A stretch of DNA of 40,184 nt from an uncultured Bacteroidales bacterium (GTDB lineage Bacteria > Bacteroidota > Bacteroidia > Bacteroidales > Bacteroidaceae). Of the stretch, positions 1 through 40,184 are shown one piece after another; position 1 is the stretch's first letter; each line of letters starts with the position of its first letter. The notes under the pieces were generated by a model that was given only the letters and a program-made list of their open reading frames with translations, made no database searches and was not told the origin of the DNA. The stretch is taken from NCBI GenBank assembly GCA_902776455.1, contig CACYQI010000017.1, positions 1 to 40,184 of the forward strand, given 5' to 3'. Made by a program: the position numbers and the translations under genes.

Positions 1-235
1 GCTTCCTTTCCCCTCCCCTCGAAGGGGAGGGGGTAGGGGTGGGGACATTATTATAATTGTTCCCTTGTTCGAGCGGATTTGAAATCCGCTCGTATGGAGC
101 TGAGGGATTTACAATCCCCTCATTCGTTTAAAGCATTACAAATGCTTACACTCCTTCCTGTCGGATTACAAATCCGCCAGAACGGATGCTAACGGCCCAT
201 CCCACTTAGGGGAGGATTTAGGAGAGGCTGTGGAG
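1..235. repeat. Composite repeat, copy A (G-rich hairpin plus four small palindromes)
   Basis: The block starts with the G-rich hairpin (C-rich run, CTCGAAGGGGAG turn, GGGGTAGGGGTGGGG tail, about 5-45). Four short palindromes follow, each centred on an A/T-rich TTTGAAA, TTTACAA or TTACAAA core: 71-91 (arms GAGCGGATTT/AAATCCGCTC), 102-121, 131-147 and 162-176. The whole block recurs nearly identically downstream (copy B), so this is a segmental duplication of about 230 bp. No open frame in it looks like a gene. Confidence 0.85.
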
Positions 236-309
236 GGCTTAGGGGTGGGGTCTATCTCACACGGAAAGCACGGAAAGCACAGAAAACACTCCCACAAGGA
301 GAGACCTCA

Positions 310-600
310 GCTTCCTTTCCCCTCCCCTCGAAGGGGAGGGGGTAGGGGTGGGGACATTATTATAATTGTTCTTCCCCTCCCCTCGAAGGGGAGGGGGTAG
401 GGGTGGGGACATTATTATAATTGTTCCCTTGTTCGAGCGGATTTGCAATCCGCTCGTATGGAGCTGAGGGATTTACAATCCCCCCATTCGGTTAAAGCAT
501 TACAAATGCTCACACTCCTTCCTGTCGGATTACAAATCCGCCAGAACGGATGCTAACGGCCCATCCCACTCGGGGGAGGATGGGAGAGGGCTGTGGAGGA
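310..600. repeat. Composite repeat, copy B
   Basis: Second copy of the block at 1-235. The first 61 bp (G-rich hairpin plus a short A/T tail) occur twice in tandem at 310-370 and 371-425, followed by the same four palindromes (for example 435-455, where the central base context reads TTTGCAA instead of TTTGAAA). Between the copies, 236-309 holds only short fragments, one with ACGGAAAGCAC repeats. A 63-codon frame across this DNA is repeat sequence and is not called. Confidence 0.85.
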
Positions 601-634
601 AACACATCGGCGTGCTAAAATCTGCCGCGAGGCT

Positions 635-665
635 CTTGCTTATTCCGCAAAAAGCTGTAACTTTG
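635..665 (+). promoter_or_regulatory. Bacteroidetes-type promoter for bcp
   Basis: TAACTTTG at 658-665 matches the Bacteroidetes -7 consensus TAnnTTTG, with CTTG at 635-638 as the -33 element after a 19-bp spacer. It predicts a leader of about 25-30 nt before the ATG at 698. Confidence 0.6.
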
Positions 666-697
666 TCGTCGAATAGGCAACAAAAACGACAAAGACT

Positions 698-1150
698 ATG
701 AACATTGGAGACCGTGCGCCCGAGGTTTTGGGCAAGGACGAACAGGGACGGGACATCCGTCTGAGTGATTACAAAGGCCGTAAGCTTGTGCTCTACTTCT
801 ACCCGAAGGACAATACAAGCGGCTGTACGGCAGAGGCTTGCAGCCTGCGCGACCGCTATGGCGAGCTGCAAGGGGCTGGGTATGAGGTGGTAGGCGTGAG
901 CAAAGACTCGGCCGCCTCGCACCAGAAGTTCAAAGAGAAGCACGCGCTGCCGTTCCCGCTCATTGCCGACGTCGATAAGAAACTCTTGGAAGAAATGGGC
1001 GCGTGGGGCGAGAAGACGATGTACGGCAAGAAGACGATGGGCACCATCCGCACCACGTTCATCATCGACGAGAACGGCATCATCGAACAAATCTTCGCCG
1101 GAAAACAGGTGAAGACCAAGGAGCACGCCACACAGATACTGGGAAAGTGA
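698..1150 (+). CDS. bcp: Thioredoxin-dependent peroxiredoxin, Bcp/PrxQ type
   Basis: A 150-residue protein of normal Bcp length. The AhpC/TSA fold shows as the N-terminal GDRAPEVLG segment, the LVLYFYPKDNTSGCT active site and the TTFIIDENG strand. Cys43 is the peroxidatic cysteine and Cys48, five residues on, is the expected resolving cysteine of the alpha-2 type, so thioredoxin should be the reductant. It would reduce hydrogen peroxide and organic hydroperoxides in the cytoplasm. The ATG at 698 sits shortly after a good promoter, and the protein starts directly at the fold. It is monocistronic: a long repeat region follows and the next gene is on the other strand. Confidence 0.95.
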   Translation: MNIGDRAPEVLGKDEQGRDIRLSDYKGRKLVLYFYPKDNTSGCTAEACSLRDRYGELQGAGYEVVGVSKDSAASHQKFKEKHALPFPLIADVDKKLLEEMGAWGEKTMYGKKTMGTIRTTFIIDENGIIEQIFAGKQVKTKEHATQILGK

Positions 1151-1173
1151 TACTTCGCAGGGTAATAAAAGAG

Positions 1174-1488
1174 ACCGAAGATTGAGTTATTTAAAACCAC
1201 AGATTTAGCGGATTAAACGGATTTGAAGAAAAGAAATTATCTTTGGATTAAGCTGATTTAAACCGAAGATTGAGTTATTTAAAACCACAGATTTAGCGGA
1301 TTAAACGGATTAAATGAATAGAAATTATCTTTGGATTAAGCAGATTTAAACCGCAGATTGAGTTTTTTAAAACCACAGATTAAGCGGATTAAACGGATTA
1401 AATGAATAGAAATTATCTTTGGATCAAGCAGATTTAAACCGAAGATTGAGTTTTTTAAAACCACAGATTAAGCGGATTAAACGGATTG
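1174..1488. repeat. Tandem 88-bp repeat, about 3.6 copies
   Basis: The word ACCGAAGATTGAGTT (ACCGCAG in copy 3) recurs at 1174, 1262, 1350 and 1438, an exact 88-bp period; the fourth copy is cut short near 1488. Copies differ at only a few positions. Each unit contains AGCGGATTAAACGGATT, itself a 9-bp repeat of GGATTAAAC. It lies directly downstream of bcp and contains no credible gene. Confidence 0.9.
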
Positions 1489-1500
1489 GGGAGTTGACAA

Positions 1501-1591
1501 AAAACAACGGATTAAACGGATTAAACGGATTCTCTTGTTTGCTGATTGTCAGCATTACTTAATCCGTTTAATCCGCTTAATCCGTTGTTTT
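1501..1591. repeat. 31-bp inverted repeat built of GGATTAAAC nonamers
   Basis: Arms 1501-1531 and 1561-1591 are complementary over 31 bp with a single mismatch, around a 29-nt loop. Each arm is AAAACAACGG followed by the nonamer GATTAAACG. As RNA it would fold from either strand, so it may act as a bidirectional terminator between bcp (+) and the SPFH gene (-), although there is no long T-run. Confidence 0.8.
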
Positions 1592-1640
1592 ATCTATTAA
1601 CTGTATTTGCTCCCGAAGGAGGAATGCTTTTCGCCGCGAA

Positions 1641-1672
1641 CTCCCCTCCTCCTCGGGGGAGGGGGCTGTGGG
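1641..1672. repeat. G-rich hairpin repeat, short copy
   Basis: A truncated copy of the G-rich hairpin (CTCCCCTCCTCCTCGGGGGA core) just downstream of the SPFH stop codon. The position suits a terminator-like role for the minus-strand operon, but there is no T-run. Confidence 0.6.
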
Positions 1673-1680
1673 CTGTGCTT

Positions 1681-2637
1681 TTACTCGCCTGCCTTGAAGA
1701 GGTCCTTGATGCCGCCGATGGAGCCGAGCAGGTTGGTGGCTTCGTAGGGCAGATAGACGGTCTTCGTCTTGTCGCCTTCGGCCAGCTCCTGCATCATCTG
1801 TATGTACTTCTGCGCAAGCAAGTAGTTGGCGGGGTTGGTTGACTTGCCGACGGCCTCCGTTATCAGTTCGATGGCCTTTGCCTCAGCTTCTGCTACGCGG
1901 ATGCGAGCCTGTGCCTCACCCTCGGCCTGCAGGATGGCTTCCTGCTTGGCGGCTTCGGCTTTGTTCACGATGGCTGTGCGCTCGCCTTCGGAAGCCAGGA
2001 TTTCGGCTGCCTTCTGACCTTCGGAAGTAAGAATCTGAGCACGCTTGTTACGCTCGGCCTGCATCTGCTTCTCCATGGCAGTCAGCACGCTGTCGGGAGG
2101 CGTAATGTCCTGCAGCTCAACGCGGTTCACCTTGACGCCCCACTTGTCGGTCGCGTCGTCGAGGACGGCCGAAAGCTTCTTGTTGATGGTGTCGCGGCTG
2201 GTCAGCGTCTCGTCGAGTTCCAGCTCGCCGATGATGTTACGCAGGGTCGTCTGTGTCAGCTTCTCGATGGCGTTGGGGAGGTTGTTGATTTCGTACGTCG
2301 CCTTGAAGGGGTCAACGATTTGGAAGTACAGGAGCGCGTTGATTTCGGTCTGTACGTTGTCCTTCGTGATGACGTTCTGCTTGGGGAAGTCATAGACTTG
2401 TTCGCGCAGGTCGATGGTCGTAGAGTACTGATAACGACCGTGGTTGAGCACTACAATCGACTTGGGTCGGTCGATGAAGGGAATGATGATGTTGATGCCC
2501 GGCTGCAGGGTAGCGTAGTAGCGGCCGAGGCGCTCCACAATCTTCGTTTCCGACTGAGGGATAATCACCAGTGCCATCTTGGCAAAAAGTACCACCAGAA
2601 CAACGATGGCAATCAGAAAGTAAGTCATAATGTCCAT
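1681..2637 (-). CDS. SPFH/Band 7 (stomatin-like, QmcA-type) membrane protein
   Basis: 318 residues. A single N-terminal transmembrane segment (about 5-25) is followed by the SPFH/Band 7 domain: the VIIPQSETKIVERLGRYYATL start and LQPGINIIIPFIDR are typical of stomatins and the E. coli QmcA (YbbK) group. Residues about 185-265 are Ala/Glu-rich and predicted coiled coil (ILTSEGQKAAEILASEGER), which drives oligomer formation in this family. It likely scaffolds a membrane microdomain. It lies downstream of an NfeD-type gene in the same orientation, the usual partner arrangement in bacteria. The C-terminal part (LPYEATNLLGSIGGIKDLF) is also family-typical. Confidence 0.92.
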   Translation of the reverse strand: MDIMTYFLIAIVVLVVLFAKMALVIIPQSETKIVERLGRYYATLQPGINIIIPFIDRPKSIVVLNHGRYQYSTTIDLREQVYDFPKQNVITKDNVQTEINALLYFQIVDPFKATYEINNLPNAIEKLTQTTLRNIIGELELDETLTSRDTINKKLSAVLDDATDKWGVKVNRVELQDITPPDSVLTAMEKQMQAERNKRAQILTSEGQKAAEILASEGERTAIVNKAEAAKQEAILQAEGEAQARIRVAEAEAKAIELITEAVGKSTNPANYLLAQKYIQMMQELAEGDKTKTVYLPYEATNLLGSIGGIKDLFKAGE

Positions 2638-2683
2638 GAGTTTAATTAATGATTTAACTATTTAATAATTTAGAGTTGACGCT

Positions 2684-2715
2684 TAATTTTAATTATCAAT
2701 TATCAATTTTCAATC
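2684..2715. repeat. Heptamer tandem repeat (AATTATC) at the NfeD stop
   Basis: AATTATC, AATTATC and AATTTTC run head to tail at 2691-2711 with degenerate flanking units. Read on the minus strand the array gives the final NfeD codons (RIEN) and the TGA stop codon. Confidence 0.75.
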
Positions 2716-3158
2716 CTTTCCACGGTGATGATGGTGCTTTCGCGGCTGGTGACGCGTACGTTTGCGCCAGCAGGGATGTCCTGAGGCTCGTTGGTGACGG
2801 CCTTCCAGATGTCGCCGTCGATCTGTACGCGACCGAAACTGTCGGCCTTGACGGCCTCCACCACGCGGCCTTTCCTGCCAAGCAAAGCATCGGCATTGCT
2901 CACGCGATTGGGTTCTCCCTTGTGCAGGAAACGAACCGCAAACGGGCGGACGAAGAAGAGGCTGGCAAGCGTAAAGGCAGCAAACACAGCCAGTTGCACA
3001 ACGATACCGCCGCCGAGAGCATCCGTCAGACAGGCAAAAATGGCTCCAATGGAGAAACAGATGATGAAGAAATCGCCAGCTGTAAGCTCCAGAATCAAGC
3101 AGACAACGGACAAGATGGCCCATAGCTGCCACATGTGTGATACAAAGTAATCGAGCAT
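2703..3158 (-). CDS. NfeD-like membrane protein
   Basis: 151 residues, the short NfeD form (YbbJ type) without a serine-protease domain. Three hydrophobic helices lie at about 9-27, 31-50 and 53-72. After them comes a soluble OB-fold domain (about 82-148) with the family signature LGRKGRVVEAVKADSFGRVQIDGDIWKA. Partner of the SPFH protein encoded 65 bp downstream; such pairs are thought to regulate SPFH assemblies. The stop codon lies inside a heptamer array, so the last four residues (RIEN) may be repeat-derived. No clear promoter was seen upstream. Confidence 0.9.
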   Translation of the reverse strand: MLDYFVSHMWQLWAILSVVCLILELTAGDFFIICFSIGAIFACLTDALGGGIVVQLAVFAAFTLASLFFVRPFAVRFLHKGEPNRVSNADALLGRKGRVVEAVKADSFGRVQIDGDIWKAVTNEPQDIPAGANVRVTSRESTIITVERIEN

Positions 3159-3188
3159 AGCTATTATAATTTAATTGTTTTCTTATTT

Positions 3189-3276
3189 TCGCCCCCCTTC
3201 CCATCTCTCCCCGAGGAGGGAGGATTTCTTACCGCGATACTCCCCTCCTCCTTGGGGGAGGGGGTGGGGGAGGGGG
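3189..3276. repeat. G-rich hairpin repeats between operons
   Basis: Two copies of the G-rich hairpin (around 3193-3225 and 3238-3275) fill the gap between the HTH gene stop (3277) and the NfeD gene start. Both units carry the C-rich/G-rich dyad and the GGGGGTGGGGGAGG-type tail. Confidence 0.7.
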
Positions 3277-3939
3277 CTATAGTGTCAGTATGAAGTCGTC
3301 CCATTCCTTCGAAGAGCCTTTTCTTCCGAACACTTTCGAGTAGAGCCGGCTGCGAGTCGTAGCGACGCTTTCCTTCGAGTGGGCAGTCAGAGAGGCGATG
3401 TCCCTGGGCTGCAGGTGTATCTTGATAAGCAGGCTGACGTGCAGTTCCTGTTCGCTCATGGGGTAGAGGCTGTAGAGTTTCTCCGTGAAGCCTGTGTAGA
3501 TGCTGTTGAGCAAGCTGGTGAGTTCGCCCCAGTCCTGATAGGTCAGGCGTTTCCCCGCATTGAGGCTCTCCTGAATCCGATGATAGACGTCGGACGAGAA
3601 GATGACCGTTTCGGCCTGCTGCCTCTTTTCGTTCTCGATGATGGCTACCTTATTATTATAGTCGAGCGCCAGCTTCTTCTCCTCCAGCTCCAGCCGGAGC
3701 ATCGAGTTCTCGTCGCCCATCTTCTTGATGAGACTCTCCAGCTCGGCTATCTTCTGCTTGCCGCCCTCGATGTCGTACTGTTCCTGCATGGCACGTGCCC
3801 TGTCCAGTCGCTCCTGCAAAGACAGAATCTTGCGGCGGCTGTTCTGCACCGTCACGATGAAGAGGACGATGTAGATGGTTGTTCCCAGGGCGATGAGGAA
3901 CAGCTCGCGGCTGGTCATTATGGTCAACAGTTCGTTCAT
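3277..3939 (-). CDS. Membrane-tethered coiled-coil protein with LuxR-like HTH
   Basis: 220 residues. One transmembrane helix (about 12-31), a long charged coiled coil (about 35-115, LQERLDRARAMQEQYD onward), then a C-terminal region (about 150-205) of the helix-turn-helix kind: MSEQELHVSLLIKIHLQPRD followed by IASLTAHSKESVATTRSRLY. The same order of membrane helix, coiled coil and HTH forms the cytoplasmic half of Bacteroidetes regulators that carry periplasmic TPR domains; here the sensor half is absent. It follows a secreted protein gene with a 9-bp gap, so that protein is its likely partner. The family assignment is inference from motifs; DNA binding is not shown. Confidence 0.75.
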   Translation of the reverse strand: MNELLTIMTSRELFLIALGTTIYIVLFIVTVQNSRRKILSLQERLDRARAMQEQYDIEGGKQKIAELESLIKKMGDENSMLRLELEEKKLALDYNNKVAIIENEKRQQAETVIFSSDVYHRIQESLNAGKRLTYQDWGELTSLLNSIYTGFTEKLYSLYPMSEQELHVSLLIKIHLQPRDIASLTAHSKESVATTRSRLYSKVFGRKGSSKEWDDFILTL

Positions 3940-3948
3940 TCTTCCGGC

Positions 3949-4836
3949 TTATTGCTTGAGGCGGACCGTGGTCTTGATTGTCGTCTTCTGTCCCATCATG
4001 TCGCTGTTTGCTTCGGACGTAATGCCGCTTGCCCATCCGTCGGCTTGGAAGTTATAGACATCCTTGACGTCCATCTTGAACTTCAGCATGCCGGAGCTGA
4101 TGAGGGCGTCGATGTTCTGGCGTATTGTCTCGGCCTGAGCAGGCATCAGTTTCTCGACTTGGTCGATAATCATCTGCTTCATTTCCTCGGGTTTCATGTC
4201 GATGGCGGAGGCGGCCTCTATGGTTCCGTCCTCGCCGATGCTGTAGGTGCGCATCATCTTCACGCCCTGATGGTTGAGATACTCGTCTTGCATGCCGGTG
4301 GTGATGGTCTTGCCGTTGAGGGCAAACGGGCTGCTGTTCATCTGAATCTGCTGCGTGATGGCCTTTTCGGTGAGTTGCCCCATAATCTGGTCTTCCAGCA
4401 TATCCGTCGAGAAGCCGGGTATGGCAGGAACTTCCTCCAGCGCCTTGTCGATGAACTTCTTAGCGCCGCTCTTCACGTCCTCGAAGTTGAGAATCTTCGT
4501 CACTTTGCCGTCCTTGTCGGTGGCCAGCGAGGTTTTCACGTTCTTCAGCATCGCTAAGGAGAGGGAGACGACGCGTCCCATCAAGTCCTTCTGGTCGGCA
4601 TCGGTCTGTACGTCGGTCACGGTGACGTCCATCACATAGCCGTCGGCCGTCACGTCGGTCACTGCGTACTGTGTCTCGACGGTCATCGTGATGGACTTCT
4701 GTCCAGCGATGTTGGTTGTGGTTTCTGCCACGTAAACCTTCTTCATGCCCTTCTGCATCTGGGGAGCAATCTTAGTCTGTGCGCCTGCAACCAGTGCTGT
4801 GAGGAGCAACGCGCCTGCTAATAGAATCTTCTTCAT
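3949..4836 (-). CDS. Secreted protein of unknown function
   Basis: 295 residues with a signal peptide (MKKILLAGALLLTALVAGAQ, cleavage expected after GA). The mature part alternates beta-strand-like segments (SITMTVETQYAVTDVTADGY, VMDVTVTDVQ) with charged helices. The C-terminus ends KTTIKTTVRLKQ. It resembles the general Bacteroidetes group of periplasmic proteins of about 300 residues, but I do not recognise a named family with confidence. It is the first gene of a two-gene unit with the membrane HTH protein, suggesting a periplasmic input for that regulator (inference). A good promoter precedes it. Confidence 0.8.
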   Translation of the reverse strand: MKKILLAGALLLTALVAGAQTKIAPQMQKGMKKVYVAETTTNIAGQKSITMTVETQYAVTDVTADGYVMDVTVTDVQTDADQKDLMGRVVSLSLAMLKNVKTSLATDKDGKVTKILNFEDVKSGAKKFIDKALEEVPAIPGFSTDMLEDQIMGQLTEKAITQQIQMNSSPFALNGKTITTGMQDEYLNHQGVKMMRTYSIGEDGTIEAASAIDMKPEEMKQMIIDQVEKLMPAQAETIRQNIDALISSGMLKFKMDVKDVYNFQADGWASGITSEANSDMMGQKTTIKTTVRLKQ

Positions 4837-4901
4837 AGTTGTTGCGGTATTAATAAATAATGTTTATAGGTTTCTTACGGCTAACCGGTGGTTTGTTGCT
4901 G

Positions 4902-4933
4902 CAAAGGTATGACAAAAAACGGACACTGCCAAG
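4902..4933 (-). promoter_or_regulatory. Promoter for the secreted-protein/HTH unit
   Basis: On the minus strand TACCTTTG (4902-4909) is preceded by CTTG (4930-4933) with a 20-bp spacer. It predicts a leader of about 60 nt ahead of the ATG at 4836. Confidence 0.65.
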
Positions 4934-4973
4934 CTTTTTCGTTTGCAATTATTTGCAGTGTGTCGGAGCGTTC

Positions 4974-5999
4974 TCAAAAGTTTGCAAAAGAAGCCTGTAT
5001 GTCCTCTTTCGGCACTCTGTTCCAGTCGAAAAGGGGCAGAAGTTCGTGCGGAAGAGCAGGCGATGGGGCAGGGAGAATGCCGGCCCAGAAGGCGAGACGG
5101 CCTATGATGTCGGCGGGAGCGAAGTGCTGCTGGCGCAAATAGCCTATGTCCATGCTGCGGTCGCGCTTGCAGAGGCGCTGTCCTGCCTCGTTGATGAGGA
5201 GCGGATGATGGCAGAAGTGCGGCTCTGGAAGGCCAAGGGTACGATAGAGATGAAGCTGCTGCGGCGTGCTGAGCAGGAGGTCGCGACCGCGGACAACCTC
5301 GGTGACGCCCATCGAGGCATCGTCAACGACGACGGCCAACTGGTAGGCCCAGGCGCCGTCGCGGCGTCGAAGGATGTAGTCGCCACAATGGCGGGCAAGG
5401 TTGACCTGCTGCTCGCCATAGTGTCCGTCGCAGAAGGAGATGACCTCGTCCGGCACCATGAAGCGGACGGCAGAAGGGGAGTTTCTAGTTTGACTAGAAG
5501 AGCTAGAAGAACTAGAAGAACTAGAGGAACTAGGAAGACTAGAAGGGCTAGCCACCCCTGGAACCATGTTCTTTGGGCGACAGGTGCCGGCATAGACGAT
5601 GCGGCCGTCTGTTTCGTGGGGAGCTTGTGTAGCCATGATGTCGGCCCGCGTGCAGAAGCAAGGGTAGGTGAGGCCTGCCTGCTGAAGTTGCTGAAGGTAG
5701 TGCTGGTAGATGTCGCTGCGGCGGCTTTGCCAGACCACCTCGCCGTCCCAGGGAAGTCCGAGCCAGAGGAGGTCGTCCTGAAGCTGCAAGGCGAAGTCCC
5801 GACGGGAGCGAGCGGGGTCGAGGTCCTCTATGCGGAGCCGCCACAGCCCGCCTTTGCTCTTGGCCGAGAGCCACGAGAGCAAGGCACAGAAGACGTTGCC
5901 GAGGTGCATGCGGCCAGTAGGGGAGGGGGCGAAGCGGGACACCACCCGACCGCCCTCAGGGAGAGGGGAACTGGGACTGATAGGGCTGATAGGGCGCAT
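4974..5999 (-). CDS. gluQ: Glutamyl-Q tRNA(Asp) synthetase with a polyserine insertion
   Basis: 341 residues related to the catalytic half of glutamyl-tRNA synthetase without an anticodon-binding domain. GluQRS attaches glutamate to queuosine in tRNA(Asp). Seen: the ATP-site motif RFAPSPTGRMHLGN (about 22-35), LRIEDLDPARSRRDF, zinc-type cysteines in PCFCTRAD and YAGTCRP, the VVRGRDLLLSTPQQLHLYRTLGL segment and a KMSKS-like RLCKRDRS. Residues about 148-172 are almost all serine, encoded by a 9-bp CTAG repeat inside the zinc-region loop. The first residues (MRPISPISP) come from a second nonamer array that runs across the start, so the true start may be a GTG at the VVSRFAPSPTG segment. The stop falls at 4974. 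Confidence 0.9.
   Translation of the reverse strand: MRPISPISPSSPLPEGGRVVSRFAPSPTGRMHLGNVFCALLSWLSAKSKGGLWRLRIEDLDPARSRRDFALQLQDDLLWLGLPWDGEVVWQSRRSDIYQHYLQQLQQAGLTYPCFCTRADIMATQAPHETDGRIVYAGTCRPKNMVPGVASPSSLPSSSSSSSSSSSSSQTRNSPSAVRFMVPDEVISFCDGHYGEQQVNLARHCGDYILRRRDGAWAYQLAVVVDDASMGVTEVVRGRDLLLSTPQQLHLYRTLGLPEPHFCHHPLLINEAGQRLCKRDRSMDIGYLRQQHFAPADIIGRLAFWAGILPAPSPALPHELLPLFDWNRVPKEDIQASFANF
5485..5556. repeat. In-frame 9-bp CTAGnnnnn array within gluQ (8 units)
   Basis: Eight consecutive 9-mers start with CTAG (5485, 5494, 5503, 5512, 5521, 5530, 5539, 5548), mostly CTAGAAGAA. Because 9 is a multiple of 3 the frame is kept, and on the minus strand it reads as serine codons (TCT, AGT, TCC, AGC and so on), giving the polyserine tract. 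Confidence 0.92.
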
Positions 6000-6120
6000 G
6001 GGGCTAAGGGGAATTACAGGACTATAGAAGCTATAGAGGCTATAGTAGCTATAGAGGCTATAGAAACTATAGAGACTATAGAAGCTATAGGAACTATAGA
6101 GACTATAGAAACTATAGCTC
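5974..6120. repeat. 9-bp CTATAG array between gluQ and the prenyl synthase gene
   Basis: CTATAGnnn repeats 11 times without interruption from 6022 to 6120, ending directly against the stop codon of the polyprenyl synthase gene at 6121. The same 9-bp phase continues degenerately upstream (GGGCTGATA, GGGCGCATG, GGGCTAAGG) to about 5974 and crosses the annotated gluQ start. CTATAG is self-complementary. Confidence 0.9.
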
Positions 6121-7092
6121 TTACAGGGTTCTCTCCGCTACGAAGGCGGTGAGTTGGTGCAGGGCTTGGGTGACGACGGCGTTGCGGGTGTCGTCGATGA
6201 GGCCGTTGGCCATTGCCTGCATGTCTTTCATGTGCCAGCGGGCATAGTCGAGTCCGCCTTCGCTGACTGCAAAGTCGATGAGGCGGTCTATCTCTTCGGA
6301 GGATGCTTCCCGACGTCGCACCTTGAGGGCCAGGTCGTGCATGGACGCGTCGCCCTTGTAGTTGACGGCGTAGATGGCAGGCAGCGTGAGCTTACCCTCC
6401 ATCATGTCGTTGCCTACGGGCTTGCCCACTTCGGCCGTTCCGTAGTCGAAGAGGTCGTCGCGCAGCTGGAAGCAGATGCCGATGAGCTTGCCGTACTGTG
6501 CCATGCGCTCTGCATCGGCTTCCGTGCCTCCGGCGACTAATGCTCCCAGTCGGGCACAGGTGGAGAAGAGGCTCGCCGTCTTGCGGCTGATGACATCGAA
6601 GTAGGCTCCTTCCGACAGCGTGTCGGACTCCTTGCTGTCCAGCTGCCGCAACTCGCCTTCGGAGAGTGTCTGTCCGAGCTTCGAGATGTGGTGCAGGACG
6701 CGCAAGTCCTCGGTCTGTGCGGTACATTCGAGTGCTTTGCTCAGGATATAGTCGCCGGAGAGCACCGCCACCTGGCTAGAGAACAAGGCATTGACCGACG
6801 GCATTCCGCGCCGACGGTCGCTTTCGTCCACCACGTCGTCGTGGAGGAGGGAGGCCGTGTGAAGCAGTTCGATAGCCAGCGCCACGCTGATGACTTTCGG
6901 GTTGACTTCGCCTGCCATGCGTGCCGAGAGCAGGACAAGCATCGGACGAACCTGCTTGCCGGTGGATTTGAGCAGATGCTCTGCTACCTTTTCGAGCAGC
7001 GGGTTGTCGCTATAAAGCATTTGGCGAAAAGCTTCGTTGAATTGCTCCATTTCGGCTGCAATTGGGGCCTTTATCTTGTCGAGTACGTCCAT
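6121..7092 (-). CDS. Trans-polyprenyl diphosphate synthase (IspB-like)
   Basis: 323 residues, normal for long-chain trans-prenyltransferases. The first aspartate-rich motif is LLHDDVVDESDRRRG and the second is QLRDDLFDY, the two magnesium-diphosphate sites. GKQVRPMLVLLSARM near the start and KLTLPAIYAV after the second motif are also conserved. It condenses isopentenyl diphosphate units onto an allylic primer, probably making the menaquinone side chain at the membrane surface; chain length cannot be read from the sequence. It is upstream of gluQ on the same strand, separated by the nonamer array, and divergent from polA. Confidence 0.93.
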   Translation of the reverse strand: MDVLDKIKAPIAAEMEQFNEAFRQMLYSDNPLLEKVAEHLLKSTGKQVRPMLVLLSARMAGEVNPKVISVALAIELLHTASLLHDDVVDESDRRRGMPSVNALFSSQVAVLSGDYILSKALECTAQTEDLRVLHHISKLGQTLSEGELRQLDSKESDTLSEGAYFDVISRKTASLFSTCARLGALVAGGTEADAERMAQYGKLIGICFQLRDDLFDYGTAEVGKPVGNDMMEGKLTLPAIYAVNYKGDASMHDLALKVRRREASSEEIDRLIDFAVSEGGLDYARWHMKDMQAMANGLIDDTRNAVVTQALHQLTAFVAERTL

Positions 7093-7111
7093 TTATCACA
7101 TCTTTAGGGTG

Positions 7112-7119
7112 CAAAATTA
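7112..7119 (-). promoter_or_regulatory. Likely -7 element for the prenyl synthase gene
   Basis: TAATTTTG on the minus strand matches TAnnTTTG and lies 20 bp upstream of the ATG at 7092. No convincing -33 TTTG was found at the usual spacing. Confidence 0.45.
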
Positions 7120-7181
7120 CATAAAATTGTGCTTCTTTCATATTTTTTTCCTACTTTTACCACATAAAAGGACAGAAAAAG

Positions 7182-9767
7182 ATGCAGAAACTCTATTTAT
7201 TGGATGCTTACGCACTGATTTATCGCGCTTATTACGCCTTTATCAAGAATCCGCGCATCAATTCGAAGGGAGAGAACACGTCGGCCATTCTGGGCTTCGT
7301 CAACACGCTGGATGATGTGATGTCGAAGGGTCAGCCCACACATCTGGGCGTTGCCTTCGACCCCCACGGCCCGACGTTCCGCCACGAGGCCTTCCCCGAA
7401 TACAAGGCACAACGAGAGGAAACGCCCGAGGCCATCCGCTTCGCCGTACCTCTCATCAAGGAGATACTGGCCGCCTACCGCATTCCGGTGCTCGAAGTGC
7501 AAGGCTACGAGGCCGACGACATCATCGGCACGCTGGCTCAGCAGGCTGACGAGAGGGGCATCGAGACCTACATGATGACGCCCGACAAGGACTACGGGCA
7601 GCTCGTCACGGAGCGCGTCAGGATGTATCGTCCGCCGATGGGACGAAACAGCGAGGCAGAGATTCTCGGCCCCGAGGAAGTGAAGAAGAAGTGGGGACTG
7701 CAGTCGCCGCGGCAGGTCATCGACATGCTGGGACTCATGGGCGATGCCGTCGATAACATCCCGGGCTGTCCGGGCGTGGGCGAGAAGACGGCGCAGAAGC
7801 TCATCGAGGAGTTCGGAAGCATCGAAAAACTGCTGGCTTCTACCTCGAAGCTCAAGGGAGCGCTCCGCGAAAAGGTGGAGAACAACGTCGAGCAAATCAG
7901 GCAGAGCAAGTGGCTCGCCACTATCTGCAAGGACGTGCCCATCGCGCTCGACATGGACGCTCTGCAGGTGAAGGAACCCGACTCCGAGAAGCTGCAGGAG
8001 CTGTTCCGCAGGCTCGAGTTCCGACAACTGCTGAACAAAGCCGCTAAGGAAAGCCCTCTGCCCCCTGCCAAGAAGGAGGAAGAAAAGAAAAACACCGATG
8101 GTTCTCAGCAACTTGACTTGTTCGCAACGAATGCCGAGCCTGCCTCTGCGAAGGGAGAAGAACAGGCCGTCCAACTCGACCTCTTTAGCCAGGGTTTTAC
8201 ACAGCACGCTGTTCAGCCCGATACTGCACGCAGTGTAAGCCTACACAGCACGGAGCATGAGCCTACACAGCACGGAGCATTTTCAGCCCCCCCCTTCGTC
8301 GTGATTTCCTCCCCCTCGGAGAAGGACGAAAAAGAGGTCGTCGGACACAACCTGAAGGCTCAATGGAAGGCGCTCAAGCAGCAGCAGCTGACCGACTTGC
8401 CGATGTTCGACACGGAGATTGCCCACTACATTCTGCACCCCGAAATGCGCCACTATCTCGACTACCTGCTGTCTATCTACGGCTGCTCCGACGTGGTGGG
8501 GCTGAAGAAATGCCTGGAGGAAGAGCTGCACAAAGAAGGACTCTGGGGCCTCTTCGCTGAGATAGAGATGCCCTTGATGCCGGTGCTGGCCGAGATGGAA
8601 GAGGCGGGCGTAATGATTGACACTGAAGGACTTAAAGAGACCAGCCGCCTCTTCACGGAGCAGATGCTGGCACTCGAAAAGGAGATACACGCCGAGGCAG
8701 GCATCGACTTCAACATCTCCAGCCCGAAGCAGGTGGGAGAGGTGCTCTTCGACCACTTGAAGCTCGACTCGAAGGCCAAGAAGACGAAGACGGGACAGTA
8801 CGTCACCAACGAGGAAGTGCTGGAGGCGCTGAGGCGGAAGCACCCGATTGTGGGCAAGATTCTCGACTACCGCGGACTCAAGAAGCTGCTGAGCACCTAC
8901 ATCGACGCCCTGCCGCAACTCATCAACAAGGAGACGGGACACATACATACGTCGTTCAATCAGACCGTTACAGCCACGGGGCGACTCTCGTCGTCGAACC
9001 CCAACTTGCAGAACATACCCGTCCGCGACGCCCAGGGAAAAGAGGTGCGGAAGGCTTTCATCCCTTATCCGGGACAGCTTTTCTTCAGCGCCGACTACAG
9101 CCAGATAGAGCTGCGCATCATGGCGCACCTCAGCCAAGACCCCAACCTCATTGAGGCTTTCCTCGAAGGCAACGACATCCATGCGGCCACAGCTGCAAAG
9201 ATTTTCAAAAAACCCATCGGGGAGGTTACTTCGGACGAAAGGCGGAAGGCCAAGACTGCCAACTTCGGCATTATCTACGGCATCAGCGCCTTCGGCCTCG
9301 CCGAAAGGCTGGGCGTGGGGAGAAGCGAGGCTAAGCAGCTCATCGACGAGTACTTCCAGACCTATCCCGGCGTGAAGGCTTACATGGAGAAGAGCATCGA
9401 AATGGCTCGCGAAAAAGGTTTCACCGAGACCATCTTCCATCGGCGTTGCCAGTTGCCCGACATCAACAGCCACAACGCCGTGGTGCGCGGCTATGCCGAG
9501 CGCAATGCCATCAACGCCCCGATACAGGGTTCGGCGGCCGACATCATCAAGATAGCGATGGTGCGCGTCCATAGGCGCATGAAGGCAGAGGGCTTGAAGT
9601 CGAAGATGATCCTGCAGGTTCACGACGAACTCAACTTCTCGGTCCTGCCCGAAGAGAAGGAGAAGTTGCAGCAACTGGTCATCGAAGAAATGCAAGGCTC
9701 CGCGTCGCTCAGCGTCCCCCTCATCGCCGACTGCGGCTGGGGAACGAACTGGCTCGAAGCACATTAA
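7182..9767 (+). CDS. polA: DNA polymerase I with degraded proofreading domain
   Basis: 861 residues, shorter than typical Bacteroidetes Pol I (roughly 920-950). The 5'-nuclease domain (about 1-295) is intact, with LLDAYALIYRAYYAF, GYEADDIIGTLA and the GDAVDNIPGCPGVGEKTA helix-hairpin-helix. The polymerase domain is intact: motif A DYSQIELR (638-645), motif B RRKAKTANFGIIYG (687-700) and motif C VHDEL (813-817). Between them the 3'-5' exonuclease domain is cut to about 90 residues. There is no DTET exo I motif, exo II reads GHNLKAQ (388-394) with the catalytic Asp replaced by Gln, and the exo III Tyr/Asp motif is missing. A 22-bp repeat array encodes residues about 339-367 at the upstream edge of the loss. 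It should replicate and repair without proofreading. Confidence 0.95.
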   Translation: MQKLYLLDAYALIYRAYYAFIKNPRINSKGENTSAILGFVNTLDDVMSKGQPTHLGVAFDPHGPTFRHEAFPEYKAQREETPEAIRFAVPLIKEILAAYRIPVLEVQGYEADDIIGTLAQQADERGIETYMMTPDKDYGQLVTERVRMYRPPMGRNSEAEILGPEEVKKKWGLQSPRQVIDMLGLMGDAVDNIPGCPGVGEKTAQKLIEEFGSIEKLLASTSKLKGALREKVENNVEQIRQSKWLATICKDVPIALDMDALQVKEPDSEKLQELFRRLEFRQLLNKAAKESPLPPAKKEEEKKNTDGSQQLDLFATNAEPASAKGEEQAVQLDLFSQGFTQHAVQPDTARSVSLHSTEHEPTQHGAFSAPPFVVISSPSEKDEKEVVGHNLKAQWKALKQQQLTDLPMFDTEIAHYILHPEMRHYLDYLLSIYGCSDVVGLKKCLEEELHKEGLWGLFAEIEMPLMPVLAEMEEAGVMIDTEGLKETSRLFTEQMLALEKEIHAEAGIDFNISSPKQVGEVLFDHLKLDSKAKKTKTGQYVTNEEVLEALRRKHPIVGKILDYRGLKKLLSTYIDALPQLINKETGHIHTSFNQTVTATGRLSSSNPNLQNIPVRDAQGKEVRKAFIPYPGQLFFSADYSQIELRIMAHLSQDPNLIEAFLEGNDIHAATAAKIFKKPIGEVTSDERRKAKTANFGIIYGISAFGLAERLGVGRSEAKQLIDEYFQTYPGVKAYMEKSIEMAREKGFTETIFHRRCQLPDINSHNAVVRGYAERNAINAPIQGSAADIIKIAMVRVHRRMKAEGLKSKMILQVHDELNFSVLPEEKEKLQQLVIEEMQGSASLSVPLIADCGWGTNWLEAH
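8195..8282. repeat. 22-bp repeat array inside polA
   Basis: Four 22-bp units (about 8195-8216, 8217-8238, 8239-8260, 8261-8282); the last two are nearly identical (GCCTACACAGCACGGAGCAT). It is the same family as the intergenic 22-mers at 18659, 23875, 25769 and 36892, here in reverse orientation. It codes for a His/Thr/Ser-rich linker without stop codons. Confidence 0.85.
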
Positions 9768-9813
9768 GGCTCTTAATGAGCAAAAACCATACAAGAATAG
9801 AAAAAGTAACAAC

Positions 9814-9860
9814 TTTGTTAGTAACAAACTTGTTAGTAACAAATTTATTTTATACCTTTG
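9814..9860 (+). promoter_or_regulatory. Promoter with two tandem palindromes for the ATPase gene
   Basis: TACCTTTG (9853-9860) and CTTG (9829-9832), spacer 20 bp. Two copies of TTGTTAGTAACAA lie at 9814-9828 (as the perfect TTTGTTA-G-TAACAAA) and 9830-9842, 16 bp apart, overlapping the -33 element. Tandem dyads in this position look like an operator for a repressor, possibly autogenous. Confidence 0.6.
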
Positions 9861-9886
9861 CGCCAAGAAAACAATGATTTAACATA

Positions 9887-11026
9887 ATGGCCATAGAAAA
9901 TCCATTCGTCTTTGGTAAAGCTGCCGAAGGGACATATTTTACCGACAGGAAAGAAGATGCGAAGCGTCTCTATGCAAATCTGACGCATGGCATCAACACC
10001 ATTCTTATTTCCCCTCGCCGATGGGGAAAGACTTCACTTGTGAAGAAAGTCATCTCTGAAATAGACAGACCAGACATAAAGCCTGTATTCATTGACATCT
10101 TTCAGTGCAAGTCGGAATACGAGTTTTACCATGCCTTTGCCACAGCTGTCATCAAGCAGACTTCCTCAAAGCTTGATGAATGGGTTGAAACAGCCAAGAC
10201 ATTTCTGTCCAACATATCGCCGAAGTTCTCGTTTGGCTCCGACCCGATGAACGACTTCTCGATGTCGTTCGAATGGAATCCGAAGGATGACACGGAAACC
10301 GACATCTTGCAGTTGCCAGAGAAGATAGCTCAAAAGAAGAATGTCAATTTGGTGGTATGCCTGGATGAGTTCCAACAGACAGCTGACTTCGAAGATTCGC
10401 TGAAGTTCCAAAAGAAACTGCGATCCGTGTGGCAACATCAGCAAAACGTCACTTACTGTATGTTCGGAAGCAAAAAACACCTCATGGAGAACATCTTTAA
10501 TGACAAGAGCATGCCATTCTATAAGTTTGGAGATATGATGTTCCTGAAGAAAATACCTACCGAGGAATGGGTGACTTTCATCTGTAACAAGTTCCAAGAA
10601 ACAGGCAAAACTATCTCCCCAAAACAAGCCGCCAGAATCTGCGAAGCTACAGAAAACCTTTCCTCATACGTGCAACACTTGGCATGGGTGGTATGGTACA
10701 AGGCCGACAAGACAGTCACCGACACAGATGTTACAACCGCTATCAACGACTTGCTGGAGCAGAACAAGGTGTTCTTCCAAAGAGAAGTGGAACAATTGTC
10801 CGAACTTCAGCTTAACTTCCTTCGAGCTTTGGCAAATGGCGTAACTACGGGATTTAGCCGAAAAGATGTGGTACGGAAATACCGGCTGGAGTCATCGGCT
10901 AACGTGCAGTCGGTAAAAAAAGCCCTGCTGAAAAAAGACCTCATTGACGTCGATGGGCAGGAAATCTCGTTCAACGACGCTCTCTTCAAACTCTGGCTGA
11001 AAACAAACAGCCACTTCATTTTGTGA
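9887..11026 (+). CDS. AAA-type ATPase (archaeal-ATPase-like P-loop protein)
   Basis: 379 residues. Walker A is SPRRWGKTSL (Lys48) and Walker B is NLVVCLDEFQQT. The opening NPFVFGKAAEGTYFTDRKED and a winged-helix-like C-terminus (FLRALANGVTTGFSRKDVVR, then SSANVQSVKKALLKKDLI) fit the archaeal-ATPase/COG1672 group common in Bacteroidales. The cellular role of this group is unclear; signalling, defence and mobile-element functions have been suggested. Base composition is more A/T-rich than the flanking housekeeping genes, and the gene sits at the edge of an accessory region, which hints at transfer. It has its own promoter with operator-like palindromes. Confidence 0.85.
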   Translation: MAIENPFVFGKAAEGTYFTDRKEDAKRLYANLTHGINTILISPRRWGKTSLVKKVISEIDRPDIKPVFIDIFQCKSEYEFYHAFATAVIKQTSSKLDEWVETAKTFLSNISPKFSFGSDPMNDFSMSFEWNPKDDTETDILQLPEKIAQKKNVNLVVCLDEFQQTADFEDSLKFQKKLRSVWQHQQNVTYCMFGSKKHLMENIFNDKSMPFYKFGDMMFLKKIPTEEWVTFICNKFQETGKTISPKQAARICEATENLSSYVQHLAWVVWYKADKTVTDTDVTTAINDLLEQNKVFFQREVEQLSELQLNFLRALANGVTTGFSRKDVVRKYRLESSANVQSVKKALLKKDLIDVDGQEISFNDALFKLWLKTNSHFIL

Positions 11027-11040
11027 AGGAATAGTTACAA

Positions 11041-11401
11041 ATTCAAGTTTCGCATGCTTTACTTCGCTTAAGCAACCATGTTTTCTCACCTGTGAGAAAT
11101 CAATTTATCACCAGTGAGAATTCAATTTATCACCTGTGAGAAATCAATTTATCACGTGTGAGAAAAAAGGAAGCGACGTGTGACGGTTTGCTGAAACTCT
11201 GTCTTTGCACAGGGCGAATTCCAGAGACTTTACCCGAAATCTGCCACGAATCTGCCACATTTCCCACAATCTGCAACAAATCTGCCACACATATATCCAC
11301 CTATATATCAAAGCGATAATGCATGTTTGTGGCAGATTGGCAGATTTTTCAGGGAAAAACTCGTAGGAACGCGCGCGCGAAACATCATGCGAAACTTGAA
11401 T
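11041..11401. mobile_element. 361-bp MITE-like element with 16-bp perfect terminal inverted repeats
   Basis: ATTCAAGTTTCGCATG at 11041-11056 is exactly repeated in reverse complement at 11386-11401. Inside are a 22-bp array (11086-11168), an 11-bp array of AATCTGCCACA (11238-11289) and its inverted partner GTGGCAGATTGGCAGATT (11330-11347), and a short CG dinucleotide run. There is no ORF. No clear target-site duplication flanks it. It could be a non-autonomous element or a folded RNA; the mobile label is inference from the symmetrical ends. Confidence 0.5.
11086..11168. repeat. 22-bp array with TCACnnGTGA palindromes
   Basis: Three full units (11086, 11108, 11130) and a partial fourth (11152). 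Each begins with TCACCTGTGA, TCACCAGTGA or TCACGTGTGA and ends in AATTTA. The sequence differs from the CTCCGTGGAG 22-mer family, but the period and the 10-bp palindrome are the same. Confidence 0.85.
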
Positions 11402-11406
11402 AAGGT

Positions 11407-11940
11407 TTACTTCACGAACTTCTTGCCGTCCTTAATGTATAGGCCCCTCTGCGGTTTGCTCAAGCGTTGGCCGGCAAGATTGTAAATCTTTAAGTCCTTT
11501 CCTTTAGGAGAGGATTTAGGAGAGGCTATCCCTGTTGCAGTCTCTTCCCCGGCATAGCTTACAGCATCCGTATCTGCAAAGCGTACGTTGTAGAGCCTCG
11601 CTGTGCCTTCTCCGTTGATATTGATAGGGATGCGGAGCAGTTCGCCGTCCTTGAAGGTATTGAGGTTCATGCTGAAGAGGATGAAGAGCTGGTCGCCATT
11701 GTCGAGCGTCTCTATGCAGAGCGTGTGTCCGTCTGTGGCGGAACCAAGCGTGGCATTGCTTGTGTCGATAGTCACGCCTACTGGCAACTGCAAGCAGAAC
11801 TGCAGAGCAGTCATGCCTGTCGCACCTGAAATGTTCATCGTTGCCTCGTTTGCCTTAACCTTAAACGAGAGGTTCTGGGCGTTCGCACTACCGACAATTG
11901 CCGCAAGTGCGAATAGGATTGTTTGTATTCTTTTCTTCAT
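11407..11940 (-). CDS. Small secreted protein, cohesin-like, with Bacteroidales C-terminal motif
   Basis: 177 residues. Signal peptide MKKRIQTILFALAAIVGSANA. The middle (about 25-130) alternates beta strands (ALQFCLQLPVGVTID, QLFILFSMNLNTFKDGELLR) in a way that resembles cohesin-type carbohydrate-scaffold domains. The C-terminus IYNLAGQRLSKPQRGLYIKD is the short tail common on secreted Prevotella/Bacteroides proteins, possibly for secretion or surface anchoring. A piece of G-rich repeat (AGGAGAGGATTTAGGAGAGG, minus-strand residues about 138-148, ASPKSSPKGKD) forms the linker before that tail. A dockerin-like protein is encoded two genes upstream. Cohesin assignment is tentative. Confidence 0.75.
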   Translation of the reverse strand: MKKRIQTILFALAAIVGSANAQNLSFKVKANEATMNISGATGMTALQFCLQLPVGVTIDTSNATLGSATDGHTLCIETLDNGDQLFILFSMNLNTFKDGELLRIPININGEGTARLYNVRFADTDAVSYAGEETATGIASPKSSPKGKDLKIYNLAGQRLSKPQRGLYIKDGKKFVK

Positions 11941-11973
11941 AGTGATTCCTTTTGCTTCGCCAACTTTTGCGAA

Positions 11974-12246
11974 TCATGCTGCCTTCGCAAACATCGGCGA
12001 ATAAACACCTTTCTTTAATTCACCAGTTGAAGTAATACCATTAGTACCTTCACCCATACCTGGTTTTGCACCATTCCAATCAATATCAAGTGCCATTATA
12101 GGTTTAGCTGCATTTGAATCATAGTAATATTTACCATTTTCTTCATTATTAAGATTGGTAAATACACCACCTAATGCAGCACCTACGGCTCTTAAATTGT
12201 CATAATTAAATTCAATACCTGATTGTGTTATTTTTGTTGTTGTCAT
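11974..12246 (-). CDS. Hypothetical 90-residue protein, low GC
   Basis: 90 residues with no signal peptide: MTTTKITQSGIEFNYDNLRA onward, with an Asp/Asn/Tyr-rich middle (NEENGKYYYDSNAAKP) and a C-terminus ending SPMFAKAA. The A/T content is clearly higher than in the flanking genes, so it was probably acquired. I do not recognise the family. It lies 17 bp downstream of the dockerin-like gene and may be cotranscribed with it. Confidence 0.5.
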   Translation of the reverse strand: MTTTKITQSGIEFNYDNLRAVGAALGGVFTNLNNEENGKYYYDSNAAKPIMALDIDWNGAKPGMGEGTNGITSTGELKKGVYSPMFAKAA

Positions 12247-12263
12247 ATTTATATTTCAATATT

Positions 12264-12776
12264 TTATTTTTTCATTAAATACTCTACTTTTGTTGATGGT
12301 GTTGAGATAAATACTCTATATTCAACTCCATCAGAAAGCGTCATTAATGATGAAGAAACACTTTCATCAGTTAAACCACCACTTGTTGCCTTAGTTATAC
12401 CAAATGTAGAAGGAATTGCAATATACCAATTAGCATTTGCAGATAGTCTTGCAGTTGGTCCAACTTGAATTTCCGTAGGTGTTCCTGTTATATAATGCCA
12501 TCCTAATGTTGTTGATGCATCCATTGCAGAAACAGTTCCACTGCCAGGAACAGAAGAAGTTGTTATAGGATCTGTTCCTATATACCAATAATAAGTTGTT
12601 TGAGGTGCTGCATTATTCTTTATTATAGCAATTATGGCAGTGATGTCTGCTACATCGACTGTGCCATCTTCATTCACATCGCCCTTCAAAGGCTCGTTGT
12701 TACCACTTTGTGCCATTGCACTTACGCTACTCAGCAGCACCGCTGCCAGCAGCATGAAAAGTTTCTTTGTGTTCAT
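12264..12776 (-). CDS. Secreted protein with one dockerin-like repeat
   Basis: 170 residues from the ATG at 12776, chosen because MNTKKLFMLLAAVLLSSVSA is a clean signal peptide; an upstream in-frame ATG at 12812 adds 12 residues that spoil it. Just after the signal, GDVNEDGTVDVADITAIIAI is a calcium-loop dockerin type I repeat. The rest (about 55-165) is Thr/Ser-rich and A/T-rich at the DNA level, with WYIGTDPITT and ANWYIAIPSTFGI. That part has no family I can name. Its neighbour at 11407 is cohesin-like, so the two could interact on the cell surface (hypothesis). Confidence 0.75.
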   Translation of the reverse strand: MNTKKLFMLLAAVLLSSVSAMAQSGNNEPLKGDVNEDGTVDVADITAIIAIIKNNAAPQTTYYWYIGTDPITTSSVPGSGTVSAMDASTTLGWHYITGTPTEIQVGPTARLSANANWYIAIPSTFGITKATSGGLTDESVSSSLMTLSDGVEYRVFISTPSTKVEYLMKK

Positions 12777-12810
12777 TGTTATAATGTTTGTTTGGTTAAG
12801 GTACATATAC

Positions 12811-12985
12811 AAAAAACGTGGACTTCATTCGTCTACGTCTCCGAGGTATTGGGGATAACCATTGCAACCATATACGAGTAAAAGCCCACGCCAAGCGACG
12901 TGAGCATTCATACTTTACTCTTTGGTTGCCTCTTCAAATTCCCCAACTTTCGGAGACAAGAATTAAGCGAATGCTTTGTCTATAT
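12811..12985 (-). ncRNA. Rod-shaped structured RNA, 6S-like candidate
   Basis: A nested hairpin of about 160 nt. Paired segments, plus-strand coordinates: 12826-12831/12968-12973, 12837-12844/12950-12957, 12849-12855/12940-12946, 12865-12870/12923-12928, 12876-12882/12914-12920 and 12884-12890/12899-12905. In the last helix one pair is G-U only if transcribed from the minus strand (A-C from plus), and a T6 run follows on the minus strand at 12816-12811, so minus is preferred. A long rod with a central internal loop (12856-12864/12929-12939) and this length fit 6S RNA of the Bacteroidetes type. No promoter was recognised. The 6S identity is inference; the fold is strong. Confidence 0.6.
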
Positions 12986-13048
12986 GTCTTAGTTTCTTTT
13001 GTTTATTCTATAGGCTAATCGTATTAGTTAATAGATAAAGGATAATAG

Positions 13049-13684
13049 TTATTTGAAGCCGATGGGGCGATGCGGTTTCTTAGGCGGTGCCTGCAAGGCT
13101 GCCAAAGACTGGTTGATAAGCTCCAACTGCATGCGTGTATCTTCGTTGATGTTGTTCTGGTCAGCAAGTATGTCCTCTATGTCGAGCTTCAGCTCCTCGA
13201 AGTCCTTGCGCAACTGGGCCACATCGGCAGCCGCATCAGGCAACGCTGCTGCAATACGGCGGAAAGCCACAAAGGCACGCATTATTTCACGATTGATGCT
13301 AATTGCTGTCTCAGACCTTAATACACTACTAAGCATCGCCACACCTAATTCTGTGAATGCATAAGGAAGATATTTGATGTTTGACCCACGTCCCTTGTTC
13401 AAGGTCACAAATTGTGATCTTGAACTATTAGAATCTTCCAAAATCCCTTTATTATCGGGGATGTTTGAGGTCACAAATTGTGATCTTGAAGCAACTTGCA
13501 TAACTTCGTCCTTAGTCAATTGGAACATAAAGTCATCACCATCGAAACGTGTTGCATTTCGACGGACGGCCTGATTAAGAACTCTGGTCTCTACACCGTA
13601 CATAGCAGCCAGGTCGCGGTCGAGCATCACGCGCTGACCTCGTATCTCGTATATTCTGTTTTGTATGGTTTGAACTTCGTTCAT
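13049..13684 (-). CDS. ORF6N-domain protein
   Basis: 211 residues. The N-terminal ORF6N domain, known from phage-type KilA-N/ORF6N DNA-binding proteins, is clear: [44 protein letters not shown]. Later come [20 protein letters not shown] and a C-terminal coiled coil ([20 protein letters not shown]). A 22-residue stretch is duplicated so that SRSQFVT occurs twice (spacing 66 bp). Such proteins are frequent in Bacteroidales accessory DNA; their role is uncertain, probably nucleic-acid binding. The gene sits between a candidate RNA and the antiporter gene. Confidence 0.88.
13398..13490. repeat. Duplicated 27-bp quasi-palindrome inside the ORF6N gene
   Basis: TTCAAGGTCACAAATTGTGA-type sequence at 13398-13424 recurs at 13464-13490, 66 bp apart. 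Each copy is nearly self-complementary (AGGTCACAA/TTGTGATCT) and encodes the repeated SRSQFVT peptide. Confidence 0.85.
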
Positions 13685-13761
13685 GCGACTGTGTTCTGTC
13701 TTTCGCGCTACAAAGTTAGTGATTTATTCTTCACAAACAAAGAAAAAGGAAAGAAAAGCAT

Positions 13762-16014
13762 CTATATCACCATCCCCAGCATGCTGAGGTCGGCTTCCTC
13801 GCCCACTACCCAGACGATGTCGCCTTTAGCAAAGCGGCGGCGCGACTGTATGAGGCCGATGTGACCGTTCGCTTCTTCCACTCCCACCACCATGCAATGA
13901 TACTTCGTGCGAAAGTCAACGTCCTGCAAGGACTTGCCTATGAGCGGACTACTCTCGCTGAGCTTGATGGAAATGATCGACATGCTGTACTCGTCCTTAT
14001 TGCTTCGGTTCGGCTCCACCACGTCCTGTTCGCTGCGAATGCGCATGGCTTCAATGGTTTCCCTACCCGCCACGACCTCTAGTTCGTCGCCGGGATAGAT
14101 GCGATGGCTGCCGCCGGGAATGTTTATTCTGTAGCCCGCACGGATGATGGCCGCTATGTGGAGGTTGTCGGTCTTACCGAAGTGTAGCTGTGCCAACGTC
14201 TTTCCGCTCCAAAGAGAATGCTTGGGTACGCCTACACGCCCTATCTGCAAGTCCTTTCCCCGCAGCTTTCGGCCGTAGCCAAGCGTGGTGCGTTGTTCCC
14301 GTTGGCGAAGGTTTTGCTTGAACGTACGCTCCATGCGGATGCTCACATACTTCACGGCACGGCTCATCACTATCAGCACAAGAGCCACGATGCTCAGCAG
14401 AACGTTCCACACCCACCATAGAGAAGAAAGGTATTCCACTACATTATAAACGATGATAAGCCCTATGAGTACCTTGAAGAAGATGGTTATCTCAATCATC
14501 ATCCTGTTGATTCCGCCCAGCGAACGCAGGTAGTGCACGTTCTTGTTCCTGTTCTTGCGAACCACGATGGCACGGATGCTTGGCGACAGGAGCAGCAGGG
14601 TGATGACGCAACAGACAACTTGGCCGTAAGTTTCTCCGAAGAGGCTCTGGCACAAAGACAGTACGGCCGATAAACTGAACATGCCCATAGCGATGCTGAT
14701 GGTCAGGAAGGCGGCCGTCTGTAGAAGTATGGCTTTGATGAACTGACGCCAAGGTTGAACGGAGGGAAGCTGGTACTTCTGGAGCGAAGACTTCAAGACA
14801 GAGGCCAACTCCTCCTGCTTTTTCATGCTCTCCCTTATTCGTGGATTGAGCACTTCCTCAACCTGAACGCTCACTTTGGGAGCAAGGCGGATGATGTAGG
14901 GCGTGAGGAAAGTGGTGATGATGCTCACGGCAACGACCACAGGATAAAGGAACTGACTGGTAACGTCCAACTCTTGTCCGAGGCCTGCTATGATGAATGC
15001 GAACTCGCCTATCTGCACCATCGAGAAGCCGCTGCTCAAGGCTATCTTCACGTCGCCACTCGTCACGAAGAAACTCAGGCTTCCGAAGAACATCTGGCCC
15101 AGCACCACAGCAAGCGTCAGCACAAGGATGGGGAGCCAGTATTGCGTTAGGACAGAGGGTTCAACCATCATGCCGACGGACACAAAAAAGACGGCTCCAA
15201 AAAGGTCGCGCAGGGAGCTGACGCTCTTCTCGATGCTTTCGGCCTCCAATGTTTCAGCCAGAATGCTACCCATCATAAAGGCTCCGAAGGCCGGACTATA
15301 GCCAACGCTTGATGCCATGACAGCAAGCAGGAAGCAAAGGCCTACGGAGACCACAAGCAATGTCTCGCTGTTGATGTACTGCTTAGCCTTGCGGAGAATG
15401 AGCGGCACAACGTAGATGCCGACCATGAACCACAACATAAGGAAGAATCCAAGCTGCAAGAGGCTCTTTATCAGCTCTGTGCCTTCGAACTTACGACTCA
15501 CGGCCAAGGCACTCAGCACTACCATGAGCAGGATGCCCAGAATGTCCTCCAAGATGAGAACCGACAGTACGCCGGACGCAAAACGCTTGGTTCTGAGGCC
15601 GAGGTCGTCGAAGGCTTTGTAGATGATGGTAGTGGAACTCATGCTCAGCATGCCGCCCAGGAAGATTTTGTCCATGCTGGGCCAGCCGAACAACGACGCT
15701 ACCATGCCGCCCACACCTATCATGCTGAACATCACCATCACGGCGGTCAGGATAGGCTTCATGCCCATGCGAACTATCTTCTTGAACGAGAACTCGAGTC
15801 CCAGCGTGAACATCAGGAAGATGACACCCAGTTCGCTCCACTCCTCGATGCCCTCCATGCTGCTCACCGACGGCGTGTAAGTCATGTGAGGCCCAGCAAG
15901 GAAGCCTGCCACAATGTAACCAAGGACAAGCGGCTGCCTGAGCCGCTTGAAGATGATGGTCACTATGCTTGCCACTACAAGGATGTAGGCAAGGTCGGTT
16001 ATCAGCGGGGACAA
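13762..16014 (-). CDS. CPA2-type cation/proton antiporter with two RCK-C domains
   Basis: 750 residues. About 12-13 hydrophobic segments fill the first two thirds, with the KefB/CPA2 signatures RQPLVLGYIVAGFLAGPH, ELGVIFLMFTLGLEFSF and GYSPAFGAFMMGSILAET. After a second hydrophobic block (about 425-560) come two regulatory RCK-C (TrkA-C) domains at about 600-665 (VPKHSLWSGKTLAQL, YPGDELEVVAGRE) and 675-748 (LSESSPLIGKSLQDVDF, FAKGDIVWVVGE). It probably exchanges K+ or Na+ for protons across the inner membrane. The start appears to be TTG at 16014; no in-frame ATG lies upstream. A heptamer hairpin precedes it. Confidence 0.9.
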   Translation of the reverse strand: MSPLITDLAYILVVASIVTIIFKRLRQPLVLGYIVAGFLAGPHMTYTPSVSSMEGIEEWSELGVIFLMFTLGLEFSFKKIVRMGMKPILTAVMVMFSMIGVGGMVASLFGWPSMDKIFLGGMLSMSSTTIIYKAFDDLGLRTKRFASGVLSVLILEDILGILLMVVLSALAVSRKFEGTELIKSLLQLGFFLMLWFMVGIYVVPLILRKAKQYINSETLLVVSVGLCFLLAVMASSVGYSPAFGAFMMGSILAETLEAESIEKSVSSLRDLFGAVFFVSVGMMVEPSVLTQYWLPILVLTLAVVLGQMFFGSLSFFVTSGDVKIALSSGFSMVQIGEFAFIIAGLGQELDVTSQFLYPVVVAVSIITTFLTPYIIRLAPKVSVQVEEVLNPRIRESMKKQEELASVLKSSLQKYQLPSVQPWRQFIKAILLQTAAFLTISIAMGMFSLSAVLSLCQSLFGETYGQVVCCVITLLLLSPSIRAIVVRKNRNKNVHYLRSLGGINRMMIEITIFFKVLIGLIIVYNVVEYLSSLWWVWNVLLSIVALVLIVMSRAVKYVSIRMERTFKQNLRQREQRTTLGYGRKLRGKDLQIGRVGVPKHSLWSGKTLAQLHFGKTDNLHIAAIIRAGYRINIPGGSHRIYPGDELEVVAGRETIEAMRIRSEQDVVEPNRSNKDEYSMSIISIKLSESSPLIGKSLQDVDFRTKYHCMVVGVEEANGHIGLIQSRRRFAKGDIVWVVGEEADLSMLGMVI

Positions 16015-16030
16015 TATATTTAGTAATGTT

Positions 16031-16134
16031 AAGTGGTTAGAGGTAAGAGGTTAGGGGTTAGAGAAATGCTTGTGATGTTTATTAGAGCCTAAAGGTATTC
16101 TCTAACCCCTAACCTCTTACTTCTAACCACTAAC
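16031..16134. repeat. Heptamer-arm hairpin element, copy 1
   Basis: The left arm (16031-16064) is a run of AGNGGTT-type heptamers and the right arm (16099-16134) is its reverse complement with about one mismatch over 32 bp. The 34-nt loop (16065-16098, AATGCTTGTGATG start) matches the loop of the element at 32727-32818. It fills the gap between the nadA stop and the antiporter start. Confidence 0.85.
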
Positions 16135-16147
16135 TATATATAAAATC

Positions 16148-17128
16148 CTATTTACTCAGCTCGAGCATGCGGTTGATGCACTTCACGGCTTTCTCTGCCA
16201 CTTGCTGCTCGACTTCTATCTCCGGCCATTCGTACTTCAAACAATTGTAAAGCTTCTCCATCGTGATGAGCTTCATGAAGTTGCACTCGTTGCAGGCGCA
16301 AGTGCTGTCGTTGGGAGGAGCGGGAATGAAGGTCTTTTCCGGGCAGGCCTGCTGCATCTTGTGGAGGATGCCGCTCTCTGTGGCGACGATGAATTCCGTA
16401 GCGCTGTCCTCCTGCGAGAACTTGAGCAGAGCGGCTGTGCTGCCTACCTTATCGGCCACTTTTACGATGGGGCCTTTGCATTCCGGGTGGACGAGTATCT
16501 TGGCATCGGGATGAGCGGCCTTGAGTTCCAAGATGCGTTCGAGGCTGAACTTCTCGTGGACGTGGCACGCACCGTTCCAGAGAACCATCTGTCTGCCAGT
16601 GACTGAGTTGATGTAGTTGCCGAGGTTGCGGTCGGGGCCGAACACTATCTTCTCGTCCTTAGGCAGCGAGTTGACCACCTTCATAGCGTTGCCGCTGGTC
16701 ACTACGATGTCCGTGAGGGCCTTCACGGCAGCAGTCGTGTTGACGTAGCTAATGACGGTGTGACCCGGATGTGCCTTTACAAATTCGCCGAACTCATCGG
16801 CCGGACAGCTTTCCGCCAGCGAGCACGAGGCGTTCAGGTCGGGCACGAGCACCTTCTTCTCGGGGCAGAGAATCTTGTTCGTCTCGCCCATGAAGTGTAC
16901 GCCACACATCACGATGATGTCGGCATCTGTCCGTGCAGCCTGCTGAGCCAAGGCCAGACTGTCGCCAACGAAGTCGGCTATGTCCTGTATCTCGGGCTGC
17001 GTATAGTAATGCGCCATGATTATGGCATTCTTCTCCTTGGCCATGCGGCGTATCTCGGCCTTCATGTCCACACCTTCCGGCACAGCTTCGTCGGCGTAGC
17101 CTGCTGCTTTCCACTTGTTGTCAACCAT
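16148..17128 (-). CDS. nadA: Quinolinate synthase A
   Basis: 326 residues. It condenses iminoaspartate with dihydroxyacetone phosphate to quinolinate in NAD synthesis and needs a [4Fe-4S] cluster. The three cluster cysteines are in VMCGVHFMGE, VHPECKGP and CACNECNFM. Other conserved parts are NAIIMAHYYTQPEIQDIADF, VISYVNTTAAVKA and GPDRNLGNY. The neighbouring nadB and nadC are not in the window. It runs away from the candidate oriC to its right. The cluster makes it a client of the suf system encoded at 30121-36680 (family knowledge). Confidence 0.97.
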   Translation of the reverse strand: MVDNKWKAAGYADEAVPEGVDMKAEIRRMAKEKNAIIMAHYYTQPEIQDIADFVGDSLALAQQAARTDADIIVMCGVHFMGETNKILCPEKKVLVPDLNASCSLAESCPADEFGEFVKAHPGHTVISYVNTTAAVKALTDIVVTSGNAMKVVNSLPKDEKIVFGPDRNLGNYINSVTGRQMVLWNGACHVHEKFSLERILELKAAHPDAKILVHPECKGPIVKVADKVGSTAALLKFSQEDSATEFIVATESGILHKMQQACPEKTFIPAPPNDSTCACNECNFMKLITMEKLYNCLKYEWPEIEVEQQVAEKAVKCINRMLELSK

Positions 17129-17193
17129 CTTTTTTATATTATTATATATGTTATATATTTATAAAATGTATATCTATGATGATGATGATGTGC

Positions 17194-17546
17194 GGTGGAT
17201 AAGTTCATAATATATGGTCCGTTTCAGGTGGCTCTGCAGTTATCAACTTGCTATCCACTTTATTTCGTCACGTATGAACATGGTGCTCTTCCGTCTTAAT
17301 TGTTGGGAATGACAGGGATGCCCTGGTTGTGGCGGACGGTTATCAACATGTCTTTACAAGTCGCAAAGTTAATAATTTTATGTGAAATGCTGTCTTGATA
17401 ACTTCTTTTTTTTGTGTTTATAGATGTTTTATAACATTTCGTGAATGTGAATAAAAGGTGGCGGAGGTCCGTTTTGTTGGTTTTAGTGTAAATAACTTTG
17501 AAGTTATTAACCGAGTTATCCACAGAATTTGTTAACTTTGTCCACA
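17194..17546. other. Candidate chromosomal replication origin (oriC)
   Basis: Six DnaA-box-like 9-mers lie in the divergent gap between nadA and the TrmH-type gene: TTATCCACC (minus, 17194-17202), TTATCAACT (17240-17248), CTATCCACT (17251-17259), TTATCAACA (17340-17348), the perfect TTATCCACA (17516-17524) and TTGTCCACA (17538-17546). Between boxes four and five, 17360-17460 is A/T-rich with a T9 run, suitable for unwinding. Bacteroidetes origins often lie away from dnaA. A regulatory DnaA-binding cluster such as datA is the alternative. GC skew was not computed. Confidence 0.55.
17493..17540 (+). promoter_or_regulatory. Possible tandem -7 elements for the TrmH-type gene
   Basis: TAACTTTG occurs at 17493-17500 and again at 17533-17540; the second overlaps a DnaA-box-like site. 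A TTTG lies at 17473-17476, 16 bp before the first. The spacing is imperfect, so the assignment is weak. Confidence 0.35.
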
Positions 17547-17565
17547 TGTTTTTGAAATTTGAAGT

Positions 17566-18090
17566 ATGAGAAAGTTGAAAGTAACGGAGCTTGGTCGCAT
17601 GAGTTTGGCAGAGTTCAAGGAGGCCGACAAGCAGCCGCTGGTGGTTGTGCTTGACCATGTGCGCAGTCTTTACAACGTGGGGAGCGTCTTCCGCAGCAGC
17701 GATGCTTTCCGCATCTCGGGCGTTTGTCTGTGCGGCATCACAGCCCGTCCGCCGCATCCCGAGATACACAAGACGGCCCTCGGGGCTGAGGAGAGTGTGG
17801 ATTGGCGCTACTTCGAGCGGACAGAGGATGCGGTCTGTTGGCTCAAGGAGGCTGGCTACACGGTGCTTGCTGTAGAGCAATGCGAGGGGAGTACCATGCT
17901 GCAGGACTTCCATCGGCAGCCGGGAAGGAAGTATGCCGTAGTGTTTGGCAACGAAGTGAAAGGCGTGCAGCAGCAGGTGGTCGATAGTTGTGACGGCTGT
18001 CTCGAAATACCGCAATACGGCACCAAGCACAGTCTGAACGTCAGCGTCACAGCAGGCATCGTCCTCTGGCACTTGTCGGAGAAGCTGTGA
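17566..18090 (+). CDS. TrmH/SpoU-family RNA 2'-O-methyltransferase
   Basis: 174 residues, the short SpoU form with only the SPOUT knot domain. Motif 1 is LYNVGSVFRSSDAF, motif 2 is VVFGNEVKGV and motif 3 is EIPQYGTKHSLNVSVTAGIV, together forming the S-adenosylmethionine knot and dimer interface. It should methylate a ribose 2'-OH in tRNA or rRNA; the target position cannot be told from the sequence. It starts at 17566, just after the candidate oriC, and is transcribed away from it. Confidence 0.93.
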   Translation: MRKLKVTELGRMSLAEFKEADKQPLVVVLDHVRSLYNVGSVFRSSDAFRISGVCLCGITARPPHPEIHKTALGAEESVDWRYFERTEDAVCWLKEAGYTVLAVEQCEGSTMLQDFHRQPGRKYAVVFGNEVKGVQQQVVDSCDGCLEIPQYGTKHSLNVSVTAGIVLWHLSEKL

Positions 18091-18117
18091 AAGCTTCGTG
18101 TCCTTTATCTTCCCCTC

Positions 18118-18260
18118 AGCGGCTATTCCCCTCCCCTCGAAGTGGAGAAGACCCCTCCCAATCTTCCTTAAAGGGAAGGGGCTTGGAAGTTAGCAAGGAA
18201 GCTTGTCCGCGGTTCCCCTCCCCTCGAAGGGGAGGGGGTAGGGGTGGGGAGTGTAAACTC
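18118..18260. repeat. G-rich hairpin repeats downstream of the TrmH-type gene
   Basis: Two or three copies of the G-rich hairpin, including a complete CCCTCCCCTCGAAGGGGAGG core near 18214-18235. They continue into the 66-bp tandem array. No gene is supported between 18091 and 18775. Confidence 0.75.
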
Positions 18261-18281
18261 ACCTCTCAAAGCTTTAACTGC

Positions 18282-18567
18282 TTCACCCCACCCCTAACCC
18301 CTCCCCTTAAAAGGGAGGGGAAAGGACCTTTAAACGCAGTCAGCCTTTTCACCCCACCCCTAACCCCTCCCCTTAAAAGGGAGGGGAAAGGACCTTTAAA
18401 CGCAGTCAGCCTTTTCACCCCACCCCTAGCCCCTCCCCTTAAAAGGGAGGGGAAAGGACCCTTGAATGCAGTCAGCCTTTTCACCCCACCCCTAACCCCT
18501 CCCCTTAAAAGGGAGGGGAAAGGAAGTTGCAAAGGAGGGGAAAGGAAGTTGCAAGGGAGGGGAAAGG
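18282..18567. repeat. Tandem 66-bp G-rich repeat (4 copies) plus a 22-bp-like tail
   Basis: TTCACCCCACCCCTAACCCC starts at 18282, 18348, 18414 and 18480, an exact 66-bp period; each unit has a CCCCTTAAAAGGGAGGGG hairpin and an AAACGCAGTCAGCC spacer. After the fourth, GAGGGGAAAGGAAGTTGC repeats about 2.5 times at roughly 22 bp. Open frames on both strands are pure repeat, since 66 is a multiple of 3. Confidence 0.92.
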
Positions 18568-18636
18568 ATGCTCAGAACAGGCTGTTTCCGCACCCATTTG
18601 GTGCCGTTATTTCATCTCCCCTATGATACCCGGTTT

Positions 18637-18724
18637 TACGCCGCGTGGAGCATCGGCCGATTCTCCGTGGAGTGTAAGCCGATTCTCCACGGAGTGTAAG
18701 CCGATTCTCCACGGAGTGTAAAAC
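18637..18724. repeat. 22-bp palindromic repeat array (CTCCACGGAG family)
   Basis: Three full units at 18659, 18681 and 18703 and a partial one at 18637. Each holds CTCCGTGGAG or CTCCACGGAG followed by TGTAAGCC. It lies between the 66-bp array and the 3' end of the coiled-coil gene. Confidence 0.9.
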
Positions 18725-18775
18725 CACCCCCCTTGGGGGCTTTCTTTTCGGGACTGCAAGAAGGCCTGAACGACC

Positions 18776-19354
18776 TTACTTGATGATGCCGTCGATGAGG
18801 TGTCTTTTTGCCTCATCTTTAGCAACTTTTGCCTTTTCGAGCGCTTCCTTTGCCATGTTGTTTTCTTTGGTGAAGCCCTCCATGTCCTTCTTCAGCTCGT
18901 CGATTTCGCTGTTGATTTTCTCCAGCTTCTGTTCGGCCTTCTGCAACTTCTGCTGTGCCTTCGAGATTCCGTTCTCGGCCTTTGTGGCCTTCGACTGTGC
19001 CTTGGCGAGTTTGTTGCCGGCCTTTGTGTGCTTGGACTCCATCTTGATGCTCGTCTTCTGTGCCTTGGCCAGATTGCTGTCGGCCTTCTTCTCGAGCGAA
19101 GCAGCCCGCTTGGCTACCTTCAGGTTGCTCTCTGCCTTCTTCAGATCAGCCTTCGTCTTGCTGATTTTCGAACTAAGCTCGTGGCTGCTGTCGGTCTTGG
19201 CATTGGTCTTGAGCGTGTTGAGTTCCATCTTCAAACGGCTGACCTGACTTGTGTATTCGTTCTTCCAGTCGAGGCACGACCTGCCGTCGCTAATTGTTTG
19301 TGCCATTGAGGGCAACGCGATGACCATCGTCATCATCAGTAATAACTTCTTCAT
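18776..19354 (-). CDS. Secreted Lys/Ala-rich coiled-coil protein
   Basis: 192 residues. Signal peptide MKKLLLMMTMVIALPSMAQ. A single cysteine follows (RSCLDWKNEY). Almost all of the rest (about 40-188) is heptad-rich helix with recurring KAESNL, KAQKTS, KAQSKATKAENGISKAQQ and KLEKINSEIDELKKD, so a long periplasmic coiled coil is predicted. No enzymatic motif. It resembles small periplasmic coiled-coil proteins of Prevotella; function unknown. It is 43 bp downstream of dacB's stop-distal side on the same strand? The dacB stop is at 19398, so this gene starts just after dacB ends and could be cotranscribed with it. Confidence 0.8.
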   Translation of the reverse strand: MKKLLLMMTMVIALPSMAQTISDGRSCLDWKNEYTSQVSRLKMELNTLKTNAKTDSSHELSSKISKTKADLKKAESNLKVAKRAASLEKKADSNLAKAQKTSIKMESKHTKAGNKLAKAQSKATKAENGISKAQQKLQKAEQKLEKINSEIDELKKDMEGFTKENNMAKEALEKAKVAKDEAKRHLIDGIIK

Positions 19355-19397
19355 TGTGAATTGATTTAGTTAGATTATTAAATGTATGTTGGTTGTT

Positions 19398-20750
19398 TCA
19401 TCTGCATAGTTCTATGCAAACTTTGTCCTGGAAGGTGCGTCCTATGGCCGACGATGGCACGCCCTGATTGATGATGGCGAAGGCCAAGACGTGTCCGTTG
19501 GTTGCCGTCAGATAGCCGGCCAGCGAGACGATGCCGGTCACGGTGCCTGTCTTGGCCCGCACGTTTCCCTCGGCTACTGTGCCGATCATGCGTTTCTGCA
19601 ACGTGCCGTCGTAGCCCGCTATGGGCAGCGAAGGCAGCAGGTGCTCCCTGATAGGCTCGTTGCGCCAAGCGTAGCCCAGCATGGCGACCAGCATCTCGGC
19701 CGACACATAGTTGTAGAGCGACAGTCCGCTGCCGTCGGCCACCTTGTAGCTCTCGGCGTCCAGTCCGATGCTCTTGAGCAGACTTTCCGTGCGGCTCGCA
19801 GCTTCCTTGTGTCCTCCGCCTTTCTTTCCGCCGATGGCTGCCGTCTGATAGAACAGGCATTCGGCGTAGATGTTGTTGCTCTCTTTCATCATCGGCAACA
19901 GCAGTTCGTCCAGTCCGTGCCGGATGGAATAGACGACCTTTCCTCCCACATCGCCCCGCGGAGAGAGGCTGTTTCTCCCCTTCCCTTCAGGGGAGGGGTA
20001 GGGGGAGAGGCTTATCCCCGCCTTCGCCATTGCCTCTGTCCAGTACTGCTCGAAGGTGTCCTTGCCATCGACGAGCAGAGCGGAGAGCGGACCGTAGTCG
20101 TCGTCCCAGCACCATCCCCAGCCGAGGGGCGTGTCCTCGCGCATCGAAAGGTCATAGACCACGGTGCCTGCTATGCTCTCTATGCCTTGCTGCTGGCGTA
20201 TAGTGGCAGCGGCCTGGAGGAGTTCGTCGGGCGTGACGAGCGGATCCATGCCGCCCACGACGACGAGGTCGCCTTGCAGTACGCCCGCCGTCACCTTCCC
20301 CCTCATGCGGAACTCTGTGCGAAGCTGATAGTCGCCCCTAAGGTAGTGGAGGGCCGTCACAGCCGTCACTACCTTTTGGCACGAGGCGGGCCGCATCCTT
20401 TGGGCAGCGTTGACGGCATAGAGAGGCTCCCCTTCCGTCAGGTCGTACACGTAGAGTCCCAGCTGAGTCGTCTCGAAGAGAGGCGACAGACAGAGCGAGT
20501 CGAGTGCCTGCTGCTTGGCGGCTTGCCACGTCCCCAGCGGGAAACGATGCACCTGCGAGACGAGCGGACGGGCACTCCGAACGGGTTCCTCCGTCACCAC
20601 CTCCGTCTCTGCCTCCACCGTTGCCACAGGCTCTACGACGACAGGCACTTGGGGACGCTGATCTACCTCATAGACGCGATGCTGAACAACACGCTTCGAG
20701 GCACACGATGCCACAAGCAACAGCAGCAGTAAGTATTTCGTGTATTTCAT
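19398..20750 (-). CDS. dacB: D-alanyl-D-alanine carboxypeptidase/endopeptidase, PBP4 type lipoprotein
   Basis: 450 residues from the ATG at 20750; the longer frame to 20858 is rejected because MKYTKYLLLLLLVASCAS is a lipoprotein signal with its lipobox cysteine, and the promoter lies inside the extension. Penicillin-binding motifs: SxxK as SCQK (in MRPASCQKVV), SxN as SNN (in MMKESNNIYAE) and KTG in VRAKTGTVTGI. It trims or cleaves peptidoglycan peptides in the periplasm. A G-rich hairpin repeat (19967-20011) encodes SLSPYPSPEGKGRNSLSP in a loop before the SNN motif. Family length is about 430-480 residues. Confidence 0.93.
   Translation of the reverse strand: MKYTKYLLLLLLVASCASKRVVQHRVYEVDQRPQVPVVVEPVATVEAETEVVTEEPVRSARPLVSQVHRFPLGTWQAAKQQALDSLCLSPLFETTQLGLYVYDLTEGEPLYAVNAAQRMRPASCQKVVTAVTALHYLRGDYQLRTEFRMRGKVTAGVLQGDLVVVGGMDPLVTPDELLQAAATIRQQQGIESIAGTVVYDLSMREDTPLGWGWCWDDDYGPLSALLVDGKDTFEQYWTEAMAKAGISLSPYPSPEGKGRNSLSPRGDVGGKVVYSIRHGLDELLLPMMKESNNIYAECLFYQTAAIGGKKGGGHKEAASRTESLLKSIGLDAESYKVADGSGLSLYNYVSAEMLVAMLGYAWRNEPIREHLLPSLPIAGYDGTLQKRMIGTVAEGNVRAKTGTVTGIVSLAGYLTATNGHVLAFAIINQGVPSSAIGRTFQDKVCIELCR
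19967..20011. repeat. G-rich hairpin repeat in frame inside dacB
   Basis: CCCTTCCCTTCAGGGGAGGG with its GTAGGGGGAGAGG tail, the same core as the intergenic elements. Minus-strand translation gives a Pro/Ser/Gly-rich peptide with no stop codon. Confidence 0.85.
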
Positions 20751-20798
20751 TATTCTTTGTTTCGTAGGTTCCAGTCCTATAGGTTTTCTTTCAAAGCA

Positions 20799-20830
20799 CA
20801 AAGTTACAAGAAAAGTTGCACATTGCCAAT
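20799..20830 (-). promoter_or_regulatory. Promoter for dacB
   Basis: TAACTTTG on the minus strand (20799-20806) with ATTG (20827-20830) as a 3-of-4 -33 match after 20 bp. It lies 49 bp upstream of the ATG at 20750. Confidence 0.6.
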
Positions 20831-20880
20831 AAAAGCGTGCAAAAATATAATGAAACATCGTCCTAAACGCAGAAAAAAGT

Positions 20881-20911
20881 TTTGGAATGTGGAGAAATAG
20901 TTCTAATTTTG
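20881..20911 (+). promoter_or_regulatory. Promoter for the carbohydrate-binding protein gene
   Basis: TTTG (20881-20884), 19-bp spacer, TAATTTTG (20904-20911): a full match to the Bacteroidetes consensus, about 45 bp before the ATG at 20957. Confidence 0.7.
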
Positions 20912-20956
20912 TAGGCGAAAATGAATTATAATAAGGTATAATAGTAAAGTTAGGCC

Positions 20957-23806
20957 ATGAAAAAAATCAGTTTAATGCTTGCTGTCGGCTTGGTGGCAAG
21001 CCTGCTTATGCTTTCGGCTACAGAGTTCGAGGGCTTCTACTTCTGGAAGGACGGCGCCTACACCCGCTTCGATGCCCTCAGCATCTTCTTCGGAAACGAC
21101 TCCATAACCATAGGCGACGCCACTTTCGACGTGAGCGAAGTGGATAGCATCACTTTCGCAAAGCCCGAAGAGACAGGCGAAACGGTTACAGACACCGTCT
21201 TCATCACCTTCGACGGCACAGCGGCAACGGTCACTCCGGCAAGCGTGGCCGGCATCACCACCGAGGTGGACGGAGCCAATGTCAACTTGACAAACGCCAA
21301 CGAAGACCGCGAGATGACCTTCGTCCTCAGCGGGGAAAGCCAGGAAGGCAGTTTCACGTACAACGGCACCTACAAGGCTTGCATCCGTCTCTCCGGCCTG
21401 AATCTGAAGAGCAACAGCGGTGCGGCGCTCGACATCAAGTGCGGCAAGCGCATCGCCCTCGAGCTTTTCGAAGGCACAGACAACTATCTGGAGGACGCTC
21501 CCGACAGCCTCGGACAGAAAGCCGCCCTGTACTGCAAGGGACATCTCGAGGTGAGCAAGGGCGGAACCCTGACCGTCAAAGGCAACTACACCCATGCCAT
21601 CAAGACGAAGGAGTACATGCTCGTGAAGGCTTCTACAGGCGGCATCACCGTCAACGGCGCTGAGGGCGACGGCATACACGCCGGTCAGTACTTCAAGATG
21701 AACGGCGGAACCGTCAGCATCTCCGGCGTGAAAGGCGACGGCATACAGGCCGAAGCAACTGGAGAAGGCGACGAGGACGACGGACAACTCATCGTGAAAG
21801 GCGGCACACTCGACGTCGCTGTCACCCAAAGAGACGTGGCCGCCATCAAGAGCGACAGCCTGCTCACCATCACGGGAGGTACTCTTACGCTCAACACTAC
21901 AGGCGACGGCAACAAGGGCATCAAGGGGAAGGATAACATCCTCATCAGCGGAGGAGAAATCAACATTACCCAGAGCGGCAAATACATCGTGGTGAACAAC
22001 GACCCGGGCTACGTCGTGGGCATCAAGGCAAGCGGCGACCTCGACATCAGCGGCGGCTCCATCACCATCGAGAACACAGCCGAAGCAGGCAAGGGTCTCA
22101 GCGCCGACGGCAACCTCACTACAAGCGAAACAGACGCTCAGCTTACCATCAACATCAAAGCCTTAGGTTCCGGAGCGGCACTCGACCTTTCGCGCAACGT
22201 CGAAGAGGACGAAGCAGGCAGCGGCGACGGCGACGGTGGAGAAGAAGGCGACGAGGAGCCTGTCTATCGCATCTGCGTGGCTCTGAGTTCCACAAGCAGC
22301 CAGTACTGGAAAAACGTCGTGTACCTCTACACGTCGAGCGGCACCAGAGTGGCCCAGCTGACGAACACCATCATCGTCTCCGCCACGGACCAGGCCACCC
22401 GGACCTTCTTCTATTACGACTTCGACGAAGTGCCCGACGGCCAGTTCTACTTTGCCAGCGACAACTATCAGCGGCAGGGAGGAGGCGGCCCCGGTGGCGG
22501 TGGAGGCGGACAGACCTACACGATTCGCACCGCGGCCCTGAGCGGTCCGACCGAAACGACACCCGCTGTCTATTACTACATCAATACGTCCAACCCCCAA
22601 AGAAGCGGTTCGGTCTATACTTTCACGGTTTCCAACCTCACATCCAGCTATAAGGATGGCACCATCTCCGACGGCGGCTCGGTAGCTCCCTCCAGCAGCA
22701 AGTTCGCTACAGCCACAGGCATCAAGGGCGACGGCAACGTCACCATCGCCGGAGGAACCATCACCATTGCAAACAGCGGAGCGGCGGCCAAGGGCATCTC
22801 CTGCGACAAAGTGCTGCTGACGACAGGCGGCTCGCTCACCATCAACAATAGCGGAGCAGGCACAGGCACTACCAGCAACTACTCCACAGCCAAGGGCTTG
22901 ACCTCCGACGGCAGCATCAACCTGCAAGGAGGCACAGTAAGCATCAGCATGACCGGTGCAGGAGGCAAGGGCATCAAGAGCGACGGAACCATCGTCATCG
23001 GCAAGAGCGACGCGGAAGGACCCGTGCTGACCGTCAGCACGACGGGTGCCAAGTACCTCAGCACATCCTCTGCCAAAGCCATCAAAGCCGTGGGAACCAT
23101 CACCGTGAACGGCGGAGAGAGCGTCATCACGACAAGCCAGAACGGAGCCGAAGGCTTGGAGAGCAAGCTCAAGTCGAATGCCTCGATTGTCTTCAACGGC
23201 GGCAAACACTACTTCAAGTGCTACGACGACTGCATCAACACGGCTGGCGCCATACGCTTCGACGGCGGCATCATCGTCTGCTACAGCTTTGGCAACGACG
23301 CCATAGACAGCAACTACGGACAGAGCGGAGCCATCCAGATAGGCAACGCAGCCGTGTTCTCCTACACCTCAGCCGGCGGACCGGAAGAAGGATTCGACTG
23401 CGACAACAACTCCTACATACAGATTACCGGCTACGGCTACGGCATCAGCGCAGGCGGAAGTCAAGGCGGCGGAGGCGGCGGCTGGGGAGGCTGGGGCGGC
23501 TCGTCGAGCAGCATCGGAAGCGCCGTGCAAGGCTATTGTCTCAGCACAAGCAGCATCAGCTACACCTCCGGACGCTACTACACCCTCGCCGACGCCAGCG
23601 GCAACAACCTCATCACCTATTCCTTCGAGGCCAACGTCAGCAGTTCACTCGCCCTCTTCACCGCCAAGGGCATGACGAAAGGCAGCACCTATACCGTCAA
23701 GTACGCTACCTCAGCGCCCACCGACGCCACGACATCCTGGCACGGACTCTACCTCGGCAGCACCGCCCAAGGCACCTCGCAAGTGACCAGCTTCACGGCC
23801 AACTGA
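20957..23806 (+). CDS. Secreted carbohydrate-binding protein, DUF4353/Cthe_2159-like beta-helix
   Basis: 949 residues. Hydrophobic N-terminal signal (MKKISLMLAVGLVASLLMLS). Residues about 25-75 form the Bacteroidales N-terminal module (FYFWKDGAYTRFDALSIFF, VSEVDSITF). Two long regions (about 100-410 and 590-860) repeat the parallel beta-helix pattern of Cthe_2159-type polysaccharide-binding proteins: INSG/GDGI-type turns such as GAEGDGIHAGQYFKMNGGTV, KGIKGKDNILISGGEINI, and AIDSNYGQSGAIQIGN. Between them and near the end lie Gly-rich loops (GGGGPGGGGGG; GGGGGGWGGWGG). There is no catalytic motif. It probably binds plant or host polysaccharide at the cell surface. Confidence 0.85.
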   Translation: MKKISLMLAVGLVASLLMLSATEFEGFYFWKDGAYTRFDALSIFFGNDSITIGDATFDVSEVDSITFAKPEETGETVTDTVFITFDGTAATVTPASVAGITTEVDGANVNLTNANEDREMTFVLSGESQEGSFTYNGTYKACIRLSGLNLKSNSGAALDIKCGKRIALELFEGTDNYLEDAPDSLGQKAALYCKGHLEVSKGGTLTVKGNYTHAIKTKEYMLVKASTGGITVNGAEGDGIHAGQYFKMNGGTVSISGVKGDGIQAEATGEGDEDDGQLIVKGGTLDVAVTQRDVAAIKSDSLLTITGGTLTLNTTGDGNKGIKGKDNILISGGEINITQSGKYIVVNNDPGYVVGIKASGDLDISGGSITIENTAEAGKGLSADGNLTTSETDAQLTINIKALGSGAALDLSRNVEEDEAGSGDGDGGEEGDEEPVYRICVALSSTSSQYWKNVVYLYTSSGTRVAQLTNTIIVSATDQATRTFFYYDFDEVPDGQFYFASDNYQRQGGGGPGGGGGGQTYTIRTAALSGPTETTPAVYYYINTSNPQRSGSVYTFTVSNLTSSYKDGTISDGGSVAPSSSKFATATGIKGDGNVTIAGGTITIANSGAAAKGISCDKVLLTTGGSLTINNSGAGTGTTSNYSTAKGLTSDGSINLQGGTVSISMTGAGGKGIKSDGTIVIGKSDAEGPVLTVSTTGAKYLSTSSAKAIKAVGTITVNGGESVITTSQNGAEGLESKLKSNASIVFNGGKHYFKCYDDCINTAGAIRFDGGIIVCYSFGNDAIDSNYGQSGAIQIGNAAVFSYTSAGGPEEGFDCDNNSYIQITGYGYGISAGGSQGGGGGGWGGWGGSSSSIGSAVQGYCLSTSSISYTSGRYYTLADASGNNLITYSFEANVSSSLALFTAKGMTKGSTYTVKYATSAPTDATTSWHGLYLGSTAQGTSQVTSFTAN

Positions 23807-23852
23807 CAGACATCCGCAATCGAAAATAAAGACACCCACAGGAGCATCACTC

Positions 23853-23970
23853 TACACAACGTGCTGTGTAGGCTGATGCTCCACGTTGTGTAAGCCGATG
23901 CTCCGTGGAGGAAAGCCCGATGCTCCGTGGAGCGTAGGCCGATGCTCCGTGGAGTGTAAACTGATGCCCC
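23853..23970. repeat. 22-bp palindromic repeat array
   Basis: Units start at 23875, 23897, 23919 and 23941, each GATGCTCC plus a palindromic core, with a degenerate unit at 23853 (ACACAACGTGCTGTGT). It lies downstream of the carbohydrate-binding protein gene. Confidence 0.9.
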
Positions 23971-24093
23971 ATAACGGTGATTAAAATTTAATGTTGTCCG
24001 GGGATAATCAAGGGCACCTCTACTTATGCGCCTATTATTCGGTTTTCCTAACAAAAAGCAGCCCAAGTGGCTTATCTAAAGTCTCGAAGAGAC

Positions 24094-24275
24094 GAAAGAC
24101 CACAGACGGGGGCGCAAGCCCCCGGTAGTTGTGCGACAACGAAAGAAGCCCCGAGGGGGCGACAGAATATATAACAAGTTTAATTTCAACTTGCATCTAT
24201 CTCTGTCGCCCCCTCGGGGCTTCTCTTCTCCGACATGTTCCTTACCGGGGGTTACACCCCCGTCTGTGGTCTTTC
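24094..24275. repeat. 182-bp inverted repeat with about 74-bp arms
   Basis: The left arm (24094-24166, GAAAGACCACAGACGGGGGC start) and right arm (24202-24275, ending CCCCGTCTGTGGTCTTTC) are complementary with several mismatches; each arm also contains its own small hairpin (GGGGGCGCAAGCCCCC; CGGGGGTTACACCCCCG). The 35-nt loop has a short dyad. A degenerate related piece follows at about 24285-24365 (CTGCGGTCTCTCGCACC). The rest of 23971-24379 has no gene. Confidence 0.85.
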
Positions 24276-24379
24276 GCACCATCGGCGCTTATTTAGCGCA
24301 CGCCAATAATTATAATTCCCCCTCTGCGGTCTCTCGCACCGAGGGTGCTTATTTATCGGACAACAATAGTTGTTTCCCT

Positions 24380-25336
24380 TCAGAATACAGCCCGGACGAT
24401 CTGGCAGACGTTGTCGGGTTTGGCCATAGTATAATAATGTATGGCGGGGAAGCCGTGCTGGAGGAGGTCGCGGCTCTGGCGGATGGCCCAGTCGATGCCT
24501 GCCTGGTAGGCGTCTTCGGCGGTCTTTGCCTTCTCCATCAGGCCGACGAGTTCCTGCGGAATGTCAATATGGAAGGAGCGCGGAAGCATGTCGATCTGCT
24601 TCTTCGACGAGATGGGTTTCAGTCCGGGGATGATGGGAACCGTGATGCCGGCGTTCCGACAGAGTTCGACAAAGCGGAAGAAGCGGTCGTTGTCGAAGAA
24701 CATCTGGGTGACGATGTAGTCGGCTCCGGCCTCCACCTTCTGCTTGAGGTGGCAGATGTCGCTCTCCAGGTTGGCGGCCTCGAAGTGCTTCTCGGGGTAG
24801 GCTGCCACGCCAATGCAGAAGTCGGTGGCGAGGCCTTGCTTGACGGTCGGGTCGAGGTACTGGCCGCGATTCAGGTTGCTGATCATGCCGACGAGTTCCG
24901 AGCTGTGGGCGAAGCCGTCGGGTTCGGGTGAGAAGTGCTTTTGGCCGGGCAGAGCGTCGCCGCGAAGGGCCATGATGTTGTTGATGCCCAGGAAGTGAAG
25001 GTCCAGCAGTTCGCTCTCCACATGGCTGCATGAAGAGCCGCCGCAGATGACGTGCGGCACGATTTCCAGCTCGGGGTAGCGGCGCATGATGGCTGCCACG
25101 ATGGCCACCGTGCCGGGTCGCTTGGCCAGCGTCATGCGGGTGTAGGTGCCGTCGCCGTTGGGCACATATTCTATCTCGTCGCGGTGACAAGTGATGTTGA
25201 TGAAGGGAGGTTGGAACTCCATCAGCGGGTCGAGGCTCAGATAGAGGCGGCTCGCGTCGCTGCCCTTCAAGGGAGGAACGAGTTCGAAACTGGCGAAGGG
25301 CCGCTGCCGGCCGTTGAGGATGTCGATGACTTTCAT
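24380..25336 (-). CDS. metF: 5,10-methylenetetrahydrofolate reductase
   Basis: 318 residues, full length. It reduces 5,10-methylene-THF to 5-methyl-THF using an FAD cofactor, feeding MetH. Conserved parts: ASFELVPPLKG near the start, the Thr/Cys/His segment FINITCHRDEI, GINNIMALRGDALPG (substrate and FAD binding), FCIGVAAYPEKHFEA and the GADYIVTQMFFDNDRFF segment. The C-terminal HYYTMAKPDNVCQIV is family-typical. It lies downstream of metH in the same orientation but separated by about 800 bp of repeats and a gene remnant, so it probably has its own transcription start. It is free of repeat insertions, unlike metH. Confidence 0.97.
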   Translation of the reverse strand: MKVIDILNGRQRPFASFELVPPLKGSDASRLYLSLDPLMEFQPPFINITCHRDEIEYVPNGDGTYTRMTLAKRPGTVAIVAAIMRRYPELEIVPHVICGGSSCSHVESELLDLHFLGINNIMALRGDALPGQKHFSPEPDGFAHSSELVGMISNLNRGQYLDPTVKQGLATDFCIGVAAYPEKHFEAANLESDICHLKQKVEAGADYIVTQMFFDNDRFFRFVELCRNAGITVPIIPGLKPISSKKQIDMLPRSFHIDIPQELVGLMEKAKTAEDAYQAGIDWAIRQSRDLLQHGFPAIHYYTMAKPDNVCQIVRAVF

Positions 25337-25348
25337 GTGAATGCTGTC

Positions 25349-25387
25349 GTTATGACGTTATAACGTTATGACGATATAACGAGTTAT
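25349..25387. repeat. 8-bp tandem repeat (GTTATGAC/GTTATAAC) upstream of metF
   Basis: GTTATGAC, GTTATAAC, GTTATGAC and GATATAAC follow each other in 8-bp steps 12 bp upstream of the metF ATG. Neighbouring units are partly complementary, so a small leader hairpin is possible. Confidence 0.7.
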
Positions 25388-25396
25388 TGAGTGATG

Positions 25397-25654
25397 CTAC
25401 AGGCGGTAGCCCAGGGTGATGCCGAAGGTCTGGTTGAAGAGACGGAAGTCGGGGTCCTCCGGAATGACATAAAGCCCTTTGTAGAGCTTCACGTCGTAGC
25501 TGACACCAGCCTTGGCTGCGATGGTTAACTTCGTGTCAGCACTTTTCCGTTGGTACGCGGGCGTCTCGCCCGCGGTTGTCGGCTGGTTGCTTTTCCGCAG
25601 GCGGGACGCCTGCGTACCATCGCCCAGGGCTGCAATGGTAAGGAAACGTTTCAT
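25397..25654 (-). pseudogene. Shortened outer-membrane-protein gene with repeat insert
   Basis: 85 codons. The start (MKRFLTIAALG) looks like a signal-peptide beginning, and the end (GVSYDVKLYKGLYVIPEDPD, then FNQTFGITLGYRL) like the last beta strands of a Bacteroidales outer-membrane barrel protein with its aromatic/Leu terminus. Residues about 13-35 are pure inverted-repeat sequence (25552-25618). No complete signal peptide or barrel remains, so most of the gene seems lost although the frame is open and a good promoter persists. It could be a deleted relic or an unusual short peptide. Confidence 0.55.
25552..25618. repeat. 67-bp inverted repeat inside the gene remnant
   Basis: Arms 25552-25575 (GGTACGCGGGCGTCTCGCCC start) and 25595-25618 (ending GGACGCCTGCGTACC) pair with a few mismatches, and each arm is also internally palindromic (GCGGGCG/CGCCCGC). 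This G/C-rich family is unlike the others in the window. Confidence 0.85.
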
Positions 25655-25682
25655 AATAGAACAATTTATTGTAAATTAAGTG

Positions 25683-25714
25683 CAAAGGTAAAGAGAAATT
25701 GGCAAAACGGCAAG
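25683..25714 (-). promoter_or_regulatory. Promoter of the gene remnant
   Basis: TACCTTTG (25683-25690) with CTTG (25711-25714) at a 20-bp spacing, 28 bp upstream of the ATG at 25654. Confidence 0.6.
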
Positions 25715-25768
25715 GAATAAGGGAAAAAACATACCGACGACTGGGATAATCATCCACGGCTATGCCGA

Positions 25769-25856
25769 AAACGCTCCGTGGAGAGTAGCCAGTCCCACCG
25801 TGGAGGGACTGCAGTCCTACCGTGGAGAAACTCCAGTACTACCACGGTGGTACTGG
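25769..25856. repeat. 22-bp palindromic repeat array, divergent copies
   Basis: Four contiguous 22-mers at 25769, 25791, 25813 and 25835. The core varies (GCTCCGTGGAGAG, CCACCGTGGAGGG, CTACCGTGGAGAA, CTACCACGGTGGTA) but keeps a CCRYGG centre, and the flanks change to AGT...ACTGC, making longer palindromes. Confidence 0.85.
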
Positions 25857-25895
25857 CGATACTACAGCAAGCGTCCGAGTGGACGCCTTGCAGTC

Positions 25896-26141
25896 TTCCC
25901 TTCCCCTCCCTTTCAGCCTCCTTTCCCCTCCCTTCTAAGGGGAGGGGTTAGGGGTGGGGTGAGAGTTCAGGCTGCTTGCTTCTTTGCTTAGCATCCCCAC
26001 CCCTACCCCCTCCCCTTCGAGGGGAGGGGAAAGGCCCCTGCCTTCCCTTTTTGTTCATTCGGCAACCGTCTCAGTCTGAGAAGGAATACCGTCTTCCCTT
26101 CCCCTCCCTTCTAAGGGGAGGGGTCAGGGGTGGGGTGAAAA
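25896..26141. repeat. Three G-rich hairpin repeats downstream of metH
   Basis: Copies at about 25920-25960, 25991-26032 and 26096-26138, the middle one inverted. They fill the space between the metH stop (26155) and the 22-bp array. No gene is supported between 25655 and 26154. Confidence 0.85.
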
Positions 26142-26154
26142 GTCTGTCTGCTTG

Positions 26155-29100
26155 CTATTTCCCCTGGACAATAAACTTGGAGAGGAGTTGTTCGCCTTCC
26201 TCCTCGGTGATGCCCCGCCGCTGGCAGTAGTCGCGGAGCTGGTCGCGGTCGATGCGGCCCACAGGGAAGTACTTGGCTTCCGGGTGCCAGATGATGAGTC
26301 CGCACACGGAGGTGGACGGCTGGATGCTGTAGTGGTCGGTCAGCTTGACGTTGAGCTTCTGCTCGGCCTCCAGCCTGTCGAAGACGATGCGCTTGAGCGA
26401 ATGGTCGGGACAAGTGGCGTAGCCGAAGGCAACTCTCAAAGTTGAAAAGTTGAAAAGTTGAAAAGTTGAAGCGTTAGATTCATGCCTGTTTCCATTTTTC
26501 ACCTTTTCACCTTTTAACCTTTTCACCTTTTCCTCAAGCCACTCGGCTGCCGCTTCGGCCAGTCGGGCACAGAGGGCGTGCATCATCAGGCGCTCCTCTT
26601 CGTCTTTCGGCTCTTGCAGCGGGCGGGCCGTCACCACGAAGAGTCCGATGGGAGAGGGCTGCTTCTCGTCGAAGAAGTCGGCAAGGCAGCGGTAATGATA
26701 AGCGGCGGATTGGCTGCGAAGCATCGGCAAAGTCTGTCCGTCTTCGCACAGCACGATGTCGTTCCCCCTGCGGATGGCCGGCTCTACCTTATATAAAGCC
26801 TCCACCTCCAAACTCTTGTTCTCGATGCACTTCTCGAGGAATTGCTTGCCCTTCCTCAGCGTCTTCTCTGCCTCGGGGTTGACCAGGAGCTGCTGTAGCG
26901 TTTCGCCCTTGAAGCCCCAGAACAGCAGGAACATACGCCAATCGATGAGGTCTTTTAAGAGTGAAGAGTGAAGAGTGAAGAGTGAAGAATTAGCTGCCGC
27001 CTTAGAATGAGGGTTAGGAATGAGGATAGAAGAGTGAGGAGTGGGCGATGCCATCGGTGCGGTAGCAAATTCTTCATTCTTCATTCTTAATTCTTCATTT
27101 ATTTTGTTGGCCTCCTCGTATGTCGTCAGAGGCGCATGATGCTCGTTGAAGGCATCGCGAATCTCTGTCTGTTCGGCCTTGAATTCTTCGATGAAATGGG
27201 CTTTTTTTGTGATTAATCGCTTCGCAAGCACAGAGGTTCGCGAGGCATCGCCGCCATAGAGGACCAGTCCGTCGTAGAGGGGAGCCAGTTTTACTGCAGT
27301 GTGGACGGCCGACGTCGTTGCCCCGCCCACCAGGATGGGCACGTCGAGATGCTCCCGTTGGAAGGTCTCGCAGAGCTTTTCCATTTCCTTCAGCGACGGA
27401 GTAATCAGTCCGCTGATGCCCACGAGGACGGGCTTGTGCTTCAAGGTCGCTTCGAGAATCGTCTCGCACGGCACCATGACGCCGAGGTCAATCACTTCGA
27501 ACCCGTTGCAAGCCAGCACGATGCCTACGATGTTCTTCCCGATGTCGTGGACGTCGCCGTTGGCCGTGGCGAGTACGATGCAAGGCTTCTCCTTGCCGCC
27601 TTGCGCTTCGTCCTGCGCATCGATGTAGGGTTGCAGGATGGCCACGGCGTCCTTCATCACCTGTGCCGACCGCACCACTTGCGGCAGGAACATCTTGCCT
27701 TCGCCGAACAGCGTGCCGATGTGTTCCATGGCCTGCATGAGGGGGCCTTCGATGACGTTGATGGGCTGACCGTACTTGGCCAGCGCTTCGGGTATGTCCT
27801 CTGCGAGGTGGCTGCTGTCGCCCTTGGTCAAAGCAGACAGCAAACGCTGTTCAATGCTTAATGAAGAATGAAGAATGAAGAATGAAGAATCAGAGTTACC
27901 GTTAGATGTTGCTGGTGAATTTAATTCTTCACTCTTCACTCTTAGTTCTTCACTCAAGGCAAGCAGTCTTTCTGTTGCTTCGTCGTCGGTGTTCAGAACG
28001 ACGTCTTCGACCGCTCGCCGCAGGTTTTGGTCGATTTCATCGTATATTTGGAGCATCGACGGATTGACGATTGCCATGTCGAGACCTGCGCGGATGGCGT
28101 GGTAGAGGAACACCGAATGCATGGCTTCCCTGACCCGATTGTTGCCGCGGAAAGCGAAGGAGAGGTTGCTGACGCCGCCGCTTGTCTTCGCATAGGGCAG
28201 GTTCTCCTTTATCCAACGCACGGCGCGGATGAAATCGACGGCATAAGCTTGGTGCTCCTTGATGCCCGTCCCGACGGAAAGGATATTGACGTCGAAGATG
28301 ATGTCCTCAGGAGGAAAACCGATGGAGGTCAGCAGGTTGTAGGCACGCTGAGCGATGGAAATCTTTCTCTCGTAGGTCGTGGCCTGCCCTTCCTCGTCGA
28401 AGGCCATCACGACCACCGCGGCTCCTAAGCGTCTCAGCTCAAGAGCTTTGGCCAGAAAGTCCTGCTCTCCGGCTTTGAGGCTAATGGAGTTGACGATGCA
28501 CTTGCCCTGTGCGTTCTTCAGTCCGGCGAGGACTGTCGGCCAGTCGCTGCTGTCGATCATGAGGACGGCCTTGCCCACGGCGGGATCGCCGCTGATGTGC
28601 CGGAGGAAAGTCTGCATTTCTTGTCGGCTGTCGAGCATGGCGTCGTCCATGTTGATGTCGATGATGGATGCTCCGCCATCTATTTGACCTCGTGCCACGG
28701 AGAGTGCCTCGCCGTACTGCTTCTCTGCGATGAGGCGGGCGAATCTGCGTGAGCCGGCGACGTTAGTGCGCTCCCCTATGTTCGTGAAGTTCTGTGTCTT
28801 GCGGTCGATGAGCAAGGGTTCGAGGCCCGACACGCGCAGCTGATGGTCGGCCTGTGGAATGGTGCGTGGCTTGATGCCGCGCAGGGCGTCGGCAATGGCC
28901 TTGATGTGCTGTTCGTCCGTACCGCAGCAGCCCCCGGCGATGTTGATGAGGCCGTCGCAGGCCATCCTGCGGAGATGCGAGGCGGTGAAGTCGGGGAGTT
29001 CCTCGTATTCGCCCATCTGGTTGGGCAGTCCGGCATTGGGATAGAGCGAAATGGGCAGGGGGCAGTTGGCAGCGAGCTGTTCGACGAAGGGTCGCAAGTC

Positions 29101-29910
29101 TGTGACGCCAAACGAGCAGTTCAGGCCGAAGCTGAGCAGATAGGGGTAGTGGCTGACGCTCGTATAGAAGGCCCAAAGGGTCTGCCCCGTGAGGGTGCGG
29201 CCGCTATGGTCGTTGATGGTGACCGACACCATGACGGGAATTTCCCGATGGAATCGGGCATTTATGTCGCTGATGGCAGAGAGAGCAGCCTTCGTGTTGA
29301 GGGCGTCGTAGCAAGTCTCCAAGAGGAGGAAATCGGCACCGCCTTCGAGGAGAGCCAATGCCTGCTCGCGATAAGAATCGGCCATTTCATCGAAAGAAAC
29401 GGCTCTCCGCGAGGCATCGCCCATGTCGGAAGGCAAGGTAAGCGACTTTGCCGTGGGTCCCATCGAGCCGGCCACATAAATCCTTCTGTCATTGACCATT
29501 GACCATTGACCATTGACCGTTTCTCCCCCTAAAGGGGGACGGGGGGTCTGAGCGGTCTTTTCATTTGCCGCCAGCCTGGCCAGCCTTGCGCCTTCGCGGG
29601 CCATCTCGGCGGCGATGTCCGAACAACCGTATTCCTGCTGGCTGATGCGGTTGGAGGAGAAGGTGTTGGTAGCAATGATGTCGGCTCCCGCCTCGATGTA
29701 AAGGCGGTGGATGTCCGTGATGACTTCGGGCGCGGTGAGGCTGAGAATGTCGTTATTGCCTACAAGCGAGACCGGCCACGACGCGAACCGTCCGCGATGA
29801 AAGCTCTCGGCCGAAAGTCCGAAAGCCTGAATCCTCGTGCCCATCGCGCCGTCCATGATGAGGATGCGACGGGCGAGACTGTCTTTTAGTTCCTTAAACG
29901 ACTGCTCCAT
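26155..29910 (-). CDS. metH: Cobalamin-dependent methionine synthase with four repeat-derived inserts
   Basis: 1251 residues from the ATG at 29910; an upstream TTG at 29922 overlaps the promoter -7 box and is rejected. Domains: homocysteine binding (about 1-345; zinc cysteines in LNCSFGVTD and GGCCGTDEQH), methyl-folate binding (from FTNIGERTNVAGSRRFARL), cobalamin binding (DVHDIG, 786-791, with His788 as the cobalt ligand, then GFEVIDLGVMVPCE), and activation domain (HYRCLADFFDEKQPS; CPDHSLKRIVFDRL; HYSIQPSTSVCGLI). Four segments of low complexity lie between domains or in loops (about 116-141, 651-685, 936-986, 1126-1158), all coded by tandem repeats. It transfers methyl from 5-methyl-THF to homocysteine. 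No cobalamin riboswitch precedes it. Confidence 0.96.
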   Translation of the reverse strand: MEQSFKELKDSLARRILIMDGAMGTRIQAFGLSAESFHRGRFASWPVSLVGNNDILSLTAPEVITDIHRLYIEAGADIIATNTFSSNRISQQEYGCSDIAAEMAREGARLARLAANEKTAQTPRPPLGGETVNGQWSMVNDRRIYVAGSMGPTAKSLTLPSDMGDASRRAVSFDEMADSYREQALALLEGGADFLLLETCYDALNTKAALSAISDINARFHREIPVMVSVTINDHSGRTLTGQTLWAFYTSVSHYPYLLSFGLNCSFGVTDLRPFVEQLAANCPLPISLYPNAGLPNQMGEYEELPDFTASHLRRMACDGLINIAGGCCGTDEQHIKAIADALRGIKPRTIPQADHQLRVSGLEPLLIDRKTQNFTNIGERTNVAGSRRFARLIAEKQYGEALSVARGQIDGGASIIDINMDDAMLDSRQEMQTFLRHISGDPAVGKAVLMIDSSDWPTVLAGLKNAQGKCIVNSISLKAGEQDFLAKALELRRLGAAVVVMAFDEEGQATTYERKISIAQRAYNLLTSIGFPPEDIIFDVNILSVGTGIKEHQAYAVDFIRAVRWIKENLPYAKTSGGVSNLSFAFRGNNRVREAMHSVFLYHAIRAGLDMAIVNPSMLQIYDEIDQNLRRAVEDVVLNTDDEATERLLALSEELRVKSEELNSPATSNGNSDSSFFILHSSLSIEQRLLSALTKGDSSHLAEDIPEALAKYGQPINVIEGPLMQAMEHIGTLFGEGKMFLPQVVRSAQVMKDAVAILQPYIDAQDEAQGGKEKPCIVLATANGDVHDIGKNIVGIVLACNGFEVIDLGVMVPCETILEATLKHKPVLVGISGLITPSLKEMEKLCETFQREHLDVPILVGGATTSAVHTAVKLAPLYDGLVLYGGDASRTSVLAKRLITKKAHFIEEFKAEQTEIRDAFNEHHAPLTTYEEANKINEELRMKNEEFATAPMASPTPHSSILIPNPHSKAAANSSLFTLHSSLLKDLIDWRMFLLFWGFKGETLQQLLVNPEAEKTLRKGKQFLEKCIENKSLEVEALYKVEPAIRRGNDIVLCEDGQTLPMLRSQSAAYHYRCLADFFDEKQPSPIGLFVVTARPLQEPKDEEERLMMHALCARLAEAAAEWLEEKVKRLKGEKVKNGNRHESNASTFQLFNFSTLRVAFGYATCPDHSLKRIVFDRLEAEQKLNVKLTDHYSIQPSTSVCGLIIWHPEAKYFPVGRIDRDQLRDYCQRRGITEEEGEQLLSKFIVQGK
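26438..26532. repeat. Octamer-arm hairpin in metH (activation domain)
   Basis: Left arm of GTTGAAAA octamers (26438-26470), loop 26471-26494, right arm of TTTTCACC octamers (26495-26532), pairing with G-U pairs. It encodes EKVKRLKGEKVKNGNRHESN and onward, replacing the segment before VAFGYATCPDHS. Confidence 0.85.
26957..27100. repeat. Heptamer-arm hairpin in metH (before the activation domain)
   Basis: GAGTGAA heptamers (26959-26986) and a complementary TCATTCT heptamer arm (27068-27100) enclose about 80 nt that include more GAGTGAGGAG-type units. In frame on the minus strand; it encodes Glu/Lys/Asn then Ser/His/Leu-rich peptide. Confidence 0.85.
27857..27955. repeat. Heptamer-arm hairpin in metH (before the cobalamin domain)
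   Basis: ATGAAGA heptamers (27861-27890), a loop of about 30 nt, and a complementary arm of TTCACTC heptamers (27922-27954). It encodes SEELRVKSEELN then HSSLS between the folate and cobalamin domains. Confidence 0.85.
29490..29550. repeat. CATTGAC heptamers plus G-rich hairpin in metH
   Basis: Four CATTGAC heptamers (29490-29517) adjoin a G-rich hairpin (29521-29550, CCCCCTAAAGGGGGACGGGG). Minus strand: TAQTPRPPLGGETVNGQWSM, inserted between LARLAANEK and YVAGSMGPTAKS. Confidence 0.88.
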
Positions 29911-29919
29911 TTCAGGGGA

Positions 29920-29950
29920 CAAAGGTACGACATATTATTCAATTATCAAA
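29920..29950 (-). promoter_or_regulatory. Promoter of metH, implying a nearly leaderless mRNA
   Basis: TTTG (29947-29950), 19-bp spacer, TACCTTTG (29920-29927): a perfect Bacteroidetes promoter. The -7 box ends only 9 bp before the ATG at 29910, so the transcript should begin within a few bases of the start codon. Confidence 0.65.
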
Positions 29951-29979
29951 ACATAAGCGCGTGAAGTTGAGTTTTGATC

Positions 29980-30078
29980 ATGGGGTTGATGGGCCTCATG
30001 GGGCTTATTGGGCTTATGTGCCTCATGGGAAGGGTGGCTTCACGGGGCTTGTTGGGCTTATGAGCCTCATGGGAGGGG
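29980..30078. repeat. 9-bp array between sufS and metH
   Basis: About 11 nonamers of the type ATGGGGCTT (29980, 29989, 29998, 30007, 30016 and so on), degenerating to the right. They resemble the units at 5974-6009 (GGGCTGATA, GGGCTAAGG). The rest of 29951-30120 is G-rich and carries no gene. Confidence 0.75.
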
Positions 30079-30120
30079 TGGGGGCGTGGCCTGTAGGGTG
30101 GGGTGGAGGAGGCTGTTGGT

Positions 30121-31455
30121 TCAGAACATCTGGCTGACGCGTCGGATGCCGGCGACGAGGGCATCGACGTCCTCCCGAGTGTTGTAGAGGGCGAAGCTGG
30201 CGCGGCAGGTGCCTTCGATGCCGAGGCGACGCATGAGCGGCTCAGCGCAATGGTGGCCGGTGCGGATGGCGATGCCGAGGCGGTCGAGCAGCGTGCCCAT
30301 GTCGAGATGGTGGATGAAGGAGCCTCCAGCCTTCCCAGTCCCCTCCAAAGGAGAGGAGAACGGCGCGGCTTTCGCTGGGGCGGCTTTCACTAAGAAGCTG
30401 ATGACAGCGTCGTGCTCTTCGAGGTCTTTCGGACCGAAGATGTGCATGCCTTCTATCTCGCTCAAGCGCTTGAAAGCGTAGGCTGTGAGGTCCCGCTCGT
30501 GGGCTTCAATGGCATCGAAGCCTATGGAGCTAACATAGTCGAGGGCACGGGCGAGGCCTGTGGAGGCCACATAATCGGGGGTGCCGGCTTCGAACTTGTA
30601 AGGAAGGTCGTTGAAGGTAGTCTTTTCGAAGCTCACCGTCTTTATCATCTCGCCTCCGCCCATGTAGGGAGGGATGCGGTCGAGCCATTCTTCCTTGCCG
30701 TAGAGCACGCCGATGCCGGTCGGGCCGTATATCTTGTGGCCGCTGAAGGCGAAGAAGTCGCAGTCAAGCTCCTGCACGTCGATGGGCATGTGGGGTGTGC
30801 TTTGGGCACCATCGATGAGGACCGGAACGCCGTGCTCATGGGCGATGCGGACGATGTCGCGCACAGGGTTGACCGTTCCCAGCACGTTGCTGACGTGCGT
30901 AAGGCTGACGATGCGGGTGCGCTCGTTGAAGAGCTTTCGGTATTCCTCCATGCAGAGCCGGCCGTCGTCGCTGATGGGACAGACGCGAAGCCTGATGCCC
31001 TGCCTTGCCTGCAGCAGTTGCCAGGAGACGATGTTGCTGTGGTGCTCCATCTCGGAGACGATGACCTCGTCGCCCTCCTTCATAAAGGCTTGGCCGAAGC
31101 ACGATGCCACGAGGTTGATGCTTTCCGTCGTTCCGCGGGTGAAGACTATTTCGCTGGCCGAGCGGGCATTAAGGAAACGACGCACCGTCTCGCGCGACGC
31201 CTCGTGCAGCTCCGTGGCTTGCTGCGAGAGGAAGTGTACGCCTCGATGTACATTGGCATTGACGTTGTAGTACTCCTCCGTCATGGCTTCGACCACACAG
31301 CGCGGTTTCTGCGTCGTTGCGGCGTTGTCGAGATAGACAAGAGGGTACTTGCCATAGAGGATCTTCCCTAAGATAGGGAAAAGACCCTCCCCCAACCCCT
31401 CCCTTGTAGAGAGGGGAGGAGTTACCTTTGTTGACTGAATATCTTTCTTTTCCAT
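30121..31455 (-). CDS. sufS: Cysteine desulfurase SufS with two repeat-derived inserts
   Basis: 444 residues versus about 405 usual. A PLP enzyme that takes sulfur from cysteine for Fe-S assembly. The PLP lysine is Lys241 in FFAFSGHKIYGPTGIG, and the sulfur-accepting cysteine is Cys403 in AIRTGHHCAEPLM. Other landmarks: VYLDNAATTQKP, RGTTESINLVA, EMEHHSNIVSWQ. Residues about 11-25 (VTPPLSTREGLGEGL) split the normal N-terminal helix just before FPIL, and about 355-377 (APAKAAPFSSPLEGTGKAGG) sit between VISFLV and FIHHLDMGTLLD. Both are coded by G-rich hairpins. It is last in the suf operon; no sufE or sufU is in the window. Confidence 0.95.
   Translation of the reverse strand: MEKKDIQSTKVTPPLSTREGLGEGLFPILGKILYGKYPLVYLDNAATTQKPRCVVEAMTEEYYNVNANVHRGVHFLSQQATELHEASRETVRRFLNARSASEIVFTRGTTESINLVASCFGQAFMKEGDEVIVSEMEHHSNIVSWQLLQARQGIRLRVCPISDDGRLCMEEYRKLFNERTRIVSLTHVSNVLGTVNPVRDIVRIAHEHGVPVLIDGAQSTPHMPIDVQELDCDFFAFSGHKIYGPTGIGVLYGKEEWLDRIPPYMGGGEMIKTVSFEKTTFNDLPYKFEAGTPDYVASTGLARALDYVSSIGFDAIEAHERDLTAYAFKRLSEIEGMHIFGPKDLEEHDAVISFLVKAAPAKAAPFSSPLEGTGKAGGSFIHHLDMGTLLDRLGIAIRTGHHCAEPLMRRLGIEGTCRASFALYNTREDVDALVAGIRRVSQMF
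30326..30364. repeat. G-rich hairpin inside sufS, C-terminal part
   Basis: CCAGTCCCCTCCAAAGGAGA core of the G-rich family, in frame. Nearby codons repeat an Ala-Ala-Pro/Lys pattern (GGCGCGGCTTTCGCTGGGGC), suggesting a local duplication as well. Confidence 0.8.
31383..31425. repeat. G-rich hairpin inside sufS, N-terminal part
   Basis: CCCAACCCCTCCCTTGTAGA core with complementary GAGGGGAGG, the same unit as the intergenic copy at 31475-31504. In frame on the minus strand. Confidence 0.88.
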
Positions 31456-31474
31456 CTGCGATTACTATCTTCTC

Positions 31475-31504
31475 CCTTCCCTACAAGGGAGGGGTTGGGG
31501 TTGG
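31475..31504. repeat. G-rich hairpin between sufD and sufS
   Basis: CCCTTCCCTACAAGGGAGGG with a GTTGGGGTTGGG tail lies in the 53-bp gap. It is the near twin of the copy inside the first codons of sufS. Confidence 0.85.
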
Positions 31505-31508
31505 GTCC

Positions 31509-32714
31509 TCATTTGCATAGCTTGCATCCTTCGCACTTGCTCAATTCGCCCCTCAGACGCTTATCTACCAGGACATGCAGTCGGTCGCGCAGCGATTCGA
31601 GGGGAATGTTCTCGATGACTTCGGTGATGAAGGCAGCCTTGAGGAGCAAGCGGGCTTCCCTTTCGTCGATGCCTCGCTGTCGCATGTAGAAGAGCGCCGC
31701 TTCGTCCATCTGTCCGACGGTGCTTCCGTGGCTGCACTTCACGTCGTCGGCGTAGATTTCGAGCATAGGCTGTGTGTACATGCGGGCAGTCCTTGTGGCC
31801 AGGAGATTAGCGTTGGTCTCTTGCGACGACGTCTTTTGGGCGCCTTCGTGTACAAGGACTTTGCCTGCGAAGGCACCTACGGCGCTGTCGTCGAGGACGT
31901 ATTTGTAAAGCTCACGACTTAGGCAGTTGGGCACGAGATGCTCGATGAGCGTGTTGTTATCAACGTGCTGCATCTTGTCGGCAATGATGCATCCGCCGAG
32001 CGTCACCTCGCTGCCTTGGCCCTGCAGCTGTACGTCGATGCGGTTGCGAGTGTGTCCGTTGAAGAGCGTCAGGCTGGAGTGATGGAGGCTGCAGTTGGCA
32101 CCTTGACGGACGAAGACGCTGCTGTAGCGCGTGCATAGCAGGTGGGTCTCCTCCACTTCGTAGAGGCTGAGGTGCGACCCCTCGTCCATCACGACCTCGA
32201 TGACCTGGTTCGTCAGGAATCGGCTCTGCGAGGCGGCGCGGTCGGTAATGATGATGTCGGCCTCGGCCAGCTTGTCCATGACGATGAGGATGCGTCGGCA
32301 GACCATCGTGTCCTGCTCGCCTTTGAGGATGTTGCTTATTTGGATGGGGTGCTCAACGCGCGTGCCGGGGACGTGAACGACGAGCGTATCGACGCTGAGC
32401 ATCGTGTTGAGGGCGACGATGCTGTCGGCTGTGTCGGCTACCTTATTATATAGTGCGCGCACGCGTGGCTCGGCTTCTGCTATTCGGAAGCAATGGGGCG
32501 GGAGCGTTCCTCCGAGCTGCGCGAGCTGTATGCCGTAGTTTGGGGCGAAGTCCGCCTCGACGTCGGCATAGCGATAGCGTTCCGTTTTCTTCGACGGGAA
32601 ACCCTGCGAGGCGAACGTCTGCAAGGCTTTCTCGCGCTCGTCGTTCATCTCGCGGCAGCTTCGGGCAGCAATCACGTCGCGCACCTCATCGTAGAAGTCC
32701 AAGTACTGCTTCAT
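31509..32714 (-). CDS. sufD: Fe-S cluster scaffold subunit SufD
   Basis: 401 residues. SufD joins SufB and SufC in the SufBC2D scaffold that builds and hands on Fe-S clusters. Family features: an N-terminal helical part (GFPSKKTERYRYADVEADF), then the beta-helix core with VHVPGTRVEHPIQI, SRELYKYVLDDSAVGAFAGK and ATRTARMYTQPMLEIYADDV, followed by KCSHGSTVGQMDEAALFYMR, all typical. It ends in a cysteine-rich tail (SKCEGCKLCK). There are no repeat insertions. It is in the suf operon with sufC upstream and sufS downstream. Confidence 0.95.
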   Translation of the reverse strand: MKQYLDFYDEVRDVIAARSCREMNDEREKALQTFASQGFPSKKTERYRYADVEADFAPNYGIQLAQLGGTLPPHCFRIAEAEPRVRALYNKVADTADSIVALNTMLSVDTLVVHVPGTRVEHPIQISNILKGEQDTMVCRRILIVMDKLAEADIIITDRAASQSRFLTNQVIEVVMDEGSHLSLYEVEETHLLCTRYSSVFVRQGANCSLHHSSLTLFNGHTRNRIDVQLQGQGSEVTLGGCIIADKMQHVDNNTLIEHLVPNCLSRELYKYVLDDSAVGAFAGKVLVHEGAQKTSSQETNANLLATRTARMYTQPMLEIYADDVKCSHGSTVGQMDEAALFYMRQRGIDEREARLLLKAAFITEVIENIPLESLRDRLHVLVDKRLRGELSKCEGCKLCK

Positions 32715-32726
32715 CAGTCTGTTTTT

Positions 32727-32818
32727 GTGGTTAGTGGTTAGAGGTTAGTGGTTAGAGGAATGTTGTGGATGCTTGTTTAAGGGCAGAAGTATCTTCTAAC
32801 CTTTAACTTCTAACCCTT
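32727..32818. repeat. Heptamer-arm hairpin element, copy 2, overlapping the sufC stop
   Basis: Left arm of GTGGTTA/GAGGTTA heptamers (32727-32757), a loop like that of copy 1 (AATGTTGTGGATGCTTG...), and a right arm (32792-32818, TCTAACCTTTAACTTCTAAC). The right arm covers the last codons and stop codon of sufC. Confidence 0.85.
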
Positions 32819-33560
32819 CTCCTTTGATGATCCAGTCGAAGCCTTTGTTTTCTATTTCTTCGGCCAGTTCGGGGCCAGCGGTCTTCACGATGCGTCCGTC
32901 GATGAGGACGTGTACGACGTCGGGTTTCAGGTAGTCGAGCAGTCGCTGATAGTGGGTGATGACGATGGCGCTCGTCTGTGGTGTGCGCAGTTTGTTGAAG
33001 CCTTCGGCCACGATGCGCAGGGCATCGACGTCGAGTCCGCTGTCTGTCTCGTCGAGGATGGCGAGTTTGGGTTCGAGCATCGCCATTTGGAATATCTCGT
33101 TGCGCTTCTTTTCTCCTCCCGAGAAGCCTTCGTTCACGCTTCGGCTCGTCAGGCGGCTGTCTAGGTCCACTATCTTTCTTTTCTCGCGCATGAGCTTGAG
33201 GAAGTCGCCTGCCGGCATGGGGTCGAGGCCTTCGTACTTGCGTTTGGCGTTGAGGGCGGCACGCATGAAGTTGACCATCGACACGCCGGGTATCTCCACG
33301 GGCTGCTGGAAGCTGAGGAAGATGCCTTCATGGGCACGTTCTTCGGGCTTGAGGGCGAGCAGGTCCTTGCCGTTCCAGGTGATGCTTCCCGCAGTCACTT
33401 CATAGGCCGGATGGCCTACGATGACGTTGGAGAGGGTGCTTTTGCCGGCTCCGTTAAGCCCCATGAGGGCGTGTACCTCGCCGTCGCGGACGGTCAGGTC
33501 CAAGCCCTTTAGTATCTCTTTGCCGCCTATGCTGGCATGTAGGTTCTCTATCTTTAGCAT
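32796..33560 (-). CDS. sufC: Suf system ATPase SufC
   Basis: 254 residues. ABC-type ATPase of the SufBC2D complex. Walker A is MGLNGAGKST, the signature is GFSGGEKKRNE, Walker B is LAILDETDSGLD and the switch histidine is in IVITHYQRLLDYL. HVLIDGRIVKTAGPELAEEI is typical of SufC. The last residues (GLEVKG) and the TAG stop codon are read from a heptamer repeat (GGTTAGAAGTTAAAGGTTAG), so the native end has probably been replaced. It is 11 bp from the sulfatase gene upstream, which interrupts the usual sufB-sufC order. Confidence 0.97.
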   Translation of the reverse strand: MLKIENLHASIGGKEILKGLDLTVRDGEVHALMGLNGAGKSTLSNVIVGHPAYEVTAGSITWNGKDLLALKPEERAHEGIFLSFQQPVEIPGVSMVNFMRAALNAKRKYEGLDPMPAGDFLKLMREKRKIVDLDSRLTSRSVNEGFSGGEKKRNEIFQMAMLEPKLAILDETDSGLDVDALRIVAEGFNKLRTPQTSAIVITHYQRLLDYLKPDVVHVLIDGRIVKTAGPELAEEIENKGFDWIIKGEGLEVKG

Positions 33561-33571
33561 ATAGTTCGATA

Positions 33572-35200
33572 TTATTCGGTCAGTCTTGTGTCACGTCCGC
33601 CTTTGCCTTTTGGGAAGACATGATGGCTGTTGGCCCATTCCTCCCACTTCTCCACGAGTTGCTTCAGGCGTTCTGGCTCTTTGGCTGCAAGGTCATTGCG
33701 CTCTGTGCGGTCGTTCGGGATGTTATAAAGTTCCCACTTGTCGGTCACTTCGTCGCGAACAGCCTTCCATTCGCCATGACGCACGTAGCAGTTGTCAGCG
33801 TGCTCGCCGTAGATGTAGTCGTGCAGCTTTTTGCTGGGCTGCTTGATGGCAGGTACGAGGCTTGTACCTTGCAGCGGAATAATCTCGTTGCCGCCGTGAT
33901 ACGTCTTCGGGTATTTGGCTTTGGCAACATCAACGAAAGTAGCCATGAGGTCTGTGACGTGGCAGATGTTCTCTCGGAGTTCGGAGGCATATTGTTGGGT
34001 CTGTTCCGGCCAAGAGACAATGAGCGGGGCCGCAATGCCGCCTTCGTAAGCGCGTCGCTTGTATTTGCGGTAGGGCGTGTTGCTCACCATTGCCCAGGGT
34101 TTGCCATACGATGGTTGCACCCAGTGTTGCTGGTTGTTGATGTCGGCGATTGTTCCGAAGCCTGTTTCGCTGTACGGCTCAGCGCATGCCCCATTGTCGG
34201 AGAGGAAGATGATGAGTGTGTTGTTGAGCTGTCCCTTGCTTTGCAGATAATCAATGATGCGGCCAATGTTGTAGTCCATGCAATAAACTTGTGCGGCATA
34301 GACCGACATGCGCAGGGCAGAGTTGTCCTGCTCTTGCTCGTTGAGCTGACTCCACGTTCTGGACTCCCATTCGGCGAGTCCCCATTCGTCCTTGACAAGT
34401 CCCAGCTCCACCATTCGTTGCCTGCGCTGTTCCCTTGTCTCTTGCCAGCCAGCGGCATAGCGTCCGGCCATCTTCTCGATGTCGGCATCCTTGGCTTGCA
34501 GTGGCCAGTGGGGAGCATTGTAGGCAAGGTAGAGGAAAAATGGTTTGTCGTCCGTCTGCTGTTCCAAGAAGCCGATGGCATGGTCGGTGAAGGCATCGGT
34601 CGTATAATAAGGTGGTCTCGGAGCGGGCAGATTTGTGTTGTCGAGCGTCAGGCCTCGTCCGCCTTTCGGTTGCAGATAGCTGGTCGCGCCGGCCAGGATG
34701 CCGTAGAAGTGCTCAAAGCCTCGTTGCAGGGGCCATTTCTCCTTGCCGTGCATGCCGACATGCCATTTGCCAGTCATGTAAGTGTGGTAGCCTGCATCGC
34801 GCAGCACCTCGGCCATCGTCACGCAGTTGCGGTTGAGAAAGCCCATGTAGCCGTGTTCGCCTTGATGTTCGGGGTCGTTCCCGTCCTTGAGTTCCGGGTC
34901 TTCAGACATTGCACCGATGCCAGCCTGATGAGAGTAGAGACCCGTGAGGAGGCTGGCTCTTGTAGGGCAGGAGCGTCCGCAGTTGTAGAATTGCGTGAAG
35001 CGAAGCCCGCGGGCAGCCAGAGCGTCGATGTTGGGCGTCGGTATCTCTCCACCATAGCAGCCGATGTCAGAGTAGCCCATATCGTCGGCCATGATGAGGA
35101 GGATGTTCGGACGCTTGTCTGTGTTCTTGTCTGCCAAGCCAGGAATGGCGGACAACAGTGCCAGAAGCGAGAGGCTGCGTTTCGTGATGTGAGCTTTCAT
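33572..35200 (-). CDS. Arylsulfatase, serine-type, secreted
   Basis: 542 residues. Signal peptide MKAHITKRSLSLLALLSAIPGLA. The metal site is ILLIMADDMGYSDIGCYGG (Asp39, Asp40). The active-site signature C/S-x-P-x-R reads S77-C-P-T-R81 within CGRSCPTRASLLTG, so the residue converted to formylglycine is serine. KWHVGMHGKEKWPLQRGFEHF and YLAYNAPHWPLQA, then LSDNGA, are typical sulfatase segments. It should remove sulfate from glycans such as mucin or glycosaminoglycans in the periplasm. It lies between sufB (16-bp gap) and sufC (11-bp gap), an unexpected place. Its substrate is not predictable here. Confidence 0.95.
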   Translation of the reverse strand: MKAHITKRSLSLLALLSAIPGLADKNTDKRPNILLIMADDMGYSDIGCYGGEIPTPNIDALAARGLRFTQFYNCGRSCPTRASLLTGLYSHQAGIGAMSEDPELKDGNDPEHQGEHGYMGFLNRNCVTMAEVLRDAGYHTYMTGKWHVGMHGKEKWPLQRGFEHFYGILAGATSYLQPKGGRGLTLDNTNLPAPRPPYYTTDAFTDHAIGFLEQQTDDKPFFLYLAYNAPHWPLQAKDADIEKMAGRYAAGWQETREQRRQRMVELGLVKDEWGLAEWESRTWSQLNEQEQDNSALRMSVYAAQVYCMDYNIGRIIDYLQSKGQLNNTLIIFLSDNGACAEPYSETGFGTIADINNQQHWVQPSYGKPWAMVSNTPYRKYKRRAYEGGIAAPLIVSWPEQTQQYASELRENICHVTDLMATFVDVAKAKYPKTYHGGNEIIPLQGTSLVPAIKQPSKKLHDYIYGEHADNCYVRHGEWKAVRDEVTDKWELYNIPNDRTERNDLAAKEPERLKQLVEKWEEWANSHHVFPKGKGGRDTRLTE

Positions 35201-35216
35201 AGTCGTTGCTTTTTTT

Positions 35217-36680
35217 TTACCCGACGCTGCCTTCCAGGCTGACGCCGAGCAGCTTCTGAGCTTCGACGGCGAACTCCATGGGCAGCTTGTTGATGACTTC
35301 CTTGGCGTATCCGTTCACGATGAGCGAGACGGCTTCCTCGGTGTTGATGCCTCGCTGGTTGAGGTAGAAGAGCTGGTCCTCGCTGATCTTGCTGGTCGTG
35401 GCTTCGTGTTCTACGACGGCTGTCTCGTTGTGTACGTCCATATAGGGGAAGGTGTGAGCGCCGCAATGGCTGCCCAGCAGGAGCGAGTCGCAGCTGCTGT
35501 AGTTGCGGGCGCCGTCGGCTGTCGGGGCCACCTTCACGAGGCCTCGGTAGGCGTTCTGGCTTCGGCCGGCGCTGATGCCTTTCGAGATGATGGTGCTCCG
35601 CGTGTTCTTGCCCAGATGAATCATCTTTGTGCCGGTATCGGCCTGCTGGAAGTTGTTGGTGACGGCCACGCTGTAGAACTCTGCCTGGCTGCCGTCGCCC
35701 GAGAGCACGCAACTGGGGTACTTCCAGGTAATCGCGCTGCCCGTCTCCACTTGTGTCCAGGAGAGACGGCTGTCCCTGCCTCGCAGGTGGCCGCGCTTCG
35801 TGACGAGGTTGAGCACCCCGCCTTTGCCTTCGCTGTCGCCCGGGTACCAGTTCTGTACGGTCGAGTACTTGACTTCGGCCCTTTCCTTCACCACGATTTC
35901 CACGATGGCTGCGTGCAGCTGGTTCTCGTCGCGCATGGGAGCGGTGCAACCCTCCAGGTAGGAGACGTAGGCATCGTCGTCGCAGACGATGAGCGTCCTT
36001 TCGAACTGACCTGTGCCGCGGGCGTTGATGCGGAAGTAGGTGCTGAGTTCCATGGGGCAACGCACGCCTTTGGGGATATAGACGAAGGAACCGTCGCTGA
36101 AGACGGCGGAGTTGAGGGCCGCGAAGTAGTTGTCGCGATAGGGGACGACGCTGCCGAGGTACTCGCGCACGAGGTCGGGATGCTCGCGCACGGCCTCGCT
36201 GATGGAGCAGAAGATGATGCCCTTCTCCTTCAGCTTCTCGCGGAACGTCGTCTTGACGCTTACGGAGTCCATGACGGCATCGACAGCCGTACCGGCCAGC
36301 GCCATGCGTTCCTCCAGGGGGATGCCCAGCTTGTCGAAGGTCTTCATCAGTTCCGGGTCGATTTCCTTCTCTCCCTCTTGCCCCTTGCCCCCTGCTCCCT
36401 GCCCCTTGCGCGTGGGGTCGGCATAGTAGGAGATGGCCTGATAGTCGATGTCGGGCATCTTGAGGTGGCCCCAAGTGGGCTGTTCCAGAGTGAGCCAGTA
36501 GCGGTAGGCATTCAGGCGGAACTCCAGCAGCCAGTCCGGCTCGCCCTTCTTTCGGGAGATGAGGCGCACGACATCTTCCGACAGACCCTTCTCGATGATG
36601 TCCGTCTCGACGTCGGTGGTGAAGCCGTACTCGTACTTCTTCTCCGCCACCTCGCGCACAAAGCTGTTCTTTTCCTCCAT
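35217..36680 (-). CDS. sufB: Fe-S cluster scaffold SufB with heptamer-coded insert
   Basis: 487 residues from the ATG at 36680 ([20 protein letters not shown], the family start); an upstream in-frame ATG at 36740 would include the promoter and is rejected. Conserved parts: [16 protein letters not shown], the [20 protein letters not shown] segment, [60 protein letters not shown] and [21 protein letters not shown] loop of 14 residues (about 90-103, [14 protein letters not shown] within DPTRKGQ...IDPELMKTF) is exactly six heptamers of 42 bp. SufB is the first gene of the operon and nucleates the cluster. Confidence 0.96.
36373..36414. repeat. GCCCCTT heptamer array inside sufB
   Basis: Six heptamers: CCCTCTT, GCCCCTT, GCCCCCT, GCTCCCT, GCCCCTT, GCGCGTG. 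Length 42 bp, so the frame is kept. Confidence 0.88.
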
Positions 36681-36706
36681 GCTTCCTTCTTCCTTCTTTG
36701 CGAGTG

Positions 36707-36714
36707 CAAAGATA
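36707..36714 (-). promoter_or_regulatory. -7 element for the suf operon
   Basis: TATCTTTG on the minus strand, 26 bp before the ATG at 36680. A TTTG lies at 36738-36741 (spacer 23, slightly long). No binding motif for a known Fe-S regulator was recognised. Confidence 0.55.
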
Positions 36715-36891
36715 CAACAAATAAATGAGCTACGGAGCAAATCGCGTAAAAAGTTCAGACAAAAAGCAAGGGGCAGAGAAAATTTCTGCCCGTCAGATTG
36801 TAAACTGCTTTGCGCGATATGCTTTCATATTGTCAGTTTTTGCACACACAGAAAAGTGGAGGAAAACGAGGCATAAAAGGCAGTAAAGGGC

Positions 36892-36966
36892 GATGCTCCA
36901 CGGGTCGTCGGCCGATGCTCCGTGGAGTGTTGGCCAATACTCCACGTTGTGTAGGCCGATTCTGCC
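36892..36966. repeat. 22-bp palindromic repeat array upstream of suf
   Basis: Units at 36892, 36914 and 36936 and a partial one at 36958, with GATGCTCC and CTCCGTGGAG, as in the other arrays. Confidence 0.9.
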
Positions 36967-37042
36967 TGCGAAGTTGACAGAAACTGCGGGCCAAAAAGTG
37001 TGCAAAAACGCGATGAAATGGCCGATTTTGTAAGCCGCAGAT

Positions 37043-37078
37043 GTCAATTCTTAATTCTTATTTCTTAATTTTTAATTG
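37043..37078. repeat. Heptamer array (ATTCTTA)
   Basis: ATTCTTA, ATTCTTA, TTTCTTA and ATTTTTA follow at 7-bp steps. It is a single arm without an obvious complementary partner nearby. Confidence 0.7.
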
Positions 37079-37120
37079 TAACATATTGTGTATCAGCCTA
37101 CATTCGATTTGAGCGCATCA

Positions 37121-37272
37121 AGCCGAAAAAACGACCCAAAGCATGGGTGAAGGCCTTTTCGGCGATTCTGACGCGTTTTTGGAAAACGCGAGTGTAAGCA
37201 AAATGGCGTTTTTTCTTGCATTTTGTCAAAAGAAGAAAGGAAATGCGGCAAGTGCCGCGGTAATTTTTTTTT
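37121..37272 (+). terminator. Hairpins ending in a terminator-like stem and T-run
   Basis: Three stems: 37121-37162 (GCCGAAAA/TTTTCGGC with an inner ACCCA/TGGGT), 37174-37191 (CGCGTTTT/AAAACGCG), and GCGGC-AAGT-GCCGC at 37245-37258 followed after a few bases by a run of nine T on the plus strand. The last is a plausible intrinsic terminator, but nothing certain is transcribed into it; a small RNA ending here is possible. Confidence 0.4.
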
Positions 37273-37306
37273 ACTATTTGTTTTTCGTTTTCCACCTTTT
37301 CTTCGT

Positions 37307-37314
37307 ACCTTTGC
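37307..37314 (+). promoter_or_regulatory. -7 element for the gene at 37470
   Basis: TACCTTTG fits TAnnTTTG; a TTTG lies at 37278-37281 (spacer 25, long). Transcription here would give a leader of about 150 nt. Confidence 0.5.
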
Positions 37315-37366
37315 CGCCGATTTTGAAACGGTAAGATGACTGGATAATCAGTTCGCCAGCAGGCAA

Positions 37367-37454
37367 GTGTAACAACAAAAGGTGCTCCGGCACCTGCATG
37401 CCGCCCTTCGGAAGAGGGGTAGGCAACGTGTTCTTTTATTTGTTGTTGTTACAC
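37367..37454 (+). promoter_or_regulatory. Structured 5' leader, three-way-junction shape
   Basis: GTGTAACAACAA (37367-37378) pairs with TTGTTGTTACAC (37443-37454) to close a domain. Inside are AGGTGC-TCCG-GCACCT (37379-37394) and a GCC.CCCTTCGGAAGAGGGGTAGGC-type stem (37400-37424). Both inner loops are stable tetraloop-like. The domain lies between the TACCTTTG box and the GTG at 37470. It is consistent with a riboswitch or a leader protein-binding site; I do not match it to a known class. Confidence 0.55.
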
Positions 37455-37469
37455 TAAAACCGTTTAATC

Positions 37470-38114
37470 GTGAGAAAACATTTTAGTAACGATTGGGTGT
37501 GCCGCAGCACGCCCGACAGGGGCGTCGTCCATCTGGAAGCCCGTCTGTTGAGAAACATCGTGGAGAAAGGCGTGCGCATCATACGCTCCGCTTCCTCCTG
37601 CGCCTGCAAGGCTCAGAAAGCCATCACGCTGGGCGACCTCTGCACGGAAGCAGGCCACCCCATGTGGGCCATGAAGGTGTGGAAGTTCACGCTTGGAGAG
37701 ATTCACGAGAAGGACTGGAACGACTGGATCGACGTAACGTTTCGTCCTGAGTATGTGCGACTTGGGGATGTCATCTCCGACGGCAACTGCGAGGTCATCG
37801 GGCGGCGAATCGACGACGTGGAACGGCGCTTGGGACTCTCCGATGCACGCGGCAGGGACAGTTGGGAGTACCGGGCAGGCGACGGATGGTACGACATGCT
37901 CCGCTTCGAGAAGTACGACTACGACTGGCCGAGCGAGCGTGAAGACTTTATCCGCGAGCGCGACGAAGCCATCGAGGCGTGGCAGAGAGAACAGCTCTTC
38001 CGCGAGGCTCAGACCGAGCATGCAGCCCAGCCGCAGGACTTCTTCAGCTATTGGAACGGCCGCGGAGAGTTCTCGCCCGCCGACCTCCGTGGCAAAATCG
38101 ACGACTGGGACTGA
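37470..38114 (+). CDS. Hypothetical protein, Trp/Asp/Arg-rich
   Basis: 214 residues, starting at GTG (no in-frame ATG nearby). Rich in charged and aromatic residues (MKVWKFTLGEIHEKDWNDWI, EYDMLRFEKYDYDW-like segment, EAIEAWQREQLFREAQ). No signal peptide or membrane helix. Two cysteines occur close together in SASSCACKAQKA. I do not recognise the family. An open frame on the other strand over the same DNA is its shadow: this frame has the promoter-like box and structured leader. It could be a conserved Prevotella protein of unknown role. Confidence 0.6.
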   Translation: MRKHFSNDWVCRSTPDRGVVHLEARLLRNIVEKGVRIIRSASSCACKAQKAITLGDLCTEAGHPMWAMKVWKFTLGEIHEKDWNDWIDVTFRPEYVRLGDVISDGNCEVIGRRIDDVERRLGLSDARGRDSWEYRAGDGWYDMLRFEKYDYDWPSEREDFIRERDEAIEAWQREQLFREAQTEHAAQPQDFFSYWNGRGEFSPADLRGKIDDWD

Positions 38115-38330
38115 CATCCCCCCTTCCCCTCCTCGCAGAAGGAAGCCGCGTTCAAGCTTCCTTTTCCCTCCTTTCCGCGTAAAGATGCCCCGCGTACAAG
38201 CTTCCTTTCCCCTCCCCTCTGAGGGGAGGGGTTAGGGGTGGGGTAGCGGCCTTTGCTTATCTCCCTTGTTTTCAAGGAATGAGTCCCCACCCCCACCCCC
38301 TCCCCTTCGAGGGGAGGGGAGCAGGGGACA
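38115..38330. repeat. G-rich hairpin repeats between the hypothetical gene and the GH89 gene
   Basis: Copies at about 38120-38145 (partial), 38202-38245 (complete, CCCCTCTGAGGGGAGGGG) and 38283-38322 (inverted). They fill the space between two converging genes; 38331-38401 shows nothing further. Confidence 0.85.
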
Positions 38331-38401
38331 AAGCCTTGGGTATGCCATATCCCTTTGTCTGCTTGAGCGTTACGAGTGATGTTCAATAGTCTGCTGTTAC
38401 C

Positions 38402-40184
38402 TTACTTTATGTGCGCCCATTTGTTTTCGAAGTCCCAAATCTCGGCGTCGAACTTCATGGCACGCTCGCATTCTTCCTTCGTCTTGTCCTTGGGAATGCG
38501 AGGACCCTTCATGTTGACAAACGGCTCGCCAGCGTCGTAGGCCGCAAGGACTGCATCGAAGAACTTCTGCCAGCGGACTTTGTAGAAGGTCTCCACAAGG
38601 CCGTCCCAGTCCCGATTAGCGTAGTCCGTGAGCTGGTGCGAGTCGCCCCAGACGGTAATGATGGTGCGGGCGTTCATCTCGAAGTAGTCTTTCTCCGCTT
38701 CTGTCGTGCCCCAGGCTCGAGCGTCGCGTACCCAGTCGTCGAGTGAGAAGTCGTGACACTTCTTCAGCTCCACGATCATCTTGTCGCACATCCCCAGGAA
38801 CTCCTGCGAAGCCGCCACCATTTCGTCCCTGTTGCCTGCTTTGTAGGCATCGGAGAAGCGTTTCCTGACGGCCAGCGCCCTGTTGCGGATGGATTGACGA
38901 CGCGTGTTGGCGAGGTCGAACTTCAGGTAGTTGGACGAGCCTTCCACCTTCTCCAGGATGGCCAGCGCCTCGTCGAGATTCTTGATGTCGTAGCCTTTGC
39001 GGAGCTCTGTCGTCCAGTTCCATTCGCCTTCCAGATTGGGGTGTGCGTTGATGATGCCGGCGGCACCGGTACTCGTATGCGTGGTGCAGACCTTGTCCAC
39101 CATGGTGTGCCAGAAGGCCCGATAGTCGGCATCCACGCGTCCCAAGTGGCGGTCGGCGATGTTGTCGATATAGGCGTCGAAGCCGATGCCTGTGTCCCAA
39201 GCCTGAGCCAACAGCGCTTCGTAGATAGGCTCGTTGACGCCAAAGCCTTCGAGCGTAGAGCCGATGCCCACGAACTCCTGTCCGCCTTCCTTCTTCACGC
39301 CATTTAACAGCTTCGCATTGTGTTTGTAGTCGCCCTCTATCTCCGTCATTCCGCCGAAGTTGCCCAGGTAGCACCAGATGAATTTGTGTCCGTAGAAATG
39401 CTCCGTCATTCGCCATATCTCGGTGTAGTCGCACTCGTAGTCGAGCATAATCATCTTGCCTTGCGGAACGGCTGTGAGGTAGGCTTTGATGCGCTCCTGC
39501 GTCCAGGCTTTCTTGTTGCTGATGAAGAGCCACGCCATCTGCAGCCAGACAGCTTCAGGGTCCACGCTTGCCAAGGACTGATAGACGCCGGCAGAAATCT
39601 TTGCCAGCGAGTCAGGCTCCCATGATGGCGGCGAGACTTCGTTGAAGAGGTCAACGCCGTAGATGTGGTTCGTGCCGTACATCCTGGTCTGCTCCTCGAG
39701 GAAATCCTTCTGGATGCGGGCGAAGATGGGGTCCGACGGGTTGAGGTAGGTGCAACGGTACTTCTCGTCGAAGTTGCACCAACGGTTCACTTTCGAGGTT
39801 CTGATGCCTGGCACAGCCTGTTCCAGGTCAGAGGGGACGTGGCCGGCGAAGGCAGGAAGGACGGGCGTCATGTTCAGTTCGCGCTCTCGCTCAAGGATTT
39901 GCTTCTGCAACTCGGCCTGTCCGTCAATCCAGCTTTGCGGGAGCGGGCCTTGCCAGCGGTCGATGTTTATCATGCGTTGCCAAGGCAGATGGGCAGGACC
40001 TGTGAAGTAGGCGCGGATTTGCTCGTCGGTCAGGCCGTACTTGCGCCACACTTTCTGCCAAACGGCTTCCTGGCCCGTAATGGCGAGCGGCATGTTCACG
40101 CCGTTCAAGGCCATCCAGTCGATGAAGCGTTCCCATTGCGGCCACTTCCACCACGGCATGGTGTAGCCGAAAGTGCAGTAGTTG
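38402..40184 (-). CDS. Alpha-N-acetylglucosaminidase (GH89), N-terminus outside the window
   Basis: 594 codons are visible and the frame stays open to the window edge, so the signal peptide and first domain are missing. Matches to the GH89/NAGLU family: WERFIDWMALNGVNMPLAIT, AYFTGPAHLPWQRMINI, the acid/base glutamate in YGVDLFNEVSPPS and the nucleophile glutamate in IGSTLEGFGVNEPIYE. The C-terminal helical domain (EKVEGSSNYLKFDLANTRRQ onward) is also present. It removes terminal alpha-linked N-acetylglucosamine from host glycans, matching the secreted sulfatase encoded nearby. It ends AMKFDAEIWDFENKWAHIK. Confidence 0.95.
   Translation of the reverse strand, partial: NYCTFGYTMPWWKWPQWERFIDWMALNGVNMPLAITGQEAVWQKVWRKYGLTDEQIRAYFTGPAHLPWQRMINIDRWQGPLPQSWIDGQAELQKQILERERELNMTPVLPAFAGHVPSDLEQAVPGIRTSKVNRWCNFDEKYRCTYLNPSDPIFARIQKDFLEEQTRMYGTNHIYGVDLFNEVSPPSWEPDSLAKISAGVYQSLASVDPEAVWLQMAWLFISNKKAWTQERIKAYLTAVPQGKMIMLDYECDYTEIWRMTEHFYGHKFIWCYLGNFGGMTEIEGDYKHNAKLLNGVKKEGGQEFVGIGSTLEGFGVNEPIYEALLAQAWDTGIGFDAYIDNIADRHLGRVDADYRAFWHTMVDKVCTTHTSTGAAGIINAHPNLEGEWNWTTELRKGYDIKNLDEALAILEKVEGSSNYLKFDLANTRRQSIRNRALAVRKRFSDAYKAGNRDEMVAASQEFLGMCDKMIVELKKCHDFSLDDWVRDARAWGTTEAEKDYFEMNARTIITVWGDSHQLTDYANRDWDGLVETFYKVRWQKFFDAVLAAYDAGEPFVNMKGPRIPKDKTKEECERAMKFDAEIWDFENKWAHIK

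Follow-up and report, generated by a model that had tools for sequence, protein, structure and literature searches.

The question raised by this locus is how short repeats that crowd the spaces between genes come to be read as segments of conserved proteins. The window analyzed, a stretch of 40,184 nucleotides, is a complete contig of a 94-contig metagenome-assembled genome (MAG) of 87% completeness, hereafter called the own genome. The original prediction placed several unrelated repeat families in frame inside housekeeping genes, and this was borne out by the repeat calls, the reading frames and a shuffled control that returned zero. Eleven segments could be placed, four in metH, two in sufS and one each in gluQ, polA, dacB, sufB and a 177-aa secreted protein. 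The identities of the six named genes were given by NCBIfam, and no NCBIfam family was found for the secreted protein. All the inserts are in frame and free of stop codons as had been stated, an observation that is partly circular since ORFs were what was examined.

The inserts outside metH are of diverse kinds, and except for that of polA they lie on the minus strand. In gluQ (5490..5564, aa about 146-170), a 9-mer array (TRF 5493-5545, period 9) is translated as a serine run, which is missing from three of four orthologues and longer in the fourth, that of the named MAG L069. The polA insert (8193..8285, plus strand, aa 338-368) is a 22-mer array (TRF 8198-8280, period 22) in the linker that follows the 5' nuclease; its segment matches up to 24 intergenic loci, and related text is held by polA of L069. 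The dacB insert (19929..20015, aa about 282-310) is REP-like, belongs to direct-repeat families D8 and D14, matches 7 intergenic loci and renders the protein longer than all 3 informative orthologues (4 found). In the secreted protein, a REP-like segment (11497..11532, 6 intergenic loci) precedes a C-terminal YNLAGQR tail; paralogous tails carry other repeat types, as judged from paralogue comparison only, and among ten own secreted proteins that share one C-terminal tail the preceding linker was found by eye to hold different repeat types in seven.

The first sufS insert (31384..31428, direct-repeat family D5) is a REP-like N-terminal extension, and sufS N termini differ among relatives. The second (30316..30387, aa 357-380), REP-like by eye, stands directly ahead of IHHLD and is missing from 26 of 29 congener proteins. 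The heptamer insert of sufB (36369..36410; TRF 36377-36409, period 7; 5 intergenic loci) encodes 10 residues in a loop that is longest in the own genome and G005 among 30 aligned sequences, with shorter KGQG-type text in two relatives. Alignment with orthologues, which had been proposed as a check, agrees with the insert reading for the second sufS insert, gluQ and dacB. The inserts of conserved genes coincide with positions of length variation among relatives, and the PolA insert falls within 79 residues (aa 290-368) of the predicted structure with pLDDT below 50, in line with the expectation that loops, linkers and termini would be the sites occupied.

The four metH slots, all on the minus strand, are the most elaborate. 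Slot 1 (29485..29565, aa about 120-146; TRF and congener comparison) combines half a REP with GTCAATG heptamers; it is empty in G008, G051 and G068, and measures 141 nt in G012 versus 120 nt in G024, a step of three heptamers (21 nt). Slot 2 (27856..27960, aa about 655-689; TRF, intergenic matches and core comparison) consists of heptamer arms flanking a core, and slot 3 (26956..27108, aa about 939-989; TRF and intergenic matches) of heptamer arms and a core with a GAATTTGCTACCGC-type motif. In slot 4 (26431..26538, aa about 1129-1164; TRF and congener comparison) 8-mer arms flank a short core, and the same slot in G086 is composite, an 8-mer arm plus heptamers. With dS of 0.50 and dN of 0.049 over the metH core of the own-G020 pair, purifying selection continues in the insert-bearing gene.

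Copies between genes, called without strand, are abundant in the window. A cluster of REP-like 66-mers and 22-mers (18206..18735) matches the in-gene kinds, a 22-mer array of the polA kind occupies 23841..23976, REP-like copies lie downstream of metH (25916..26151), and inverted repeat I21 (16019..16144) is a heptamer element with 47-nt inverted arms and a 32-nt core. The repeat kinds comprise REP-like G-rich dimers, several heptamers and 8-, 9- and 22-mers. Repeat calls covered 44.8% of intergenic and 2.25% of coding DNA, so that repeats are strongly depleted in coding DNA; many of the families occur in both compartments. Coding DNA was then compared with intergenic DNA in a 440 kb sample of the own genome. 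Of 306 gene models, 44 held a total of 55 segments, and 38 of these segments were internal, spread over 29 genes; dinucleotide-shuffled coding DNA gave none. With an internal segment counted when common to at least 3 other intergenic loci, 27 of the 225 genes coding for 200 aa or more carried one (0 in the shuffled control), and the pattern is thus genome-wide. The test is conservative, as the inserts of gluQ and sufS and that of metH slot 1 escape flagging. Carriers include metH, polA, dacB, sufB, queA, cca and an rsmF-like gene; a Pfam family was found for 27 of 30 carrier proteins submitted, and many are core enzymes.

The own genome is richer in ORF-internal arrays than the other Bacteroidales sampled, with 37 over 229 genes, whereas 77 named loci comprising 786 genes gave 12 (p about 8e-16 when arrays are treated as genes). 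Three named congeners gave 1 such array over 30 genes in 48 kb, and the own genome may thus be unusually repeat-rich even within its genus. A first indel test, which found 110 indels in 189 orthologue pairs and flagged 63, was dropped after its control was flagged in 104 of 330 via database orthologues; repeat-like indels, under this same poor control, were nearly all in metH when contigs of G005, G008, G012, G013, G016 and G024 were compared. Pre-adaptation of the repeats to reading frames was rejected, as random 60-nt frames were open in 48% of intergenic repeats and 46% of non-repeat spacer.

Across congeners, slot content was scored at eight sites distributed over metH, queA and cca, in 12 to 15 species each. 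This content varies between short or empty, ordinary, and unrelated repeat text, as in cca slot 2, where 15 species show heptamers (4), REP (3), short (4) and other (4) content, rows labelled 'other' being sometimes REP-like by eye. The automatic label EMPTY reflects length only, and metH2 and metH4 rows so labelled are sometimes short repeats, hence these were unused as empty. Slot 3 of metH was omitted from the counts, its automatic anchors having succeeded in 2 of 17 species, and was read by hand in the own genome, seven congeners and G086. A three-gene species tree was weakly supported, and parsimony counts of slot changes on it showed no clear reduction relative to shuffled labels. From these sequence comparisons the insert sites look like slots whose repeats are gained, lost and exchanged for others.

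Heptamer arrays act like units dispersed as a whole, and many such elements consist of a motif-sharing core with an array on each side in opposite orientation. Among the 122 heptamer arrays of the 440 kb sample, 33 are paired with an inverted array no more than 130 nt away and 6 with a direct one only (control, 1). Inverted pairing was seen in 2 of 30 8-mers and is unfavoured in the 9-mers (n=65; 9 inverted, 14 direct only). Core motifs are common to different genes and species, and a second core motif stayed within the chance range of the own sample (5 hits versus 0 to 7). Inverted arms are present, and by eye no clear target-site duplication was seen when empty and filled metH slot 1 were compared.

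The best explanation, which we consider somewhat probable, is that dispersing repeat families leave in-frame survivors at tolerant sites, with turnover of the slots and some short-tract exchange. Several short, often palindromic families would spread genome-wide and accumulate between genes; copies would also land or be copied into genes, where most would be lost and those could persist that lie at a tolerant site, contain no stop and add a length divisible by three. A filled slot might then change further by array growth, heptamer arrays growing by 21 bases (three units) at once, by replacement of its content, or sometimes by short-tract recombination with sister species. The predicted peptide encoded by an insert is probably a near-neutral spacer. 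The earlier idea of seeding followed by selection stands in part, since many families occur in both compartments and are depleted in coding DNA; as a one-way process it falls short, for slot families differ by species, cores are shared and some inserts look exchanged.

It could instead be argued that linkers expand in situ, by replication slippage and hairpin template switching, with arrays and inverted arms formed locally and no copying. The many different heptamer units that are alike in architecture alone, the whole-unit change of 21 nt between G012 and G024 in metH slot 1, and the similarity of native cca text (CQEQ|APLY) to array ends are in keeping with such growth. Nevertheless, REP-type segments, which make up 12 of the 38 internal ones, are not slippage products, non-repeated core text is common to heptamer elements of different genes and species, and segments recur at several intergenic loci, which makes local growth an unlikely account.

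Transposition by REP-associated tyrosine transposases (RAYT), with the REP-like elements moved directly and the other repeats as passengers, is quite unlikely. The own genome does encode a RAYT above cut-off (NF047646, 95.6 bits, cut-off 80) with repeats on both flanks, 22-mers on one side by eye, and some match to the family occurs in 62 of 101 genomes; however, only 6 of the 101 have a match above cut-off. The repeat on both own RAYT flanks is of the GGCGGATT/AATCCGCC kind and not the G-rich one, unlike the arrangement of RAYT-associated REPs. The REP dimers of metH slots 1 and 4 end, by eye, in GACCC, in contrast to the GTAG/CGTC-tagged REPs described in PMC3733652. As a sole motor RAYT is not supported, given that six insert-bearing congeners (G005, G008, G012, G020, G024 and G052, whose genomes are 62-89% complete) have no match, and it seems not to be required for the inserts.

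Divergence of the inserts was compared in pairs chosen because inserts align. In metH slot 4 the own genome and G013 differ by 1 mismatch in 108 nt, versus 24.9% for the gene (p 1.4e-12; p 5e-5 against the close flanks). Between the own genome and G081, a metH tract running from about 600 nt upstream of slot 2 into the slot is 93-100% identical, scanned in 60-nt windows of which, edge excepted, the lowest is 93. Such near-identity is not general. Among 34 located insert pairs, 18 are less and 16 more diverged than the whole gene; metH slot 2 of the own-G020 pair (20/99) exceeds its gene (12%), and three pooled inserts of the close pair G012-G024 diverge like the gene (6.3%). A flank test with 17 codons on each side gave p<0.05 in only 3 of 14 pairs (own-G013 metH4, own-G020 metH1 and G043-G081 cca2), so that exchanged tracts may extend into the flanks, or the DNA may be under constraint. 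Short-tract recombination with sister species would explain why some inserts are nearly identical although their genes have diverged, and such inserts suggest exchange between congeners.

The same data bear on whether the linkers are selected, their sequence being kept for a function in DNA, RNA or protein. Inserts are less diverged than host 4-fold sites in 37 of 37 alignable pairs, and below half in 22, a count that a 70% identity filter biases upward. Against whole-gene divergence the excess vanishes (lower in just 18/34), the pooled G012-G024 inserts evolve at the average rate of the gene, and close relatives have slots that are short or hold unrelated repeats; selection of this kind is distinctly improbable. 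That metagenome assembly or gene calling fused repeats into genes is hardly credible, for although repeats are spots where assemblies fail and the source is a fragmented, incomplete MAG, filled, empty and different inserts occupy the same positions in many separate assemblies with flanking homology intact, and L069 shares the polA and gluQ features described above. Returning to dispersal with slot turnover and exchange, a bolder form of it, tentative and in our estimate somewhat doubtful, would make the linker slots of core enzymes communal docking sites, where repeat cassettes of unrelated origin would enter, grow and pass from one species to another on very short tracts of recombination; the linker would then evolve as a mobile part shared horizontally, and the remainder of the enzyme would be inherited vertically.

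Several known systems resemble parts of this picture. Rickettsia palindromic elements are short palindromic repeats found in frame within conserved genes and between genes, according to PMC3733652. By description the likeness lies in in-frame inserts with orthologues lacking them, while here the host is a Bacteroidales genus, unrelated families coexist, tandem 7-, 8-, 9- and 22-mers take part and slots are common across species. The precedent named originally is not the sole one, as the same paper (published 2013) reports that in several genera REPs, as singles and dimers, stand in frame within ORFs, many encoding 20-30 aa; the genes concerned include those for DNA polymerase I, tRNA synthetases and helicases. 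The heptamer elements here are not REPs, unlike its GTAG/CGTC-tagged elements, and slot refilling and exchange are absent from its section on in-gene REPs. Both were also absent, for Bacteroidales, from the titles and abstract openings of the papers listed in searches of open-licence PMC literature.

Dispersed tandem heptamers are known in cyanobacteria as STRR. TAACTGA heptamers, mainly intergenic, are dispersed in Beggiatoaceae, Cyanobacteria and Bacteroidetes, with horizontal spread suggested and a mechanism not evident in PMC4679880. The own genome is like both in its dispersed heptamers and unlike the latter in having many units, often as inverted arms around cores, within core enzymes; TAACTGA was not among the 14 commonest heptamer units of the 440 kb sample. 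BrickBuilt of Porphyromonas gingivalis, likewise a Bacteroidales element containing a minisatellite by description, is a MITE that PMC4596501 gives as always intergenic, unlike the present repeats, which are also inside genes. Judged from sequence, what goes beyond the original prediction is the apparent refilling of slots with unrelated repeats, the dispersed heptamer units and the near-identical inserts in diverged genes.

Overall, mobile-like repeat DNA appears to supply core enzymes repeatedly with new protein segments, in about one gene in eight of the sampled genome. At such scale, insertion, tolerance, turnover and exchange are measurable by species comparison, and in this genus, whose members are uncultured gut bacteria, the old problem of how protein sequence arises from non-coding repeats can thereby be tested directly.

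The genome under study is an 87%-complete MAG with 94 contigs totalling 3,394,765 bases, in which the window is the entire contig C17; by polA, its nearest named relatives are three MAGs at 80–81%, namely RGIG4863 (roe deer rumen), RUG11599 and RUG606. The original prediction was that unrelated short repeats lie in frame inside housekeeping genes, and tandem as well as dispersed repeats were indeed found in the reading frames it had named, among which NCBIfam identifies gluQ, polA, dacB, metH, sufS and sufB. The claim of several distinct kinds was likewise borne out: REP-like G-rich hairpins, which by eye frequently form inverted dimers, several heptamers, 8-mers (metH slot 4), 9-mers (gluQ) and 22-mers (polA). 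An 88-bp tandem repeat at 1174–1487 (3.6 copies, 95% matches) contains GATTAAACG-like nonamers. Between sufC and sufB lies an ORF at 33572–35200 on the reverse strand, which we take from its sequence to be sulfatase-like; in the congener G005, the sufB and sufD matches lie about 1.1 kb apart, with space for sufC only.

Codon-statistics gene models for a 440-kb sample of the genome (400 kb in stretches plus the window) gave 306 genes, and repeats covered 2.25% of its coding against 44.8% of its intergenic DNA. When coding segments common to at least three other intergenic loci were counted, 55 were obtained in 44 genes, 38 of them internal (29 genes), and dinucleotide-shuffled coding DNA yielded none; 27 of the 225 genes of at least 200 residues hold 35 of these 38. 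By peptide motif, the internal segments comprise 16 heptamer, 12 REP-type, 2 nonamer and 8 other segments, the last including the polA 22-mer and the metH 8-mer. Pfam assigned a family to 27 of 30 carrier proteins submitted, which were SufS and 29 picked by eye from 92 loosely flagged genes. Also on the strict list are an RsmF-type methyltransferase, semialdehyde dehydrogenase, an aspartate/ornithine carbamoyltransferase-type enzyme, M24 peptidase, a DbpA-type helicase, QueA, a poly-A polymerase/CCA-type enzyme and IMP dehydrogenase; OMP decarboxylase, a TRAM radical-SAM enzyme, SpoU methylase, alanyl-tRNA synthetase, QueG and sigma-54 are carriers by the looser test only. The density of arrays of period 7, 8 or 22 (and 14, 16) is 39.3 per 100 kb in this sample and 7.0 per 100 kb in 77 named loci, a set that excludes the three nearest named MAGs; ORF-internal arrays number 37 in the sample (229 genes) and 12 in the named loci (786 genes). 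Those three MAGs hold 15 arrays in 48 kb with 30 genes, one being ORF-internal. The in-frame intragenic repeats are real, and such repeats are found in many separate assemblies.

PolA as modelled by AlphaFold2 from 26 sequences (mean pLDDT 80) has a single long stretch with pLDDT below 50, residues 290–368, and the 22-mer insert lies within it. By alignment, PolA (7182–9767, forward strand) and its nearest relatives are without much of the 3'–5' exonuclease region present in Bacteroides and others.

At the four metH slots, linker positions within the gene, content differs by congener. Our genome carries half a REP with heptamers, two heptamer elements and one 8-mer element, while congeners carry REP dimers, other heptamers or nothing (slot 1 of G008, G051 and G068). 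Such variation recurs in queA (three positions) and cca (two), both picked from our own sample. QueA slot 1 is GEAQD in G008, G012, G024 and G068; in our genome, G020, G005, G043, G052, G081, G086 and G102 it is 21–45 residues long. The script labels four of these eight long segments as REP, and by eye the remaining ones are REP-like. Cca slot 2 has 8 or 9 residues in G005, G008, G051 and G068, and two heptamer kinds, REP or other text in other species; of 29 congener proteins, 26 have no insert at sufS site 2. Ten proteins of our sample share a YNLAGQR-type tail, preceded by REP-like, 7-mer or 9-mer text in seven by eye and in three at a strict periodicity of 0.8. MetH slot 4 of G086 (locus L223) is composite, an 8-mer arm like that of our genome and G013 being joined to GTCAATG-type heptamers. 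In the congeners G003, G007, G009, G010, G015, G019 and others, the MetH match ends near residue 930–970, and a separate ORF of about 300 aa at another location matches the C-terminal domain.

The 440 kb contain 122 heptamer arrays, of which 33 are paired with an inverted array within 130 nt, 6 with a direct one only and 83 with none; reversed words gave a single inverted pairing. Inverted pairing marks out the heptamers, since it was seen in only 2 of 30 8-mers and in 9 of 65 9-mers, against 14 of the latter with a direct partner only. A core ending in AACTCTGATTCTTC is common to metH slot 2 (our genome, G081), metH slot 3 (G102) and queA slot 3 (G052), and TTTGCTACCGC to our metH slot 3 and cca slot 2 of G020. 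With two mismatches allowed, GAATTTGCTACCGC has 11 sites in the 440 kb, several of which link two different arrays, and shuffled words have 0 to 5. A second core motif has 5 sites there, which falls within the 0 to 7 given by chance.

All 37 alignable insert pairs, from eight slots, diverge less than the fourfold sites of their gene, 22 of them less than half as much, in a set biased toward low insert divergence by its 70% identity filter. Low divergence is not general, because against the whole gene it was lower in 18 and higher in 16 of 34 located pairs. It clusters in metH slot 4, cca slot 2 and queA slot 3, with isolated pairs elsewhere; the strongest examples pair our genome with G013 at metH slot 4 (1/108, gene 24.9%), with G081 at cca slot 2 (2/111, gene 13.7%), and with G020 at metH slot 1 (2/96, gene 12.7%) and queA slot 3 (4/90, gene 21.5%). 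Simple inheritance is probably not the origin of the metH slot 4 inserts shared with G013, because G020, the sister of our genome (support 97), begins a different insert there before its contig ends. With G081, a metH tract of about 600 nt at 93–100% identity extends into slot 2. The close pair G012–G024 pooled over three inserts gives 18/288, in keeping with the gene (singly 0/90, 13/117 and 5/81), and 3 of 14 tested pairs were significant against flanks of 17 codons per side. We read these data as short-tract exchange in some cases, the main alternative being constraint. On locus L227, near 4619–4629, the metH frame of G081 is broken near aa 1058, away from the repeat slots.

As a possible motor, one RAYT above cut-off was found in our genome, another repeat kind flanking it on both sides. 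On locus L009, GGCGGATT/AATCCGCC-type copies at 1279–1338 and 2111–2360 bracket the RAYT gene, with 22-mer-like text on one side. Across 101 genomes, some match was obtained in 62 and one above cut-off in 6, ours among these; six insert-bearing congeners, all incomplete genomes, gave no RAYT match.

Rickettsia elements are a known precedent for repeats in frame inside genes. A 2013 paper describes in-frame REPs within genes from several genera, many of these REPs lying in genes for DNA synthesis and repair, DNA polymerase I among them (PMC3733652), and another describes heptamer repeats with suggested horizontal spread (PMC4679880). BrickBuilt of P. gingivalis, a MITE bearing a minisatellite, is reported as strictly intergenic (PMC4596501). 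Overall, the slot repeats are a variant form of in-frame intragenic repeats, itself a known phenomenon, and their apparent novelty lies in families coexisting in the same slots, in the refilling of slots and in the apparent exchange.
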